Source: a virus
Length of the DNA stretch: 52,490 bases
Strand: one strand, 5' to 3'
IMG/VR virus record: IMGVR_UViG_3300021091_000107
Coordinates: 1 to 52,490 of that record
Shown here one piece after another: positions 1 to 52,490 of this stretch. Every line of letters starts with the position of its first letter. The stretch's first letter is position 1. A model generated the notes under the pieces. The model saw nothing but the letters and a program-made list of their open reading frames with translations, made no database searches and was not told the origin of the DNA. Both the position numbers and the translations under genes were made by a program.

Positions 1-1
1 G

Positions 2-55
2 CAGTTCCGAGATGAGGCGCTGGCACGCCTGCCCCTGTTCACCCACGAGGACTGA
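2..55 (+). CDS. 3' end of a gene cut by the window edge
   Basis: An open frame enters from the left edge and stops at TGA 53-55, three bases before the next start codon. Only 17 codons are visible, and they are GC-rich, like the following gene and unlike the rest of the window. The close spacing suggests both belong to one operon. The product cannot be identified from this fragment. Confidence 0.5.
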   Translation, partial: QFRDEALARLPLFTHED

Positions 56-58
56 CCC

Positions 59-241
59 ATGAAGGCGATTGAACGTGAGCGCAACAGACTGATGCAGTCC
101 TACGGGTACACCTGCATCAGGCAGACCACTCACATGGTATGGCGTAACAAGGAAGGGCAGACCGTCACCACTAGCAAGACCCCCAGCGACGTTAACGCCC
201 TGAGGCAGGTTGAGAGGCAGTTGCGCCGTCTGGCAGCATAG
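59..241 (+). CDS. Small basic protein, faintly HicA/dsRBD-like
   Basis: This 60-residue protein is rich in Arg and Gln and has no membrane segment or signal peptide. Its central pattern, H-M-V-W-R-N followed by G-Q-T-V-T-T-S-K-T-P-S-D, and its basic C-terminal helix recall the short phage proteins related to HicA-type, dsRNA-binding-like folds. That likeness is from pattern memory only, and no catalytic His motif can be assigned. The gene follows the upstream stop codon by three bases, so the two are probably cotranscribed. It is GC-rich, with codon use unlike the AT-rich genes after position 560. Function unknown. Confidence 0.55.
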   Translation: MKAIERERNRLMQSYGYTCIRQTTHMVWRNKEGQTVTTSKTPSDVNALRQVERQLRRLAA

Positions 242-254
242 CACACCCCACCCC

Positions 255-317
255 ACCCCCTCGCCATCGACAGTGGTTGGGGGGTAATACGTTTGTATCG
301 GCGGGGCCGAGCGAAAC
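255..317. other. GC-rich intergenic hairpins
   Basis: The gap 242-403 has no convincing gene. It holds two inverted repeats. ACCCCC at 255-260 can pair with GGGGGT at 280-285. TCGGC at 298-302 pairs with GCCGA at 306-310 around a GGG loop, and GTTT (291-294) with AAAC (314-317) can extend it. Neither hairpin is followed by a T-run, so a standard intrinsic terminator is not supported. They lie where base composition switches from GC-rich to AT-rich. Confidence 0.4.
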
Positions 318-403
318 CAAAATTGATAGATACTATTAACCTACAAAACTTTGAAAACGCTTGATCATTTACACGCTCAGAAAAAAAATTTTTCCCAAAC
401 AAA

Positions 404-556
404 ATGACTCAAAAAACCTCAATAGACTCAGTGCCCCCTTGGAAGTCTGGTGTGACCGTCTGTGATCCCAAAAGCACCAGAACCACACTGGTTGAGGAAC
501 TCGGATATATTTGGATTGTTTTGAAGGAATTCTATCGAATGTGGCGAGAAGCTTGA
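404..556 (+). CDS. Possible 50-residue protein
   Basis: An ATG at 404 opens 50 codons ending in TGA at 554-556. The protein starts M-T-Q-K-T-S, has a Pro/Trp-containing middle and ends in an amphipathic stretch (E-L-G-Y-I-W-I-V-L-K-E-F-Y-R-M-W-R). No Shine-Dalgarno sequence precedes the start, where there is an A/T tract instead. The last codons overlap the -35 box of the promoter for the next gene. No family was recognised. It could be a small phage gene or a chance frame. Confidence 0.35.
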   Translation: MTQKTSIDSVPPWKSGVTVCDPKSTRTTLVEELGYIWIVLKEFYRMWREA

Positions 557-581
557 CAATCCTCAAAAGTCTTGCTAGACT
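553..581 (+). promoter_or_regulatory. Sigma70-type promoter with extended -10
   Basis: A perfect -35 box TTGACA (553-558) is followed after 17 bases by TAGACT (576-581), with TGC just before it giving an extended -10. The -10 region is also a dyad: AGTCT (568-572), TGCT, AGACT (577-581), which could be an operator. Transcription would start near 588, about 20 bases before the gene at 611. This is the best host-polymerase promoter seen in the window. Confidence 0.7.
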
Positions 582-610
582 CTCAATAGAAATGACAACC
601 TGCATAAATT

Positions 611-1012
611 ATGAAAAAACTTCTATGTGCCGCCCTTGGTTTCGCAATGATGCCGAGTGCTGTGTTTGCAGCAAACGCACAAAACTTGAATAATGCCACC
701 GAGTATTCTGATAAACCGTTCGGGGCAACCTATAATCTGCCAGGTGGAGGCAAGGGATACTTTGCGAGTATGCCAGGTATTAATGCTTGGATGGAGAACA
801 TGGATAATGCTTTAAGGGGATCTCAAGTTGCCCAGGCATTTGGAGCACATGGATCAACTCAATATCACCCTCCGAGTTTCTTTCAAGGTGCTGGTGCCCC
901 TGTTGTTGTTCCTCCGACCGTAATAAATACGCCAGGAACCCAACCTCGTGAATGTCGTCGAAAGCGTATCACAATTGCGTTGTTCTTTGAGGTTGACAGC
1001 AGCGATTGTTAA
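611..1012 (+). CDS. Exported small protein with signal peptide
   Basis: The 133-residue product begins with a textbook signal peptide: M-K-K, a hydrophobic stretch (L-L-C-A-A-L-G-F-A-M-M) and a likely cleavage site after A-V-F-A near residue 20. The mature part has a Gly-rich segment, many Asn and aromatic residues, a Pro/Val-rich stretch near residues 95-110 and a basic patch R-E-C-R-R-K-R. Two Cys lie near the C-terminus and could form a disulfide. No known domain was recognised. The gene sits just behind the promoter at 553-581, which suggests host-polymerase transcription rather than late expression. A periplasmic or surface role during infection is inference. No Shine-Dalgarno sequence is visible. 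Confidence 0.7.
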   Translation: MKKLLCAALGFAMMPSAVFAANAQNLNNATEYSDKPFGATYNLPGGGKGYFASMPGINAWMENMDNALRGSQVAQAFGAHGSTQYHPPSFFQGAGAPVVVPPTVINTPGTQPRECRRKRITIALFFEVDSSDC

Positions 1013-1179
1013 TGGAACAACTTCACCACATTATAATACTTTCTACAGAGAACATAATTATTTTTTGTGGTGATAGAGGAACCCAAAGAGCATTAGAGTT
1101 TCGTATACGAACAGAATTTGTGCAGGCTGTGAGTTATTGTCAGCACAAATTACTTCCCAAAGATATTCATTATTCTTGA
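1012..1179 (+). CDS. Small overlapping protein, 55 residues
   Basis: An ATG overlaps the previous stop codon as TAATG and opens 55 codons to TGA 1177-1179. This overlap type recurs in the window at 25630, 39878 and 40648 and suits translational coupling. The product starts M-E-Q-L-H-H, has a hydrophobic I-I-I-F-C-G segment and continues with a mixed charged region. No family was recognised. Coupling and the otherwise empty gap support it, but its short length keeps confidence moderate. Confidence 0.45.
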   Translation: MEQLHHIIILSTENIIIFCGDRGTQRALEFRIRTEFVQAVSYCQHKLLPKDIHYS

Positions 1180-1204
1180 ATATATAATTGTGACTTGCTA
1201 TTAT
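1176..1204 (+). promoter_or_regulatory. Candidate extended -10 promoter
   Basis: TTGAAT (1176-1181) is followed after 17 bases by TATTAT (1199-1204) with TGC immediately upstream. CTTGCTA at 1194-1200 repeats exactly the core of the promoter at 553-581. The predicted start of transcription falls at about the ATG at 1209, so any transcript would be nearly leaderless. Confidence 0.4.
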
Positions 1205-1208
1205 TTTA

Positions 1209-1418
1209 ATGAATAAAGTATTTGAATCTACAGTTGAATATAATGAAGACTTCAATGAATATTGTATTACGATTCCCGACGAGATTATCGATTCAGTTGG
1301 ATGGGAAGAAGGTGATGTGTTAGAGTGGAGACTCAACAAAGATGGCACAATTTTACTTGAAAGAATTGACGAAGATTTCGTCAACTACGTAGGAGATGAA
1401 GAAAATGAAGATGAATAA
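1209..1418 (+). CDS. AbrB/MazE-like (SpoVT-AbrB fold) small protein
   Basis: The 69-residue acidic protein carries the swapped-hairpin pattern of SpoVT-AbrB domains: I-T-I-P-D-E-I-I-D, then V-G-W-E-E-G-D-V-L-E-W, then G-T-I-L-L-E-R. The acidic tail (D-E-E-N-E-D-E) is unusual for a DNA binder, although residues in the fold itself are typical. Related small proteins occur in cyanophages, and members of the family act as transition-state regulators or antitoxins. No toxin partner was found next to it. The gene has no Shine-Dalgarno sequence and overlaps the following gene by 14 bases from its chosen start. A role in phage gene regulation is inference. Confidence 0.65.
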   Translation: MNKVFESTVEYNEDFNEYCITIPDEIIDSVGWEEGDVLEWRLNKDGTILLERIDEDFVNYVGDEENEDE

Positions 1419-1701
1419 AATTAACTACAAGGTTGTCAACAAGGATGGTAAAGTTCTTGATGACGTTGAATTTAATGATTATGACAAGTTAGCAGATCAC
1501 ATGCTTGAGATGGCTGATAAGTATTATCAAGGAATTTACACCGTTGATGATAAAGTCAATATTTCTGCTTTTGACGATGCTGGCAATATTATGTACGAAG
1601 ATACTGCCAGTTTTGGCGGTAGTTCAGAATTAACTGGAGAGATTGAAGATGAGCTCAGAGGAACTGCAGGTCAAGGATTTGGCAATTCAACTGCTGAGTA
1701 A
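1405..1701 (+). CDS. Small acidic protein of unknown function
   Basis: I chose the ATG at 1405 because AGGAG at 1391-1395 lies nine bases upstream; an ATG at 1396 is too close to that site. The 98-residue product is acidic, with an N-terminal beta-like stretch (I-N-Y-K-V-V-N-K-D-G-K-V-L-D-D-V-E-F), a helical D-K-L-A-D-H-M-L-E-M-A-D-K-Y-Y segment and a Gly/Ser-rich tail. No family was recognised. It overlaps both neighbours, so the three genes from 1209 to 1870 are probably one translationally linked unit. Confidence 0.6.
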   Translation: MKMNKINYKVVNKDGKVLDDVEFNDYDKLADHMLEMADKYYQGIYTVDDKVNISAFDDAGNIMYEDTASFGGSSELTGEIEDELRGTAGQGFGNSTAE

Positions 1702-1870
1702 GATAGATAAACTTGACGAACGTTTGAGTCGTTTGGAGAAGAAGGTTCCAGAATCTTTTGATATCTTTTACCGCGCTCCGACAAAGGAGAAGCACGAGAA
1801 ATTGAACGTTGTTCTAGATGATTTACACATGCGTCTAAATAAATTGGAAGGAGAAGTGCAAGGAGAATGA
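1649..1870 (+). CDS. Small coiled-coil protein
   Basis: ATG 1649 is preferred over the upstream TTG because GGAG (1636-1639) is well spaced from it. The product has about 73 residues and is almost entirely helical. Its heptad-like leucines (L-A-I-Q-L-L-S-K-I-D-K-L-D-E-R-L-S-R-L-E) and a second segment ending R-L-N-K-L-E-G-E-V suggest a coiled coil. It overlaps the previous gene by 53 bases and the next start by 4 bases. Its position beside the baseplate genes suggests a small structural or assembly protein, but this is inference. Confidence 0.6.
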   Translation: MSSEELQVKDLAIQLLSKIDKLDERLSRLEKKVPESFDIFYRAPTKEKHEKLNVVLDDLHMRLNKLEGEVQGE

Positions 1871-2949
1871 CTCAAATCGGTTTCTTATCAAACTTTAATG
1901 TTACATATGGTCTTGCCGATTTTTCTCTTGCTGGTAGAATACCTCCGATCATTACTCCAAATCAATTACGACCTAATTTAATTAATCCTAGGAAGCTAAT
2001 TGAAAACAGGAAATACTCCGACAATCCAATACAACCATATGTAAGCACATATGATTTGTTTGGTATACCCATTACATTTGAAGTAGATCCAATTGAGGTG
2101 GCAACTGCAGCGGCATATAACACGATTCCAACAATTGTCTCCGTCACTGGTCGAATGACTAATTGTGTTTTTGAATCTCCTTTACCTCAAGATGGAGATA
2201 AAAGAACAGAAGTTGATAGTAAAGGAAAGATTGTAACTAAAGGAATAAAATTAGCATCTGCTGGTAGTGCAATTTGGTCTATTGGCGCATTTCAAGAACC
2301 GTATGTGTTAGGCCCATCAAGTGTTCCAGAAGCAAATCGTATGGATAATCCTTTAGGAGTTACATACGCAACGCCTGGAAGTTTTGTTGGTGGCACTGGA
2401 TTTGGTTCTGGAAATGTTGGAGGGTTTGGAGAATCTGTCACTTATACTTTTGGTGGATATTTTACGGAAAGAAATTTCTTTGACCGTGAATGGATTGTTC
2501 AATGGGGAAAATATTTTGTTAAGATAGATTGTTTTGGTGTTTATGTGCTAAAACCTACCGTAACAAAGAATCCATTAAGCGTAACAGATCCAACAGATTG
2601 GGTTAGTATCGGTGCATGGACTCCAGACGAATTTTATCAAAGAAATATTTCTTTGGCAAATAAATTTGATGGTCCTGTTGTAGAGACATTTATTTCTGGT
2701 GCTAAGGAAATTTTAAAATATAAACCATCAGAAATCGGTAGTTTACGATATTATTTTGTGTTTACAACCGAAACTCTAGCAGGACCATTTACATTAACAT
2801 CAACACATTTGGCAAACTTAACTGTTAAATATAATCAGGATACAGGTGCTGAACGTTTACGATTTACTCAATTAAAATTGAATCGAAAACGAACTACCTT
2901 ACCAGAATGGTTATTAACGGTCTTGACAACTATACTAGGAGTACAGTAA
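1867..2949 (+). CDS. Unrecognised 360-residue protein upstream of the PAAR gene
   Basis: The protein has no signal peptide. It is rich in beta-forming and Pro/Gly residues, with a Gly-rich stretch near residues 170-195, and many aromatic residues follow (Y-T-F-G-G-Y-F). The C-terminus is basic and then hydrophobic (W-L-L-T-V-L-T-T-I-L-G-V). AGGAG at 1860-1864 serves as ribosome site. It ends one base before the PAAR gene, so the two are surely cotranscribed and may act together. A baseplate hub or central spike component would fit the position, because the PAAR tip sits on the spike. No sequence motif of gp5 lysozyme or its OB fold was found, so function remains open. Confidence 0.7.
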   Translation: MTQIGFLSNFNVTYGLADFSLAGRIPPIITPNQLRPNLINPRKLIENRKYSDNPIQPYVSTYDLFGIPITFEVDPIEVATAAAYNTIPTIVSVTGRMTNCVFESPLPQDGDKRTEVDSKGKIVTKGIKLASAGSAIWSIGAFQEPYVLGPSSVPEANRMDNPLGVTYATPGSFVGGTGFGSGNVGGFGESVTYTFGGYFTERNFFDREWIVQWGKYFVKIDCFGVYVLKPTVTKNPLSVTDPTDWVSIGAWTPDEFYQRNISLANKFDGPVVETFISGAKEILKYKPSEIGSLRYYFVFTTETLAGPFTLTSTHLANLTVKYNQDTGAERLRFTQLKLNRKRTTLPEWLLTVLTTILGVQ

Positions 2950-2950
2950 A

Positions 2951-3340
2951 ATGGGAAAGCCAGCAGTAGTTGATGCAGCAAACATGACCAATCACACGAG
3001 TTTTACTCCTTCTGGATTAATTCCTATTCCTGGTCAAGGGTTTTCTCCTAATGTTTTCATTGAAAATAAACCTGCTATTCCTGCTGGTAGTAAATTTATC
3101 GTTCATGATATTCCAACTGATGTGGTTAGTGTATTAATTAGACCTCCACACAATGATATTGTGCTCGATGGATGCCCAAATGTTTTCGTAAACGGAAAAC
3201 CAATGGGTAGAGTAGGAGATAAAATATGTGCTCCACCAACATTTTACCCAGCACCACTATCTCCTGCTGGATTTTTAAGAGCTGGTGCTCTTACAGTTAC
3301 AGTTCCTGACCTACCAGGATTACCAATTTTCACACCTTAA
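2951..3340 (+). CDS. PAAR-motif spike-tip protein
   Basis: This 129-residue protein shows PAAR-repeat features: an N-terminal G-K-P-A-V-V-D, paired segments N-V-F-I-E-N-K-P-A-I-P-A-G and N-V-F-V-N-G-K-P-M-G-R-V-G-D, and Cys and His residues (H-D-I, H-N-D-I-V-L-D-G-C, K-I-C) that could bind a metal at the apex. PAAR proteins form the sharp tip of contractile-tail spikes and help pierce the outer membrane. The gene follows the 360-residue gene by one base and is followed by a small basic protein gene. It lies next to the baseplate wedge genes, as expected for a central spike component. Confidence 0.85.
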   Translation: MGKPAVVDAANMTNHTSFTPSGLIPIPGQGFSPNVFIENKPAIPAGSKFIVHDIPTDVVSVLIRPPHNDIVLDGCPNVFVNGKPMGRVGDKICAPPTFYPAPLSPAGFLRAGALTVTVPDLPGLPIFTP

Positions 3341-3350
3341 TTATATTACT

Positions 3351-3497
3351 ATGGCAAAAGCAAAGATCGGATTGACCAAAACTAGCTACGTTCCTGGTAA
3401 ACCCAAGATTACCAGTCAAGGTCGTAGTAAAAATACGAATCTTGCCGCCACTTCTCGCAATGGTCGCAAGAAAAGATATCGTGGTCAAGGTCGTTGA
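3351..3497 (+). CDS. Very basic 48-residue protein
   Basis: I start this gene at ATG 3351 because the longer frame from 3285 would lie inside the PAAR gene. The protein is strongly basic, with many Lys/Arg, Ser/Thr and Asn residues, and ends N-G-R-K-K-R-Y-R-G-Q-G-R. It has no hydrophobic core and is probably disordered or nucleic-acid or virion associated. The terminator at 3537-3580 closes the unit. No specific family was recognised. Position and composition argue for a real gene. Confidence 0.6.
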   Translation: MAKAKIGLTKTSYVPGKPKITSQGRSKNTNLAATSRNGRKKRYRGQGR

Positions 3498-3536
3498 AGA
3501 CTTCTAAAAGACAAAAATGATATAACTAGCACTATG

Positions 3537-3580
3537 ACGACGATTTTTTGCTTATTTTTAGCAAATTATCGTCGTTTTTT
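3537..3580 (+). terminator. Strong intrinsic terminator
   Basis: ACGACGAT (3537-3544) pairs perfectly with ATCGTCGT (3568-3575), and an inner stem TTTGCT (3547-3552) with AGCAAA (3560-3565) encloses a seven-base loop. The outer arm runs into a T-tract (3575-3580). It separates the spike-tip unit from the downstream baseplate genes. Confidence 0.85.
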
Positions 3581-3642
3581 GCAATTTTCGGGATAGCAAC
3601 CCCGTAAAAAGTTCTGTTTCAATCAATTTTTGAGAAAAACAG

Positions 3643-3834
3643 ATGGCAAAGTATCAAATAGACAGAGATGTTGAGTATATGAGGGAAAATTGGGGTACTA
3701 CAAAGCTAATTACTGACTATGGAGCGATGACTCCGACAAAACAAAAGAAGAAAAACGAACCACCAATCGATAGAATGTCAAGACAGTGTGGCGGTAAGGG
3801 AGGATTTGACGATTACGTTGAGTGGTGGGCATAA
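3643..3834 (+). CDS. Small hydrophilic protein of unknown function
   Basis: The 63-residue protein has a charged N-terminus, a Lys-rich middle (K-Q-K-K-K-N) and an aromatic C-terminus (Y-V-E-W-W-A) after C-G-G-K-G-G-F. It has no signal peptide or membrane segment. It stands alone between the terminator at 3537-3580 and the late promoters at 3853-3872. A purine-rich GAGAAAAACAG stretch precedes the start. No family was recognised. Confidence 0.55.
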   Translation: MAKYQIDRDVEYMRENWGTTKLITDYGAMTPTKQKKKNEPPIDRMSRQCGGKGGFDDYVEWWA

Positions 3835-3852
3835 ATTGACTGCTGATGGGGG

Positions 3853-3872
3853 TATAAATAATGTTATAAATA
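3853..3872 (+). promoter_or_regulatory. Tandem T4-type late promoters before gene 25
   Basis: Two exact TATAAATA boxes lie at 3853-3860 and 3865-3872, only 12 bases apart. By the T4 rule, initiation would occur about six to seven bases beyond each box, close to the gene 25 start at 3883. No Shine-Dalgarno sequence is visible in the short leader. Confidence 0.7.
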
Positions 3873-3882
3873 TGGTATTTTT

Positions 3883-4278
3883 ATGCCTGTTAGTAGATCT
3901 TTCAAAGATATCAGCGTAACGTTTGATAAAAACTTTGTGACCAATGATCTAATGGTTACAAAAAATTTCAATGCTATCAAACAATCAGTTCAAAATCTGA
4001 TCGTAACCGTTCCTGGTGAAAGATTTTTTAACCCAAACATCGGCAGTAGGATCACCGATTTGCTTTTTGAACCCCTAGATTTTATTAATGCAAGTTTAGT
4101 CAAGAGTGAAGTAGAATATACTATTAAAGCGTTTGAACCAAGAGTCAAATTGACTGATGTTATTGTTGATGAAAATTATGATGACAATGGTTATGACATA
4201 ACAATTGAATTTGAAGTGATTGGGTTGCCAGAAAAAACAGAAACGTTAACCCTATTTCTAGAAAGAACTAGAGCATAA
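3883..4278 (+). CDS. gp25: Baseplate wedge protein gp25
   Basis: The 131-residue protein matches the GPW/gp25 family in length and pattern: N-F-N-A-I-K-Q-S-V-Q-N-L-I near residues 27-39, then P-G-E-R-F-F-N-P-N-I-G-S and the following L-F-E-P-L-D. The family contains the conserved EPR-type motif, seen here as F-E-P-R-V near residue 85. In T4, gp25 lies at the core of the wedge and helps trigger sheath assembly. The gene is followed four bases later by gene 6, as in other cyanomyoviruses. It is expressed from late promoters immediately upstream. Confidence 0.95.
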   Translation: MPVSRSFKDISVTFDKNFVTNDLMVTKNFNAIKQSVQNLIVTVPGERFFNPNIGSRITDLLFEPLDFINASLVKSEVEYTIKAFEPRVKLTDVIVDENYDDNGYDITIEFEVIGLPEKTETLTLFLERTRA

Positions 4279-4282
4279 GTAA

Positions 4283-6088
4283 ATGGCATACAATCAGTTA
4301 ACAAATTTAGATTATTTTGATATAAAAGTTGCCTTGAGGGATTATCTCAAGGCAAACTCAGACTTTAGTGATTATGATTTTGAAGGGTCTACATTAGGAA
4401 TGCTTCTTGATGTATTGGCATACAACACCTATTATTCGGCATTTAATGCCAATATGGTGGTCAATGAGGTATTCCTCGACTCTGCTACCGTAAGAGACAA
4501 TGTAGTGTCACTGGCTAAGCAATTAGGATACGTTCCTAGATCTGCAGTTGCTGCCTCTGCCGCTATTGATTTGACGTTAACGGTAGCATCGGGAACCACA
4601 ATTCCAGAAACAGTGTTTCTTAAGAGAGGAAATGCTTTTATTTCAATTGTGAATGATCAAGTTTATCAATATGTTGTATTGGATGACGTAAAAGCAGCGG
4701 TGCTTCCAACCAATACAGCATATTTTCCTTCCTTAAAAATATATGAAGGATCGTTTGTTACCAACACATATAATGTAACTTCAAACGAGCAATTTAGTGT
4801 TATTTTAAACAATGCTGGTATTGATACCTCTTCAATTAGAGTAAGAGTATTACAGGGATCTGGATCAAGCACTTTTGAAAAGTTTGTTCAATCTGACAAT
4901 ATTTTAAATGTAAGCCCAACATCACCTGCATATTTTGTAAATGAAATTGAAGATGAGAATTACAAAATTACCTTTGGTGATGGTGTCTTTGGTAAAAAGT
5001 TAGTTCAAGGTCAGATAGTAGAGATTAGTTACATCGTAACTAACGGACCAGACACAAATGGAACTGCTAATTTTACCTTCAATGGTGTTGTAACAGATAT
5101 TTCTGGCAATACTAATTTTGCTGCAACAGTTAACAATATTACTGTTTTAACTAGAGCATTTGGCGGAGCAAATATAGAATCAGTTGATAGCATTAAGATT
5201 AATGCACCAGCAATGTATGGCACACAAAACCGTGCTGTAACCGCCACAGACTATACTTCAATTATTCGCAGAGTATACCCAGTAGCAGCAGACATTATTA
5301 CATATGGGGGAGAGCAAGCAGATCCACCTGAATATGGAAAAGTAAAGATTGCTATCAAACCTAGAAATCTATCATACTTATCATCTTATACTAAGAAGAT
5401 TATTTTAGATGAATTGAGAAAATATTCAGTTGCTTCTATCATTCCTGAAATTGTTGATGCGTCAATCATTTACATTGAAATGTATTCTCGAATTTTTTAC
5501 GATCCAACTGTTACTACATCAACCTCTGATGCTCTGAAAGCTAAAGTTATAGAAAACATCAACAAATATATTGCTAGTTCTGATACCGAAAAGTTTGGTG
5601 GAAAATATCGTTATAGTAAATTTGTGAGTGTTATTGATAGTTCTGAAAGATCTATTAAATCTAACTTGACTGATATCGTTATGAGAAAGGATTTTTATCC
5701 TTCGTTAAATAATAAAGCATACTATGAGTTTTGTTTCAATAATCGTTTTGCTATTGATATAGATGTAAAGACATTGACATCCACAGGATTCAAAGTTCAA
5801 GAGTTTCCACAATACACTGTTTATCTTGAAGACCGTGATGGAAAAGTTGTTTTGTATAGACTTGATTCCCAAACTTCGGAAAAAATTGTTTTAAACAACA
5901 ATCAAGGTATTATTAATTATGAAAAAGGTGAAATTCAATTATACAATTTGACTATTATTGATGGAAGTTTTGATGATGACAAAATTGAAATACGTCTAAA
6001 ACCAGAATATAATGATATTCTCGCAAAAAGAGAAGTTTATTTAGATGTAGATATTGATAAAAGTATTTTCACCCTTATTCAAGAGTAG
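4283..6088 (+). CDS. gp6: Baseplate wedge protein gp6 (baseplate J-like)
   Basis: The 601-residue protein is close to the T4 gp6 length of about 660. The N-terminus (Y-F-D-I-K-V-A-L-R-D-Y-L) and G-S-T-L-G-M-L-L-D-V-L-A-Y-N-T-Y-Y near residues 35-52 are typical of this family. A baseplate-J signature, I-T-F-G-D-G-V-F-G-K-K-L followed by G-Q-I-V-E-I-S-Y-I-V-T-N-G, lies near residues 224-255. In T4, gp6 dimers link neighbouring wedges into the ring that opens during contraction. It sits between gene 25 and the giant gene 7-position protein, with gaps of four and five bases. Confidence 0.93.
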   Translation: MAYNQLTNLDYFDIKVALRDYLKANSDFSDYDFEGSTLGMLLDVLAYNTYYSAFNANMVVNEVFLDSATVRDNVVSLAKQLGYVPRSAVAASAAIDLTLTVASGTTIPETVFLKRGNAFISIVNDQVYQYVVLDDVKAAVLPTNTAYFPSLKIYEGSFVTNTYNVTSNEQFSVILNNAGIDTSSIRVRVLQGSGSSTFEKFVQSDNILNVSPTSPAYFVNEIEDENYKITFGDGVFGKKLVQGQIVEISYIVTNGPDTNGTANFTFNGVVTDISGNTNFAATVNNITVLTRAFGGANIESVDSIKINAPAMYGTQNRAVTATDYTSIIRRVYPVAADIITYGGEQADPPEYGKVKIAIKPRNLSYLSSYTKKIILDELRKYSVASIIPEIVDASIIYIEMYSRIFYDPTVTTSTSDALKAKVIENINKYIASSDTEKFGGKYRYSKFVSVIDSSERSIKSNLTDIVMRKDFYPSLNNKAYYEFCFNNRFAIDIDVKTLTSTGFKVQEFPQYTVYLEDRDGKVVLYRLDSQTSEKIVLNNNQGIINYEKGEIQLYNLTIIDGSFDDDKIEIRLKPEYNDILAKREVYLDVDIDKSIFTLIQE

Positions 6089-6093
6089 AATAA

Positions 6094-9000
6094 ATGGCAT
6101 CTAAGGTAAGAAATCTATCTGCTTTAATTGATAAGCAATTACCAAATTTCATCTCTACAGAATATCCTAAGTTCTCTACTTTTCTACAAAAGTATTATGA
6201 ACAATTAGAGTTACCTGGACAACCATTAGATTTAATTAATAATCTCTCAAAATATAGAGATATTGATACTTATGAAACTAAAATTCTACAGGAAAATACT
6301 ACTGTAGTATCAAATGTTAATCCATTAGACACAGTAATTACTGTTGCTGATACTAAATCTTTTCCAGATACCAATGGATATATCTTAATTGATGATGAAG
6401 CTATTTTCTATCGTAGCAAGACAAGTAATACTTTTGTAGGTTGTTATCGAAATATTAATGCCACTACAAAGTTGGGAGATCTTTATAGTAAACCAGATAT
6501 CAAAACGGTTAATTACGAAGATCTTGGAGAAGGTAAAACTCACTTATCTGGAAAAGTAGTATCTAATATTAGTAACTTATTTTTATACGCATTAGTTAAA
6601 AATTTTGAGAAAGAATATCTAGGATCTTTCCCAGAAAAAGATTTAAAAACACAAGTTGATAAATCGCTTCTAATTAAAAATATTAAAAAATTCTATGCTG
6701 TAAAAGGAACAGATCAATCAATTAGATTCATCTTCAACTCTATTGTAGCAAAAGATTCTAGTGATATTCCTACTGTATATTATCCAAACCAGAGCACGTA
6801 TAAAACCTCTAATGGTGAATGGATTAATAAGTATGCATTAAAAGTAAAAGTTCTTTCTGGAGATATCAATAAAATTATTGGAGAGAAATTAATCCAAAAT
6901 CAGAGTTTATCTGATACATCTATCAAGAATGCTTTTGGTGTAGTTGATAATATTGTAGATATCGGGGATGGATTTTATGAAGTTATTTTAGGAACTGATA
7001 CAGTTGTAGGTCAGTTTTCTGTAGCAAATAGAACCTATTTAACAAAATCAGTAAATAATACACAATCAGTTAACAGCAAAATTAATGTTTATTCTACTGC
7101 TGGATGGTCAAACACATCTGGCAGTATTATTGTTGGTAATGAGGTAATTGTTTTCAAAAATAAAAACATTAATCAATTTGAAGTAGAATCTAGAGGATCT
7201 ACTCCACAATATCATAATGTCAATACAATTGTTTATAATAACACTCCCGTATTTTCTTCATATATTGACAATAATGGAGCAACTCAACAAGTAAGATTAT
7301 TAGTTTTTGGTATTCTATACAATTTAACACCTTCTTCCTTAAAAGCACATTCAAAAGAAGGAGATTTTATTCAAATTTCCGAGCCAGGATTTGAGAGTAG
7401 AGATACTATTCTTTTTGATAGAATTTCAGGAAATTATAGATGGTTAATTAACGAAAATAACACAAATCCATCTTCACCTAATACTACAATAAATTCTGAT
7501 TTATCAGAAGTTTTAGTAAATGTTTCTGCTATTTTTGAAGATGACCAATATTACTACATTACATCTTCTGGATATCCAAGTCATGATATTGGAAAAACGA
7601 ATTGGAATATATCTTTAAAAGATCAACAAAAATTAAAATTAATCAGAAAATATCCAACCAGAACCACTGAAATCTACAAAACTCAACCTAATGAGGTAGG
7701 TATTTTAGTAAATGGAACTACAGTAAGAAGTTATAAAGATTCGAATCAAAATTTAGTTACTTTTGGCGAAATTACAAATATTGAAGTAACTAATAAAGGT
7801 AGTGGTTATAAAGATGTTCCATTTGTTTTAATACAAGATGGAGCTGGCGAGATAGTTGCTCAAGGAAAGGCAGTATTGAGTGGTGAAGTTATAGACAGAA
7901 TAGATGTTTTAGAATCTGGTTCTGGATTCTTTCCACCTGTTCCAAGTATCACCATTACATCTGGCAGAGGAGCCGTAGTAGAAGCAGTAGTTACTGGCGA
8001 TAAGGTATCTAAATTAAAAATTGTAAATCCTGGAGAATATTATTCCACTCCCCCTAAAATTATCATTAAAGATTCTCTTGGCAAGGGAAGATTTGCAAAT
8101 TATACTGCTGTTATTAATAATGCTGGTCAAATAGTTGATTTTGTTCAAAATGATGCTGGTAAATTCTATACGCAACAAAATGTATCTGTTGAAATAGTTC
8201 CAGTTGGTTCTGGTGCAACAGCAGTGTCAGTTGTTAGAACTTGGCGAAGAAATTTAGTATTTAAACATTCAAATTCTTTAGATACTAATTATGGATATTA
8301 CTTCCAAAATAATGATCCTTCAATTGGTTATGGATATTCTTACTTAGCAAATCCAAAATCTTTGAGATATGAACTAGGAGACAATATTTCTTCATTATTT
8401 GCAGAAACGTCTCAATTAGTTCATTCTCCTATTTTAGGATATGCTTTTGATGGAAATCCGATTTACGGTCCTTATGGATATTCTAATTCTTTAGATTCTA
8501 ATAGTGCTGTTGCTAGAATGACTTCCAGTTATTCTTTAAAACCGAATAGACTTGATGGTCCTTCAATAGATACTTATCCATTGAGTTCATTTGTTGAAGA
8601 TTTCGAATATATTCATCGATCTGGATCTTTAGACGAAAATAATGGAAGATTTTGTGTTACTCCCGAGTATCCATCTGGAACTTATGCATATTTTATGACG
8701 ATATCTGCAGATAATACTCCAGTATATCCATATGTTATAGGGGATAATTTTTATTCACTACCAGTTGATTCTAATTACAACAAAGTTATTTCTCAAAAAG
8801 ATTTACCCCAAAAAGTTAGAAGATTAATAACAGATAAAACACCAGAAAACGGATCTGGAGTATTAGCATATGTAGAATCTATCAATTCTGGGTCTTTAAA
8901 TGGTGTAGTTGTAGAATCCTCAACTAATACATTTGCTGTTGGCAGTGTAGTAGATATAGATTACACAAATACCGATGGATCAAACGCTGTTGCACAAGTT

Positions 9001-12000
9001 TCATCATTAAAAGGTAAAAATGTAGTTTCGATTGAATCTCGTCAAACCAAAGCATTAAAAATAACTACAGAAAATCCTGCTTACTTTTTTGAAAACGATA
9101 TTATCACACAAGAAGTAACTGGTGCAACAGGGCAAGTTATATCTAATGTTTTCGATGACAAAACTATAATTTTAAGAAATGTATCTGGAACTTTTAATAA
9201 TACAAATGAATTATTTTCTTCTATTAATGTCATAAACGTTGTAATTGATAAACCATCTGATTATTCGGCTAACTCTACCGTTTCATTGACAAATGGAAAG
9301 CAAGTAGTTATTTTAAAAGTTCAAAGTAATCGTCTTCAGGTATCATCTAATCCATTTGTAGACGGAGAACCAATTGTTTTCAGCAATACGTTTTCTAATA
9401 TTGTTGCCGATCAAATTTATTACGTTGTAAATGCAGAACCAAACAGATTTAAGGTAGCAACTACTCCGAATGGTTCTGCAATTACATTAACAAATAATAA
9501 TTCCCCTGGATCAGTTGCAACCAATCAAAAAGCAAAAGGAACTATTTTAGAATCAACTACTTTTAGAAATTCTATAAAAGTTCGTGTTTTACAGGGTCAA
9601 TTCACAACGGAACAAGGTTATTTTCTAAGAAGTTCTTCAATTAATGATAGTGTTGGTGGAAAAATTGTAACTATATTCAATTTAAGTTCAGACATCAAAC
9701 CAATTTCTATCAATAACAATATTGCAATTTTAAAAACGTCTGAAGATCACAAAATTGGTCAAGGAGAAAATTTCACAGTTAGTATCAATCCTAATGATAC
9801 TACTACAGAAACTACCATATTTGTAAGAAAACGAATTTATCAAACAGTTTCATTAAATGCTCCTAATTTTAATAAAAAATTAAACGATACTGGTATTGGT
9901 AATTTATTTGTTCTCAACAATGGAAGTTACAAAAATAATAATCAAATTGTTGGTGATTACGCTTCAACTACATCTGGAAATGGAACATTTACCAATATAG
10001 AACTAATTTTTGCTGATATTTCAAAATGTAGAGATTTTGAAGGCAGAATAGTAGGTGATTCCGAATTAGCAACTATAGGTAGACCAGGCAATGTTGATAA
10101 TGCAAGAGCTACTATTAGTGTTACTAATGGAGTTGTAACTAATATCGTTTTAACTTATAAAGGAAAACAATATAAGAGAGGTGATATTTTAACCGTTTCC
10201 CCATCTTCTCTCAATAAAGCAGGAACATCTACCAGATCTTTACTTCTAGATGTTCAACATGTTGGATTTGGTGTAAATGATACTACGCTATACTTATCAG
10301 ATGTAAATTATGTTTCAGAGAATGATTATCTTTTAGTTGGTGATGAAGTTGTTAAAGTAACCTCAGTAAATATTCCAAACTCATATGTTGTTGTATTGAG
10401 AGGTCAATACAACACTGATATTAAAGAACATTTTAATAATGAATCAGTTACAAATTATTTAAATCAATACACATTGCCAGTAAATTATCATTTAGGATTG
10501 AGTGATGCGGATGGATATGTATTGAATTATGATTTAAAGACACAACAAATTACAGTTGTATATGATGTTTCTAGAACTTTGGAAAATATCAATTCATTGG
10601 TTCCAAATTATGCTTTCTTTGATGATAGTGATCCTAAAAAATTAGTTACCGTAAAAGATAATTTAGAACCTGCATCATATAAGTTTGAATTTTCATATGA
10701 TGGAGTAACATGGCAAAGAAATCCTGTATTAAAATTACAAAATTACTACAAGTATAAATTAGATACTTCTCATTTCAGTCTAAGAGATAGTTTTATAGAG
10801 TTTTCTCCTAGTGGAAATTATAATATTTTAACTCTTGAGGCAAAACCAAATAATATTCTTCCAGGAAATACTGGTTCATTTATTACCTTCAAATCTGGAT
10901 TTGGCGCAGTGATTGCATCAAATCAATTCACCAATAAAGCTTTAGCAGATTTCAATACTTTCTTTTATTTTGATAAGAATGGTATTATTGATTCTGACAG
11001 ATCTTATGTAAGAATTATTGAAGATCCTTTGCAGGGAGAAAAGACAGCAGATTATGTTACGAACAATGAAATTGTTTATGAATTGTCTACTATTCCTCAA
11101 TATGATGGATCTGGAATTATAACATATACAACTACATCAAAATCTGCAGTAGGTGAAATTAACACAGTTTCTTTATTAAATCAAGGAACAGGATTCAATG
11201 AATTGCCAACAGTATTGGGAGTAAGACCATCTCCTAACAATGAATGTGTAGCAAGAGTTGTTTGGAATTCTCAATTTAAAAATATTTCTTCTATTGTAAT
11301 AGAAAATCCTGGCAAAAATTACATAGAACCAAAAGCAATATTATTAAATGCTACTGGTAAATTTGCGGAATTTAGTATTGTAAAAAATGCTGATGGATCT
11401 ATTGCGGGGGTAATTACAAAAAACAAAGGAATTGGTTACACAGTTGCTCCAGAAATAAGAATTATTGAATCTTCTCCTAAAATTTATTTTACATCATCTA
11501 CAATAGGGCAACCTAAAAATGTAAGAATTATTTTCAATGGAAAAGATTTTATTAAAGATCCAACTATTTCCAAAAAATTTACATCTAATAAAATTTTCTT
11601 GTTAAAAAATATTCAAGGAAATGGATATAAAGATGGGGAACAAATTACCCAAAAAGAAAATAATATTGTGATTGCGACTGGATATGTCGCCAAAAAAGGG
11701 TGGAAAAAAGGAACCAATATTTTAAGAATTGAAAGAGTAGAAGGTCAATTTAAAAATAATCTTCAGATTGTAGGATCATCAGATAATACTGTATCAACGT
11801 TAGTTTCTTCATACGAATCAGAATTTCATGCAGATATAAAATCTTATTTTGACAATCTTGGATTTTATGCTTCCGATAGATCAAAACTAAATTCTAATTA
11901 TCAAAAAATAGCGGATTCATATTTTTACCAAGATTATTCTTATGTTATTAAATCTAAGACACCAATAGATGTCTGGAGAGATTTAATCAAGCAAACTGTT

Positions 12001-15000
12001 CATCCTGCAGGATTTCAGTTGTTTGGTGAAGTTTCTATTGAATCACAAGGAACTAATAGAATTAATCCCGTTCAACCAAAAATCTCACATACTAGTGTTA
12101 TTGAAATATGGGATCCACAAAAAAATAAAATTACAGTAGAAAATACTTATAGAACTATTACCCAATCATCGATTAGAATTAGTGATACTAATGTTCTTAG
12201 AGGTAGAGGATCTGTTGTTGCATCTACTTATGATACTGGAGAAACTTTAGCATATGAATTTAAGTTGACTCCAGATTTCAATGGTTATTTCAATGCAAAT
12301 GGAAATAGGGCAGGAACAACAACATTTACAATAACATTGCTAGGATCAAATACTCCTTATTCAGTTAATAGCAAAGAAAATATTATTTTATCACTGGATG
12401 GTATTGTTCAAGAACCAGGAGTATCATACACAGTTTCTGGCAACCAACTAACATTTTCTAAAGCTCCATTAGGATATAGAAGTGTTTTTGGAAATCCAAT
12501 TACATTTGCACAATATAAAGAAGGTGTTGATAGTCCTGCTCAAAAAATTATTGGTAGAATTGTTAGATTTAAAGATTCTGGATTAAATACTCAATTTTTC
12601 AGAAAATTAAAAGATATATCTACACAATTTAATAATGTCGCCAAAGAATTTGATTTATATTACGAGGATAACACGCCAGTTAATTTATCTTCTGGTGAAA
12701 ATTTATTAGTTGCTATTGATGGTGTTATTCAACAAGCAGGTAGCACTCCATTATTGCCATTAGATAGAGCATACTATATTAAGAGAACTACTATACCAAA
12801 TAAAATTGTATTTGTAGAACCACCAAGAATCTTTAATGATATTAAACAATCTTTTTATGCATATTCTGTTGGTGGATATGAAAGATTGACACTCGACAAA
12901 ATTTATATTGATGGTATTAGAAAAGGACCATTTTTATTAAAATCTGCAGTTTCAGGAAAAACAGTAACTGTGGATGAAGATCTCAATGTCTTAGTTTTTG
13001 TTGATGGTGTTTTACAAAAAAGAAACAAATCGTATGTAATTCGTGGAGCAAATATTTCATTTACTGAACCAATAGATCGTAATCAAAAAGTAAATATAAT
13101 TTATCTTTATGGAAGAGATTATGTTAAATCATTAACATCTTTCAACTATGATAATATTCCATTTTTAAATGAATATGAAATTACTGTATCTGGAAATTAC
13201 ACCAGTGAACCCACCAAAATTCTTTTAGATTCTCCAATTAAGTCAGATTATGCGTATGGATATGTTAAAAGTGTGAGATTTAATGGAACTAATAGTATAA
13301 TTACGGTTCAAACTGATAATAGAAAATTTGCTTTAGGTGATGATTTAATAATTACCAATATTGCAGATTCTTTTTATAATTTAATTATTCCTACATCTAA
13401 TATAATTTCAATTTCTGATTTTGTTCGAGATGATAATTCTCAAGATGTTTTATCCAAATCAAATATAGCTTGGCTCTATAAAACGGTAAAAGACCCCGAA
13501 AGAGGTTTCTTGAGAAAAGGAGATTTTATTAAAATTGACGGTGAAACAGACTACAGAAAAATATTAAACATTCCGAATGTAGCAACAAAAACTGATTATC
13601 GTGATACAGACACATTAGGGTATTATGGAAAAATATCCACGACAAATTATAACGGAACTCCAATAGGTGAGGGTTTAGATATTGTTGCTCAAATTGAAAA
13701 TGGAAAAGTAGTTTCTCTATTGTGGAACCAAAAAGATTGGAATACATTTGAAACTAAAAAGATTCTTCCATCTTCACCTGGATATGGTTATGAAACTGCG
13801 CCACAATTAATATTTGTTTCTCAACCACTAAAAGACGAAGGCGGCACAATTGTGTCTCCTGCTGAAGGTGGTGGAGCAAAAGCATATGCAGTTGTTCATG
13901 ATGGAGAAATAATTGATATTGTTCTTTATGATCAAGGAAGTGGATACATTTCACCACCAAGAGTTTTTGTTGCTCGTGGATATGATGTTTTAAGAAAAGG
14001 AAGAAGTGTAGAAACCAATAAAATTTATGTTGGGATGTCACCTCAACTAGACTTAGCAACGTCTCTTTATATTTCAACAGGTGATAGACTTGATGCAGAT
14101 ATACCTCCCCAAATCTTTATTAGTTCATTCTTATTAGTTACTCCATTTGATTCGAGCAGAAAATTAACTGCAATTATACAAAGATATTTAAATGTAAAAA
14201 CTCCTTCGTCACAAGCACCAATAAATCATGTCAGTACACTTGATTTGAGAGCAAATGTTAGTTCTATAAGTGTTAGTGTAAATCTATTCCAATCATCGTT
14301 AGAAACTCCATTAAGTATTGTAGATTCACAAAACAAAGTTACAATTCAAGAATCGGCAAGATTTATAGAATCTTCGGTGGGATCTTTTGCAAAAGTTAAT
14401 TACTTACTAGCACATAGATCTCTCCATGAAACTGGAGCATACTTAGATGCACCAATGGATTTGGATGATGAGATTGTATTCGTTCCAACTACAGAAAAAT
14501 TTGCTAAGTTTGGCAAATTATTAATTGGAGATGAGATTGTATTTTACAATCAAAAATTATCAGATAGATTTATTTACATCACTAGGGGTTTGAATGGAAC
14601 TACTATAAAAGAACACCCAGCTGGTCAATTCCTCAGACAATTCTCTGATGACGTATCTATCATTAGTGCTGGTGTAAGTTCTGCAGAATCTGTAGCACAA
14701 ATTCAAGTTATTGGTGGCGGTGTAACAACTGCGAGTGTTGGTATTGTAGAAATTGTTCAGGTTGAAATAGATATTACTGAAATATCTTTAGATAATCAGT
14801 TTACTGAAATTTTACAAATTGCAAATTTTGTCAATTCTATTAATTCAACTAGAATTGAATCTATATTTAATAGTAATATTGGTATTTCTATTGCAACCAG
14901 TGAGAATCAAATATCTCGTCAAATCAAGACAATTCTCTCTTCTGGTATTGAAAATATTTCGGTCAATACTATTCAAAAAATTACACCAGCAACTGAAAGA

Positions 15001-15609
15001 TTCTATAAAACAGGATTTGTAGATTATTATGTTGAAAGTATTCTATTTACAAATCCAATTATACAAAGAAATGGTAATTCTGTAATATTAGAAAATCCTG
15101 GTAATTTGGTACATCAAAGATCAGGTAATATTGTTTCAATTAATAATGCACAACAAAATCCAGATGATCTTTTATCATATTCAATTGGCAATATTGGAAA
15201 TAATTTATCTATGTTGAATGAGTGGTATACAGTTGACGATGGATCTGCAAACGTTTCTGGATTAACTTTTAATGAAATTGATTATAATTATAGTCAATTT
15301 ACTCTTCGAGATTTTAGTGATAAAGGAATTTCTGCAATATCTCATTCAAGAATTATCTGGAATTTGACTTGCCCATCAATACAAAATCCCGTAGCAATAT
15401 CTTCATCAAATGGAACTATAGGATCTACTATTACCGTTCAAAATACATCATATTTCCCAAGCACAGGATACATTTACCATTCAAATGGAACTGTTTTTGG
15501 AGTCATTCAATATACAGGAAAAACATCAACTACATTTACTGGTTGCACTGTTTATTCTGGATCAAATACGATTTATACTGGTTCAGAGATAATACCATAT
15601 TTCATCTAA
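6094..15609 (+). CDS. Giant baseplate/tail protein in gene 7 position, with YHYH domain
   Basis: At 3171 residues this is about three times T4 gp7. Placing it at gp7 rests on synteny (25-6-X-8). The N-terminus (residues 1-60) is helical and typical of cyanophage wedge-like proteins. A YHYH-type domain lies near residues 777-892, with D-G-N-P-I-Y-G-P-Y-G-Y, L-D-E-N-N-G-R-F and P-E-Y-P-S-G-T-Y-A-Y-F. Glycine-rich beta repeats with G-S-G-Y/F and P-x-V occur near 562-665, 1685-1795 and 2555-2630. Modules with I/V-G-D-E-I/V-V and a following R-G or G-C turn recur near 75-127, 323-375, 1383-1449, 2785-2845 and, degenerate, at the C-terminus. No membrane segment was seen. It may combine wedge initiation with surface binding, which is inference. 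Confidence 0.8.
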   Translation: MASKVRNLSALIDKQLPNFISTEYPKFSTFLQKYYEQLELPGQPLDLINNLSKYRDIDTYETKILQENTTVVSNVNPLDTVITVADTKSFPDTNGYILIDDEAIFYRSKTSNTFVGCYRNINATTKLGDLYSKPDIKTVNYEDLGEGKTHLSGKVVSNISNLFLYALVKNFEKEYLGSFPEKDLKTQVDKSLLIKNIKKFYAVKGTDQSIRFIFNSIVAKDSSDIPTVYYPNQSTYKTSNGEWINKYALKVKVLSGDINKIIGEKLIQNQSLSDTSIKNAFGVVDNIVDIGDGFYEVILGTDTVVGQFSVANRTYLTKSVNNTQSVNSKINVYSTAGWSNTSGSIIVGNEVIVFKNKNINQFEVESRGSTPQYHNVNTIVYNNTPVFSSYIDNNGATQQVRLLVFGILYNLTPSSLKAHSKEGDFIQISEPGFESRDTILFDRISGNYRWLINENNTNPSSPNTTINSDLSEVLVNVSAIFEDDQYYYITSSGYPSHDIGKTNWNISLKDQQKLKLIRKYPTRTTEIYKTQPNEVGILVNGTTVRSYKDSNQNLVTFGEITNIEVTNKGSGYKDVPFVLIQDGAGEIVAQGKAVLSGEVIDRIDVLESGSGFFPPVPSITITSGRGAVVEAVVTGDKVSKLKIVNPGEYYSTPPKIIIKDSLGKGRFANYTAVINNAGQIVDFVQNDAGKFYTQQNVSVEIVPVGSGATAVSVVRTWRRNLVFKHSNSLDTNYGYYFQNNDPSIGYGYSYLANPKSLRYELGDNISSLFAETSQLVHSPILGYAFDGNPIYGPYGYSNSLDSNSAVARMTSSYSLKPNRLDGPSIDTYPLSSFVEDFEYIHRSGSLDENNGRFCVTPEYPSGTYAYFMTISADNTPVYPYVIGDNFYSLPVDSNYNKVISQKDLPQKVRRLITDKTPENGSGVLAYVESINSGSLNGVVVESSTNTFAVGSVVDIDYTNTDGSNAVAQVSSLKGKNVVSIESRQTKALKITTENPAYFFENDIITQEVTGATGQVISNVFDDKTIILRNVSGTFNNTNELFSSINVINVVIDKPSDYSANSTVSLTNGKQVVILKVQSNRLQVSSNPFVDGEPIVFSNTFSNIVADQIYYVVNAEPNRFKVATTPNGSAITLTNNNSPGSVATNQKAKGTILESTTFRNSIKVRVLQGQFTTEQGYFLRSSSINDSVGGKIVTIFNLSSDIKPISINNNIAILKTSEDHKIGQGENFTVSINPNDTTTETTIFVRKRIYQTVSLNAPNFNKKLNDTGIGNLFVLNNGSYKNNNQIVGDYASTTSGNGTFTNIELIFADISKCRDFEGRIVGDSELATIGRPGNVDNARATISVTNGVVTNIVLTYKGKQYKRGDILTVSPSSLNKAGTSTRSLLLDVQHVGFGVNDTTLYLSDVNYVSENDYLLVGDEVVKVTSVNIPNSYVVVLRGQYNTDIKEHFNNESVTNYLNQYTLPVNYHLGLSDADGYVLNYDLKTQQITVVYDVSRTLENINSLVPNYAFFDDSDPKKLVTVKDNLEPASYKFEFSYDGVTWQRNPVLKLQNYYKYKLDTSHFSLRDSFIEFSPSGNYNILTLEAKPNNILPGNTGSFITFKSGFGAVIASNQFTNKALADFNTFFYFDKNGIIDSDRSYVRIIEDPLQGEKTADYVTNNEIVYELSTIPQYDGSGIITYTTTSKSAVGEINTVSLLNQGTGFNELPTVLGVRPSPNNECVARVVWNSQFKNISSIVIENPGKNYIEPKAILLNATGKFAEFSIVKNADGSIAGVITKNKGIGYTVAPEIRIIESSPKIYFTSSTIGQPKNVRIIFNGKDFIKDPTISKKFTSNKIFLLKNIQGNGYKDGEQITQKENNIVIATGYVAKKGWKKGTNILRIERVEGQFKNNLQIVGSSDNTVSTLVSSYESEFHADIKSYFDNLGFYASDRSKLNSNYQKIADSYFYQDYSYVIKSKTPIDVWRDLIKQTVHPAGFQLFGEVSIESQGTNRINPVQPKISHTSVIEIWDPQKNKITVENTYRTITQSSIRISDTNVLRGRGSVVASTYDTGETLAYEFKLTPDFNGYFNANGNRAGTTTFTITLLGSNTPYSVNSKENIILSLDGIVQEPGVSYTVSGNQLTFSKAPLGYRSVFGNPITFAQYKEGVDSPAQKIIGRIVRFKDSGLNTQFFRKLKDISTQFNNVAKEFDLYYEDNTPVNLSSGENLLVAIDGVIQQAGSTPLLPLDRAYYIKRTTIPNKIVFVEPPRIFNDIKQSFYAYSVGGYERLTLDKIYIDGIRKGPFLLKSAVSGKTVTVDEDLNVLVFVDGVLQKRNKSYVIRGANISFTEPIDRNQKVNIIYLYGRDYVKSLTSFNYDNIPFLNEYEITVSGNYTSEPTKILLDSPIKSDYAYGYVKSVRFNGTNSIITVQTDNRKFALGDDLIITNIADSFYNLIIPTSNIISISDFVRDDNSQDVLSKSNIAWLYKTVKDPERGFLRKGDFIKIDGETDYRKILNIPNVATKTDYRDTDTLGYYGKISTTNYNGTPIGEGLDIVAQIENGKVVSLLWNQKDWNTFETKKILPSSPGYGYETAPQLIFVSQPLKDEGGTIVSPAEGGGAKAYAVVHDGEIIDIVLYDQGSGYISPPRVFVARGYDVLRKGRSVETNKIYVGMSPQLDLATSLYISTGDRLDADIPPQIFISSFLLVTPFDSSRKLTAIIQRYLNVKTPSSQAPINHVSTLDLRANVSSISVSVNLFQSSLETPLSIVDSQNKVTIQESARFIESSVGSFAKVNYLLAHRSLHETGAYLDAPMDLDDEIVFVPTTEKFAKFGKLLIGDEIVFYNQKLSDRFIYITRGLNGTTIKEHPAGQFLRQFSDDVSIISAGVSSAESVAQIQVIGGGVTTASVGIVEIVQVEIDITEISLDNQFTEILQIANFVNSINSTRIESIFNSNIGISIATSENQISRQIKTILSSGIENISVNTIQKITPATERFYKTGFVDYYVESILFTNPIIQRNGNSVILENPGNLVHQRSGNIVSINNAQQNPDDLLSYSIGNIGNNLSMLNEWYTVDDGSANVSGLTFNEIDYNYSQFTLRDFSDKGISAISHSRIIWNLTCPSIQNPVAISSSNGTIGSTITVQNTSYFPSTGYIYHSNGTVFGVIQYTGKTSTTFTGCTVYSGSNTIYTGSEIIPYFI

Positions 15610-15613
15610 ACCT

Positions 15614-15627
15614 TATAAATATAAATA
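15614..15627 (+). promoter_or_regulatory. Overlapping tandem late promoters before gene 8
   Basis: TATAAATA occurs at 15614-15621 and again at 15620-15627, sharing two bases. Both lie in the 42-base gap before gene 8. GGAGA at 15639-15643 is the ribosome site for ATG 15652. Confidence 0.7.
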
Positions 15628-15651
15628 AAATACCGTTCGGAGAACTATTAA

Positions 15652-17412
15652 ATGGCTGCTATCATTTCTGAAAAGTTCAGAATTTTCAACGCCAAGCAAT
15701 TTCTGGAATCTCTTTCAGAAGGTACTGGCGATACTTCCTCAGACCGATCAAGAATGTATTTCTTTGTCGGCAGACCTCAAGCATGGAAAGCATTTGTAGA
15801 AATTTATGCTGTAAGCTCAACTAATTTCTCTGTTGGAGAAGAAGTTTATGTTGGTGCTAGTTTAGGTGCTGCAACTTTCAAAGGAACTGTTGCTGAAGTA
15901 AATCCCAATAGTCTACTTCTAACAGGTATTGGTCCTACAGTAAGTGCTACTCCTGCTGCTGGAGCAACTTTAACTGGAAACACTTCAACTGCAACTGCTA
16001 AAGTTGGCGTTTACAGATATGCAACAGAAGAAATTCCTACTGCTCCTATCGACAACCAAGAAGAAAAATTTGATGTTTATGATGATATGATTGCTCTTAA
16101 GAGAGTAACTTCATCATATGCAAGACACGTAATCAGACGTTATAACTGGGATTTAACTGTAAATCCTAAGTTTGATATGTGGAGAGCAGATTATTCCGCT
16201 CTAAAACTAACTGCTACTGGCGAATCTTCAATTGCTACAGCAAAATATGCTGTTATGAATAATCAGTATGAAGTTTTTGCTTGTCTATACAATGGAACAA
16301 ATCCTTCCAACCTGAATGGTCGAAACGCAACATACACTCCAACAACTACTCCAGTTTCAGGAGAAGGAACGTATTCTGGGGATATTTACACCGAACCAAG
16401 TGGAACCGCTGGTTATGTTTGGAAATACATGTATACTATTCCAACAGATGATGTTATTAAGTTCCTTTCATCAGACTTCATGCCAATCGTTTTAAATGGC
16501 ACTGTTCAGTCTGCTGCTGTTGATGGTGCTATTCAAGTAGCTCTACTAAAAGATGCTGGCGGAAATCTCCCAACTTCCACAACTTTATATGCTGCTATTT
16601 TAGGTGACGGTTCTGGTGGTAAAGTTTCTATTACTACTAATGGTTCTGGTGCTATTACAGGTGTTTCTGTAATTGCTGCTGGTTCTGGTTATACCTATGC
16701 TAATGTTGTTCTTAAGAATGGTTATCTTTACACTAACTCTTCATTGACAACGGCAGCTACAGTTGCTGCAAACGCATTTGGTTCAATTGAAGTTATTATT
16801 CCTCCTCAAGGTGGTCATGGTGCAGATCCAGTAATGGAATTGAATTCCAAGCGTGTAATGATGAATATTCGTCTTACATACGCAGAAGGTTCTGGTGATT
16901 TCCCCGTAGATAACGATTTCAGAAGAATTGGAATTGTTCAAGATCCTCTACAGTATGGTTCTAGCAATTACCTAACAGTCGATAACGCATCTGCGCTATA
17001 TGCTGTTAAATTGACTGGAGTTAATGGAAACTTTGTTGCAGATGAAATTATCACACAAACAAATAGTGGATTAGTTTCAAAAGGAACAGTGGTTTCTTGG
17101 ACACTAGATTCAGGAAGCACTACTGCAGGTGTTCTTAAGTATTACCAATCTGCTGAACAACATGCAGATAATGGTGTGGTTAGAGCATTTGTTTCAACTG
17201 GAGCAAACGCTATCACAGGTGCTACTAGCGGAAGATCAGGAAACGTTGATACTGCATATGCAGCTTCACTCCTTGGTGTTAATTTCGCTGCTGGTTTGGC
17301 GACACCAGAAGTAAAAGCAAATTCTGGAGAAGCAATCTATGTAGAGAATAGAAGACTAATCACAAGAGCTCCTGACCAAATTGAAGATATTAAATTAGTT
17401 ATTGAATTTTGA
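15652..17412 (+). CDS. gp8: Baseplate wedge protein gp8
   Basis: The 586-residue protein is larger than T4 gp8 (about 334) but has the cyanophage gp8 pattern: N-terminal F-R-I-F-N-A-K-Q-F, then R-M-Y-F-F-V-G-R-P near residues 34-42, and W-R-A-D-Y-S-A-L and Y-V-W-K-Y-M-Y-T-I-P segments. Extra length comes from inserted beta regions, including a G-S-G-Y repeat near residues 319-353 that is shared with other tail proteins here. In T4, gp8 dimers bind gp7, gp6 and gp10 in each wedge. The gene has its own pair of late promoters and a GGAGA ribosome site. Confidence 0.88.
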   Translation: MAAIISEKFRIFNAKQFLESLSEGTGDTSSDRSRMYFFVGRPQAWKAFVEIYAVSSTNFSVGEEVYVGASLGAATFKGTVAEVNPNSLLLTGIGPTVSATPAAGATLTGNTSTATAKVGVYRYATEEIPTAPIDNQEEKFDVYDDMIALKRVTSSYARHVIRRYNWDLTVNPKFDMWRADYSALKLTATGESSIATAKYAVMNNQYEVFACLYNGTNPSNLNGRNATYTPTTTPVSGEGTYSGDIYTEPSGTAGYVWKYMYTIPTDDVIKFLSSDFMPIVLNGTVQSAAVDGAIQVALLKDAGGNLPTSTTLYAAILGDGSGGKVSITTNGSGAITGVSVIAAGSGYTYANVVLKNGYLYTNSSLTTAATVAANAFGSIEVIIPPQGGHGADPVMELNSKRVMMNIRLTYAEGSGDFPVDNDFRRIGIVQDPLQYGSSNYLTVDNASALYAVKLTGVNGNFVADEIITQTNSGLVSKGTVVSWTLDSGSTTAGVLKYYQSAEQHADNGVVRAFVSTGANAITGATSGRSGNVDTAYAASLLGVNFAAGLATPEVKANSGEAIYVENRRLITRAPDQIEDIKLVIEF

Positions 17413-17414
17413 TT

Positions 17415-17422
17415 TATAAATT
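17415..17422 (+). promoter_or_regulatory. Weak late promoter candidate
   Basis: TATAAATT differs by one base from the late box and lies in the 52-base gap before the 17465 gene. The mismatch and AT-rich context make it less certain than the other gaps. Confidence 0.4.
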
Positions 17423-17464
17423 TATTAATATTCCCCACTCATAGTAAAGAGAGCCTGAGCTAAA

Positions 17465-20400
17465 ATGCCCCAGAAGATTAATCTTAACGCGCCTCCATAT
17501 AACGATGATTTCAATATTGACAAAGGTTATTACAAAGTTCTTTTTAGACCAGGATATTCTATTCAGTCTAGAGAATTAACAACCTTACAATCTGTTCTGC
17601 AAAATCAAATTGAAAGTATTGGTCGTAGTAGATTCAAGCAGGGGCAGCAGGTAATTCCTGGAGAAGTATCTTTTAATAATAAATTAAATTATGTAAAACT
17701 ATCTTCAGTTTCTGAAGTAGCAGTCAATATTAATGGCAATGTCGTATTCCAAAAATATGACATTGCCAATTTATTGGGATCTACTATTCAAGGTTTATCT
17801 TCTGGGGTAACTGCTACCGTTATTTCATATGCATATGGTAATGATATTGAATCTGATATTCTGTATGTAAAATACACTAATAGTGGCAATTCTAATACCG
17901 AGTCTACTTTTAGACAAGGTGAAACTTTAGAAGCAACTAATATTGCAGATACTCCAACATTAGTTGTTGGAACAGATGGTAGTGTTTTACCAACTACTAT
18001 AGACGTTAAGGATTATGATACTGGAAAGATAACTACTATCGATAGCCCTGCAATGGGTTATGCGTCAGCAGTTAATGTTCAAGAAGGTGTGTATTTTGTA
18101 AATGGTTATTTTGTAAATAATTCTGAAGAATTAATTGTAGTAGATAAGTATTACAATAAACCATCAGCAAAAGTTGGATTTACTATTACAGAATCATTAG
18201 TTACATCTGAAGAAGATGCAACTCTATATGACAACGCTAGAGGATTTTCTAATTTTGCAGCTCCTGGAGCACACAGATTACAAATTAAATTATCTCTATT
18301 AGTTAAAGAATTTGACGCGCTAACTGACGAAAATTATGTTCAATTAGTATCAATTAAAAATGGCGAGGTTCAGCAACTAGTAAAAACTACTGATTACAAT
18401 ATAATTGAAGAAACTTTAGCCAGAAGAACTTATGATGAGTCTGGTGATTATGTTGTAGATAATTTTTCATTAGATTTACGAGAATTTTATCAGCAAAACA
18501 ATAATAAAGGTATTTACCCATTAAATGAAGAAACCGAACTAGTGGATGGAAAAACAACTTCCGAAGCTAATTCTTTAATGGTTGCTGGATTAGGATCAGG
18601 AAAAGCATATATTAAAGGTTACGAAGTTGTAAATAAAGACACGAAATATATTGATGTCAATAAAGCTAGAGATACTCTCACGAAAGAAGATGTTAGAGTA
18701 AAATCTTCTTCTTTATCTTACTTTAACATCAGTAATGTTTATGGATCTATCCCAGTAAACTCGGAGGGTCAAGAATTAACAGCATACCCAACAGTTTACT
18801 TAAACTCAACATTCAATGATGGTTCCATAGGATATAACAATACAGAATCTACTTCAAGCACTAAACAGACTATTTCCAGAAGAGGTGTTAAGTTTGGATT
18901 AGATGATGCAATTATTACATTATACATGCCTAATCCAGGTAATTATTCTAGCACCACGTTCCCAACTCCAGACACATTTGGATCGTCTCTAACTACTCTT
19001 TGGTATGTTGTAAATTTAGGAACAACTCCAGCTTCAACTACTGTAAGGTCAGTTTCGGTATTATCTTATTCTGTGGTAAAAAGACCTTTTGATATTGGAG
19101 TAGAATCTCCAAATACAGACTATCTAGAATTAACAGTAGTCGGAAACAAAGAAGATATTTACTACTTCTTAAAAGAGTATGACGATAACGATCCTTCAAA
19201 GAGAAGAAAATTATTTAAAACTCAAGCAGATGCGAAGGATTATTATTTCCAAGTAGGAACTTCAACAATTTTTCCATATTCAGAAGTTTATGATTACAAT
19301 GAAATAATTACTCCTGTTGTTGGTGTTTGTAAACCAAAAGATTTCAGTTTAATTCAAAGAGGTTCTGGATTTAATGAAGATATTGATATTGTTTTATCTA
19401 AAGGGAGATTAGGAGATGGAACTTCATCTTATAATTCTATTTTTAGATTAGCATATTTCAATCCGACATTCTTCACTAGAGTTGTTCTAGATCAAGATAT
19501 TTCATCAAATACCTTCTTACCAGGGAAATACATCTTAGGTTCTACTAGTGGCTCTTATGGGGTCGTAGAGGGGTCTACAGCGTCAAAATATACGGTGGGT
19601 AATATTCTGTTTGTCAGAATGCTATCTGGTAATTTTGTTTCTGGAGAAACAATCACAGACGAATCTGGCAACTCTAGAAGAATTGCTAGAGAAGGAACAA
19701 TATCACATTTTGTGGTAATGAAGAGAGGTGATGGTTATCCAGTTAATACTGGTATTAAAGTTAATGGTGTTCAATATACTAGTTCTGCAGTAGAAATTAG
19801 TTATCTTGCTCAAGCAATTTATAAGGTAACTATTAAAGACAAAAACTTGTTAGGTCAAGTTTATGCAACAACTCCAGAAGTATCATTTAATACAGGAAAT
19901 ACAAATCCTATTTCTCAAGCGGTTGTTATTCCTGTATTATACAGAAATACTGTTTATACTTTTGATCCCCAAAACGTAAAATCAGTAAGTTCTACTTTTG
20001 GCGCTGGTAATGCATATAACTTTACCGCTGACGTAGAATCTTTCCAATCTTCATATGTCACAAATAAAATCTTAACAGATTTTACTTTTTCTGGAAGTAA
20101 AGGTCAAAAATATATTGAATGTAATGGATTTTCAGGAGATCCGTCAAGTGATTTAATTCAGGGAGATATTATTCAATTTAATGATGCTACAAATACTGCA
20201 GTAAGATCTGTTGTTCAAAGAGTAGAAAAAGCAGAAGGTCTTATTAAATCTAAAGTATACTTAGATAATGCTCTCAGAAATGACGTAGCAAATGCTAGTG
20301 TTATTAGAGTTCGACCAACTATTCAAAATAGTGCTACATCATCATTACTAATACCTATTGGATCAAAGTATCCATCTAGTATTGTAGATTCACCAGATGA

Positions 20401-23400
20401 TTCAAAGATCAAATATTATTTCAGAAGAGATTTTGTAACAACTTCTTCGGTAAACGGTGGTAATATTACGTTTGCTGCTCAATTACCTTATGGCACTCAA
20501 AGATTTGCATCATTCAGAGAAAATAATTTTATTTTAACAGTATTAGATAAGAGATCTTCTACAACATTACAAAGTGGTGATATAATTTTCTTAAAATCAA
20601 ATCAAATTAGTATTGAGAATACTACATCTAGCACAAGTGGATTAACATCTGGTAGTGTTTCCATCAATTTACCATCTTCTTTCTTTGGAACAGACACTAA
20701 CTTCCCTATTCTAAAATTAACAGCAACGGTAGAAGTAAGTAAGGCAAGACCTAGATTAAAAACTATATACAGAAATCAAAGAATTTTAATTCAATCTCCT
20801 GGTGATAGAGTAGTTCCAATCAGAGGCGTTAATTTTGATAACAACAGCACTGACATTCTTTCATATTCTGATGTAATCAAAATCCGTTATGTGTATGAAG
20901 GAACTACACAAACAGCTCCAGTTGTTTCTTCTTCTGGAGAACTTGTTACTGGAACTGACGTAACAGAAAGATTCTCGTTTGATGACGGGCAAAGAGATAC
21001 TTTTTATGATGTATCTCGTCTTGTTTTAAAACCTGGATACACTCCACCATCAGGTCAGTTAATTGTTGCGTTTGATTATTTTGAACATTCTCAAGGAGAT
21101 TTCTGCACAGTTGATTCATATTTACACGAATCAGGTGTTTCTCTTGACGAAATACCTTCGTTCAATTCATCGGTTTTAGGAAAGGTATCATTAAGGGAAG
21201 TATTTGATTTTCGCCCCAAAGTAGATTCATCTGCAATTATTAGCGGTTATCAAGACACATCTGTTCTATCTGTCACTGATTTCAATAGCTTTACTGGATC
21301 TGGCGGAATTACTTCAAGCACACCTGCTACCGAAGATGTTTTAGAATATACTATATCATTCAATCAAAAACAATATTTGGATAGAATTGATGGGATTTTC
21401 CTAAACAAAAAAGGAGAATTTATAGTAAAGGAAGGTAATTCATCACTTAACCCAACAAAACCAGCAGATGTTGATGATGCTCTAGCATTATATTATCTTT
21501 ACATCCCAGCATACACTACGACCACTAATGATGTTCGTATTATCCCTGTTGACAATAGACGTTATACGATGAGGGATATCGGAAAATTAGAGAAGAGAAT
21601 TGAAAGATTGGAACAGTATACTATGTTAAGTATACTGGAGCAACAAGCTCTTAACATGCAAATTAAAGATGAAATAGGTATTGATAGATTTAAGAGTGGA
21701 TTTGTTGTTGATGGTTTTGAAAATCATGGGATTGGTAACCTAGCATCAATTGATTACAAGTGTGCTATCGATACACAGCAATCTGTATTGAGACCTAGAT
21801 CTGTAGAAAAATCTTATCGTTTACAAGAAATTAATACAAGAAACGAACAAAGGTCATTAGATAATTATTCTAAGTCTGGAGATATTATTACTTTACCATT
21901 TACTGATGTCACTGCCATTAAAAATCAGTATGCTACTAAAAAGTTAAACATTAATCCTTTTGTAGTTTTACAATATGTTGGAGATGCAGAATTATCACCT
22001 AATGTTGATCAATGGTATGACGAAAGAGAAACTCCTATAATTCTAGACAACGATAGTAAAGTATTTTCTGTATTTTTCGCTACAGATGATGCAAGAGAAG
22101 GATATTCAAGTATCTATAATAACTTTATTGTTAATTGGATTGGAACTAATAGAGTATTTTATAACGTAACACCTCTTAGCGATTCTTCAACGGTAGTTGC
22201 ATCTGCTACAACTCAATTAGCATCTGTATCAAGCAGTTCAAATATTAGCCCACAAAATAATCAGTTACCACAAGGAGTTGCTGCAAAATCTATAGGTTCT
22301 AATGTTGTATCTTCAACCATTCAACAATTCTGCAGATCTGTTCCTGTATTCTTCAAGATTACTAGAATGAAACCTAGCACAAAATTCTATGTTTTCATGG
22401 ATGGTAAATCTATTGACAGATGGATTGTTCAGGATAGTAGATTTACTGGAATTGCTGGAAATTCACTAAGCACTTTCAATAGTGGTATTATTACTGATGC
22501 TAATGGAAATGCCAGTGGATTAATTTTAATTCCATCTGGTAATCCACCACAGGCGGGATCATCATGGAATGGTTCTGTAGATGATGTTCAATATGATACA
22601 GAAACTGGTTCTTCATTATCATTTATCACAGGAATTAAAACAATTAAATTTACTTCAAATGAAGATGGAATTGTTGACAGTGATGTAGAATCATTTACCG
22701 AAGTTAAATATTATGCTACAGGTAATTTACCTCAGCAACCTTCATCAATTATTTCAACTTCTCCTGCTGTTTTCAAAGCAGAAGAGGGTATTCAATTTAT
22801 TGAAAGCACAAAAGCACAAGTAAAACCAAATCCAGTAAGTCAATCATTTACTATTGAAAAATATCCAGGGGGTGTGTTCTTAACGGGATTAGATTTATAT
22901 TTTAATAAGAAGAGTTCGACCATTCCTGTTAGAGTTTACTTAACTAATGTAGAAAGTGGAAAGCCAGGTAAGTATATCATTTCTGGTAGTGAAACTGTTT
23001 TATATCCAGATACTTATCTAAGAGTATATACAAACGGAACTTTGAACATCACCAAAGGTGAAGTAATTACTGGAGTTTCTTCGAAGGCTTCTGGTCCTAT
23101 AAAAGAAGTATATGATAGAAACAATAATTTAGTTCCTATTTCTGTTTTAGGTCAATACACATTAACTAATGATCAAACATATATTTTAGTATTATCAAAC
23201 AATAACGGAAAATCATTCTCACAAAATGAAGGATTGAATATTCCTTCCCTAACTACTTTCAATGCTGCACAAAATACAAACTACAGTGTGACCATTGCAA
23301 AAGATTCTGGAAGAATAACAGATATTATAATCAATAATGCTGGATCTAGTTATGAGACTGCAACTCTAACTATAGAAAGCCCACAACTCCTTGGCGGAAC

Positions 23401-25630
23401 AAATGCTACCGCAGTCTGTAAAGTTTCTGGTGGTAAAATATATGATTCTTCATTAGTAGTAAATGGTAGTGGATATACTGAAGCTCCATCAGTAATTATT
23501 AATTCAACGGGTTCATCTGCTTCAAATGCTTCTATTGAAGCAGTATTAACTATTGATACTCCAGCGGTAAGAATGGGTGTTGCGATAGATACGGGTGATG
23601 TTTCTATTCCCGATTCTACTACTCCAACTAGATTTAATTTTAAGTATCCTGTTTATTTACAGAATAATGCAGAATATGCTTTTGCAATTGAATCTGATTC
23701 AACTGATTACGTTATCTGGGCATCTAAATTAGGAGAAATTGAACAAGCAACAAATTCAGTAGTAACTTCCCAACCACTTTTAGGATCAGTATTCAAATCA
23801 CAGAACGTTGATTCTTGGACAGAAGATTTATTTGAAGATATTAAATTTACTCTTTATAGAGCAGAATTTGATAATTCCAGACCAGGAATTGTAAAACTAA
23901 GTAATGAAAAATTGGGTTATGAAAAATTAGATACTAATCCATTTGAAACAGATTCATTATCTGATACAACCGCTACATCTTTATTGTTCAGAAATAATAA
24001 TAAAATTGTTAGAGTTAAGCACAAAAATAATGGATTTGAATCTTCTGGTAGATCATATACCGCATTTAGAAGAGCAGCAGATGTTGGAGGAATTACATCT
24101 GACTTTTTAAATAGCACACTATTTAAAATTTCAAATGGAGGTTTAGAATCTTATAATATCACTTCTATCAATAACTCTTCTGCCACATCTGTTGGTGGTG
24201 GCGATAATGTATATGCATTACATAATAGCAAGTATGAAAAATTATTTGCACAAGTTGCATACTTAAACTTTAGTGAAACTTCTGTAAAAGCAGAAGTAAA
24301 AACAACTAATGTTATTCCTTATGATTTTTCAGCAGTAAATTATACATCATATTCTCAATCTACAGTTAATGATGGTTTTGAAAAAACTTTCTTAAATGAA
24401 GATCATTTCTTTAATAATCAGAAGGTTGTTTGTTCAAGAATCAATGAACTAACAAATTCTGATAGAATTACTGATAGATCATTAGTATACAAATTAACAT
24501 TAGAATCTGATGTTTCATACTTATCTCCTGTTATTGATCTGAGATCTTCTTCTGTCAAAGCAATAACAAATAAAGTAGAAAAATCCACAGGTAGCGAAGA
24601 TAGATATGGAAGAAGAGATCAAATTATAAAATTCTATCCTGTCTACAAGTTCTCTGTTTTGGGAAACAATGTATCAACTATACAAGCAGGAGATGCTGCT
24701 AATCCTAAAATTGTTTCTGGATTTACATCTGGAGCAAGAGGTGTAATTGTTAAATTTGATTCATCTAATAGTATTCTATATGTTAAGATGTTAACAGATA
24801 CATTATTTGTTCCTAGCGAAACTTTAGTATTTGCTTCACAATCAGGTCTTTCTACAGTTTCTGTTGGAAGTAATGGTTTAACAGAAGAGACGTTCAACTT
24901 TGTTTACAATTCAGTTATAACATCAATCGACAAAACAGATGTCACCAAAGAATATAGTAATGTTATTAATGGCAGAGTAGTTCTTTGGGATGCAGAAAAG
25001 AGAGAATTGACTGTTTCAAATAACAAGAGACCAATTAACGACAATTATACTGCAGCTGCAACTACTGGATCTGATTATGCTAGAATTCCATTTAGTTCAT
25101 CTTCTACACAACAATCCGATGTTTTCCGTGTTGGCGATTTAGTTTCTTATGAAAATCAATTAACTGATACTAAATCTTTCTTAGAAATCAAATCAATTTT
25201 TTATAGTGATGGTGTATTATTTGTTCCTGAAATAAGAAATAATAGTTCTTCTTTAGCAAAATATGTAACTAAAGAAATTACTATTGAAAACGCAGCAACT
25301 GGATTAGACGTTAAATTAACTGCTAATATATTTGAAGAAGATGATATTCAAGTATTATATAAAGTTAAATCAATTAGTTCACAATTCAATTTTGAAGATC
25401 TTGGTTGGGAATATTTTAATGGAAATGGAAAACCAGATATTCGCGTGATTCCATCTACTGACAATAGTATCGCTGGATACATTGAAAAACAAGATTCTTA
25501 CAAAGAATATAAATTTAGTGTTTTTAATTTAGGTGAGTTTTCTTCATTTGCTATAAAAATAATTATGAGAAGTTCAAATCCAGTATTTGTTCCAAAAATT
25601 CAAGATTGTAGAGTTGTAGCATCGTTCTAA
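17465..25630 (+). CDS. Giant DUF4815-type virion structural protein (2721 residues)
   Basis: The N-terminus has the DUF4815 pattern found in many phage tail proteins: P-P-Y-N-D-D-F near residues 10-16, L-F-R-P-G-Y-S-I-Q-S-R-E-L-T-T-L-Q-S near 26-43, and F-K-Q-G-Q-Q-V-I-P-G. A coiled-coil-like block lies near residues 1363-1410 (L-E-K-R-I-E-R-L-E-Q-Y-T-M-L). Beta repeats with G-S-S-Y and G-S-G-Y follow near 1935-2027. The C-terminus ends with a compact segment (I-K-I-I-M-R-S-S-N-P-V-F-V-P) typical of cyanophage members. The gene occupies the T4 gene 9/10 region, so it may be the peripheral baseplate protein that carries fibres. That role is inferred from position. Confidence 0.82.
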   Translation: MPQKINLNAPPYNDDFNIDKGYYKVLFRPGYSIQSRELTTLQSVLQNQIESIGRSRFKQGQQVIPGEVSFNNKLNYVKLSSVSEVAVNINGNVVFQKYDIANLLGSTIQGLSSGVTATVISYAYGNDIESDILYVKYTNSGNSNTESTFRQGETLEATNIADTPTLVVGTDGSVLPTTIDVKDYDTGKITTIDSPAMGYASAVNVQEGVYFVNGYFVNNSEELIVVDKYYNKPSAKVGFTITESLVTSEEDATLYDNARGFSNFAAPGAHRLQIKLSLLVKEFDALTDENYVQLVSIKNGEVQQLVKTTDYNIIEETLARRTYDESGDYVVDNFSLDLREFYQQNNNKGIYPLNEETELVDGKTTSEANSLMVAGLGSGKAYIKGYEVVNKDTKYIDVNKARDTLTKEDVRVKSSSLSYFNISNVYGSIPVNSEGQELTAYPTVYLNSTFNDGSIGYNNTESTSSTKQTISRRGVKFGLDDAIITLYMPNPGNYSSTTFPTPDTFGSSLTTLWYVVNLGTTPASTTVRSVSVLSYSVVKRPFDIGVESPNTDYLELTVVGNKEDIYYFLKEYDDNDPSKRRKLFKTQADAKDYYFQVGTSTIFPYSEVYDYNEIITPVVGVCKPKDFSLIQRGSGFNEDIDIVLSKGRLGDGTSSYNSIFRLAYFNPTFFTRVVLDQDISSNTFLPGKYILGSTSGSYGVVEGSTASKYTVGNILFVRMLSGNFVSGETITDESGNSRRIAREGTISHFVVMKRGDGYPVNTGIKVNGVQYTSSAVEISYLAQAIYKVTIKDKNLLGQVYATTPEVSFNTGNTNPISQAVVIPVLYRNTVYTFDPQNVKSVSSTFGAGNAYNFTADVESFQSSYVTNKILTDFTFSGSKGQKYIECNGFSGDPSSDLIQGDIIQFNDATNTAVRSVVQRVEKAEGLIKSKVYLDNALRNDVANASVIRVRPTIQNSATSSLLIPIGSKYPSSIVDSPDDSKIKYYFRRDFVTTSSVNGGNITFAAQLPYGTQRFASFRENNFILTVLDKRSSTTLQSGDIIFLKSNQISIENTTSSTSGLTSGSVSINLPSSFFGTDTNFPILKLTATVEVSKARPRLKTIYRNQRILIQSPGDRVVPIRGVNFDNNSTDILSYSDVIKIRYVYEGTTQTAPVVSSSGELVTGTDVTERFSFDDGQRDTFYDVSRLVLKPGYTPPSGQLIVAFDYFEHSQGDFCTVDSYLHESGVSLDEIPSFNSSVLGKVSLREVFDFRPKVDSSAIISGYQDTSVLSVTDFNSFTGSGGITSSTPATEDVLEYTISFNQKQYLDRIDGIFLNKKGEFIVKEGNSSLNPTKPADVDDALALYYLYIPAYTTTTNDVRIIPVDNRRYTMRDIGKLEKRIERLEQYTMLSILEQQALNMQIKDEIGIDRFKSGFVVDGFENHGIGNLASIDYKCAIDTQQSVLRPRSVEKSYRLQEINTRNEQRSLDNYSKSGDIITLPFTDVTAIKNQYATKKLNINPFVVLQYVGDAELSPNVDQWYDERETPIILDNDSKVFSVFFATDDAREGYSSIYNNFIVNWIGTNRVFYNVTPLSDSSTVVASATTQLASVSSSSNISPQNNQLPQGVAAKSIGSNVVSSTIQQFCRSVPVFFKITRMKPSTKFYVFMDGKSIDRWIVQDSRFTGIAGNSLSTFNSGIITDANGNASGLILIPSGNPPQAGSSWNGSVDDVQYDTETGSSLSFITGIKTIKFTSNEDGIVDSDVESFTEVKYYATGNLPQQPSSIISTSPAVFKAEEGIQFIESTKAQVKPNPVSQSFTIEKYPGGVFLTGLDLYFNKKSSTIPVRVYLTNVESGKPGKYIISGSETVLYPDTYLRVYTNGTLNITKGEVITGVSSKASGPIKEVYDRNNNLVPISVLGQYTLTNDQTYILVLSNNNGKSFSQNEGLNIPSLTTFNAAQNTNYSVTIAKDSGRITDIIINNAGSSYETATLTIESPQLLGGTNATAVCKVSGGKIYDSSLVVNGSGYTEAPSVIINSTGSSASNASIEAVLTIDTPAVRMGVAIDTGDVSIPDSTTPTRFNFKYPVYLQNNAEYAFAIESDSTDYVIWASKLGEIEQATNSVVTSQPLLGSVFKSQNVDSWTEDLFEDIKFTLYRAEFDNSRPGIVKLSNEKLGYEKLDTNPFETDSLSDTTATSLLFRNNNKIVRVKHKNNGFESSGRSYTAFRRAADVGGITSDFLNSTLFKISNGGLESYNITSINNSSATSVGGGDNVYALHNSKYEKLFAQVAYLNFSETSVKAEVKTTNVIPYDFSAVNYTSYSQSTVNDGFEKTFLNEDHFFNNQKVVCSRINELTNSDRITDRSLVYKLTLESDVSYLSPVIDLRSSSVKAITNKVEKSTGSEDRYGRRDQIIKFYPVYKFSVLGNNVSTIQAGDAANPKIVSGFTSGARGVIVKFDSSNSILYVKMLTDTLFVPSETLVFASQSGLSTVSVGSNGLTEETFNFVYNSVITSIDKTDVTKEYSNVINGRVVLWDAEKRELTVSNNKRPINDNYTAAATTGSDYARIPFSSSSTQQSDVFRVGDLVSYENQLTDTKSFLEIKSIFYSDGVLFVPEIRNNSSSLAKYVTKEITIENAATGLDVKLTANIFEEDDIQVLYKVKSISSQFNFEDLGWEYFNGNGKPDIRVIPSTDNSIAGYIEKQDSYKEYKFSVFNLGEFSSFAIKIIMRSSNPVFVPKIQDCRVVASF

Positions 25631-25848
25631 TGGATCGCATCAAAGTTCTTGACCACGACTATCTCGTGAGAGATAAAGATACTGGTGCCATTATAAATAC
25701 TGATAAAAGTGTATTTGAAGATGCTAGAAAACTACGTAATGGTAGTGCATCTATTAAAAAACTTCAAAGTGATGTGGAAGATTTAAAGAATGAACTCTCA
25801 GATATCAAAAATCTTTTAAGAGAACTCATAAGAAATGGCAATACTTAG
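25630..25848 (+). CDS. Small coiled-coil linker protein
   Basis: The start overlaps the previous stop codon as TAATG, and the 3' end overlaps the next gene by 14 bases. The 72-residue protein ends in a clear heptad region ([20 protein letters not shown]). Lying between two large tail genes, it is probably a small structural or assembly partner. The family function is not known to me. Confidence 0.65.
25692..25699 (+). promoter_or_regulatory. Intragenic late promoter box
   Basis: An exact TATAAATA lies inside the 72-residue gene, about 135 bases before the 1471-residue tail gene. It could give that gene its own late transcript. It may also be a chance match in AT-rich coding DNA. Confidence 0.35.
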
Positions 25849-28800
25849 AAATGTAGCTAAGACCGATACTCTGGAAATTCAGAGACAAAAGATAAATCAG
25901 ATAGCATCTGATTTATTTACGGTTCAAACTTCCGTAGGTGAAGGAGCATTTAGTATGAGTGATGGAACTGTTCAGCAGCCATCACTATTTTTTACTAATG
26001 CTACTGATGTTGGTGTTTTTAGGGGTTCTAGTGGAAAACAGTTATTTATTGCAGCTGAAGGTAGTGCAATTGCCAAGTTTGACAAAAATAATTTAACATC
26101 TTTAAAAGATTTTAAAACTTTAATCTCTGCTGTTCCAAACGGAGCTAATGGAATCACTATTACAAATCCAGGATCTCAATACAGTTCAGGAACTTTTTCT
26201 TCTGTTCCTTTAACTGGTGGTTCTGGAACTGGAATAAAAGCTTCTCTTATTGTAAGAGCTATAACTGGAAATATTACAAATGGTGGTAGTGGATATGTTG
26301 GCGGATCTTACGTTAGCGTTCCCCTAACAGGTGGATCTGGAACTGGAGCTACTGCAGACATTACAGTTTCTCCTTTTTCTGGTTCTATTCAAACTGGTGG
26401 ATCTGGTGGAAATATTGGCGGTAATGCTTCTCAAATATTCACTAACGTATCTTTGACTGGTGGATCTGGATCTGGAATGAGAGCCGATATTACTGTCACT
26501 ACAGCAGGTCAAATCGTAGCTGTTACTGCTGTTAATATTGTCAATCAAGGATCTGGTTATCAAACTGGAGATGTTTTAACAGCACTTTCTAATACAATTG
26601 GTGGTGTTACAGGATTTCAATATGTTATTAATGGTGTTGGAAACGTCACCCAAGTTCAAATATTATTAGCAAATACTGGATATCAAGTAGGAAACGTTTT
26701 ATCAGCTAGCAATACAAATCTTGGTGGTTCTGGATCTGGGTTTCAATTCACTGTAACTGGTGTTGGATCAGTAATTGATGCTTCAGTTACCGATGGTGGT
26801 GATGGATATATCATAGGAGATCAACTTTCTGTAAATGCAGTAGAACTTACACCCGCAGAAACTTGGTATGTAAGAATGTGGATGACACAATTATTTGTGT
26901 TTTCTGGAACATTACCAACAACAGGATTCAATGTAGGAGATACATTAACATATGCTGGCGAAGGAAGAACCGTTGTAAAAAAATGGTTAAATGCACAAAA
27001 TAGAGTAGAAGCAGTTGCTGTTAGAGCTGGCGCTGAAGACGGTAATACTATTGAGTTTTTTCCTGGGTTATCTGCAAGTGATGGAAATGGAAACAGTGCT
27101 ACTGTTGGATCATCTAGGTCAGAATTAAACTATTACTTCTCATCAAACCAAAATGGTCCTTTTGAAAACATAAAAGATTTCACTTTCCAAAAAAACAAAC
27201 GTTATATATTCAACCAAACACATCCTTCGAATAATACTCACCCAATACGATTTAGCACAACTGCTGATGGTATTCATACCGTATTGAGTGGGCAAGGAGC
27301 GCAAAGAGATTTTGGTGATTTATATGAAGGAAGTGAAGTAAATTATGAATACACTCCTTTTGATGTTTCCATAATTCCAAATGACAACACCCCAACAACT
27401 TTATATTATTATTGTGGTAATGGATTTGGAGATCCAGAAAATCAACACATTAATGAGGGTGGTTTTGACGGCAGAGAAGGAAAAATTACTATTAGTGGAA
27501 CAGCGACAGTATCTGGTAGTGGATTGACGATCACTATTGGTGCAGTTAACACTGCTTCCAATATTATTCTTAAGAAGAACGGAGAATCTACATTAGGTGC
27601 TACAACAGCTTCGTCATTAACATTGACTGGTGAATTATCAGTTGGTTCTGCAACTACGTTGATTGGTAATTTAAATATAGGATATAATAAATTTAGCGTT
27701 GCATCATCGAGTGGAAATACAAGTATTGCTGGTTCATTAACTGTACAAGGCAGTCTTTCCTTCTTGGCAGATGCTGCTTTTGGTGGAACATTATATGTAG
27801 ATTCCACCAATAATAGAGTTTCAATAAATCTAGATCCTAATGTAAATCCATTGACTTATGATTTTGAAGTTAGTGGAGAAGCTAAAGTAAATGATAATGT
27901 TAGATTAGCGACCGATTCTTCTGCTTTTGTTAGAATAGGTAGTGGATTAACTGGAACTGATAAACTTCAAGTCAGTGGGAATATATTATGTTCTGATGGA
28001 AAATATCTTGCTCCACCAACTTCAGATGTTTTAAATCCTGTTTATACTTTTTCAGGAAATACCAGAGTAGGATTATTATTAAATAATACTAATAATAGTA
28101 TGTCTGTAACTGGATTGAGTGGTGAAATACTCAACCTCCAAAAAAATCTCATCACAACATATAGAAAAATAAACTGTGATTATGTTACCGTAAATAGTTC
28201 AAAAATTACGATACCTGGATCTGGTTACGCTGCTGGAAGTTACGGTGGTGTATTAGCCTCTGGCGGAACTGGTTCTGGATTAGTAGCAAATCTTATTGTT
28301 TCATTTTATTTACCTCTGGGAGAAATTAATACCGTAGGAAATGTATCTGCTGCCGATTCAACAAGAGTAGCGGGTACATATAATATTACTTCTGCCAACT
28401 ATACAACAAATGGTTCTGGAACTGGTGCAACTTTCCAAATAGTTGTTGATGGAAGTGGAGCATGTGTAGTAACTGTTACCAATGGGGGAGAGGGATACAC
28501 GGTAGGAGATACCATCACCGTAAGTGGATCTATTTTATCTCCTGGTGCATTAACTCCTGCGTCTAATCTAACTTTTATTGCTGCAGGATTTACGTCTGAT
28601 CAAGGAAGTGGATATACAGATGGAACATATACATCTGTTCCTTTAACTGGAGGATCTGGAACAGGTGCAATAGCCGAAATAGTAATTTCTGCTGGATCTG
28701 TAACTAGTATTGTTGTTACAGAGAATGGAATAAATTATGCAATCAACGATACATTATCTTTCAATCACACTTCTTTAATACCACCCCTTGGTGGAACATC

Positions 28801-30250
28801 AGTAGCACCATCAGTAGCAGCATCATTAAAAATAAGGTATCTCGGAACATTATCTAAAGTAACTATTGTTGATTTTGGAGAAGGTTATAAACAAAATGAT
28901 ATTTTAGAGTTTCCTTCTATTGGTGGAACTCAAGCTGTCACTGCAAAATATACTATATTATCAACATCATCAACTACAAATGTAGAAATTAATAATTCAG
29001 ATGGTAGTATTTTAGCGAAATCATTAAGAACTACTGGATCTGGTATTTTAATAGATAATAACCTTTCAATAGATAGCAATATCATTTCATCTACTCAAAA
29101 TGAAGATATTTTTGTTGCTCCAGGATCTTCATCTAAATTGCTATCTGTTTCTGGAACTGGTGGTATCAAACTTCCTGTAGGTAACTCTACTAATAGACCA
29201 TCAGCAGCAACAGCAGGTATTATTCGTTATAATACCCAAACATCTCAATATGAAGGATCAAATGGAATAAACTTCATTTCCCTTGGCGGTGTTAGGGATG
29301 TTGATGGTAACACTTTCATTATTGCCGAAGAAACCGTAGGAGAAAATGATAATACTCTATACTTCTTCAATGATGGTTACAATTCTGCTAGATTCAAAAG
29401 AACAGAAGTTGAACTAGTTACGGCAAATAAAATATCAGTTAGAGATACTGATGGTAAACTGTTGTGGAAACCAACTACCGCATTTAGTTTAAATGCTTTT
29501 GTTTATTATGAAGATAACATTTATCAAGTAACAACCGCAGGAACTACAGGAACTATAGCGCCAACACATACTTCTGGTTCTGACTCAAATGGAAGTGCAA
29601 CTCTAACTTATGTAAGTGATAGTTATGGAAGTTTAGAAATCAGGGGAGATGAGATTAAGTTAGGAACAAGAGTAAATATTGACAATAAGTTAGATATTTA
29701 CGCCTATAATACAAATAATCTAATATTTGAATCTGCTTTAAATATTGCCAAGATTGCATTTGGTAATAACCTAGGAGTTCCAGATACCTTAGTTTCTTTT
29801 AATTCAACGAATGCAGCGGTACAAATCAACAGAAATTTTGATACATCAAATCCAGAAGATAATATTTCATTAGTTGACAAAACTCTCAAGTTTCTTGAGT
29901 TGACTGATGTTCGTTATGAAACAACATCTGTTGGATTAGTCAAAGGTGCTTCTAATATTGCTACTTCAACAGTATATAATCCAACTGTTCATAGTTCAGC
30001 AAAAATCATTGTTACTGCACATAACTTAACTACAGATGATAAACAAATGATTGAATACAATGTAGTTCATAAAAATACCGATATCTTTGCTGTTCAATAT
30101 GGCAATACTGTGACAAATGGAGATTTATTCGTTGGATCTTTTGACTTTGATGGATCTAATAACATTCGTTTTACTGCAACATTAGCATCTAGTGTTGCAA
30201 CTGGTAATAATGTAAAAGTGGTTGTAACCAAAACTCAAATTAAAAAGTAA
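25835..30250 (+). CDS. Tail fibre-like virion protein with beta repeats
   Basis: The 1471-residue product has an N-terminal domain typical of cyanophage virion proteins ([15 protein letters not shown] near residues 10-24). Repeats of the form G-S-G-Y[16 protein letters not shown] follow near 112-225 and again near 794-955. A segment near 431-553 resembles a cupredoxin-like beta sandwich. Residues near 1215-1260 carry a [10 protein letters not shown] ... P-T-H-T-S-G module also found in the 2769-residue protein. The C-terminal part is beta-rich without a recognised chaperone domain. It is probably a fibre or tail decoration; the exact T4 counterpart is unclear. Confidence 0.75.
26164..26500 (+). 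repeat. Glycine-rich coding repeats, first block
   Basis: Three imperfect units encode variants of [11 protein letters not shown]. Their DNA shares near-identical cores such as GGTGGATCTGGAACTGG at about 26331 and close relatives near 26216 and 26459. They are protein repeats in phase, not a CRISPR array. Confidence 0.7.
28216..28689 (+). repeat. Glycine-rich coding repeats, second block
   Basis: Two further units of the same type (G-S-G-Y-A-A-G-S-Y and G-S-G-Y-T-D-G-T-Y, each followed by a Gly/Ser/Thr turn) lie about 2 kb downstream in the same gene. A related unit is in the 2769-residue gene near 36610-36690. Confidence 0.6.
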
Positions 30251-30256
30251 TACGCC

Positions 30257-30766
30257 ATGGCAACTACTATAAAAACTTTCAATTCTGAGGGTGGTTTTGG
30301 TATCAACCAGACTACTCTTATTACTGATGATTTAGATGTTCAAAATGTAAATACATTTACATTAAAAAATTCAAATTATAGTGATGCTACAAAAAAAGAT
30401 TACATATTGAAAGGATTAAATACTACAGTATTGACATTAGATGGAACTCTTCCAATAACATTAACTTCTGGAACTGTTAATTTTGTTACTGGATATATTC
30501 TTGCGGTAAACGGAGACGGAACTGGATTATATTCTGTTAAAATAGAATCGACGGTTTCATGTAGTGACTCTGGATCTGTTTCTACTTTGTCTGAATTAAC
30601 TACTATTATTAAAGATTCTATTCCATCAGGGCAAACGTGGACAGTAGAAACTTATACATCAGGTCAGTCTCATCAGTTTAGCTATTCTACTGTTAGAGGT
30701 GGAACCACTAATGTTATCAAATGGATAGCAAATGTTCAGATAGTCTCAGTTATTTGGCAACAATAA
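30257..30766 (+). CDS. Virion-associated protein of unknown function (169 residues)
   Basis: The protein is beta-rich and Ser/Thr-rich, with no signal peptide. It begins M-A-T-T-I-K-T-F-N-S-E-G-G-F-G, a lead similar in style to cyanophage structural proteins, and has G-Q-T-W-T-V-E near residue 133. It sits six bases after the 1471-residue fibre-like gene and before the 2769-residue one, in the same direction, which points to a virion role. A small fibre adaptor or short decoration would fit but is not shown by a motif. Confidence 0.6.
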   Translation: MATTIKTFNSEGGFGINQTTLITDDLDVQNVNTFTLKNSNYSDATKKDYILKGLNTTVLTLDGTLPITLTSGTVNFVTGYILAVNGDGTGLYSVKIESTVSCSDSGSVSTLSELTTIIKDSIPSGQTWTVETYTSGQSHQFSYSTVRGGTTNVIKWIANVQIVSVIWQQ

Positions 30767-30773
30767 CTAAATA
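30766..30773 (+). promoter_or_regulatory. Variant late promoter box
   Basis: ACTAAATA, a relaxed form of the late box that I recall from marine cyanophages, directly follows the stop codon of the previous gene. It lies in the 50-base gap before the 2769-residue tail gene. GGAG at 30801-30804 serves translation. Confidence 0.4.
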
Positions 30774-30816
30774 ATAAAGAATAATATAACAAAATCTGTT
30801 GGAGCACTAGATCAAG

Positions 30817-33800
30817 ATGAGTTTAGAATTTAATGCAGATAAGCAGATAATCAAATCTACAACTCCAAAAGTAGTTGGTCAAAATGATTTCACAATTCGA
30901 TCAGGATCTGGTTCCGACGAGAAAGAAGTTGTTCGAGTTCAATTAGACCCATCCACCAAGTTACCTCGTGTTGGTATTAATAGAACTGGTAGAAGAGTTG
31001 AAAAAATTGTTATTAATACTGGATTCAATGGATCTGGATATACGACTTCTCCTTCAGTAGTTTTAAGTGCTCCTCAACTATCTGGTGGTATTCAAGCATT
31101 AGCTTCTGCTGTAACTTCATCTGGTTCAGTTGTTGCTATTATTATCGATAATCCTGGCGATGGATATACTTCTGCGCCTACAGTAACCATATCAGGGGGA
31201 GGCGGAAATGGTGCAGCTGCAACTGCAGTTCTAGATACAGTTGATTATGAATTAGATGTTAATGGTGCTATTAGAACATCTACTTCAATTATTTCTGATA
31301 CTGCTCGTATCCTCAACTTGGATATCGACAACTTTGTTACTGCTGATGCTAAGTTTCGTGCTCCTGGATTAAAAACATATTCAAATAATACTGGGACTCT
31401 TTGGGTTCCAAATACTTCCGTATCTAAAGGAAGCACTAGATATTTCGGTAATAATATCTACGAAGCAACAGTAACGGGAATTACAGATTCAAATCCACCC
31501 ATACATATTGATGGGGAATCTGCAAACGGAACTGCTGCTTTTAGACACATTGGTTACAGAGTATCAAGTCCTCTCCTTAAATACTATAATGAGGATATGA
31601 AATATCCTCGTTCTGTAACACCACCTCTAGGAGATAGAACGGAAAAGATTGCTACTACTGAGTATGTTCTCAATCTCGCAACAAATGATGTTGGTGGACG
31701 TGTTTATGTTTCCCAACAGATTGGTAGTGACCTAAACGACGGTAGATCAGCAGTAAACCCAGTCAGATCAATCAAAAGAGCTTGCCAGATTGCTTCGCAA
31801 ACGGTTAACGTAAAAGAAACTGTTGTTGTTTCTGGTGGTGATTATGTAGAAGATAACCCCATTTCTATTCCACCAGATTGTTCGATTGTTGGTGATAACT
31901 TACGTTTAGTTATTGTAAGACCACAAAATCCCCGTAAACACATGTTTAAGTTTGGGGATAAGAACTATGTAACTGGTATTACGTTTAGAGATAAGATTGA
32001 TAGTAATGGAGATCCTATTGCAACATGGGATTATGCGATGGTGTTTGATGACAAACAACGCATTTGCTATGATGTAAACAGTGGTGGGGATTATGGAAGA
32101 AACTTTCCAGTTGGTCATCAAATCTTTGGTGTTCCAAAGATTCGTGTTACTTTCCAAACTAATACTGGATTGACTGCTCTTGCAGTCAATGAATATGTGA
32201 CAGGTGTAAACACTGGAGCGGTTGGTAGAGTAAAGTCTGTTACATTTAATTCTGGTAATGTCACTGGAACTGTAGATGTTCAAGTAACTAGCGGTTCTTT
32301 CCAAACAGGTGAAACATTTACTTATCCTGGAGAAGGAGCATCTCCATGGACAGCAAATACTACGCTAGTTATAAATTCTTTAGTTTATTCTGGAAATAAT
32401 GTTTATTCAGTAACAACTGCAGGAACAACAGCGGCGCCAGCACCAACGCATACAACTGGAGCACAATCAAACGGAACAGCAACATTAACTTGGATTAGAA
32501 ATGTTTATTCATTTGTTGCTACTGATGTAAAATCAATCCGAGCAGAAGGCGAAGTTGTATCAAATAATAAAGATTTGGTATCTACCCTTCCCATCACTAG
32601 AATAGATGCTTCGCAACAAGCAAATCCAGATATTGATGGCATCATCATTTACACAAATCCCCTTACTGGAAGACAAAATACACATGATTTCAAAGAAAAT
32701 GAAGAAATTGAAATCAGTGGATTGCCTACTTCAGCGCCAGATCTTTCTTGGTTGAACGGAAAACAAAGAGTTTATAAAGTTCTTTATGATGCTGATGGAA
32801 GATCAAGAAGGTTTGTTATTCCTAAAAAATCTGCAAGTTTCGTTGATGTAAACTATCAACCATCTTTAGCGACGGTAAAAAAATATTCTTATTCTATTAC
32901 CCTTACTCTTCTCAACTCACCGAACAAGTTTTCAACAACACCATATGTTGCTCAAAGGTTCCAAGATGCTTGTAATCTAATCAGAAATAATATTGAGTTT
33001 ATTAAAGATGAAACGTATTTAAAAATCGCAGATGAGTTTAGTCCCAACTTCTCTGTATCATCAATCAAAGCAACAACTGGAACAGGAGCAGATGCTGGTT
33101 ATGTAGTTTTACAAGTTACTACATCTGGCAATCATGGTTTCTTTGTTAGTGATACCGTTACCATTTACAATAATGGATTGAATAATGCTATCAATGCTCA
33201 ATATACAGTAACTAATCGTGTAAGTGCTACAGTATTTGAAGTTAAATATTTTGGTAGTATTTCTACACTTGGATTAACATCTGATAACACGTATACCACT
33301 GGTTCAACCCCAGCACTATCAGCATCTGCTTACGTTCAAAGATCATTCGTCATTCCTAATGAAACAAAATGCCGTAGAGATATTGGGCATTTTGTCAATG
33401 CAATCATTATGGATCTTGAATATGGCGGAAACTATCATTGTGTTGAAGCTGCTGAGTATTACAGAACTGGTGGTCAAATAGGATTTGTTGGTAATGAAAT
33501 CGCAGAAACAGTAAGAGCATTTGAGATTGCTAGACAACTATGTATTCTCGCAATGCGTCGTTGGAGAACAGGAAACGGGCAACTATCAGATCCATTATAT
33601 ACACCACTTTATTCTTCTATTCCTAGATACTTTGATCCAACTATAACCCAAGATACTACATCTCCAGCTTGTGCTAATGTTAAGAGTGCTATCGATACAT
33701 TAGCATATGTTTTTGTCGAGGTTTTGTGCAACAACGCATCTAGTCAACAAGTAGAAGCTGGATATTTAATTCAAAGAAATGCTGATTTTATTGCTTCAGA

Positions 33801-36800
33801 AGCACTTGGGTTTGCAAAAAATACTTTTCCTACATTAGGATTATCTACTGATCAAGAAAGAAAGTGCAAAAGAGATATCCGTCTTGTTCTTTCTGGATTA
33901 TCTAGAGATCTTATTCTCGGTGGTAATGCTGGAATAGTTGTTGCTGCGGAATCATATTTTACTGGTACTGCTCTCACTGGTCTACCAGCAAATGAACTTG
34001 CTGCTACTAGATACGCTTTCGAGAAGGTAAGAGATCTTGCTATCCTCGCAATGAGAAACTGGAAGACAGGAACGAGTGGAACGGGACCAAACTATACACC
34101 AGTATACGAAACTACTATTCCTATTTTTATTGATCCAGCTGTCTTAGCTGATCCTACTACTCCTACGTGTGCTAGTATTAAGATTGCTATCGAAACAGAG
34201 ATGACTCTGCTTGATAATATTCTTGGTGGTACTATTCTTCCTGGAGCAACAACAAAAACATATGGAACTCTGTATTCTCCAACGATTACATATCCAGAAG
34301 GAGTTCTGTATGATGCAAACAACAAATATATTACCCCCAGAGCAACATGGGATGATTTACCATACATTGAAGCATCACCATATACACAAAACTCATCAGT
34401 TATTTCATTCTTAGGTGGTAATGGTGCGGAGGTTGATGGAAATAAAGTTGCCCAACCTAACTGCCCATTCCCAGGACTAGAACTAAATGGAACTGCATCT
34501 TATCCAAATCAGGGTAAGTCGATGGTTGCATCAGCATTTACTATTGTTTCTTTTGGTGGAACAGGATACAGAGTTATCAATGATGGATATGTTCAGTTGG
34601 TTTCTGTGTTCGTTATCTTCTGTGCCGATGGTGTATTCTGCGATAGTGGCGGATATGCTTCTGTCACGAACTCTGCTACCAACTTTGGTGTCTATGCTCT
34701 ACGAGCTAGAGGATTTAGAGAAGATCCATATGTCTTTGATATTGGAACGATTACAAATGTTACACAATCTGTAACAGGTAAAACAGTATTTACTGTTAGT
34801 GGATTAGGAAGAAGACCACTGGAGCATTATGTGGTTAAGATTGATGGTTATCAAAATACCAACACAGCAATCGAATATTTCGTAGATACTGTAACTGGCG
34901 TTACTGTTGGTCCACCTTTCACAGCAACACTGACACTAAACGATACTGCTAGTTTCACAAAAATAGCAACGAATACCGTAGTTGGTAACTCAATCGCAGA
35001 GTTTGCTGGCAAAACGATTAAACTACATAGACCTTCGATCGTTAACTCCTCATCACACACTTGGGAGTTTGCTGGATCTGGAACTAACTACAATGCTTTG
35101 CCAGAAAACGGCGGAACCAAAATCGAAGCATATGAACAGGTATCAGAAAACTATGGTCGTGTTTACACGTCAGGAACTGATGAACTTGGAGACTTCAAGG
35201 TAGGTTACTTTGCTCGCATTGAAAACAGAACTGGTGCTATCACCTTTACTGGAACTGTTACCATTTCCGAAGTTGAGTTCCTTAAACTAAAAGGTGGTGA
35301 CGTTGTTGTTACTGGTTTCGATGCTTCTCCAACATTAGGTGGTGCATTCTCAACGGACTCAAAACTACCAACACAAAAAGCGGTTAAGGATTATATCTCA
35401 AATAACCTAGGTCCATATCTAAACAAACCATACTCCACAAACGCTGTTCCTAGGGCGCTTGTAGAACTCACAGACAGCGGTAAGATCTCTATTGACCAAA
35501 TCCCTGCCCTAAGACCATTTAACGTCTTCACGGTGGCAAATCAAGCGGCAAGACTGGCATTAGAAGGAGCTCTTGCTGGAGACATTGCTATCCAAACAGA
35601 TAGCACACAATCTTTTATTCTTAATAACGATTTAACTAGTTTGTATCTTGGATTTGCTGTAAATACAAGTTTAGAGTTTACGATAGGAAATATTTTCACT
35701 GGTTCTGTTACAGGTGGTCAGATTCAGGCAACAGAATATAGACAAGGTGTTGTTTATAAGTTAAACATTACAAATGCTGGATCTGGATATACTGTTGCTC
35801 CCACAGTTACAATCAGTGGTGGTAATCCTCAGGGAGGAGCAGTTTCAGCAACTGCTGTTGCTACTATTGCAAATGGTCAGATAGTAACACTAACCGTTAC
35901 AGAAAACAATGGTTTCATAGGAGGAAAAGGTTATACAACTGCACCCACAGTAACGATTTCTGGTCCAGGTGGTGCTGGTGTTACTGCTACAGGAGCTGCA
36001 TTATTAGAAAGCAGATTATACGGAACAATCGTCAATAACCAAAAAATTGAAGATACTGATACTATTACTTCCAGCAATAGTCCTACAGGAACTGTAGTTG
36101 ATATCAGTAGAGTAGTGAACACATCTTCATCATTATCAACTAACTGGGTATCACTATCAGCTACTCAGATTTCTGCAGATGCTATTACATCTGGTATTGT
36201 TTCGACATCTCGTCTGGCAAGTAACTCAGCAGAAGCAAACTCATTTACTTTCTTGAGAGGTGACCAAGCATATGCTCCTGTTGTTCAATCTATCAAGGGT
36301 TCAGAAACAAGATATTTTGCTAAGTTAACTCAAGCAGTATCTGCAGGTTCTAGTACATTTGTGTTTGCAACAAATGCAAGCATATTAAGAGGTCATGGGA
36401 TTGTTTCAATCACAGGTATTGCTGCTAACACTACTGTAACTAATGTTCTTACTGCTAGTGGTTCTACTACCGTAACATTAAACAACCCAGTAACGGCAAA
36501 CATTGCAACCAGTACTGTTATTGAGTTTATTAGACCACCATCTCCTCTGATTTTAGATACTGCTTATACTATTGGTAGTTTTGTTGACAGTGTAGTTATT
36601 GTATCAGGAGGAACTGGATTTACTAACGGAATATATTATGATGTTACTTTAACGGGTGGTACTGGAACTGGATTAAAAGCAAATATTACAGTTACTGGTA
36701 ATACAATAACTTCAGTAGTAGTTACAAATGGAGGTATCAACTACACAGGTGATTATAATATCACTTCAAACCCAGTTGGTATTGGATCGGGTTCAGGTTT

Positions 36801-39126
36801 AGTTCTTGCGGCAAAACTAGCAACAACTCCCAAAAACTATGCAAACACTTCGCTTGATGTTAAGAGAGTTGATGATCTGACTATTTCTTCCGATCCATTT
36901 GGTAGTGTTGGTGTTTCTCGTTTCCAAAAATCTCAGTTTACTCTCGGAGCAGCTGGAAACGGATCAGTAACACTCAAGACTGGTCCTGATAGTGGATTGA
37001 ATGCTGACCTTCTGGATGGAGCACAAGGAGAATACTATCTAAATGCATCAAACTTAAACCAAGGTGTATTAGGAACTGATAGATTAAGCGGCAACTATAA
37101 TATTAGTATTTCTGGTCAGTCTGGTAATACTCTACGTCTTCTTACATCAGTAAACAACCCAACATCATCTCCTTCGCCAAACTCTTTTGCTGAGGGTATC
37201 ATTGCTGATACTAGAAACAACTCTGCGGATGGTCTAAGTGATGGTGGAACTAGACACTTAGTACTCACATTAAGAAACTTTGGTTCTGGATTTGATGCAA
37301 CTGGTGGAGGTGTTCGTCAGTTGGCGTTCACAGATAATGATAATTTGTACCTTCGTGGTTCTGGTACTGGCGTAACAACATTTGGAACATGGGCAAAAGT
37401 TTGGACATCTCTAAACGATGGTCCTGGAACTGGATTAGATGCAGATAGATTAGACAATAGACAAGGTTCATTCTATCAAAATGCTTATAATATTAACAGT
37501 GGTATTTTAAGTGATAATAGATTAACATCCTACTTTACTGCAAAATCATTCAATAATTCTGTCAAAGTATTAACAACTACGGGTAATCCACATTATGACA
37601 TTTATATTTCTGGATATGTATTGACTGCTTCCCCATTCCTTGCTGGTTTACCTGTAAACTTATACGATGTTAACGCTCAAGGAACAGGAACATTAACTAT
37701 CACAAATGTAGCCACATACAATGATGCAGATGATACTTTAGATTACACAATTATTTCTGCAGTATTAACTACAGGAACATTTAATGGTGCTCAAACTATT
37801 GGAACAGCAAATGATAGAGTAGCATTCCAAGATTATTCATTAAAGAATGCAGGAACATTTGAAACTGCTTCTCTCGAAAGTTCAACGGGAACAGGATTAC
37901 TTAAATTGGGGAGAAAAGATGGCACTGCATCTTCACCTGCTATTTACTTGAGCACCAGTTCTTCTCCTGCACCAAATTATAATGTAGCGTTAATTGCATC
38001 TGGTGGTAACAATTCTGATGGAAGTGGTAATTTAAATATTGTTGTTGCTACTACAGATTCAGCAACTATAAACAACCAAAAGATTTGGAACGCTGGCAAT
38101 CTTACACCTGCTACAAACAACGTTGCGAATACAGTTGTTCTCCGTGATGTCTCTGGTAACTTTGCTGCTGGAACAATCACCGCTAACGTAACTGGTGCTG
38201 CTTCTTCTAACGTATTGAAAGCAGGCGATACGATGACTGGTAACCTCAACTGGGGAGCTACTGGTTTCGGTTTAACTTGGGGAATGAATACTGATGGAGC
38301 ATCCATCAAGTTCTACAATACTGGAGATGGTGACGCAGATTCAAGATTAGAGTTCCAAACAAATGATAATAATAATGAATTCTTTAGATGGACACATTCC
38401 CCATCTGGTGGATCAATATATGAATCAATGCGATTGGTTTGTAATAGTGATAATAATGCTCTCCTTACGATTGGTGGTAATCTCCAAGTTGGAAAAGCAG
38501 TTGCAAATCAGCAAATCGTAATCAAAAATCAATTTAATGATTTTAGACTAAGAACTACTGATGATGATAACTGGATTGAAATGTTAAAACCAGATACTAC
38601 TGTAGTTGGTAGATTAGGTTTCAATGGTTATTCATCATCATCTGCAAGATTTACTGAGTTTGAAATTTATACTGCTACTCAAGCATCAAATGGCAGTCTT
38701 ATTAGAGCGATGCATATTGACTCTAATGGAAAAGTTGGATTTGGTGGAGCAGGAAATTCCAACTATACAGTTACGGTCACGGGTGGATTTGCTGCCACAT
38801 CCAAGTCATTCTGTATTTCTCACCCAACCAAAGAGAACCATAATCTCGTATATGGTTCGCTAGAAGGACCAGAACACGCAGTATATGTTCGTGGCAAGGC
38901 ATCTAATGTAATTACTCTGCCAGATTACTGGACTGCTCTTGTTGATGAGAACACCATCACAGTTCAACTCACACCTATTGGTAATCATATGTCATGGGTT
39001 GAGAAAATTGAAGATAACCAAATCTTGATTGGTGGTGGTGAGGCATTCTACTTCGTTCAGGCAGAGCGTAAGGATATTGACAAGTTAGAGGTTGAAGTTG
39101 AGTTGCCAATCGAGGAGGAAGAGTGA
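30817..39126 (+). CDS. Giant tail fibre protein with beta-helix and fibre repeats
   Basis: The 2769-residue protein has ordered modules. G-S-G-Y beta repeats lie near residues 69-141 and 1651-1728. Binding-like W...Y modules lie near 195-248 and 509-565. A beta-helix-like domain begins near 291 (Y-V-S-Q-Q-I-G-S-D-L-N-D-G-R-S) and resumes near 1198-1308. An alpha-rich duplicated region lies near 711-1135. Long-tail-fibre repeats of the L-D-A-D-R-L-D-N-R-Q-G type lie near 2048-2228, followed by G-D-T-M-T-G-N-L. The C-terminal domain near 2660-2768 (L-E-G-P-E-H-A-V-Y-V-R-G, L-P-D-Y-W) is a common cyanophage fibre tip, ending in an acidic tail. It should be a host-recognition fibre, replacing T4 genes 11/12 in position. 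Confidence 0.85.
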   Translation: MSLEFNADKQIIKSTTPKVVGQNDFTIRSGSGSDEKEVVRVQLDPSTKLPRVGINRTGRRVEKIVINTGFNGSGYTTSPSVVLSAPQLSGGIQALASAVTSSGSVVAIIIDNPGDGYTSAPTVTISGGGGNGAAATAVLDTVDYELDVNGAIRTSTSIISDTARILNLDIDNFVTADAKFRAPGLKTYSNNTGTLWVPNTSVSKGSTRYFGNNIYEATVTGITDSNPPIHIDGESANGTAAFRHIGYRVSSPLLKYYNEDMKYPRSVTPPLGDRTEKIATTEYVLNLATNDVGGRVYVSQQIGSDLNDGRSAVNPVRSIKRACQIASQTVNVKETVVVSGGDYVEDNPISIPPDCSIVGDNLRLVIVRPQNPRKHMFKFGDKNYVTGITFRDKIDSNGDPIATWDYAMVFDDKQRICYDVNSGGDYGRNFPVGHQIFGVPKIRVTFQTNTGLTALAVNEYVTGVNTGAVGRVKSVTFNSGNVTGTVDVQVTSGSFQTGETFTYPGEGASPWTANTTLVINSLVYSGNNVYSVTTAGTTAAPAPTHTTGAQSNGTATLTWIRNVYSFVATDVKSIRAEGEVVSNNKDLVSTLPITRIDASQQANPDIDGIIIYTNPLTGRQNTHDFKENEEIEISGLPTSAPDLSWLNGKQRVYKVLYDADGRSRRFVIPKKSASFVDVNYQPSLATVKKYSYSITLTLLNSPNKFSTTPYVAQRFQDACNLIRNNIEFIKDETYLKIADEFSPNFSVSSIKATTGTGADAGYVVLQVTTSGNHGFFVSDTVTIYNNGLNNAINAQYTVTNRVSATVFEVKYFGSISTLGLTSDNTYTTGSTPALSASAYVQRSFVIPNETKCRRDIGHFVNAIIMDLEYGGNYHCVEAAEYYRTGGQIGFVGNEIAETVRAFEIARQLCILAMRRWRTGNGQLSDPLYTPLYSSIPRYFDPTITQDTTSPACANVKSAIDTLAYVFVEVLCNNASSQQVEAGYLIQRNADFIASEALGFAKNTFPTLGLSTDQERKCKRDIRLVLSGLSRDLILGGNAGIVVAAESYFTGTALTGLPANELAATRYAFEKVRDLAILAMRNWKTGTSGTGPNYTPVYETTIPIFIDPAVLADPTTPTCASIKIAIETEMTLLDNILGGTILPGATTKTYGTLYSPTITYPEGVLYDANNKYITPRATWDDLPYIEASPYTQNSSVISFLGGNGAEVDGNKVAQPNCPFPGLELNGTASYPNQGKSMVASAFTIVSFGGTGYRVINDGYVQLVSVFVIFCADGVFCDSGGYASVTNSATNFGVYALRARGFREDPYVFDIGTITNVTQSVTGKTVFTVSGLGRRPLEHYVVKIDGYQNTNTAIEYFVDTVTGVTVGPPFTATLTLNDTASFTKIATNTVVGNSIAEFAGKTIKLHRPSIVNSSSHTWEFAGSGTNYNALPENGGTKIEAYEQVSENYGRVYTSGTDELGDFKVGYFARIENRTGAITFTGTVTISEVEFLKLKGGDVVVTGFDASPTLGGAFSTDSKLPTQKAVKDYISNNLGPYLNKPYSTNAVPRALVELTDSGKISIDQIPALRPFNVFTVANQAARLALEGALAGDIAIQTDSTQSFILNNDLTSLYLGFAVNTSLEFTIGNIFTGSVTGGQIQATEYRQGVVYKLNITNAGSGYTVAPTVTISGGNPQGGAVSATAVATIANGQIVTLTVTENNGFIGGKGYTTAPTVTISGPGGAGVTATGAALLESRLYGTIVNNQKIEDTDTITSSNSPTGTVVDISRVVNTSSSLSTNWVSLSATQISADAITSGIVSTSRLASNSAEANSFTFLRGDQAYAPVVQSIKGSETRYFAKLTQAVSAGSSTFVFATNASILRGHGIVSITGIAANTTVTNVLTASGSTTVTLNNPVTANIATSTVIEFIRPPSPLILDTAYTIGSFVDSVVIVSGGTGFTNGIYYDVTLTGGTGTGLKANITVTGNTITSVVVTNGGINYTGDYNITSNPVGIGSGSGLVLAAKLATTPKNYANTSLDVKRVDDLTISSDPFGSVGVSRFQKSQFTLGAAGNGSVTLKTGPDSGLNADLLDGAQGEYYLNASNLNQGVLGTDRLSGNYNISISGQSGNTLRLLTSVNNPTSSPSPNSFAEGIIADTRNNSADGLSDGGTRHLVLTLRNFGSGFDATGGGVRQLAFTDNDNLYLRGSGTGVTTFGTWAKVWTSLNDGPGTGLDADRLDNRQGSFYQNAYNINSGILSDNRLTSYFTAKSFNNSVKVLTTTGNPHYDIYISGYVLTASPFLAGLPVNLYDVNAQGTGTLTITNVATYNDADDTLDYTIISAVLTTGTFNGAQTIGTANDRVAFQDYSLKNAGTFETASLESSTGTGLLKLGRKDGTASSPAIYLSTSSSPAPNYNVALIASGGNNSDGSGNLNIVVATTDSATINNQKIWNAGNLTPATNNVANTVVLRDVSGNFAAGTITANVTGAASSNVLKAGDTMTGNLNWGATGFGLTWGMNTDGASIKFYNTGDGDADSRLEFQTNDNNNEFFRWTHSPSGGSIYESMRLVCNSDNNALLTIGGNLQVGKAVANQQIVIKNQFNDFRLRTTDDDNWIEMLKPDTTVVGRLGFNGYSSSSARFTEFEIYTATQASNGSLIRAMHIDSNGKVGFGGAGNSNYTVTVTGGFAATSKSFCISHPTKENHNLVYGSLEGPEHAVYVRGKASNVITLPDYWTALVDENTITVQLTPIGNHMSWVEKIEDNQILIGGGEAFYFVQAERKDIDKLEVEVELPIEEEE
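32950..34220 (+). repeat. Duplicated alpha-rich module inside the giant fibre gene
   Basis: The protein repeats a two-part unit. The short part is F-Q-D-A-C-N-L-I-R-N-N-I-E-F-I (about 32960) and its relative G-Y-L-I-Q-R-N-A-D-F-I (about 33755). The long part is K-C-R-R-D-I-G-H ... L-C-I-L-A-M-R-R-W-R-T-G (about 33365-33580) and K-C-K-R-D-I-R-L ... L-A-I-L-A-M-R-N-W-K-T-G (about 33862-34070). The copies are diverged at the DNA level. Confidence 0.75.
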
Positions 39127-39878
39127 TGGCGATAACATATAATAATCAAATTAAACTGGATGGTTTAGTTTTATTACTAGATCCATATTTAACTTCATCA
39201 TACCCTGGTTCTGGATCAACCATAACTAACGCTATTACTGGAACATCAGCATCTCTGGTAACATTTAATTATGATGCAACTAATAAATTTTTTACAACAC
39301 CTAATGATGGAGATTTTTTTTATATCTCCGTGCCAGATTATTCTGAAATGACAAATGCTTTAAATAAAACTTCTGGCGGGTTTACTTTGATAGAATGGAT
39401 CAGAATAAATAATTTAACATATCCAAGAGCTGCCGCAGGTGGTAGATTTAATACTGGATATGGATCCACATCAACCAGAGGATTTGATTGGTGTCATGGA
39501 ACTAGCAATTTAACTTCAATAAGAATGTCTGGATCTGTTCCAGAAGTAAATCCATCTTCTGATCAATATGATTTCGATACAACTATTAATATTTCTGGTG
39601 CTGGATTATCATTAGGAACTTGGTTCCAAAGAGTATTGTGGTGGAATAGATCCACAAATACTCATGGAGCATACATAAACGGTGTTTCATATGGATCGGC
39701 TAGTCATAGTCAAGTTGCAGGATATTCGTTATTTAATGGAGGTGGAGCAACTTTTGGTACTCTATATGGTTGGTCTCATACTGGTGCAAGAGGTCCAATT
39801 TACTTATACAATTCTGTGTTATCAGATATCGATATCTATTTTAATTTTACCACCGTTAAGAAGAGGTTTGGAATCTAA
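39126..39878 (+). CDS. LamG/concanavalin-like lectin protein, copy 1
   Basis: ATG 39126 overlaps the previous TGA, and AGGAGG at 39113-39118 is well placed; a GTG at 39123 is less likely. The 250-residue protein looks like a concanavalin-type beta sandwich: L-D-G-L-V-L-L-L-D-P-Y near the N-terminus, G-G-F-T-L-I-E-W-I-R-I near residue 85, then L-W-W-N-R-S-T-N-T-H-G-A-Y-I-N-G-V-S-Y. It ends K-K-R-F-G-I, like copy 3. Such domains bind sugars, so a surface adhesin or fibre-tip role is likely. It is first of three tandem relatives, each joined by TAATG overlap. Confidence 0.75.
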   Translation: MAITYNNQIKLDGLVLLLDPYLTSSYPGSGSTITNAITGTSASLVTFNYDATNKFFTTPNDGDFFYISVPDYSEMTNALNKTSGGFTLIEWIRINNLTYPRAAAGGRFNTGYGSTSTRGFDWCHGTSNLTSIRMSGSVPEVNPSSDQYDFDTTINISGAGLSLGTWFQRVLWWNRSTNTHGAYINGVSYGSASHSQVAGYSLFNGGGATFGTLYGWSHTGARGPIYLYNSVLSDIDIYFNFTTVKKRFGI

Positions 39879-40648
39879 TGGCACTAGGACACGGATCCTC
39901 TATAATTGTTGATACTAGTTTATACAGTTGGTTTGATTTTACAAATGCTAACTCATACGTTGCACAAACAAACCAAGCTACAATTTATAGTTTGTTAAGT
40001 AATGGATATAATTGGAGCACTGCTAACTTTTCTGGAACTGTTAATACAACAACATATGGAACAATAACAAAAGGATTACTGTTTGATGGTAATGCTCAAA
40101 TGTTAACTCAAAATGGTGGTAATAGTTATTATTATGGTTGGGATCCAACAGGAACACATGGTACTCCAACTTTTACAAATGAAATGTGGGTATGGCCATA
40201 TGAAAATTCTGGAATGTTATTTACAAGACCTTGGAATGGTAATGGTAGATATAATTTTTGGATTTATCCAACTGGATTTTATATTGGTTCTGGTGGAACA
40301 CAATCATCATATCCAACATCGACTATGAGTTTTCCTGTCGATACTTCTACTCTAGGAAAACCATCACATATTGTTGTTTGGGGAAATCAAACTCAAGTTG
40401 GATACTACATAAATGGTGGGCAATATTCTGCTTTTCAAAACCATGGTATTACTGGCAGTGGAGATTTTTATGGTAATGGTATTGGAGCTGGATATATGAC
40501 ATTATATCCATATGGTCAAGGTTGGGCTGGCAATACTGGATTTGGTATTAATGGTGTTTTATATCAAGCAAGAGTTTATAATAGAGTTTTATCGTCAAGT
40601 GAAGTCAATAGAAATTTTGCAGCACATGCAGGGAGGTATGGATACTAA
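39878..40648 (+). CDS. LamG/concanavalin-like lectin protein, copy 2
   Basis: The 256-residue protein shares the family plan but is strongly diverged from its neighbours. It has L-Y-S-W-F-D-F-T-N-A-N-S-Y near residues 14-26, N-E-M-W-V-W-P-Y in the strand where copy 1 has E-W-I-R, then H-I-V-V-W-G-N-Q-T-Q-V-G-Y-Y-I-N-G-G-Q-Y and a terminal V-Y-N-R-V-L-S-S-S-E-V-N-R-N-F. The last part is the usual closing helix and strand of phage LamG domains. It is rich in Gly, Tyr, Trp and Asn. The start codon overlaps the stop of copy 1. Confidence 0.75.
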   Translation: MALGHGSSIIVDTSLYSWFDFTNANSYVAQTNQATIYSLLSNGYNWSTANFSGTVNTTTYGTITKGLLFDGNAQMLTQNGGNSYYYGWDPTGTHGTPTFTNEMWVWPYENSGMLFTRPWNGNGRYNFWIYPTGFYIGSGGTQSSYPTSTMSFPVDTSTLGKPSHIVVWGNQTQVGYYINGGQYSAFQNHGITGSGDFYGNGIGAGYMTLYPYGQGWAGNTGFGINGVLYQARVYNRVLSSSEVNRNFAAHAGRYGY

Positions 40649-41454
40649 TGGGAGCATACGCAGGAGCTAACAACTTAACTCAATATCCAGTATCTGTTAG
40701 CAATATCAGTAATTTAGTAACTGCAAACCTTCAGTTTTATTGGGATGCTGCTAGGACGCTATCTTTAGCGTCTTCTTCCAGTACCCAGTGGAATGATATA
40801 AGTGGAATTCAAAATAAACCATTTGCTTTGCGTGGCAATGGTTATGGGAATAATGGAGGTCAAGCGTTGTCTTCAATAACTTATAGTGAAGATGGTGGTG
40901 GTTCTTTATTGTTTGATGGAACAGATGATTTTGGAACTCTGGGAACTTCTGCCACACCAACGTCAAATTCTCCATATACAGCTGGATCAAATATTACTGT
41001 ATGTATTTGGATGAAAACTACAGACGGTGGAGATAAAGGTTTTTGGTCTCATTGTAATGGGGGACCAGTAAATTTATCTTATGGTATTGGTGGTGGCAAA
41101 ATGCGATATTGGTATTATACCGCTCCATGGCAAATCTTAGATAGTAATACTTCTATTATTGATGGAAATTGGAAATACTTAGTTTGGGCTAAATCAGGCA
41201 CAAATATGAAACAATACATTAATGGTTCCCTAGATAAAGATACAACTCTTGTTGGTAATGTTCAAGGGCCTTTATATAGTTTGGGTTCTAGATGGGGTCC
41301 ATGCAATTCTGATAGTTATGGTGCTGGCACTAATGGATCTGGAGGAAGTATCTTTACTGGAAACTTGGCAATCATGATGGCATATGATCGTCAACTTTCT
41401 CAAGCAGAAATTACCCAAAACTTTAATTCTCATCGAAATAGATTTGGCATATAA
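40648..41454 (+). CDS. LamG/concanavalin-like lectin protein, copy 3
   Basis: This 268-residue copy is the most typical of the three. It has L-Q-F-Y-W-D-A-A-R-T near residue 30, W-N-D-I-S-G, G-S-L-L-F-D-G-T-D-D-F-G, then I-T-V-C-I-W-M-K-T near residue 115, Y-L-V-W-A-K-S-G-T-N-M-K-Q-Y-I-N-G-S and a closing A-Y-D-R-Q-L-S-Q-A-E-I-T-Q-N-F. This order is that of LamG/Laminin_G_3 jelly rolls. It begins at a TAATG overlap with copy 2. A late promoter overlaps its stop codon and serves the next gene. Host glycan binding is the expected role; the target is unknown. Confidence 0.8.
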   Translation: MGAYAGANNLTQYPVSVSNISNLVTANLQFYWDAARTLSLASSSSTQWNDISGIQNKPFALRGNGYGNNGGQALSSITYSEDGGGSLLFDGTDDFGTLGTSATPTSNSPYTAGSNITVCIWMKTTDGGDKGFWSHCNGGPVNLSYGIGGGKMRYWYYTAPWQILDSNTSIIDGNWKYLVWAKSGTNMKQYINGSLDKDTTLVGNVQGPLYSLGSRWGPCNSDSYGAGTNGSGGSIFTGNLAIMMAYDRQLSQAEITQNFNSHRNRFGI

Positions 41455-41457
41455 ATA
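41450..41457 (+). promoter_or_regulatory. Late promoter before the 726-residue fibre gene
   Basis: An exact TATAAATA overlaps the stop codon of the third LamG gene and lies 22 bases before ATG 41480. Confidence 0.65.
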
Positions 41458-41479
41458 CTCAATAAAAGGCTTATAAGAA

Positions 41480-43660
41480 ATGGCGAATTCTGATAAGGAT
41501 ATCCTTATAACGCCCAATAAAGGCACAACATCATTACCCGAACTTAGTTTTATCGGTCAAGTCAACTCACCGATCAAACTTCGTGTGCTTGATGATAACA
41601 CATTATCATTTGAAGGTTCTGCGGGTCAATTATTTTCTATCAATAATAATCTAACAACAGGAACGATCTTTGCAGCATCTGATGTTTCTGGTGTTCCATC
41701 AATTTCTGTAGATGCTGGAGGAGCAGTTAGACTAGCACCATTTAATGGATATACAACTATTGGAAATGGCGGTTTTGCAACAGATCGCCAGCTGGGTGTT
41801 CGTGGTTCGATTATAATTGGAAATCGCGGAACAAGCAGTGCCAGATTAGAATTTACAGAAATAGCAAATAGTGGTGCTAGCTTAACTGGAACTGCTCCTG
41901 TTTATATCCATTACGATGGTCCAAACTATAGTGATAACAATAACTATTTTGGAATTAATACTAACGGAACCGATCGATTAACAGTAACTTACGGCGGTGG
42001 AGTTGGCATCAATACAATTAATCCAAGAATGAGATTTCATCTTTTTGGTGGACACGGTGATACTTCATGGAGAATGACTTTACCTGCTGCCAATAATGGA
42101 GCAGGAACAGGTGACATCAGCTTGCAAGCTTGGGTTTCTGAACCTGGGATAACATGGGATGGCGGCGGCATTGGAATGAATGTCACAAATTATACTACTG
42201 CAGTATTTCCAACCAATACTAATGATTCATCATTAAATTATTTCCCCCGCCTCGCTTCTGGCATAGGACAATCTTACATTAGATTTGTTCCTAATGGTGG
42301 TAGAATGTTTTTTACCACTACTGATAATAATGGAACAACTTACCAAAACCAAATTCAAATGGGCGGTGGTTGTTTAGGTATTGGTAGTTTAAATACTTCA
42401 TATAAGTTAAATGTTGGCGGAGATATCAACTTCACAGGAAACCTGTATCAAGCAGGTTCAATCTTTAAAACACTCCCAACTCAAAATGCAACAACTGATG
42501 GTTCAGTTCTAAGAACTAGATTCAATCCTTCTACATCACAGTTTGAGGCATACTGGACCCATGATCTTGATGCTAACTATCGACTAGAAAATCCAGATCA
42601 ATGGTCATTCCGTTATATCATCAATAGAGGATATACAGTTGCTGGATATCAAAACGCAAACCCATGGAGAAATGGTAATAGAACTGCCCACCCATCAGAC
42701 GTAACAATTTCTCTTGGAGATGTTATTGATTATTCTGCGGCATATATTGGAGGATCGCATAACGGAGTAAATCTATTTGTTTATAACTGTTCTAACTCTT
42801 GGTTACCTGCTGCTTCTGCAACATGTTCCATGAGTATGATCACAGAAACAAATCGTGGTCTTAACTCATCGTGGAATGATACCAGAGCACGTTCATATTC
42901 TGGTGCTTGGATTGACTTTATGGGTAATCAGTGGAGAAACAATGCTGGTAGAAATAGAGCATATATTAGTTCTGGTAACGGTAATACTTCACGACATGAT
43001 TTGAATACCGAAGTTATGCTTTCGGAAATTAGTGGTAATATATTATATGTTTCTCACGCAGAAGGAGAGTTTTTTGCTTGGGTATCACAAGGTCAAAATA
43101 GATTTGAATTTTCAACAGAAACATATACTGCATGGTCAACATATTCAACAGCTCCTGGTTGCGATGGTATTAACAAACATCAGGCAACTAGAATTGGTTT
43201 CTTCTATTGTTCAGAAGGTGGCAATACTGATAGAAACGTAACTAAGAGAAGAGATAATGATGCTGTAGTTATCAGGTCTGGAATTCAAAAACCAGAAACA
43301 GGTGGAGAAGAAAACCTACATACTGGTATGAATAAAGGTTATTCTATTGGAAACTACAATTATGCTCAAAATAATAATGCTTGGATATTCAATTATTATC
43401 AAGATACTATTCGTTTTGCCGATGGAACTCTAACATATCGTAAGGGTATTCCTGGATCATCTTCTGGAACTGGTCAAGAAGGTGGAGATATGATGGGTGC
43501 TGGGGTTCCACCTAGAACTTATATGACTTATACTGGAGCAGCAAGTTTCCAAGTTGCACCTGGCACCGTGACATATGGTGGAAGTACTGGTGCTACTTTA
43601 CAACCTGGCGCTGGATTAGCAGACGGCACTGGATCCACTGGTGGAATTGGAACATACTAA
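41480..43660 (+). CDS. Tail fibre-like protein with Gly-rich tail
   Basis: The 726-residue protein has a short N-terminal domain (I-T-P-N-K-G-T-T-S-L-P-E-L near residues 11-23), a beta-rich body with fibre-type G-I-N-T-I-N-P-R segments near 175-182 and L-G-I-G-S-L-N-T-S-Y-K-L-N-V-G-G-D-I near 296-313, and a Trp/Asn/Arg-rich region near 370-560 that looks like a folded receptor-binding domain. The C-terminus is rich in Gly, Ser, Thr and Pro. It has its own late promoter. The two genes that follow may help its folding or attachment. A fibre or appendage role is inferred from the pattern and neighbours. Confidence 0.72.
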   Translation: MANSDKDILITPNKGTTSLPELSFIGQVNSPIKLRVLDDNTLSFEGSAGQLFSINNNLTTGTIFAASDVSGVPSISVDAGGAVRLAPFNGYTTIGNGGFATDRQLGVRGSIIIGNRGTSSARLEFTEIANSGASLTGTAPVYIHYDGPNYSDNNNYFGINTNGTDRLTVTYGGGVGINTINPRMRFHLFGGHGDTSWRMTLPAANNGAGTGDISLQAWVSEPGITWDGGGIGMNVTNYTTAVFPTNTNDSSLNYFPRLASGIGQSYIRFVPNGGRMFFTTTDNNGTTYQNQIQMGGGCLGIGSLNTSYKLNVGGDINFTGNLYQAGSIFKTLPTQNATTDGSVLRTRFNPSTSQFEAYWTHDLDANYRLENPDQWSFRYIINRGYTVAGYQNANPWRNGNRTAHPSDVTISLGDVIDYSAAYIGGSHNGVNLFVYNCSNSWLPAASATCSMSMITETNRGLNSSWNDTRARSYSGAWIDFMGNQWRNNAGRNRAYISSGNGNTSRHDLNTEVMLSEISGNILYVSHAEGEFFAWVSQGQNRFEFSTETYTAWSTYSTAPGCDGINKHQATRIGFFYCSEGGNTDRNVTKRRDNDAVVIRSGIQKPETGGEENLHTGMNKGYSIGNYNYAQNNNAWIFNYYQDTIRFADGTLTYRKGIPGSSSGTGQEGGDMMGAGVPPRTYMTYTGAASFQVAPGTVTYGGSTGATLQPGAGLADGTGSTGGIGTY

Positions 43661-43672
43661 TAGGAATCAAAA

Positions 43673-44464
43673 ATGGAAAGAGTTTATTACTTAACAAAAG
43701 ATACTTCATTATTTACTATCATATATGACCTTAGAGTTTTGAGATCGTTACTGAACTGGTATGCTATATCAATGCCAGTATCGGAAGAAATGATGTTCAA
43801 AGAAATCGTAAAAGGAAAATATTATCCACTAGATTCTGTAACAGGATTTAAAGGATTTAAAACTTTTGCTGATATTAGAGGAAAAATCAAAATCGTTGAA
43901 CAAGAAGCAAATGGCGAAGTAGTAGCTTTCCAGTCTGAAGGTGTTTACAATTCAGTAGAGGATAATCCTCAAGAAGGTGTCAAAAAAATTGTTCTTGACG
44001 TTGACGACGAAAGAAGAAATGCTGTCATTAACGCTATGAGATTAGTAGCTAAAGCAGTTATTGAAGAGGAATTTGATAAAAAGTTTATGGAGTTGGATAC
44101 TTCTTCCAATATGGAATCTTATACATTTGAACTTCAATACGAAGAGGCATTGTTGTACACTAAAGATAAAAATGCTGATATTCCTTTACTTACTGCTTTA
44201 GCAGAAGCTAGAGAAATATCTATAGATCAAATGGCAGATAAAATTATTTCTGCTAGAAATTGTTTTAAACAAAAAGTTACTTCTTTGCTTAAACAAATGA
44301 CAGAGATTAAGTTTAAATTTAAAAATGCCGCCACAATTCGAGATCTAAATAGATTATATGAAGATTATTTCAGTATTGCAATGCCAGAATCTCAAGCTAT
44401 TGAAGAAGGTAGAGTTGTTGATTTTAAACGTGTAGTTCCTGTAGGTATCGGATTGAATTTTTAA
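43673..44464 (+). CDS. Fibre-associated protein, possible assembly chaperone
   Basis: The first half of this 263-residue protein is mixed alpha/beta, and the second half is helical and charged. The helical part (S-I-D-Q-M-A-D-K-I-I-S-A-R-N-C-F-K-Q-K-V near residues 189-208, then A-A-T-I-R-D-L-N-R-L-Y-E-D-Y) resembles the A-x-x-x-x-L-A-x-K-I region of DUF4376-type proteins found beside phage fibre genes. That likeness is weak. The gene follows the fibre-like gene by 12 bases and precedes a coiled-coil gene. A fibre assembly chaperone is a reasonable guess only. Confidence 0.5.
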   Translation: MERVYYLTKDTSLFTIIYDLRVLRSLLNWYAISMPVSEEMMFKEIVKGKYYPLDSVTGFKGFKTFADIRGKIKIVEQEANGEVVAFQSEGVYNSVEDNPQEGVKKIVLDVDDERRNAVINAMRLVAKAVIEEEFDKKFMELDTSSNMESYTFELQYEEALLYTKDKNADIPLLTALAEAREISIDQMADKIISARNCFKQKVTSLLKQMTEIKFKFKNAATIRDLNRLYEDYFSIAMPESQAIEEGRVVDFKRVVPVGIGLNF

Positions 44465-44468
44465 TAAT

Positions 44469-44476
44469 AAGGAGGT
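44469..44476 (+). promoter_or_regulatory. Perfect Shine-Dalgarno sequence
   Basis: AAGGAGGT, a full match to the anti-Shine-Dalgarno end of bacterial 16S rRNA, lies four bases before ATG 44481. Most other genes here have weak or no such site, so this one should be translated strongly. Confidence 0.85.
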
Positions 44477-44480
44477 TGTT

Positions 44481-45224
44481 ATGTTAAGTAAAGAAATTAT
44501 TTTAGAAAATGCTGTAAAATTTTCTACTGGTCAAACTGATTATCAAAATGAGAATTTTGTAATGAATTCTCATGTTACTAAATATCGTCAAGTTCGACAA
44601 GCGTTACTAGAAATTGAAAATCGATATCATGGTATTAGAAAAATTAAATTAGATGTTCGCAGAGACGAAATAAAAATTAAAGCACTTCAAAGAGATTTAG
44701 AAAAATGCGAAGATGATTTAGAAGCAGAACTTATTAAAATTGACATTGAAGATTTATTATCTGATAACGAAATTCGCAAAAGAAAATTATACAGACAAGA
44801 ACAAGAAATAGATGTTTTTGTCAACCGTGTTCAGCAAGAAGTTGAAAATGAAGAAGATATTCAAAGATACTTCGACCAAGATCCAGAAGAAGAAAGGAAG
44901 TATTGGATTGCTCGTATGGGCAAACAAGCTGCAATGGATATTCTTTCCTTCGGAAGAATTAGCACTGGCAATTTAGATTCAATTGCCATGCTTCCAGAAG
45001 AAGAACAACTGCAAATTCTTTCAATTGGTTTTCAATACTCAAATCTTCTTGGAGGTCAATTAGCTAAAATTGAAGGAACTACTAGAGAATACACACAGCA
45101 ATTATTGGCAGATCCAAAAAATCTTCGTCTTCCAACTTTTGATGGCATAGAAGATAACATGCAACTAAAGATGATTAATTCACTCAAAGAAATTGTGGAG
45201 AAGAAAAAATTGAAAGGTAATTGA
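44481..45224 (+). CDS. Charged coiled-coil protein of unknown function
   Basis: The 247-residue protein is highly charged. A long central helix with coiled-coil character (residues about 55-125, with K-A-L-Q-R-D-L-E-K-C-E-D-D-L-E-A-E-L) leads to a region with Y-W-I-A-R-M-G-K-Q-A-A-M-D-I-L near residues 135-152 and G-R-I-S-T-G-N-L-D-S. Similar proteins are conserved in cyanomyoviruses, but I know no function. It has the strongest ribosome site in the window and ends one base before the first oxygenase-like gene, so it may belong to that operon. Confidence 0.6.
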   Translation: MLSKEIILENAVKFSTGQTDYQNENFVMNSHVTKYRQVRQALLEIENRYHGIRKIKLDVRRDEIKIKALQRDLEKCEDDLEAELIKIDIEDLLSDNEIRKRKLYRQEQEIDVFVNRVQQEVENEEDIQRYFDQDPEEERKYWIARMGKQAAMDILSFGRISTGNLDSIAMLPEEEQLQILSIGFQYSNLLGGQLAKIEGTTREYTQQLLADPKNLRLPTFDGIEDNMQLKMINSLKEIVEKKKLKGN

Positions 45225-45225
45225 T

Positions 45226-45975
45226 ATGAATGAAAATTTTTGGGATTATAGTGTAAATGAAAGTAAAATTGAATTGAATAATGTTCATAGTATTTTCTCG
45301 ATACCTCTTTTTGAAAGCACTATAATGGTTTCTAATTTTGAAGAAATCATGAATGATTTGACAGCAAAATATAATTCTACTGACAACGAAGAATTATTAT
45401 CTTCATATGGTTCTGTTCTTTCATCATCTGAAGCAGCACAACAAAACAACGTGTCTGTTAGAAATTCTATTTCATATTACAGTGAAGATACTTTACACAC
45501 AAACAAAATTTACGAAGAATTAACTGCATCAATAGAATCTGTAACAAAAAATATTTTTGATCTTTATGAGTATGATTCTATTACCCCACATGTTGTTACA
45601 ATGTGGGGTAATGTTTTAGGAAACAAGGGATATATTCATTCACATTCACATAGTAATTCTATGTTTTCTGGTGTTTGGTATCCAGAAGATCCTCCAGAAA
45701 CAGAAGAAGGTTCACTATCAAATTATATTAAATTTACCGATCCAACCAGAATTAAATTTTTCTTCATGCCACAAATTAAAAGAAAAAATGCTTTGAATTC
45801 TGGAGAAATTTTTATCAAACCAAAGAAAGGAATGTGTCTCATTTTTCCTTCTTGGTTAGAGCACGATACTATTGCAAACGACAATTTGCACGATAAAAGA
45901 TATAGTATTTCATTTAACATTTTCCCCAAAGGAACTTTAGGTTATCCAAATTCATTAAATCGTCTTGTCTTATGA
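45226..45975 (+). CDS. 2OG-Fe(II) oxygenase-like protein (TIGR02466 type), copy 1
   Basis: The 249-residue protein has the plan of the putative 2OG-Fe(II) oxygenases of TIGR02466/PF13759. H-S-H-S-H at residues 138-142 precedes S-G-V-W-Y, the likely metal end of the first strand. L-I-F-P-S-W-L-E-H-D follows, with H213 as the probable distal ligand. R-Y-S-I-S-F-N-I-F-P then supplies the likely 2OG-binding Arg. Such enzymes couple 2-oxoglutarate and O2 to hydroxylation; the substrate is unknown. The HxH pattern replaces the classic HxD, as I recall for this family. The next gene is a relative and overlaps it by four bases. Confidence 0.75.
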   Translation: MNENFWDYSVNESKIELNNVHSIFSIPLFESTIMVSNFEEIMNDLTAKYNSTDNEELLSSYGSVLSSSEAAQQNNVSVRNSISYYSEDTLHTNKIYEELTASIESVTKNIFDLYEYDSITPHVVTMWGNVLGNKGYIHSHSHSNSMFSGVWYPEDPPETEEGSLSNYIKFTDPTRIKFFFMPQIKRKNALNSGEIFIKPKKGMCLIFPSWLEHDTIANDNLHDKRYSISFNIFPKGTLGYPNSLNRLVL

Positions 45976-46622
45976 GCACTCTTGAAATATTTCCGCAAGC
46001 TATCGGAAAATATTCCTTTGATTATGAAAGCAGAATTAAAATTAAAGATATCTGTTTTAAGATAATCAAAGAGAATCATTTTTCTAAAAATAAAGATAGT
46101 AATAATTTATATCATTATTGTAACACTAATCACGAAAATCTATTAGACTTAAAAGAATTTGATTGGTTTGAAGAAAAAATCTCAAACCTTGCTGTAGATT
46201 ACATTGAAAACACTTTGGGTTATGAACTAAAAGATGGTGTTGTCATTACTGATTGTTGGATGAATTTGTGTCAAAATAATGGAGATCAGTTTTTACACAA
46301 TCATGGCAATTCATTTGTTTCTGGAACATACTATGTCAATTTTAATCCAGATATTCATGGTAAATTAAAATTTCAAAATCAAAATACGACATCAGGAATG
46401 CATTCTTCTCCATATATTGAACTAACAATTAAAAAGAATACTAAGTATAATTCTGGTGGAGCAATAATGAATTACAATGAAGGGGATGTATTGTTTTGGC
46501 AATCCCATTTAATTCATGGATACGATGGAAACAATTCTGATAATCGTGTCAGTATTTCGTTTAATATTATGCCTAGATATTTCTATAATAATTCATATTC
46601 ATTTAAGGTGGTTAGAGAATGA
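45972..46622 (+). CDS. 2OG-Fe(II) oxygenase-like protein (TIGR02466 type), copy 2
   Basis: This 216-residue relative of the previous protein keeps L-H-N-H-G-N-S-F-V-S-G-T-Y-Y with His at residues 109 and 111. It also keeps D-V-L-F-W-Q-S-H-L-I-H-G with distal His 182, and N-R-V-S-I-S-F-N-I-M-P-R with the likely 2OG Arg. The copies share the order but little sequence elsewhere, so they may act on different sites or as partners. ATGA overlaps join it to both neighbours. The substrate is unknown. Confidence 0.75.
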   Translation: MSTLEIFPQAIGKYSFDYESRIKIKDICFKIIKENHFSKNKDSNNLYHYCNTNHENLLDLKEFDWFEEKISNLAVDYIENTLGYELKDGVVITDCWMNLCQNNGDQFLHNHGNSFVSGTYYVNFNPDIHGKLKFQNQNTTSGMHSSPYIELTIKKNTKYNSGGAIMNYNEGDVLFWQSHLIHGYDGNNSDNRVSISFNIMPRYFYNNSYSFKVVRE

Positions 46623-47287
46623 TACTCATAGAGAATAATTATCTGGAAAGAGTTTGTAAAATTAATCCAGAAGCAAAAATAGAAGATGTTGTTTATGATG
46701 GTGTTAAATTTAAATGTATCAAAAATTTTTTACACAATCCAGATGAATATGTTGAGTTAATACAAAAATTTCCAGCAACTAGAGACCACACTTATTCTCC
46801 TGGTTTCAGGCAAGATATTCCACCTTGGGCAGCTAGATTTATTACACTATTCATTCAAGAACATGTAGGAGAATGGAAACCTGCTAGAGTTTCTTGTAAC
46901 ATATACAGTGGTGATATGTTAATGAAAGAGCATTCTAATCTTCCACATTCTGATCCTTTTTATGGGGTTTGGAACTTATGGTTCAATAAAAAAACTTTGG
47001 GAGGAACTGCTTTTTGGTCATACAGAAATAAACTTCATGTAGATGAATTATCAGAAGAAGAATATAACCATTTATTTGAAAAACCTCTTTCTGGAATTGG
47101 TTATGAAAAATGGAGAAACTTTAGGGGTGATGAAGATTGGCAGATGACATGCATTGCTCCTATGGAATTTAACACACTTTTATTTTATAATGGTGGATTT
47201 TTTCATTCTCCTTGGATTCAAGAGAACTGGTATTTAAACGAGCATAGATATAGTATGGTTGGAATGGGAGATTTTGAAAATGTTTAG
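46619..47287 (+). CDS. DUF6445-like 2OG oxygenase-fold protein
   Basis: The 222-residue protein has an N-terminal helical part with F-L-H-N-P-D-E-Y-V near residues 37-45. It then has the oxygenase-style core: L-P-H-S-D-P-F-Y-G-V-W with His 110 and Asp 112, then L-G-G-T-A-F-W near residue 126, and F-F-H-S-P-W with His 196, followed by H-R-Y-S-M-V. This H-x-D ... H ... R order is that of 2OG-Fe(II) enzymes, and the L-W-F-N-K-K-T-L-G-G-T-A context fits the DUF6445 type. It is the third oxygenase-type gene in a row and overlaps the fourth gene by eight bases. Activity is inferred. Confidence 0.7.
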   Translation: MILIENNYLERVCKINPEAKIEDVVYDGVKFKCIKNFLHNPDEYVELIQKFPATRDHTYSPGFRQDIPPWAARFITLFIQEHVGEWKPARVSCNIYSGDMLMKEHSNLPHSDPFYGVWNLWFNKKTLGGTAFWSYRNKLHVDELSEEEYNHLFEKPLSGIGYEKWRNFRGDEDWQMTCIAPMEFNTLLFYNGGFFHSPWIQENWYLNEHRYSMVGMGDFENV

Positions 47288-48971
47288 TCTACCTATCAAT
47301 CCAAAGATTGATGAAAATTTTGCCAATAATATTCTCATTCCTTTTTTACAGAAACACAAACAATATATTTTTGATCTCTACTTCACATGTAGGATGCCTC
47401 CGTTTATGCAGGATGCCATGGGTGATGTGTTTGAGGATGATCTCAGACAGACAACATTCAACGCTCTATACATTCAAAAACAAACTGGTATTCCTCTGTC
47501 TGCTACGTTCAACAATCCATACGTCAGACCTACACAAGAGAACCTAGATCTATTCATCAATAACTTCAGATACATCTATGAAGCAGGTGTAAGAACTGTC
47601 ACGTTGCCCCATACATCATGGATGCTAACAGGTCAGATACAGAAAGCATTTCCTGAACTGTATATCAAGAATACTATTCTACATGAAGTTACAAAAGCAA
47701 ACGATATTGTTTCTCTTGCCAAAGCTGGATTTAATTATATTAATCTTGATAGAGATCTGATGAGAGATCAAGATCAGTTACGTCGTCTAAAAGAAGCAAA
47801 AGAATATTGTGCTTCGATTGGTAATCCAGTTAAATTCTCCATGCTTGCCAATGAGGGATGCTGGGGTGGATGCCCTATTATGCCAGAGCACTATCACTAT
47901 AATAACACCAGAGAGAACCACGAACCACCATACTTTGGCAATATCATCAGTAGAGTTTCGTGTTCTAAGTGGGAGCAGCAAGATAGCTCTGCTGTTCTTA
48001 AGTCAGCAAATCTCCCACCTTGGAAAAAGGATTGGGAAGAGATGTTTGATCTAGGTATTGATGTATTCAAATTACACGGAAGAGAAAGCGTAATGCGTCT
48101 CAAAGAAAGTATGGATATTATTGAACGCTGGGCGAATGATGAAGAACTTCTATTCCCAGAACTCAATACCTATATTGAAGACAAGAGTTTGAAAGATAGA
48201 CCAATTGATATTTGGAGAGAAAAGATCAAAACTTGTAAGTTTGATTGTTGGGATTGTAATTACTGTGAGGCAGTTATTGAGGCACATCATAAGAAGCAAG
48301 ACAGAACACTACATCCACTTGTCAAACTGACACTTGATGCGATTGATAAATCAGCAACAGGTGATACTAACTTCAAACCACAAGGTTTCAATATTGAAGG
48401 TCTATCATCGGATCGTGTCAGACATTTTCTAAATCATCTATGCTCTGATCCAAAGAACTCATATCTTGAGATTGGATGCTATACAGGCAGCACATACTTT
48501 GCTGCCATTATGGGTAATGATTTAGTATCATATGGCGTTGATAATTTTGTTGCTCCTATCGCTCCTGCTAGAGATGATATCGAGTGGAAAGGAGTTGAAG
48601 ATCCATCAAAAGAATTGTTTAGAAATAATGTCTTGTTTGGCAGTTTAAAATCTGCTATAATTGATATTGATGCTCGCAAACTAAACTCATCTCATTTTAC
48701 CAGAAGACCAAATATTGTATTCTATGATGGAGAGCACGACGATCAACAGGTAGAATGTTTATCTAACTTGCTTCCAAACCTACAGGATACTTTTATATTA
48801 GTTTTGGATGATGCCAATTTTGATGGGGTTATCCGTAATGGGCAGAAATTTATAGATATAAATAATTTCGAAGTTCTGTTTGAACGTCAAATACTGACAC
48901 CTCAAATAGAAGATTCCACAAGCTGGTGGAATGGTTTGGCAATTTATGTATTAACAAAAACGGAGAATTGA
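47280..48971 (+). CDS. Peptidase-U32-like Fe-S protein fused to a methyltransferase-like domain
   Basis: ATG 47280 is chosen because GGGAG (47266-47270) is nine bases upstream; a TTG at 47259 is less likely. The product has 563 residues. The N-terminal part resembles the U32 TIM-barrel family: C37, S-M-L-A-N-E-G-C-W-G-G-C with C194 and C198, C228, and V-F-K-L-H-G-R near residues 261-267, like the family K-I-x-G-R. A second cluster, C319, C323, C326 and C329, follows. The part near residues 395-563 looks like a class I SAM methyltransferase: Y-L-E-I-G-C-Y-T-G-S-T, then F-Y-D-G-E-H and L-D-D-A-N-F-D-G. U32 proteins UbiU/UbiV, RlhA and TrhP act in hydroxylation. Substrate here unknown. Confidence 0.7.
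   Translation: MFSLPINPKIDENFANNILIPFLQKHKQYIFDLYFTCRMPPFMQDAMGDVFEDDLRQTTFNALYIQKQTGIPLSATFNNPYVRPTQENLDLFINNFRYIYEAGVRTVTLPHTSWMLTGQIQKAFPELYIKNTILHEVTKANDIVSLAKAGFNYINLDRDLMRDQDQLRRLKEAKEYCASIGNPVKFSMLANEGCWGGCPIMPEHYHYNNTRENHEPPYFGNIISRVSCSKWEQQDSSAVLKSANLPPWKKDWEEMFDLGIDVFKLHGRESVMRLKESMDIIERWANDEELLFPELNTYIEDKSLKDRPIDIWREKIKTCKFDCWDCNYCEAVIEAHHKKQDRTLHPLVKLTLDAIDKSATGDTNFKPQGFNIEGLSSDRVRHFLNHLCSDPKNSYLEIGCYTGSTYFAAIMGNDLVSYGVDNFVAPIAPARDDIEWKGVEDPSKELFRNNVLFGSLKSAIIDIDARKLNSSHFTRRPNIVFYDGEHDDQQVECLSNLLPNLQDTFILVLDDANFDGVIRNGQKFIDINNFEVLFERQILTPQIEDSTSWWNGLAIYVLTKTEN
48857..48864 (+). promoter_or_regulatory. Intragenic late promoter box
   Basis: An exact TATAAATA lies near the 3' end of the U32-methyltransferase gene, about 113 bases before the next gene. 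It could start a transcript for that small gene. A chance match is possible. Confidence 0.35.
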
Positions 48972-48976
48972 TTACT

Positions 48977-49177
48977 ATGACTACTGATACTGCAACACTC
49001 AAAGAAAACTTTCAATCTCAACTCACCAACGTTGACGGGCAGATTACTAAGCTGGAAGATGAACTAGCAAAAGCAAAAGAATATCGTCTTAAACTTCAAG
49101 GTGGTCTAGAAACCCTAGAACTTCTTAATCCCACACCTACTGAAGAAGCAGCACCCGCTGAAGAAGTAGCAGAGTGA
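48977..49177 (+). CDS. Small coiled-coil protein with acidic Ala/Glu tail
   Basis: ATG 48977 is preferred because GGAGA (48962-48966) is ten bases upstream; the frame reaches further back only inside the previous gene. The 66-residue protein is a single helix with coiled-coil pattern (V-D-G-Q-I-T-K-L-E-D-E-L-A-K-A-K-E-Y) and a disordered tail rich in Ala, Glu and Pro. It ends just before a late promoter and hairpin. Proteins of this form are common small phage genes, but no function is known to me. Confidence 0.65.
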   Translation: MTTDTATLKENFQSQLTNVDGQITKLEDELAKAKEYRLKLQGGLETLELLNPTPTEEAAPAEEVAE

Positions 49178-49180
49178 TCT

Positions 49181-49188
49181 TATAAATA
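49181..49188 (+). promoter_or_regulatory. Late promoter before the neck genes
   Basis: An exact TATAAATA sits four bases after the stop codon of the previous gene and 56 bases before gene 13. Transcription should start near 49194, directly before a terminator-like hairpin. Confidence 0.7.
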
Positions 49189-49197
49189 GACACCAAT

Positions 49198-49231
49198 ATC
49201 CCCACATGCTAAATACATGTAGGGATTTTTT
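49198..49231 (+). terminator. Terminator-like hairpin in the gene 13 leader
   Basis: ATCCCCACATG (49198-49208) pairs with CATGTAGGGAT (49216-49226) over 11 positions with one mismatch, around a seven-base loop, and runs into six T (49226-49231). It should end upstream transcripts, yet it lies downstream of the late promoter at 49181-49188, so it would also be the first structure in gene 13 mRNA. Confidence 0.75.
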
Positions 49232-49243
49232 ATAGGGCTTTAC

Positions 49244-50056
49244 ATGTCAGCATCAAAGCCAGCAACCAGAGAGGAGTTAAAGCAATACAGCCTCCGAGAG
49301 TTGGGCGCACCAATATTAGAAATCAACGTCGATAATCAACAACTTGAAGATCGTATTGATGAGGCACTGCAGTTTTTCCAAGAACGTCACTTCGACGGTA
49401 TGGAGAAACTGCATTTAAAACATGTATTAACATCTTCAGATATTACTCGTTTTAAATCAAACAACATCACACACACTGCTTCTAATAATGATGTGTGGAC
49501 AGAGAGAGGAAATTTTATTGAACTTCCAGACCATATTATTGGGGTGGAAAGAATCTTTGGTGTGACTTCAAGTAGTATTCGTGGTGACTTGTTTGGTATC
49601 GAATATCAAATTTTCTTAAATGATTTATATGCTTTTGGTTCTATTGATATTTTAAATTACTACATGGTCAAGTCATATATTGAAACTCTTGATATGGTTC
49701 TCAATACAGGTTCATTGATTCAATTTAGATTTACTAAAAGGAATGGTAAATTGTATATTGATTATGATCCAGCAATGTTAACCAAAGATAAAATTCTTAT
49801 CATTGAATGTTATAGAGCTTTAGACCCAACAAACCTCGCAAAGATATGGAATGACTTTTGGTTGAAGAGGTATACGACTGCTCTCTTCAAACGTCAGTGG
49901 GGTCAGAACCTTATCAAGTTCAATAACGTTCAGTTACCTGGCGGTGTGGCACTTAATGGTCGTCAGATCTACGAAGATGCTATTGCAGAGATCAGAGACA
50001 TTGAAGATAAAATGTTAACTGATTACGAACTACCACCACTTGACGCAATCGGATAA
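49244..50056 (+). CDS. gp13: Neck protein gp13
   Basis: The 270-residue protein has the cyanophage gp13 pattern: R-E-E-L-K-Q-Y-S-L-R-E-L-G near residues 8-20, I-N-V-D-N-Q-Q-L-E-D-R-I-D-E-A-L near 28-43 and H-F-D-G-M-E-K-L near 50-57. The C-terminal part (F-K-R-Q-W-G-Q-N-L-I-K-F) is also typical. In T4, gp13 and gp14 form the neck that closes the filled head and receives the tail. AGGG at 49234-49237 may be the ribosome site. The stop overlaps the gene 14 start. Confidence 0.93.
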   Translation: MSASKPATREELKQYSLRELGAPILEINVDNQQLEDRIDEALQFFQERHFDGMEKLHLKHVLTSSDITRFKSNNITHTASNNDVWTERGNFIELPDHIIGVERIFGVTSSSIRGDLFGIEYQIFLNDLYAFGSIDILNYYMVKSYIETLDMVLNTGSLIQFRFTKRNGKLYIDYDPAMLTKDKILIIECYRALDPTNLAKIWNDFWLKRYTTALFKRQWGQNLIKFNNVQLPGGVALNGRQIYEDAIAEIRDIEDKMLTDYELPPLDAIG

Positions 50057-50955
50057 TGGCAAAAAGTCAATACTTTCCCCAGTATGGTGGAAGAACATCA
50101 GAACAAACTTTAGTTCAAGATCTTGTAGACGAACAGATTAAACTGTTTGGTCAGGATGTTTACTATGTTCCAAAAACAATGTTGATTGATAAAACACTCA
50201 ACGATGTTGTTCTACAAAAATTTGAGGATAATGTATTGATTGAAATGATGTTGATTAATGTTGAAGGATTTGGTGGTGCTGGTGCAGTTGCAATGTCTAA
50301 GTTTGGTCTCAGTTTAACAGATGAGATTACATATGCAGTATCAAAAAGACGTTGGATTAACTATGTAGAAACTCAGATTGATACAGTAGTTCCAGATAGA
50401 CCAAATGAAGGTGATTTGCTTTATGTGCCGATGACTAAGAATCTTTATGAAATAAAATATGTGGAAAGAGAAGTTCCATTCTATCAGTTAGGTAAGAACT
50501 ATATCTTTTCATTAACCTGTGAACTGATGCAACATGCAGATAACTATTTTGACACAGGTAATGATGATATTGATAATCTAAATCAAGAAGGTTATGTATT
50601 CCCAGTTATAGTGAAGGTTGGTGGAACTGGAACATTTGCACTTGGCGAAGAAGTCAGGCAAACGTATACAGTTGACGGTTCTCCAGTTACAACAAAAGCA
50701 ACTGTATCTGAGTGGGTTCCTTCTACACGTAAACTTCGTTTAACATATATAAATGGAGTATTAAAACCAAACATTGCTTTGGTAGGACAAAATAGTGCTG
50801 CCTCGTGGATTGTAGATACATTCTCCACGATTGATATTGATATTGATGATTATAATAATGATCAAAACAAAATCATGGAAACAAAAGCAGATGCTATTCT
50901 TGACTTCACAGAAGGCAATCCATTTGGTGAGTATGGAGATATGGGAGTATTCTAA
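50056..50955 (+). CDS. gp14: Neck protein gp14
   Basis: The 299-residue product has the family N-terminus: S-Q-Y-F-P-Q-Y, then D-L-V-D-E-Q-I-K-L-F-G-Q-D-V-Y-Y-V-P near residues 22-39, and E-G-F-G-G-A-G near 70-76. It is rich in beta strands with a conserved K-R-R-W-I-N-Y segment. T4 gp14 is 256 residues and works with gp13 to close the head. The gene overlaps gene 13 and gene 15 by one base each, giving a fixed 13-14-15 ratio through coupled translation. Confidence 0.92.
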   Translation: MAKSQYFPQYGGRTSEQTLVQDLVDEQIKLFGQDVYYVPKTMLIDKTLNDVVLQKFEDNVLIEMMLINVEGFGGAGAVAMSKFGLSLTDEITYAVSKRRWINYVETQIDTVVPDRPNEGDLLYVPMTKNLYEIKYVEREVPFYQLGKNYIFSLTCELMQHADNYFDTGNDDIDNLNQEGYVFPVIVKVGGTGTFALGEEVRQTYTVDGSPVTTKATVSEWVPSTRKLRLTYINGVLKPNIALVGQNSAASWIVDTFSTIDIDIDDYNNDQNKIMETKADAILDFTEGNPFGEYGDMGVF

Positions 50956-51752
50956 TGTTAGGCAATCACTTTTATCACGAGATTATTAAAAAAAATGTAA
51001 AGGCATTTGGAACAATTTTTAACAATGTTCAGATTGAAAAAAAAGATCCCGAAACTGGTGCGGTCATTCGTCAAGAAAAGGTAGCACTAGCATATGGTCC
51101 TAAGAGTAAGTTCCTTGCTCGCTTAGATCAAGATCCAAGCACTGAACGTAAAGTCAGCATTACAATGCCTCGTATCTCTTTTGAGATGACTGGTATTACT
51201 TACGATTCTTCTAGGAAGACTTCTCCCATTCAAAAGTATTTGAAAAAAGATAATGCTGATGCAGTAAGTGTTCAGTATATGCCTGTTCCTTACAATCTTG
51301 AATTTGAACTTGGAATTTTATCTAGAAATCAAGATGATGCTCTACAGATTCTTGAGCAAATTTTACCATACTTCCAACCATCTTTTAATGTAACTATTAA
51401 TCTTATTCCAGAAATGGATGAGAAAAAAGATTTACCAATTATCTTAAACAATATAAATTATGAAGATGATTATGAAGATGATATGATGCGTAGAAGAGCT
51501 ATTATCTATACATTATCATTTACATTAAAAACTTATATGTATGGTCCCGTGACAGATGCCCAAATCATTCGTAAAGCAACAGTATTTGAAACTCTTGGAG
51601 ACTTCCAACAGCATAGAAGATCTGTTAGATATGATGTTACTCCAAAAGCACTCACGGATCAAGATGGTGATAATGATGTTGACACAGCAGATGATGCACT
51701 GTTAATGCCAGACGATGACTTTGGATTCAATGAAGGTATCACACTACTATGA
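50955..51752 (+). CDS. gp15: Tail sheath stabiliser/terminator gp15
   Basis: The 265-residue protein matches gp15 in length (T4: 272) and pattern: N-H-F-Y-H-E-I-I-K-K near residues 3-12, V-A-L-A-Y-G-P-K-S-K-F near 42-52, and M-P-R-I-S-F-E-M near 70-77, followed by Y-N-L-E-F-E-L-G-I-L. In T4, gp15 forms the hexamer that ends the tail and sheath and joins to the neck. Its acidic C-terminus is D/G-rich (D-Q-D-G-D-N-D-V-D). It overlaps gene 16 by four bases. Confidence 0.93.
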   Translation: MLGNHFYHEIIKKNVKAFGTIFNNVQIEKKDPETGAVIRQEKVALAYGPKSKFLARLDQDPSTERKVSITMPRISFEMTGITYDSSRKTSPIQKYLKKDNADAVSVQYMPVPYNLEFELGILSRNQDDALQILEQILPYFQPSFNVTINLIPEMDEKKDLPIILNNINYEDDYEDDMMRRRAIIYTLSFTLKTYMYGPVTDAQIIRKATVFETLGDFQQHRRSVRYDVTPKALTDQDGDNDVDTADDALLMPDDDFGFNEGITLL

Positions 51753-52162
51753 ACGAGTTTGAAAAGAACATGGAAGAAATCTTCGATATTGATATTGCAC
51801 CCTTAGAAAAAACTACGGAAATGATTACACGAGCAAATAGTGAAGTATCTGTTGATGCTAATAAAGATTATGAATATACCAGAGGTCAATTATACACTCT
51901 CATATCACAGGGTCAAGAGGCGGTACAAGGCGCCTTAGAGGTTGCTCAGGAGAGCGGACACCCCAGAGCGTATGAAGTCGCTGTGAACGCTATGAAACAG
52001 GTCTCAGACATGACCGACAAGCTCATAGACCTTCAGCATAAAATGAAAAATCTCGGCAAGGAAGATAAGAAGTCATCTCCAACTACCGTCAATAATACAA
52101 TGTTTATCGGCACAACGGCAGACCTCCAAAAGATGATTAAAGATGCTGCAAAGAATAAATAG
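51749..52162 (+). CDS. gp16: Small terminase subunit gp16
   Basis: The 137-residue protein has the helical gp16 plan: a disordered acidic start, D-K-D-Y-E-Y-T-R-G-Q-L-Y-T-L-like residues near 40-53 and a long central hairpin of helices (Q-G-A-L-E-V-A-Q-E-S-G-H-P-R-A-Y-E-V, then M-K-Q-V-S-D-M-T-D-K-L). T4-type gp16 forms a ring that recognises DNA and stimulates the large terminase gp17. The downstream gp17 gene is not in the window. The stop codon overlaps a late promoter-like box. Confidence 0.92.
   Translation: MNEFEKNMEEIFDIDIAPLEKTTEMITRANSEVSVDANKDYEYTRGQLYTLISQGQEAVQGALEVAQESGHPRAYEVAVNAMKQVSDMTDKLIDLQHKMKNLGKEDKKSSPTTVNNTMFIGTTADLQKMIKDAAKNK
52154..52161 (+). promoter_or_regulatory. 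Late promoter-like box after gene 16
   Basis: AATAAATA, one base from the T4 late box, overlaps the end of gene 16 and lies 21 bases before the next gene. Confidence 0.5.
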
Positions 52163-52182
52163 AAAATAAACGGTAAGTAATT

Positions 52183-52458
52183 ATGAGATTAAAAATTTTA
52201 GGAACGGAAGTAGCACTCCCAACTACATCAGGTGGAGCAACCACTGTTGGTGAAGCAGTAGAAGTTCGTTTAATACACGATGCTCAAAGTAACACGACCC
52301 ATCTAGTAACAATTACCGACGGAGCAGCATCGCCAGCAACAGTAGCAAGTTTTAGTATAGCTCCTGGTCAATCATTAGTTATCAGAAAATTGCCTACTCA
52401 AAAAATCTATGCTGCAAACAATGACATAAGAGCAGTGGCAGTTTCATATCAATCATGA
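52183..52458 (+). CDS. Small beta-rich protein of unknown function
   Basis: The 91-residue protein has a V-A-L-P-T-T-S-G-G region near residue 9, then alternating beta strands with Thr/Val/Ile and a G-Q-S-L-V-I-R-K-L-P-T-Q-K-I-Y segment near residues 63-77. The pattern is that of a small beta sandwich, as in many phage head or neck decorations. It follows gene 16 with its own promoter-like box and overlaps the next start as ATGA. A virion role is plausible but not shown. Confidence 0.65.
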   Translation: MRLKILGTEVALPTTSGGATTVGEAVEVRLIHDAQSNTTHLVTITDGAASPATVASFSIAPGQSLVIRKLPTQKIYAANNDIRAVAVSYQS

Positions 52459-52490
52459 AAACATTTGCCGAGTTACGAGAGCATCTCAAC
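52455..52490 (+). CDS. 5' end of a gene cut by the window edge
   Basis: ATG 52455 overlaps the previous stop codon and opens 12 codons (M-K-T-F-A-E-L-R-E-H-L-N) before the window ends. Many cyanophage virion proteins begin M-K-T-F, so it may be a small virion protein rather than the large terminase expected after gene 16. Identity is open. Confidence 0.5.
   Translation, partial: MKTFAELREHLN

Follow-up and report, generated by a model that had tools for sequence, protein, structure and literature searches.

Five virion proteins encoded in a 52.5-kb virus record, referred to here as the window (the whole stretch of DNA that was analysed), carry a similar glycine-rich repeat, which raises the question of why one short unit recurs in baseplate wedge, fibre and other tail genes. 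The window contains tail genes of a T4-like cyanophage, and its gene set comprises gp25, gp6, a 3171-aa gp7-like wedge protein, gp8, a 2721-aa DUF4815 protein, virion proteins of 1471 and 169 aa, and a 2769-aa fibre; the cultured Synechococcus phages ACG-2014j, S-PM2 and Syn1 are among its syntenic relatives. An earlier note on this DNA had taken the repeat for a single module and had suggested exchange between the genes, perhaps by recombination, or a common docking or stiffening role. We found that the repeat is real, homologous across genes and widespread. The explanation that we favour, and consider fairly probable, is that its units make up a single old domain, homologous wherever it occurs and able to be inserted into other proteins. 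It would be the same kind of domain as domain I of gp18, the tail sheath protein of T4, and probably as the D3* domain of the Dpo31 tailspike; it would act as a docking knob, and its spread would be ancient.

All five open reading frames were present at the lengths described, and a motif search located G-x-G-Y in each of them where the earlier note had placed the repeat. The unit is approximately 40 residues long, with the profile consensus V-x-x-I-x-V-x-N-x-G-S-G-Y-x-x-x-P-x-V-x-I-x-G-G-x-G-x-G-A-x-A-x-A, and the unit spacing was mostly 35-50 residues. An iterative unit HMM, trained on cyanophage proteins with every gp7 and gp8 excluded, revealed 11 units in the 1471-aa protein, five in the 2769-aa fibre and two in the 2721-aa protein. 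The excluded proteins served as an independent test; gp7 of other phages reached up to 31 bits, the window gp7 12.2 bits and Syn9 gp8 21 bits, while the best score among 30 shuffled proteomes was 9.6 bits. The same HMM found no units in those T4 tail proteins to which it was applied. Additionally, a two-unit profile, whose sources were almost wholly other viruses and bacteria and whose sole window sequence was the first fibre cassette, matched 16 places in the record, with best E-values of 3.2e-30 and 6.9e-21 in the fibre, 7.6e-16 in gp7, 2.1e-15 in the 2721-aa protein and 1.0e-11 in the 1471-aa protein (Table 1). In a leave-one-protein-out comparison with only 12-18 raw seeds, gp7 was weak and gp8 failed; the enlarged profile resolved gp7.

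Table 1. Carrier genes and repeat cassettes in the window, with the support for each.
Feature	Position	Strand	Support
gp7-like baseplate wedge protein, 3171 aa	6094-15609	+	at least four copies
gp7 array, four units = two cassettes (7747-7977, 7981-8238)	7747-8238	+	two-unit profile iE 2.2e-15, 4.4e-11
gp7 single unit	10084-10221	+	E 4.1e-6
gp7, two to three units	11128-11472	+	E 1.1e-9, 3.4e-8
gp7 two-unit cassette	13756-13980	+	E 5.6e-11
gp8 baseplate wedge protein, 586 aa	15652-17412	+	Pfam Phage-Gp8, phrog_438
gp8 degenerate two-unit cassette	16516-16737	+	alignment with canonical Syn9 gp8; window copy alone iE 0.03
DUF4815 virion protein, 2721 aa	17465-25630	+	Pfam PF16075
DUF4815 protein two-unit cassette	23288-23548	+	E 2.1e-15
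Virion structural protein, 1471 aa, longest arrays	25835-30250	+	phrog_6005
1471-aa protein first array, about six units, [10 protein letters not shown] subtype	26126-26839	+	unit HMM 11-42 bits; E 1.1e-8
1471-aa protein second array, about five units	28187-28999	+	unit HMM 17-34 bits; E 1.0e-11
Tail fibre protein, 2769 aa	30817-39126	+	phrog_5342
Fibre cassette 1, two units, modelled domain	30967-31239	+	E 3.2e-30
Fibre cassette 2, two units	35731-35994	+	E 6.9e-21
Fibre cassette 3	36568-36810	+	E 2.2e-9

Profiles built from the units matched all five proteins far above shuffled controls, gp8 through its relatives. The profile searches therefore upheld the idea of one homologous module in wedge, gp8 and fibres, with the qualification that the window gp8 copy is degenerate and falls below threshold when taken alone; it was recognised because gp8 of Syn9, Sf-FR1 and S-CAM3 scores at that place. 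In the gp8 alignment, the insert was absent from T4 gp8 and present in four cyanophage gp8 sequences, with canonical units in Syn9. The DUF4815 cassette was also found near the same place in cyanophage orthologues. It is extremely improbable that the GSGY units are convergent glycine-rich low-complexity sequence without homology. The units are indeed rich in Gly and Ser, and some matches received large composition-bias corrections; however, the spacing is fixed at 35-45 residues, certain G, Y and A positions do not vary, gp7 copies poorer in glycine still match, and the cassette yields a confident fold model. When unrelated low-complexity segments were looked for with the profile, shuffled proteins scored below the real ones.

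Two details of the earlier note were corrected: gp7 holds at least four copies rather than one, and the natural domain is a pair of units, modelled as approximately 85 residues with six strands, three from each unit. The inserts in the fibre, the DUF4815 protein, gp8 and the neck protein gp14 are all pairs of units. AlphaFold2, run on fibre cassette 1 with an input alignment of 48 cassettes, predicted six strands with a pLDDT of 91 and a pTM of 0.79, and its model of the four-unit gp7 array contained 12 strands (pLDDT 90). The first Gly and the Tyr of G-S-G-Y were invariant in all 48 aligned cassettes. No model matched the cassettes when the five proteins and the cassettes were searched against Pfam and three of the five proteins against NCBIfam, and within the same scope there was no match to Ig-like or FN3 models (BIG_2, I-set, FN3). 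Foldseek revealed many predicted phage proteins with the same repeat and no significant match in the PDB (best E 1.6). The cassette is a new family without an existing model, and its kind, the insertable virion surface domains, is already known.

Some further features of the carriers were observed. A YHYH domain (PF14240, E 3.7e-30) lies in gp7 at 8335-8709, shortly downstream of the four-unit array. The fibre contains an internal duplication (33598-33699 and 34093-34197; 69.5% over 105 bp, E 1e-5) that corresponds to a conserved CKRDI...GGN...AAE.Y module, and a part near its C terminus (38197-38406) shows likeness to tail fibre protein S (5yvq, E 6.4e-7).

The predicted cassette structures were compared with known structures by DALI-like realignment. 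The model of the fibre cassette superposed on gp18 residues 99-188 with a Z-score of 5.5 and an rmsd of 2.6-3.0 Å over 69-73 residues, and the next unrelated entry showed a Z-score of 2.1. For the gp7 model, gp18 domain I was again the top match (3fo8, Z-score of 7.0, 2.6 Å over 77 residues) and the Klebsiella KP1 sheath reached a Z-score of 6.0; Ig C domains matched part of the model with Z-scores of up to 4.7, below gp18 domain I. Domain I is the only clear structural match of the two independent models, although Z-scores below 8 can reflect a common arrangement. The link does not depend on the Z-scores alone, because sheaths orthologous to T4 gp18 carry canonical units at the domain I site (two each in L064 and L084, three in L058 and four in L088). 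These four sheath genes form a natural series of repeat expansion at one site. By sequence, T4 domain I and the cassette were not significantly similar on their own (hhalign P 0.013; unit HMM 9.7 bits), so we infer the link from position plus structure. The Pfam model of this domain, PF22639 (Gp18_dom_I), matched T4 gp18 itself at 96-188 and none of the four cassettes searched, and the cassette is therefore not filed as a PF22639 member. Taken as a structural prediction, the cassette is likely to be of the same kind as gp18 domain I.

Domain I comprises gp18 residues 98-188 and is a six-stranded barrel plus a helix; it protrudes, makes no contacts between sheath subunits, and binds the baseplate and the retracted long fibres, and the mutations G106S, S175F and A178V inhibit fibre retraction (PMC3004832). 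The published numbering of these mutations fits the gp18 sequence only when the Met is not counted. Numbered in this way, G106 is the first Gly of the T4 G-S-N-Y, which aligned with the G-S-G-Y of the unit, and S175 and A178 lie within the T4 S-S-G-L-A-A, which we aligned by eye with the G-G-x-G-A-x-A of the second unit.

The domain extends well beyond the window. In whole-record searches, each of 12 cyanophage genomes gave 11-18 matches and T4 gave none; the cyanophage carriers include gp5, gp7, gp8, DUF4815 proteins, gp14, fibres and S-PM2 gp18. Outside the cyanophages, Pseudomonas genomes encode lambda-like tail-tube proteins with the domain as an insert, and it was found together with sheath proteins in one rhizobial (Metarhizobium) genome and one Stenotrophomonas genome. 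SusD-family proteins of Bacteroidota (Pedobacter, Sphingobacterium; L128, L164 and similar loci) carry the two-unit cassette, and many other bacterial proteins also bear cassettes. Where the domain matched PHROG families of head, neck and tail proteins, gene identity was considered and rejected; we read these matches as a shared domain. Annotators should be warned that many PHROG families share it and that a single short protein can match up to 20 families. The fibre gene at 148168-156978 of NC_070961.1 carries the label 'baseplate wedge subunit', which may result from the presence of the cassette domain in several families.

With regard to how the domain came to occupy so many genes, the recombination between genes that had been suggested was not supported as a recent process. 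The nearest relatives of a unit mostly lay in the same gene of another phage, and between-gene similarity was no higher within a genome than between genomes (0.1206 within vs 0.1212 between; difference -0.0005, permutation SD 0.0023). The same codon was used at shared residues in 48.2% of cases within genomes (expected 44.3, excess 0.039) and in 46.1% between genomes (expected 43.4, excess 0.027). Since the units follow their gene without a within-genome excess, there is no sign of recent between-gene exchange. Neighbouring genes do share a subtype, and a stretch of 39 bp in the 1471-aa protein gene (26203-26241) is 90% identical to one in the fibre gene (36642-36680; E 1e-8), as would be expected if ongoing gene conversion or recombination between genes spread and homogenised the units; however, with nearest neighbours mostly in the same gene elsewhere and a near-zero codon excess, we regard this process as highly improbable, and gene conversion between genes is largely refuted. 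Instead, the occurrence in wedge, sheath, neck and fibre would reflect repeated ancient insertion together with allelic recombination.

A second shared module, W...V...[18 protein letters not shown]...NGSATLTYV, was observed in three copies, one in the 1471-aa protein (29485-29609) and two in the fibre (32366-32491 and about 31390-31550). The first two of these copies share 74.6% identity over 126 bp (E 7.5e-17). This DNA match exceeds that of any cassette pair and makes the module the better candidate for between-gene exchange; orthologous proteins of other phages have similar modules.

Between phages, gp14 does show exchange at one and the same gene. The gp14 proteins were bimodal in a sample of 230 that was biased by the queries used: 78 were approximately 290 aa long without units, and 152 were 370-390 aa long with units. 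The gp14 of S-RIM32 has the cassette (residues 202-288), and its backbone is 83.5% identical to that of Syn1 gp14, which is without it. The domain is likewise present in ACG-2014j gp14 and missing from S-PM2 gp14. In a tree built from 86 rows of gp14 backbone, the supported branches require three changes, compared with 24.7 for shuffled labels, and S-RIM32 and L407 are nested in a cassette-less clade. The data are best read as one loss of the cassette followed by two regains, in S-RIM32 and in L407. Between Syn9-like and S-RIM32-like gp14, the cassette is 69% identical and the backbone 48%, which fits exchange but also slower change of the cassette. With a whole domain lost and regained, gp14 clearly illustrates how the virions of abundant marine viruses evolve in modules.

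As for what the domain does, its surface position and a part in docking or adhesion are suggested by analogy. In the proposed mechanism, two units of about 40 residues would pack into a compact beta domain of six strands; this domain is inserted in many virion proteins and may project from the virion as a docking knob. By analogy with T4 domain I, the knob would hold the long fibres and baseplate parts against the tail, and it might also touch host or matrix glycans weakly. We favour the docking knob because T4 domain I binds the retracted fibres and the retraction mutation G106S falls on the motif Gly; a docking role in cyanophages, reached through gp18 domain I, is plausible. The main rival is that the cassettes are putative adhesion domains, binding glycans weakly and so keeping the phage attached to the host envelope or exopolysaccharide; we consider this possible but somewhat doubtful. 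It gains from the insertion of cassettes in the SusD-family proteins of Bacteroidota; those copies, like the ones in other bacterial proteins, cannot be fibre docks, which tells against the docking knob. Adhesion has likewise been proposed for Ig-like domains on many phages, and a survey of sheath proteins proposes it for extra Ig-like sheath domains (PMC9230969). Against adhesion, the cassette is also present in lambda-like tail-tube proteins and in gp14, whose place in the neck is distant from the host; a conserved sugar site was not recognised, and the conserved G, Y, P and A residues look structural.

The stiffening role raised in the earlier note, in which the units are spacers that only lengthen and strengthen large virion proteins, seems unlikely to us. 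Both gp7 and the 1471-aa protein have tandem arrays of four to six units, and unit number differs among orthologous sheaths, as such spacers might; but many carriers have a single two-unit insert, and gp14 shows clean presence or absence, so a knob fits better than a spacer. An extension of the docking knob, which we offer as a rather remote conjecture, is that the domains on sheath, gp14, gp7, gp8 and fibres make up a continuous parking rail for the retracted fibres, with gain and loss in gp14 tuning the rail. If this were true, domain-to-domain contacts would hold the retracted fibres along the tail of T4-like cyanophages. A widespread repeat without a family model is now joined to solved structures and to T4 genetics, which makes its role testable, and the link to gp18 domain I does the same for the docking idea in particular.

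Three known systems are comparable with the cassette. The first is the D3* domain of the Dpo31 tailspike (28lx, 28mg, 8ck1). PMC13317679 describes it as an Ig-like insertion that protrudes and distantly resembles sugar-binding domains. Cassette profile A2 matched the Dpo31 tailspike at residues 446-505, inside D3* (434-536), with an E-value of 8e-5, and profile A4 gave only 0.03; this sequence match is moderate and depends on the profile. The entries 8ck1, 28lx and 28mg were not among the Foldseek or DALI-like matches from a structure library that extends to April 2026 and may lack them. The cassette would be like D3* in the features known for it (approximately 100 residues, inserted, protruding and monomeric when alone), and by sequence it is probably of the same kind. 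D3* differs in that it is called Ig-like and in its carrier, a podovirus depolymerase with a beta-helix. Published accounts give the two likely relatives different folds, Ig-like for D3* and a six-stranded barrel with a helix for T4 domain I, so any fold class for the cassette is tentative.

The second system is the promiscuous Ig-like domains of phages (PMC9230969). Like these, the cassette is optional, occurs in many unrelated virion proteins and is gained and lost between phages; unlike them, it has no Pfam Ig-like or FN3 match, contains an internal GSGY repeat and gives a weaker structural match to Ig C domains. The third is gp18 domain I (3foa, 3fo8), which resembles the cassette in size, in its six strands and in the insertion site in orthologous sheaths, and whose motif Gly is the site of a T4 fibre-retraction mutation. 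In contrast to the cassette, T4 domain I shows little of the glycine-rich motif and includes a helix, and the domain is confined to the sheath in T4, whereas cyanophages carry it in many proteins.

Follow-up and report, generated by a model that had tools for sequence, protein, structure and literature searches.

Gene content of the locus and its oxygenases

The segment at 45226–48971 of the window, i.e. of the whole 52,490-nucleotide stretch of viral DNA analysed here, raises the question of what a set of apparent modification enzymes is doing beside the genes of a phage fibre, and whether these genes act as one unit. Four ORFs, all on the + strand, follow one another with overlaps of 4–8 bases, and purifying selection acts on each of them. 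The original prediction had described four overlapping genes encoding two TIGR02466-type 2OG-Fe(II) oxygenase-like proteins, a DUF6445-like protein and a U32-type protein fused to a methyltransferase-like domain, placed between fibre and neck genes; this description was borne out, except that the U32 assignment and the placing require qualification. The flanks were named correctly, but two further + strand genes, g352 (43673–44464, 263 aa; phrog_10301/1604) and g353 (44481–45224, 247 aa; phrog_1409, 2e-72), sit between the fibre gene (41480–43660, + strand, 726 aa; phrog_1417, 3e-106) and the oxygenase genes. Scans for promoters and terminators returned nothing convincing.

The first two genes of the segment (45226–45975 and 45972–46622, both + strand) match PF13759 at 3e-20 and 6e-17, and TIGR02466 with 85.4 and 78.8 bits, respectively, above the curated cut-off of 62.5. 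Their residues H140-x-H142...H213...R225 (protein A) and H109-x-H111...H182...R192 (protein B) represent the HxH...H...R pattern that is 97–100 % conserved in 105 related TIGR02466/PF13759 oxygenases, and that differs from the HxD...H of prolyl hydroxylases. The family (phrog_81) is common in cyanomyoviruses, and the window proteins are unusual among its cyanophage members in position alone. The third gene (46619–47287, + strand) scores 37.3 bits against PF20043/DUF6445 (cut-off 24), and its H110-x-D112...H196...R210 belongs to a PHxD...H...R pattern invariant among 21 DUF6445 relatives. As these invariant residues are of the oxygenase type, the protein is probably an enzyme, and we rejected the 'minor coat protein' of its family label (phrog_1644) on account of the triad.

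In the vicinity of the fusion gene, 2OG genes were found at 33 of 51 loci and DUF6445 genes at seven of 51, and both also occur without it. In phage S-SM1, several 2OG genes follow the fibre genes and the fusion gene is absent, whilst the DUF6445 gene of Syn9 adjoins psbA, showing that DUF6445 genes are not bound to fibres. This survey of co-occurrence and gene order in related phages contradicts the proposal of a single conserved four-gene operon in which two hydroxylation chemistries are paired: linkage of all four genes is not conserved, and the 2OG and DUF6445 genes are optional extras around the fusion gene.

A remote U32 relative at the N-terminus of the fusion protein

The fourth gene (47280–48971, + strand; phrog_1458, E 5e-230) encodes the U32-like/methyltransferase fusion protein. 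Its start is most likely the ATG at 47280 rather than the listed TTG at 47259, since GGGAG lies upstream and close relatives begin MFSLPINPK; residue numbers are nevertheless counted from the TTG. The N-terminal domain (47280–48308, + strand) is modelled by AF2 as a (beta/alpha)8 fold with eight barrel strands, and contains seven cysteines that are invariant in 210 of 210 proteins.

Library models did not place this barrel in the U32 family (TrhP, RlhA, UbiU/UbiV; PF01136): PF01136 matched none of 64 diverse fusion-protein members, HMMER searches of the barrel with Pfam, NCBIfam and PDB gave no U32 match, and a U32 model search of the phage's own genome was empty, with control genomes positive. 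Searching the PDB by sequence revealed no TrhP relative, and a PDB fold search with the barrel was dominated by methyltransferase matches. When 315 templates were ranked using the single sequence, two U32 proteins headed the list, with TrhP in first place, but both scored weakly. Profile–profile alignment (hhalign) of U32 with the fusion barrel yielded Prob 95.7, P 9.3e-9 and a score of 69, compared with 34.2 for the best of 120 decoys, 15.9 for the reversed profile and 13–31 for other TIM-barrel families. Thin profiles had reached a Prob of only 6, and it took the deep profile to decide the matter. Judged by these profiles, the N-terminal domain is a remote U32 relative whose homology, detectable across barrel strands 3–8, is accompanied by cysteines after strand 7 and by a K-x-x-G-R motif after strand 8 (FKLHGRE in the fusion protein, sfKIEGR in U32).

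The [4Fe-4S] four-cysteine motif of U32 proteins is CX6CX15CX3/4C (PMC6747719), and a glutamate (E162 in TrhP, E161 in RlhA) is essential (PMC6599085). The fusion protein, in contrast, does not contain this motif; its invariant pattern comprises CX3C-X29-C (C201, C205 and C235; 47859–47963, + strand) plus a second group, CX3CX2CX2C (C326-x3-C330-x2-C333-x2-C336; 48234–48266, + strand), and a nearly invariant serine, Ser194, aligns with the essential glutamate. The U32 assignment of the original prediction therefore stands as a remote relationship, but not as a match to a library model, to the canonical cysteine spacing or to the essential residue. With Ser194 in place of glutamate and other cysteine spacing, the chemistry of the barrel may differ from that of TrhP and RlhA. 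The seven invariant cysteines suggest Fe-S binding, whilst hydroxylation by this domain would follow by analogy only.

The second cysteine group also allows for a different chemistry, in which the barrel would modify a protein or cell-surface molecule by means of a radical-generating cluster, SAM-dependent or other, bound at the C-terminal CX3CX2CX2C. CX3CX2C is the radical-SAM motif, the sole short radical SAM match of the fusion profile falls upon it (23 columns, score 31), and ThiC uses a C-terminal cysteine motif for its radical-generating cluster; the barrel also has a weak Pfam match (E 0.001) to that of lysine aminomutase. We nevertheless regard this explanation as very unlikely: the Radical_SAM (PF04055) and ThiC families matched none of the 64 members, profile controls covering these two families gave scores of 31 and 18, respectively, against 69 for U32, on which they and lysine aminomutase were rejected as barrel homologues, and the motif comes after the barrel rather than after strand 1.

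The fused methyltransferase domain

The C-terminal domain (48393–48959, + strand) is a class I methyltransferase of the Methyltransf_24 type. PF13578 (Methyltransf_24) matched 33 of 36 fusion-protein members (best 7e-13) and PF05711 one, whilst the window protein alone reached 16.3 bits, under the curated cut-off of 26.3. Foldseek with the predicted model of the domain retrieved O-methyltransferase 5x7f (E 1e-7). Its SAM-type motifs (E/D-x-G-x3-G, D428, D490 and D517-D518) comprise the glycine-rich and acidic DG/DD motifs of Methyltransf_24/TylF-type enzymes (PF13578, PF05711), from which it differs in sitting behind a U32-like barrel in one polypeptide.

Such a protein could be TrhP and TrmR in a single chain, acting late in infection on tRNA or rRNA of the host or the phage to give a base that is hydroxylated and subsequently O-methylated, with the fibre neighbourhood incidental. 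RlhA and TrhP, both characterised U32 members, hydroxylate RNA; RNA methyltransferases, and a viral protein with the name tRNA mo5U34 methyltransferase, are among the structural neighbours of the methyltransferase domain; and in Gram-positive bacteria TrmR O-methylates the ho5U34 that the initial step yields (PMC6599085). The fold neighbours are unspecific, however, and the essential glutamate of TrhP is not conserved.

Distribution and the conserved fibre unit

Hitherto listed as hypothetical, the fusion protein occurs in 123 records of isolates or genomes and in no fewer than 490 stretches of viral contigs, its carriers being marine and freshwater viruses of cyanobacteria. From its sequence it appears to be a cyanophage-specific, previously unrecognised enzyme, differing from the U32 family in being joined to a methyltransferase and in its occurrence here in phages only. 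In the open literature (subscription journals being outside our scope) we found no paper on the fusion protein or on phage U32 enzymes. Cellular homologues were sought with two exact 8-residue motifs, which divergent relatives would escape; the two genome matches (L090 and L091) look like phage contigs inside metagenome bins and were rejected. L090 and the IMG/VR contig of L193 are both 10,153 bases long.

The unit that is conserved consists of a kelch-propeller fibre gene, g352, g353 and the U32-like/methyltransferase gene. Both the fibre gene and g353 lie 5′ of the fusion gene at all 91 viral loci with room for them, and g352 does so at 86 of 91; not one of the 542 module genes runs in the opposite direction. 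This link to the fibre is much stronger than originally claimed. Searches for the fibre domain, for g353 and for the enzyme each matched 123 of 50,697 phage records, with an identical distribution over organisms (77/38/8) and host lists that are almost the same, whilst gp15 is present in 438 or more records bearing a cyanophage name, which argues for joint gain and loss of the trio. Laboratory phages with the trio include S-ShM2, which infects Synechococcus WH8102, and Syn33, which infects WH7803. So strict a pairing, with both partners upstream at every locus with room, would be unexpected of an RNA enzyme, and we consider RNA modification unlikely.

The fibre C-terminal domain (42452–43657, + strand) is predicted to form a beta-propeller of the kelch type, with a disordered tail rich in glycine behind it (AF2 pLDDT 78, pTM 0.73). 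Kelch propellers were its best Foldseek matches (E about 1e-12, TM 0.7–0.79 by target), including Keap1 1u6d (E 3e-12, TM 0.76 by target). The predicted fold of the fibre tip thus resembles that of Keap1 and KLHL proteins, although its sequence barely matches kelch models (Kelch_4 in two of 56 members, E 0.03). Furthermore, dN/dS is 0.055–0.067 for the fusion enzyme, similar to a neck protein, and 0.28–0.29 for the fibre, which diverges faster: the enzyme is constant and its partner varies.

The fibre linkage could stem from joint transfer as a host-range block rather than from enzyme–substrate pairing. The enzymes would then modify host surface glycans or lipids, serving release or superinfection exclusion, and travel with the fibre as both concern the receptor. 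Co-inheritance of fibre domain, g353 and enzyme fits this too, Methyltransf_24/TylF-type methyltransferases act on hydroxyls of sugars and small molecules, and 2OG genes lie near fibres also in phages without the trio. We judge it quite unlikely, as it predicts a looser linkage than was observed, g353 and the kelch domain being linked as strictly as the enzyme, and as the unit contains no glycosyltransferase or lipid enzyme.

A possible fibre-modification pathway

Taken together, the co-occurrence of the trio, the 91 of 91 upstream order, the remote U32 homology, the methyltransferase, the predicted kelch fibre and the dN/dS contrast favour a reading in which the fusion protein serves as a modification enzyme, specific to phages, for the kelch-propeller fibre encoded nearby or for g352/g353; we consider this reading possible, if not quite probable. 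These data suggest that cyanophages may chemically modify their own attachment fibres. The products of g352 and g353 may present or assemble the fibre. The seven cysteines would hold one or two Fe-S clusters: one candidate site comprises C201, C205 and C235, which lie where barrel strand 7 ends, the position of the cluster in U32 proteins, and the other comprises the C326–C336 group. The barrel would add an oxygen function to a fibre residue without O2, perhaps with prephenate like TrhP and RlhA, and the methyltransferase domain would then O-methylate the oxidised residue. Additional, optional hydroxylations could come from the 2OG and DUF6445 oxygenases, so that the fibre surface would differ from phage to phage. 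The proposed order within the fusion parallels the separate hydroxylase-then-methyltransferase pairs UbiUV + UbiG and TrhP + TrmR, U32 members acting ahead of methyltransferases in the known pathways (PMC6747719, PMC6599085).

Ser194 and the differing cysteine spacing weigh against fibre hydroxylation, as do the substrates of U32 enzymes elsewhere; to our knowledge, all characterised members work on RNA or quinones and none on proteins. Nor does any conserved, modifiable residue stand out in the fibre. The fullest version, a dedicated fibre-maturation enzyme whose U32-type Fe-S domain hydroxylates the kelch receptor-binding tip independently of O2 and whose fused domain O-methylates it, with optional 2OG marks, is doubtful. 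If true, a U32-type enzyme with a protein substrate would be known for the first time, as would a hydroxylation/methylation pathway directed at the receptor-binding protein of a phage.

For a protein listed as 'hypothetical' there are now a fold, a set of cysteines and a fibre protein as obligate partner, so that its function can be tested directly. Should the fibre be the substrate, host recognition by these phages would depend on enzymatic chemistry besides sequence, and the reach of U32-type chemistry would include proteins. Some of the many 2OG oxygenases of cyanophages, tied up to now chiefly to nitrogen stress or DNA repair (PMC3037559), would likewise gain a concrete candidate role.

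Gene content and the oxygenase genes

The window, an IMG/VR virus record of 52,490 bases, encodes a PAAR spike protein, long fibre-like ORFs and the neck/tail-completion genes gp13, gp14 and gp15; from this gene content and its relatives we assigned it to the T4-like cyanomyoviruses. A small ORF at 611–1012 has a start resembling a signal peptide (MKKLLCAALGFAMMPSAVFA) and lacks a family match. The four ORFs originally predicted to form an enzyme cassette (45226–48971) do run in a single direction with short overlaps. The first two (45226–45975 and 45972–46622), proposed as TIGR02466-type 2OG oxygenases, pass the curated cut-offs of TIGR02466 and PF13759, and their HxH, later H and R are 97–100 % conserved across 105 related phage proteins. 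The third (46619–47287) matches DUF6445, as had been expected; its H110-x-D112, H196 and R210, invariant in 21 relatives, correspond to the HxD...H...R pattern seen in 2OG-Fe(II) oxygenases, making the database label 'minor coat protein' (phrog_1644) doubtful and, judged from sequence, probably wrong for these phage proteins.

The co-occurrence and order of these genes were conserved only in part. The window's own gene order was found again in seven loci holding the whole block, some being overlapping copies of one contig, but where there was room on both sides of the gene for the fourth protein (51 loci), the 2OG genes were close to it in only 33 and the DUF6445 gene in only seven. The second 2OG protein has relatives in 107 phage records, whose make-up differs from that of the records holding the fibre, g353 and fourth-protein trio described below. 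In S-SM1, 2OG genes lie beside fibres without this trio, and in Syn9 the DUF6445 gene adjoins psbA. S-ShM2 carries a 2OG-2OG-DUF6445-2OG series similar to that of the window.

An optional but indivisible unit

The fourth protein (47280–48971, + strand; hereafter the enzyme) belongs to phrog_1458, which has no annotated function. In the IMG/VR loci the gene order was fibre (phrog_1417), g352, g353, enzyme, p580 and neck genes. Among the 91 loci with ≥ 6.5 kb upstream of the enzyme, fibre and g353 preceded it in all 91 and g352 in 86, and none of 542 module genes lay on the opposite strand. Searches of annotated phages with the fibre domain, with g353 and with the enzyme matched 123 records each, with an equal breakdown (77/38/8) and near-identical host lists, from which we infer that the three record sets are identical. 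As no fewer than 438 records with Synechococcus phage or Cyanophage in their names contain gp15, the trio is optional yet indivisible.

A diverged second lineage of viral contigs (L142–L166) has enzymes 42–47 % identical; there g353 precedes g352, and often two or three kelch-fibre paralogues stand in tandem ahead of the enzyme. A strongly conserved, unassigned motif, EExxYWIARMGKQAAxDIxxxGRIxxGNxDSI, was seen in g353 (44481–45224). Two loci from MAGs labelled Dehalococcoidia and Euryarchaeota are apparently phage contigs binned into cellular genomes, the former equal in length to an IMG/VR viral contig (L193). In Prochlorococcus phage P-SSM3 (6974–8688, unannotated) and in locus L198 (957–2687), breakage or sequencing error has divided the enzyme gene between two frames.

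The C-terminal domain of the fibre (41480–43660) was predicted to be a kelch-type β-propeller followed by a disordered glycine-rich tail (pLDDT 78, pTM 0.73). Its best PDB matches were kelch domains, and sequence models barely detect the propeller, which, being at a fibre end, is plausibly a receptor-binding tip. The most conserved residues (GY, GEEN, QNN and S662) are candidate modification sites, with none singled out. Ahead of this fibre (39878–41454) lie two consecutive small proteins with laminin-G/concanavalin-like domains, likely further adhesins.

A remote U32 homologue fused to a methyltransferase

The most likely start of the enzyme gene, on sequence grounds, is ATG 47280, because GGGAG lies upstream and relatives begin at that methionine; residue numbers here follow a TTG at 47259. 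We compared 210 nearly full-length relatives, drawn from phage genomes and IMG/VR: mean identity to the window was 65 % in the N-terminal versus 40 % in the C-terminal domain, and C201, C205, C235, C326, C330, C333 and C336, but no other cysteine, were kept in all 210. The AlphaFold2 model was confident (mean pLDDT 82), except in cysteine loops 201–206 and 233–248, and its N-domain alternates eight strands with helices in the manner of a (β/α)8 barrel.

The original prediction had called this domain U32-type. PF01136 matched 0 of 64 diverse members, and the barrel had no sequence match in the PDB. We built a U32 profile from Escherichia coli UbiU, UbiV, TrhP and RlhA and 37 PF01136-containing proteins of other genomes; against it the phage N-domain profile gave a collinear match over strands 3–8 (Prob 95.7, P 9.3 × 10−9, score 69), compared with scores of 34.2 for the best of 120 block-shuffled decoys and 15.9 for the reversed profile. 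By the same procedure ThiC scored 18, AP endonuclease 2 13, DHDPS 14 and radical SAM 31, although the greater depth of the U32 profile (Neff 6.4 versus 2.7–4.4) may favour its score somewhat. Enzyme FKLHGRE aligns with U32 KIEGR and C235 with TrhP C197, whilst after strand 7 ANEGC stands one residue out of register with U32 GALC. In TrhP, E162 is essential along with C170 and C177 (PMC6599085), but its position is Ser194 in the enzyme; in place of the usual CX6CX15CX3/4C motif (PMC6747719), the enzyme has CX3C-X29-C and, after the barrel, a CX3CX2CX2C group. The domain is therefore a remote, non-canonical U32 homologue, for which hydroxylation is suggested by analogy. Among BFVD entries, the enzyme resembles a 'Peptidase' of Escherichia phage OLB35 (E-value 1.4 × 10−8, TM 0.70 by target).

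At the C-terminus lies a class I methyltransferase domain, in line with the original prediction: Foldseek matched it to 5x7f (E-value 1 × 10−7), PF13578 was found in 33 of 36 members (best E-value 7 × 10−13) and PF05711/TylF in one. Conserved D428, D490 and D517-D518 may be the counterparts of the metal and substrate aspartates in TylF/CmcI-type metal-dependent O-methyltransferases.

Purifying selection acted most strongly on the enzyme, whose dN/dS (0.055–0.067) resembled that of a neck protein; the fibre was less constrained (0.28–0.29). Such selection, the fusion, the predicted folds, the invariant cysteines and the obligate linkage are directly supported. In the mechanism we propose, the cysteines would hold Fe-S clusters, the enzyme would insert oxygen into its substrate, which may be the fibre, and the fused domain would then O-methylate it. 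The model pairs are UbiUV followed by a methyltransferase and TrhP followed by TrmR (PMC6747719, PMC6599085); these are separate proteins, whereas the phage enzyme would join both activities in one chain. The open literature searched yielded no description of a protein built in this way; we rate the superfamilies as recognisable, and the fusion, cysteine arrangement and obligate partner as new. TrhP and RlhA require prephenate, a suggested oxygen donor (PMC6599085, PMC10470549). O2-independent chemistry would be odd in an oxygen-producing host, unless darkness or some competing demand for O2 plays a part. However, UbiUV reportedly function in air, too, without consuming O2 (PMC10470549), and such chemistry in a cyanobacterial host is therefore possible.
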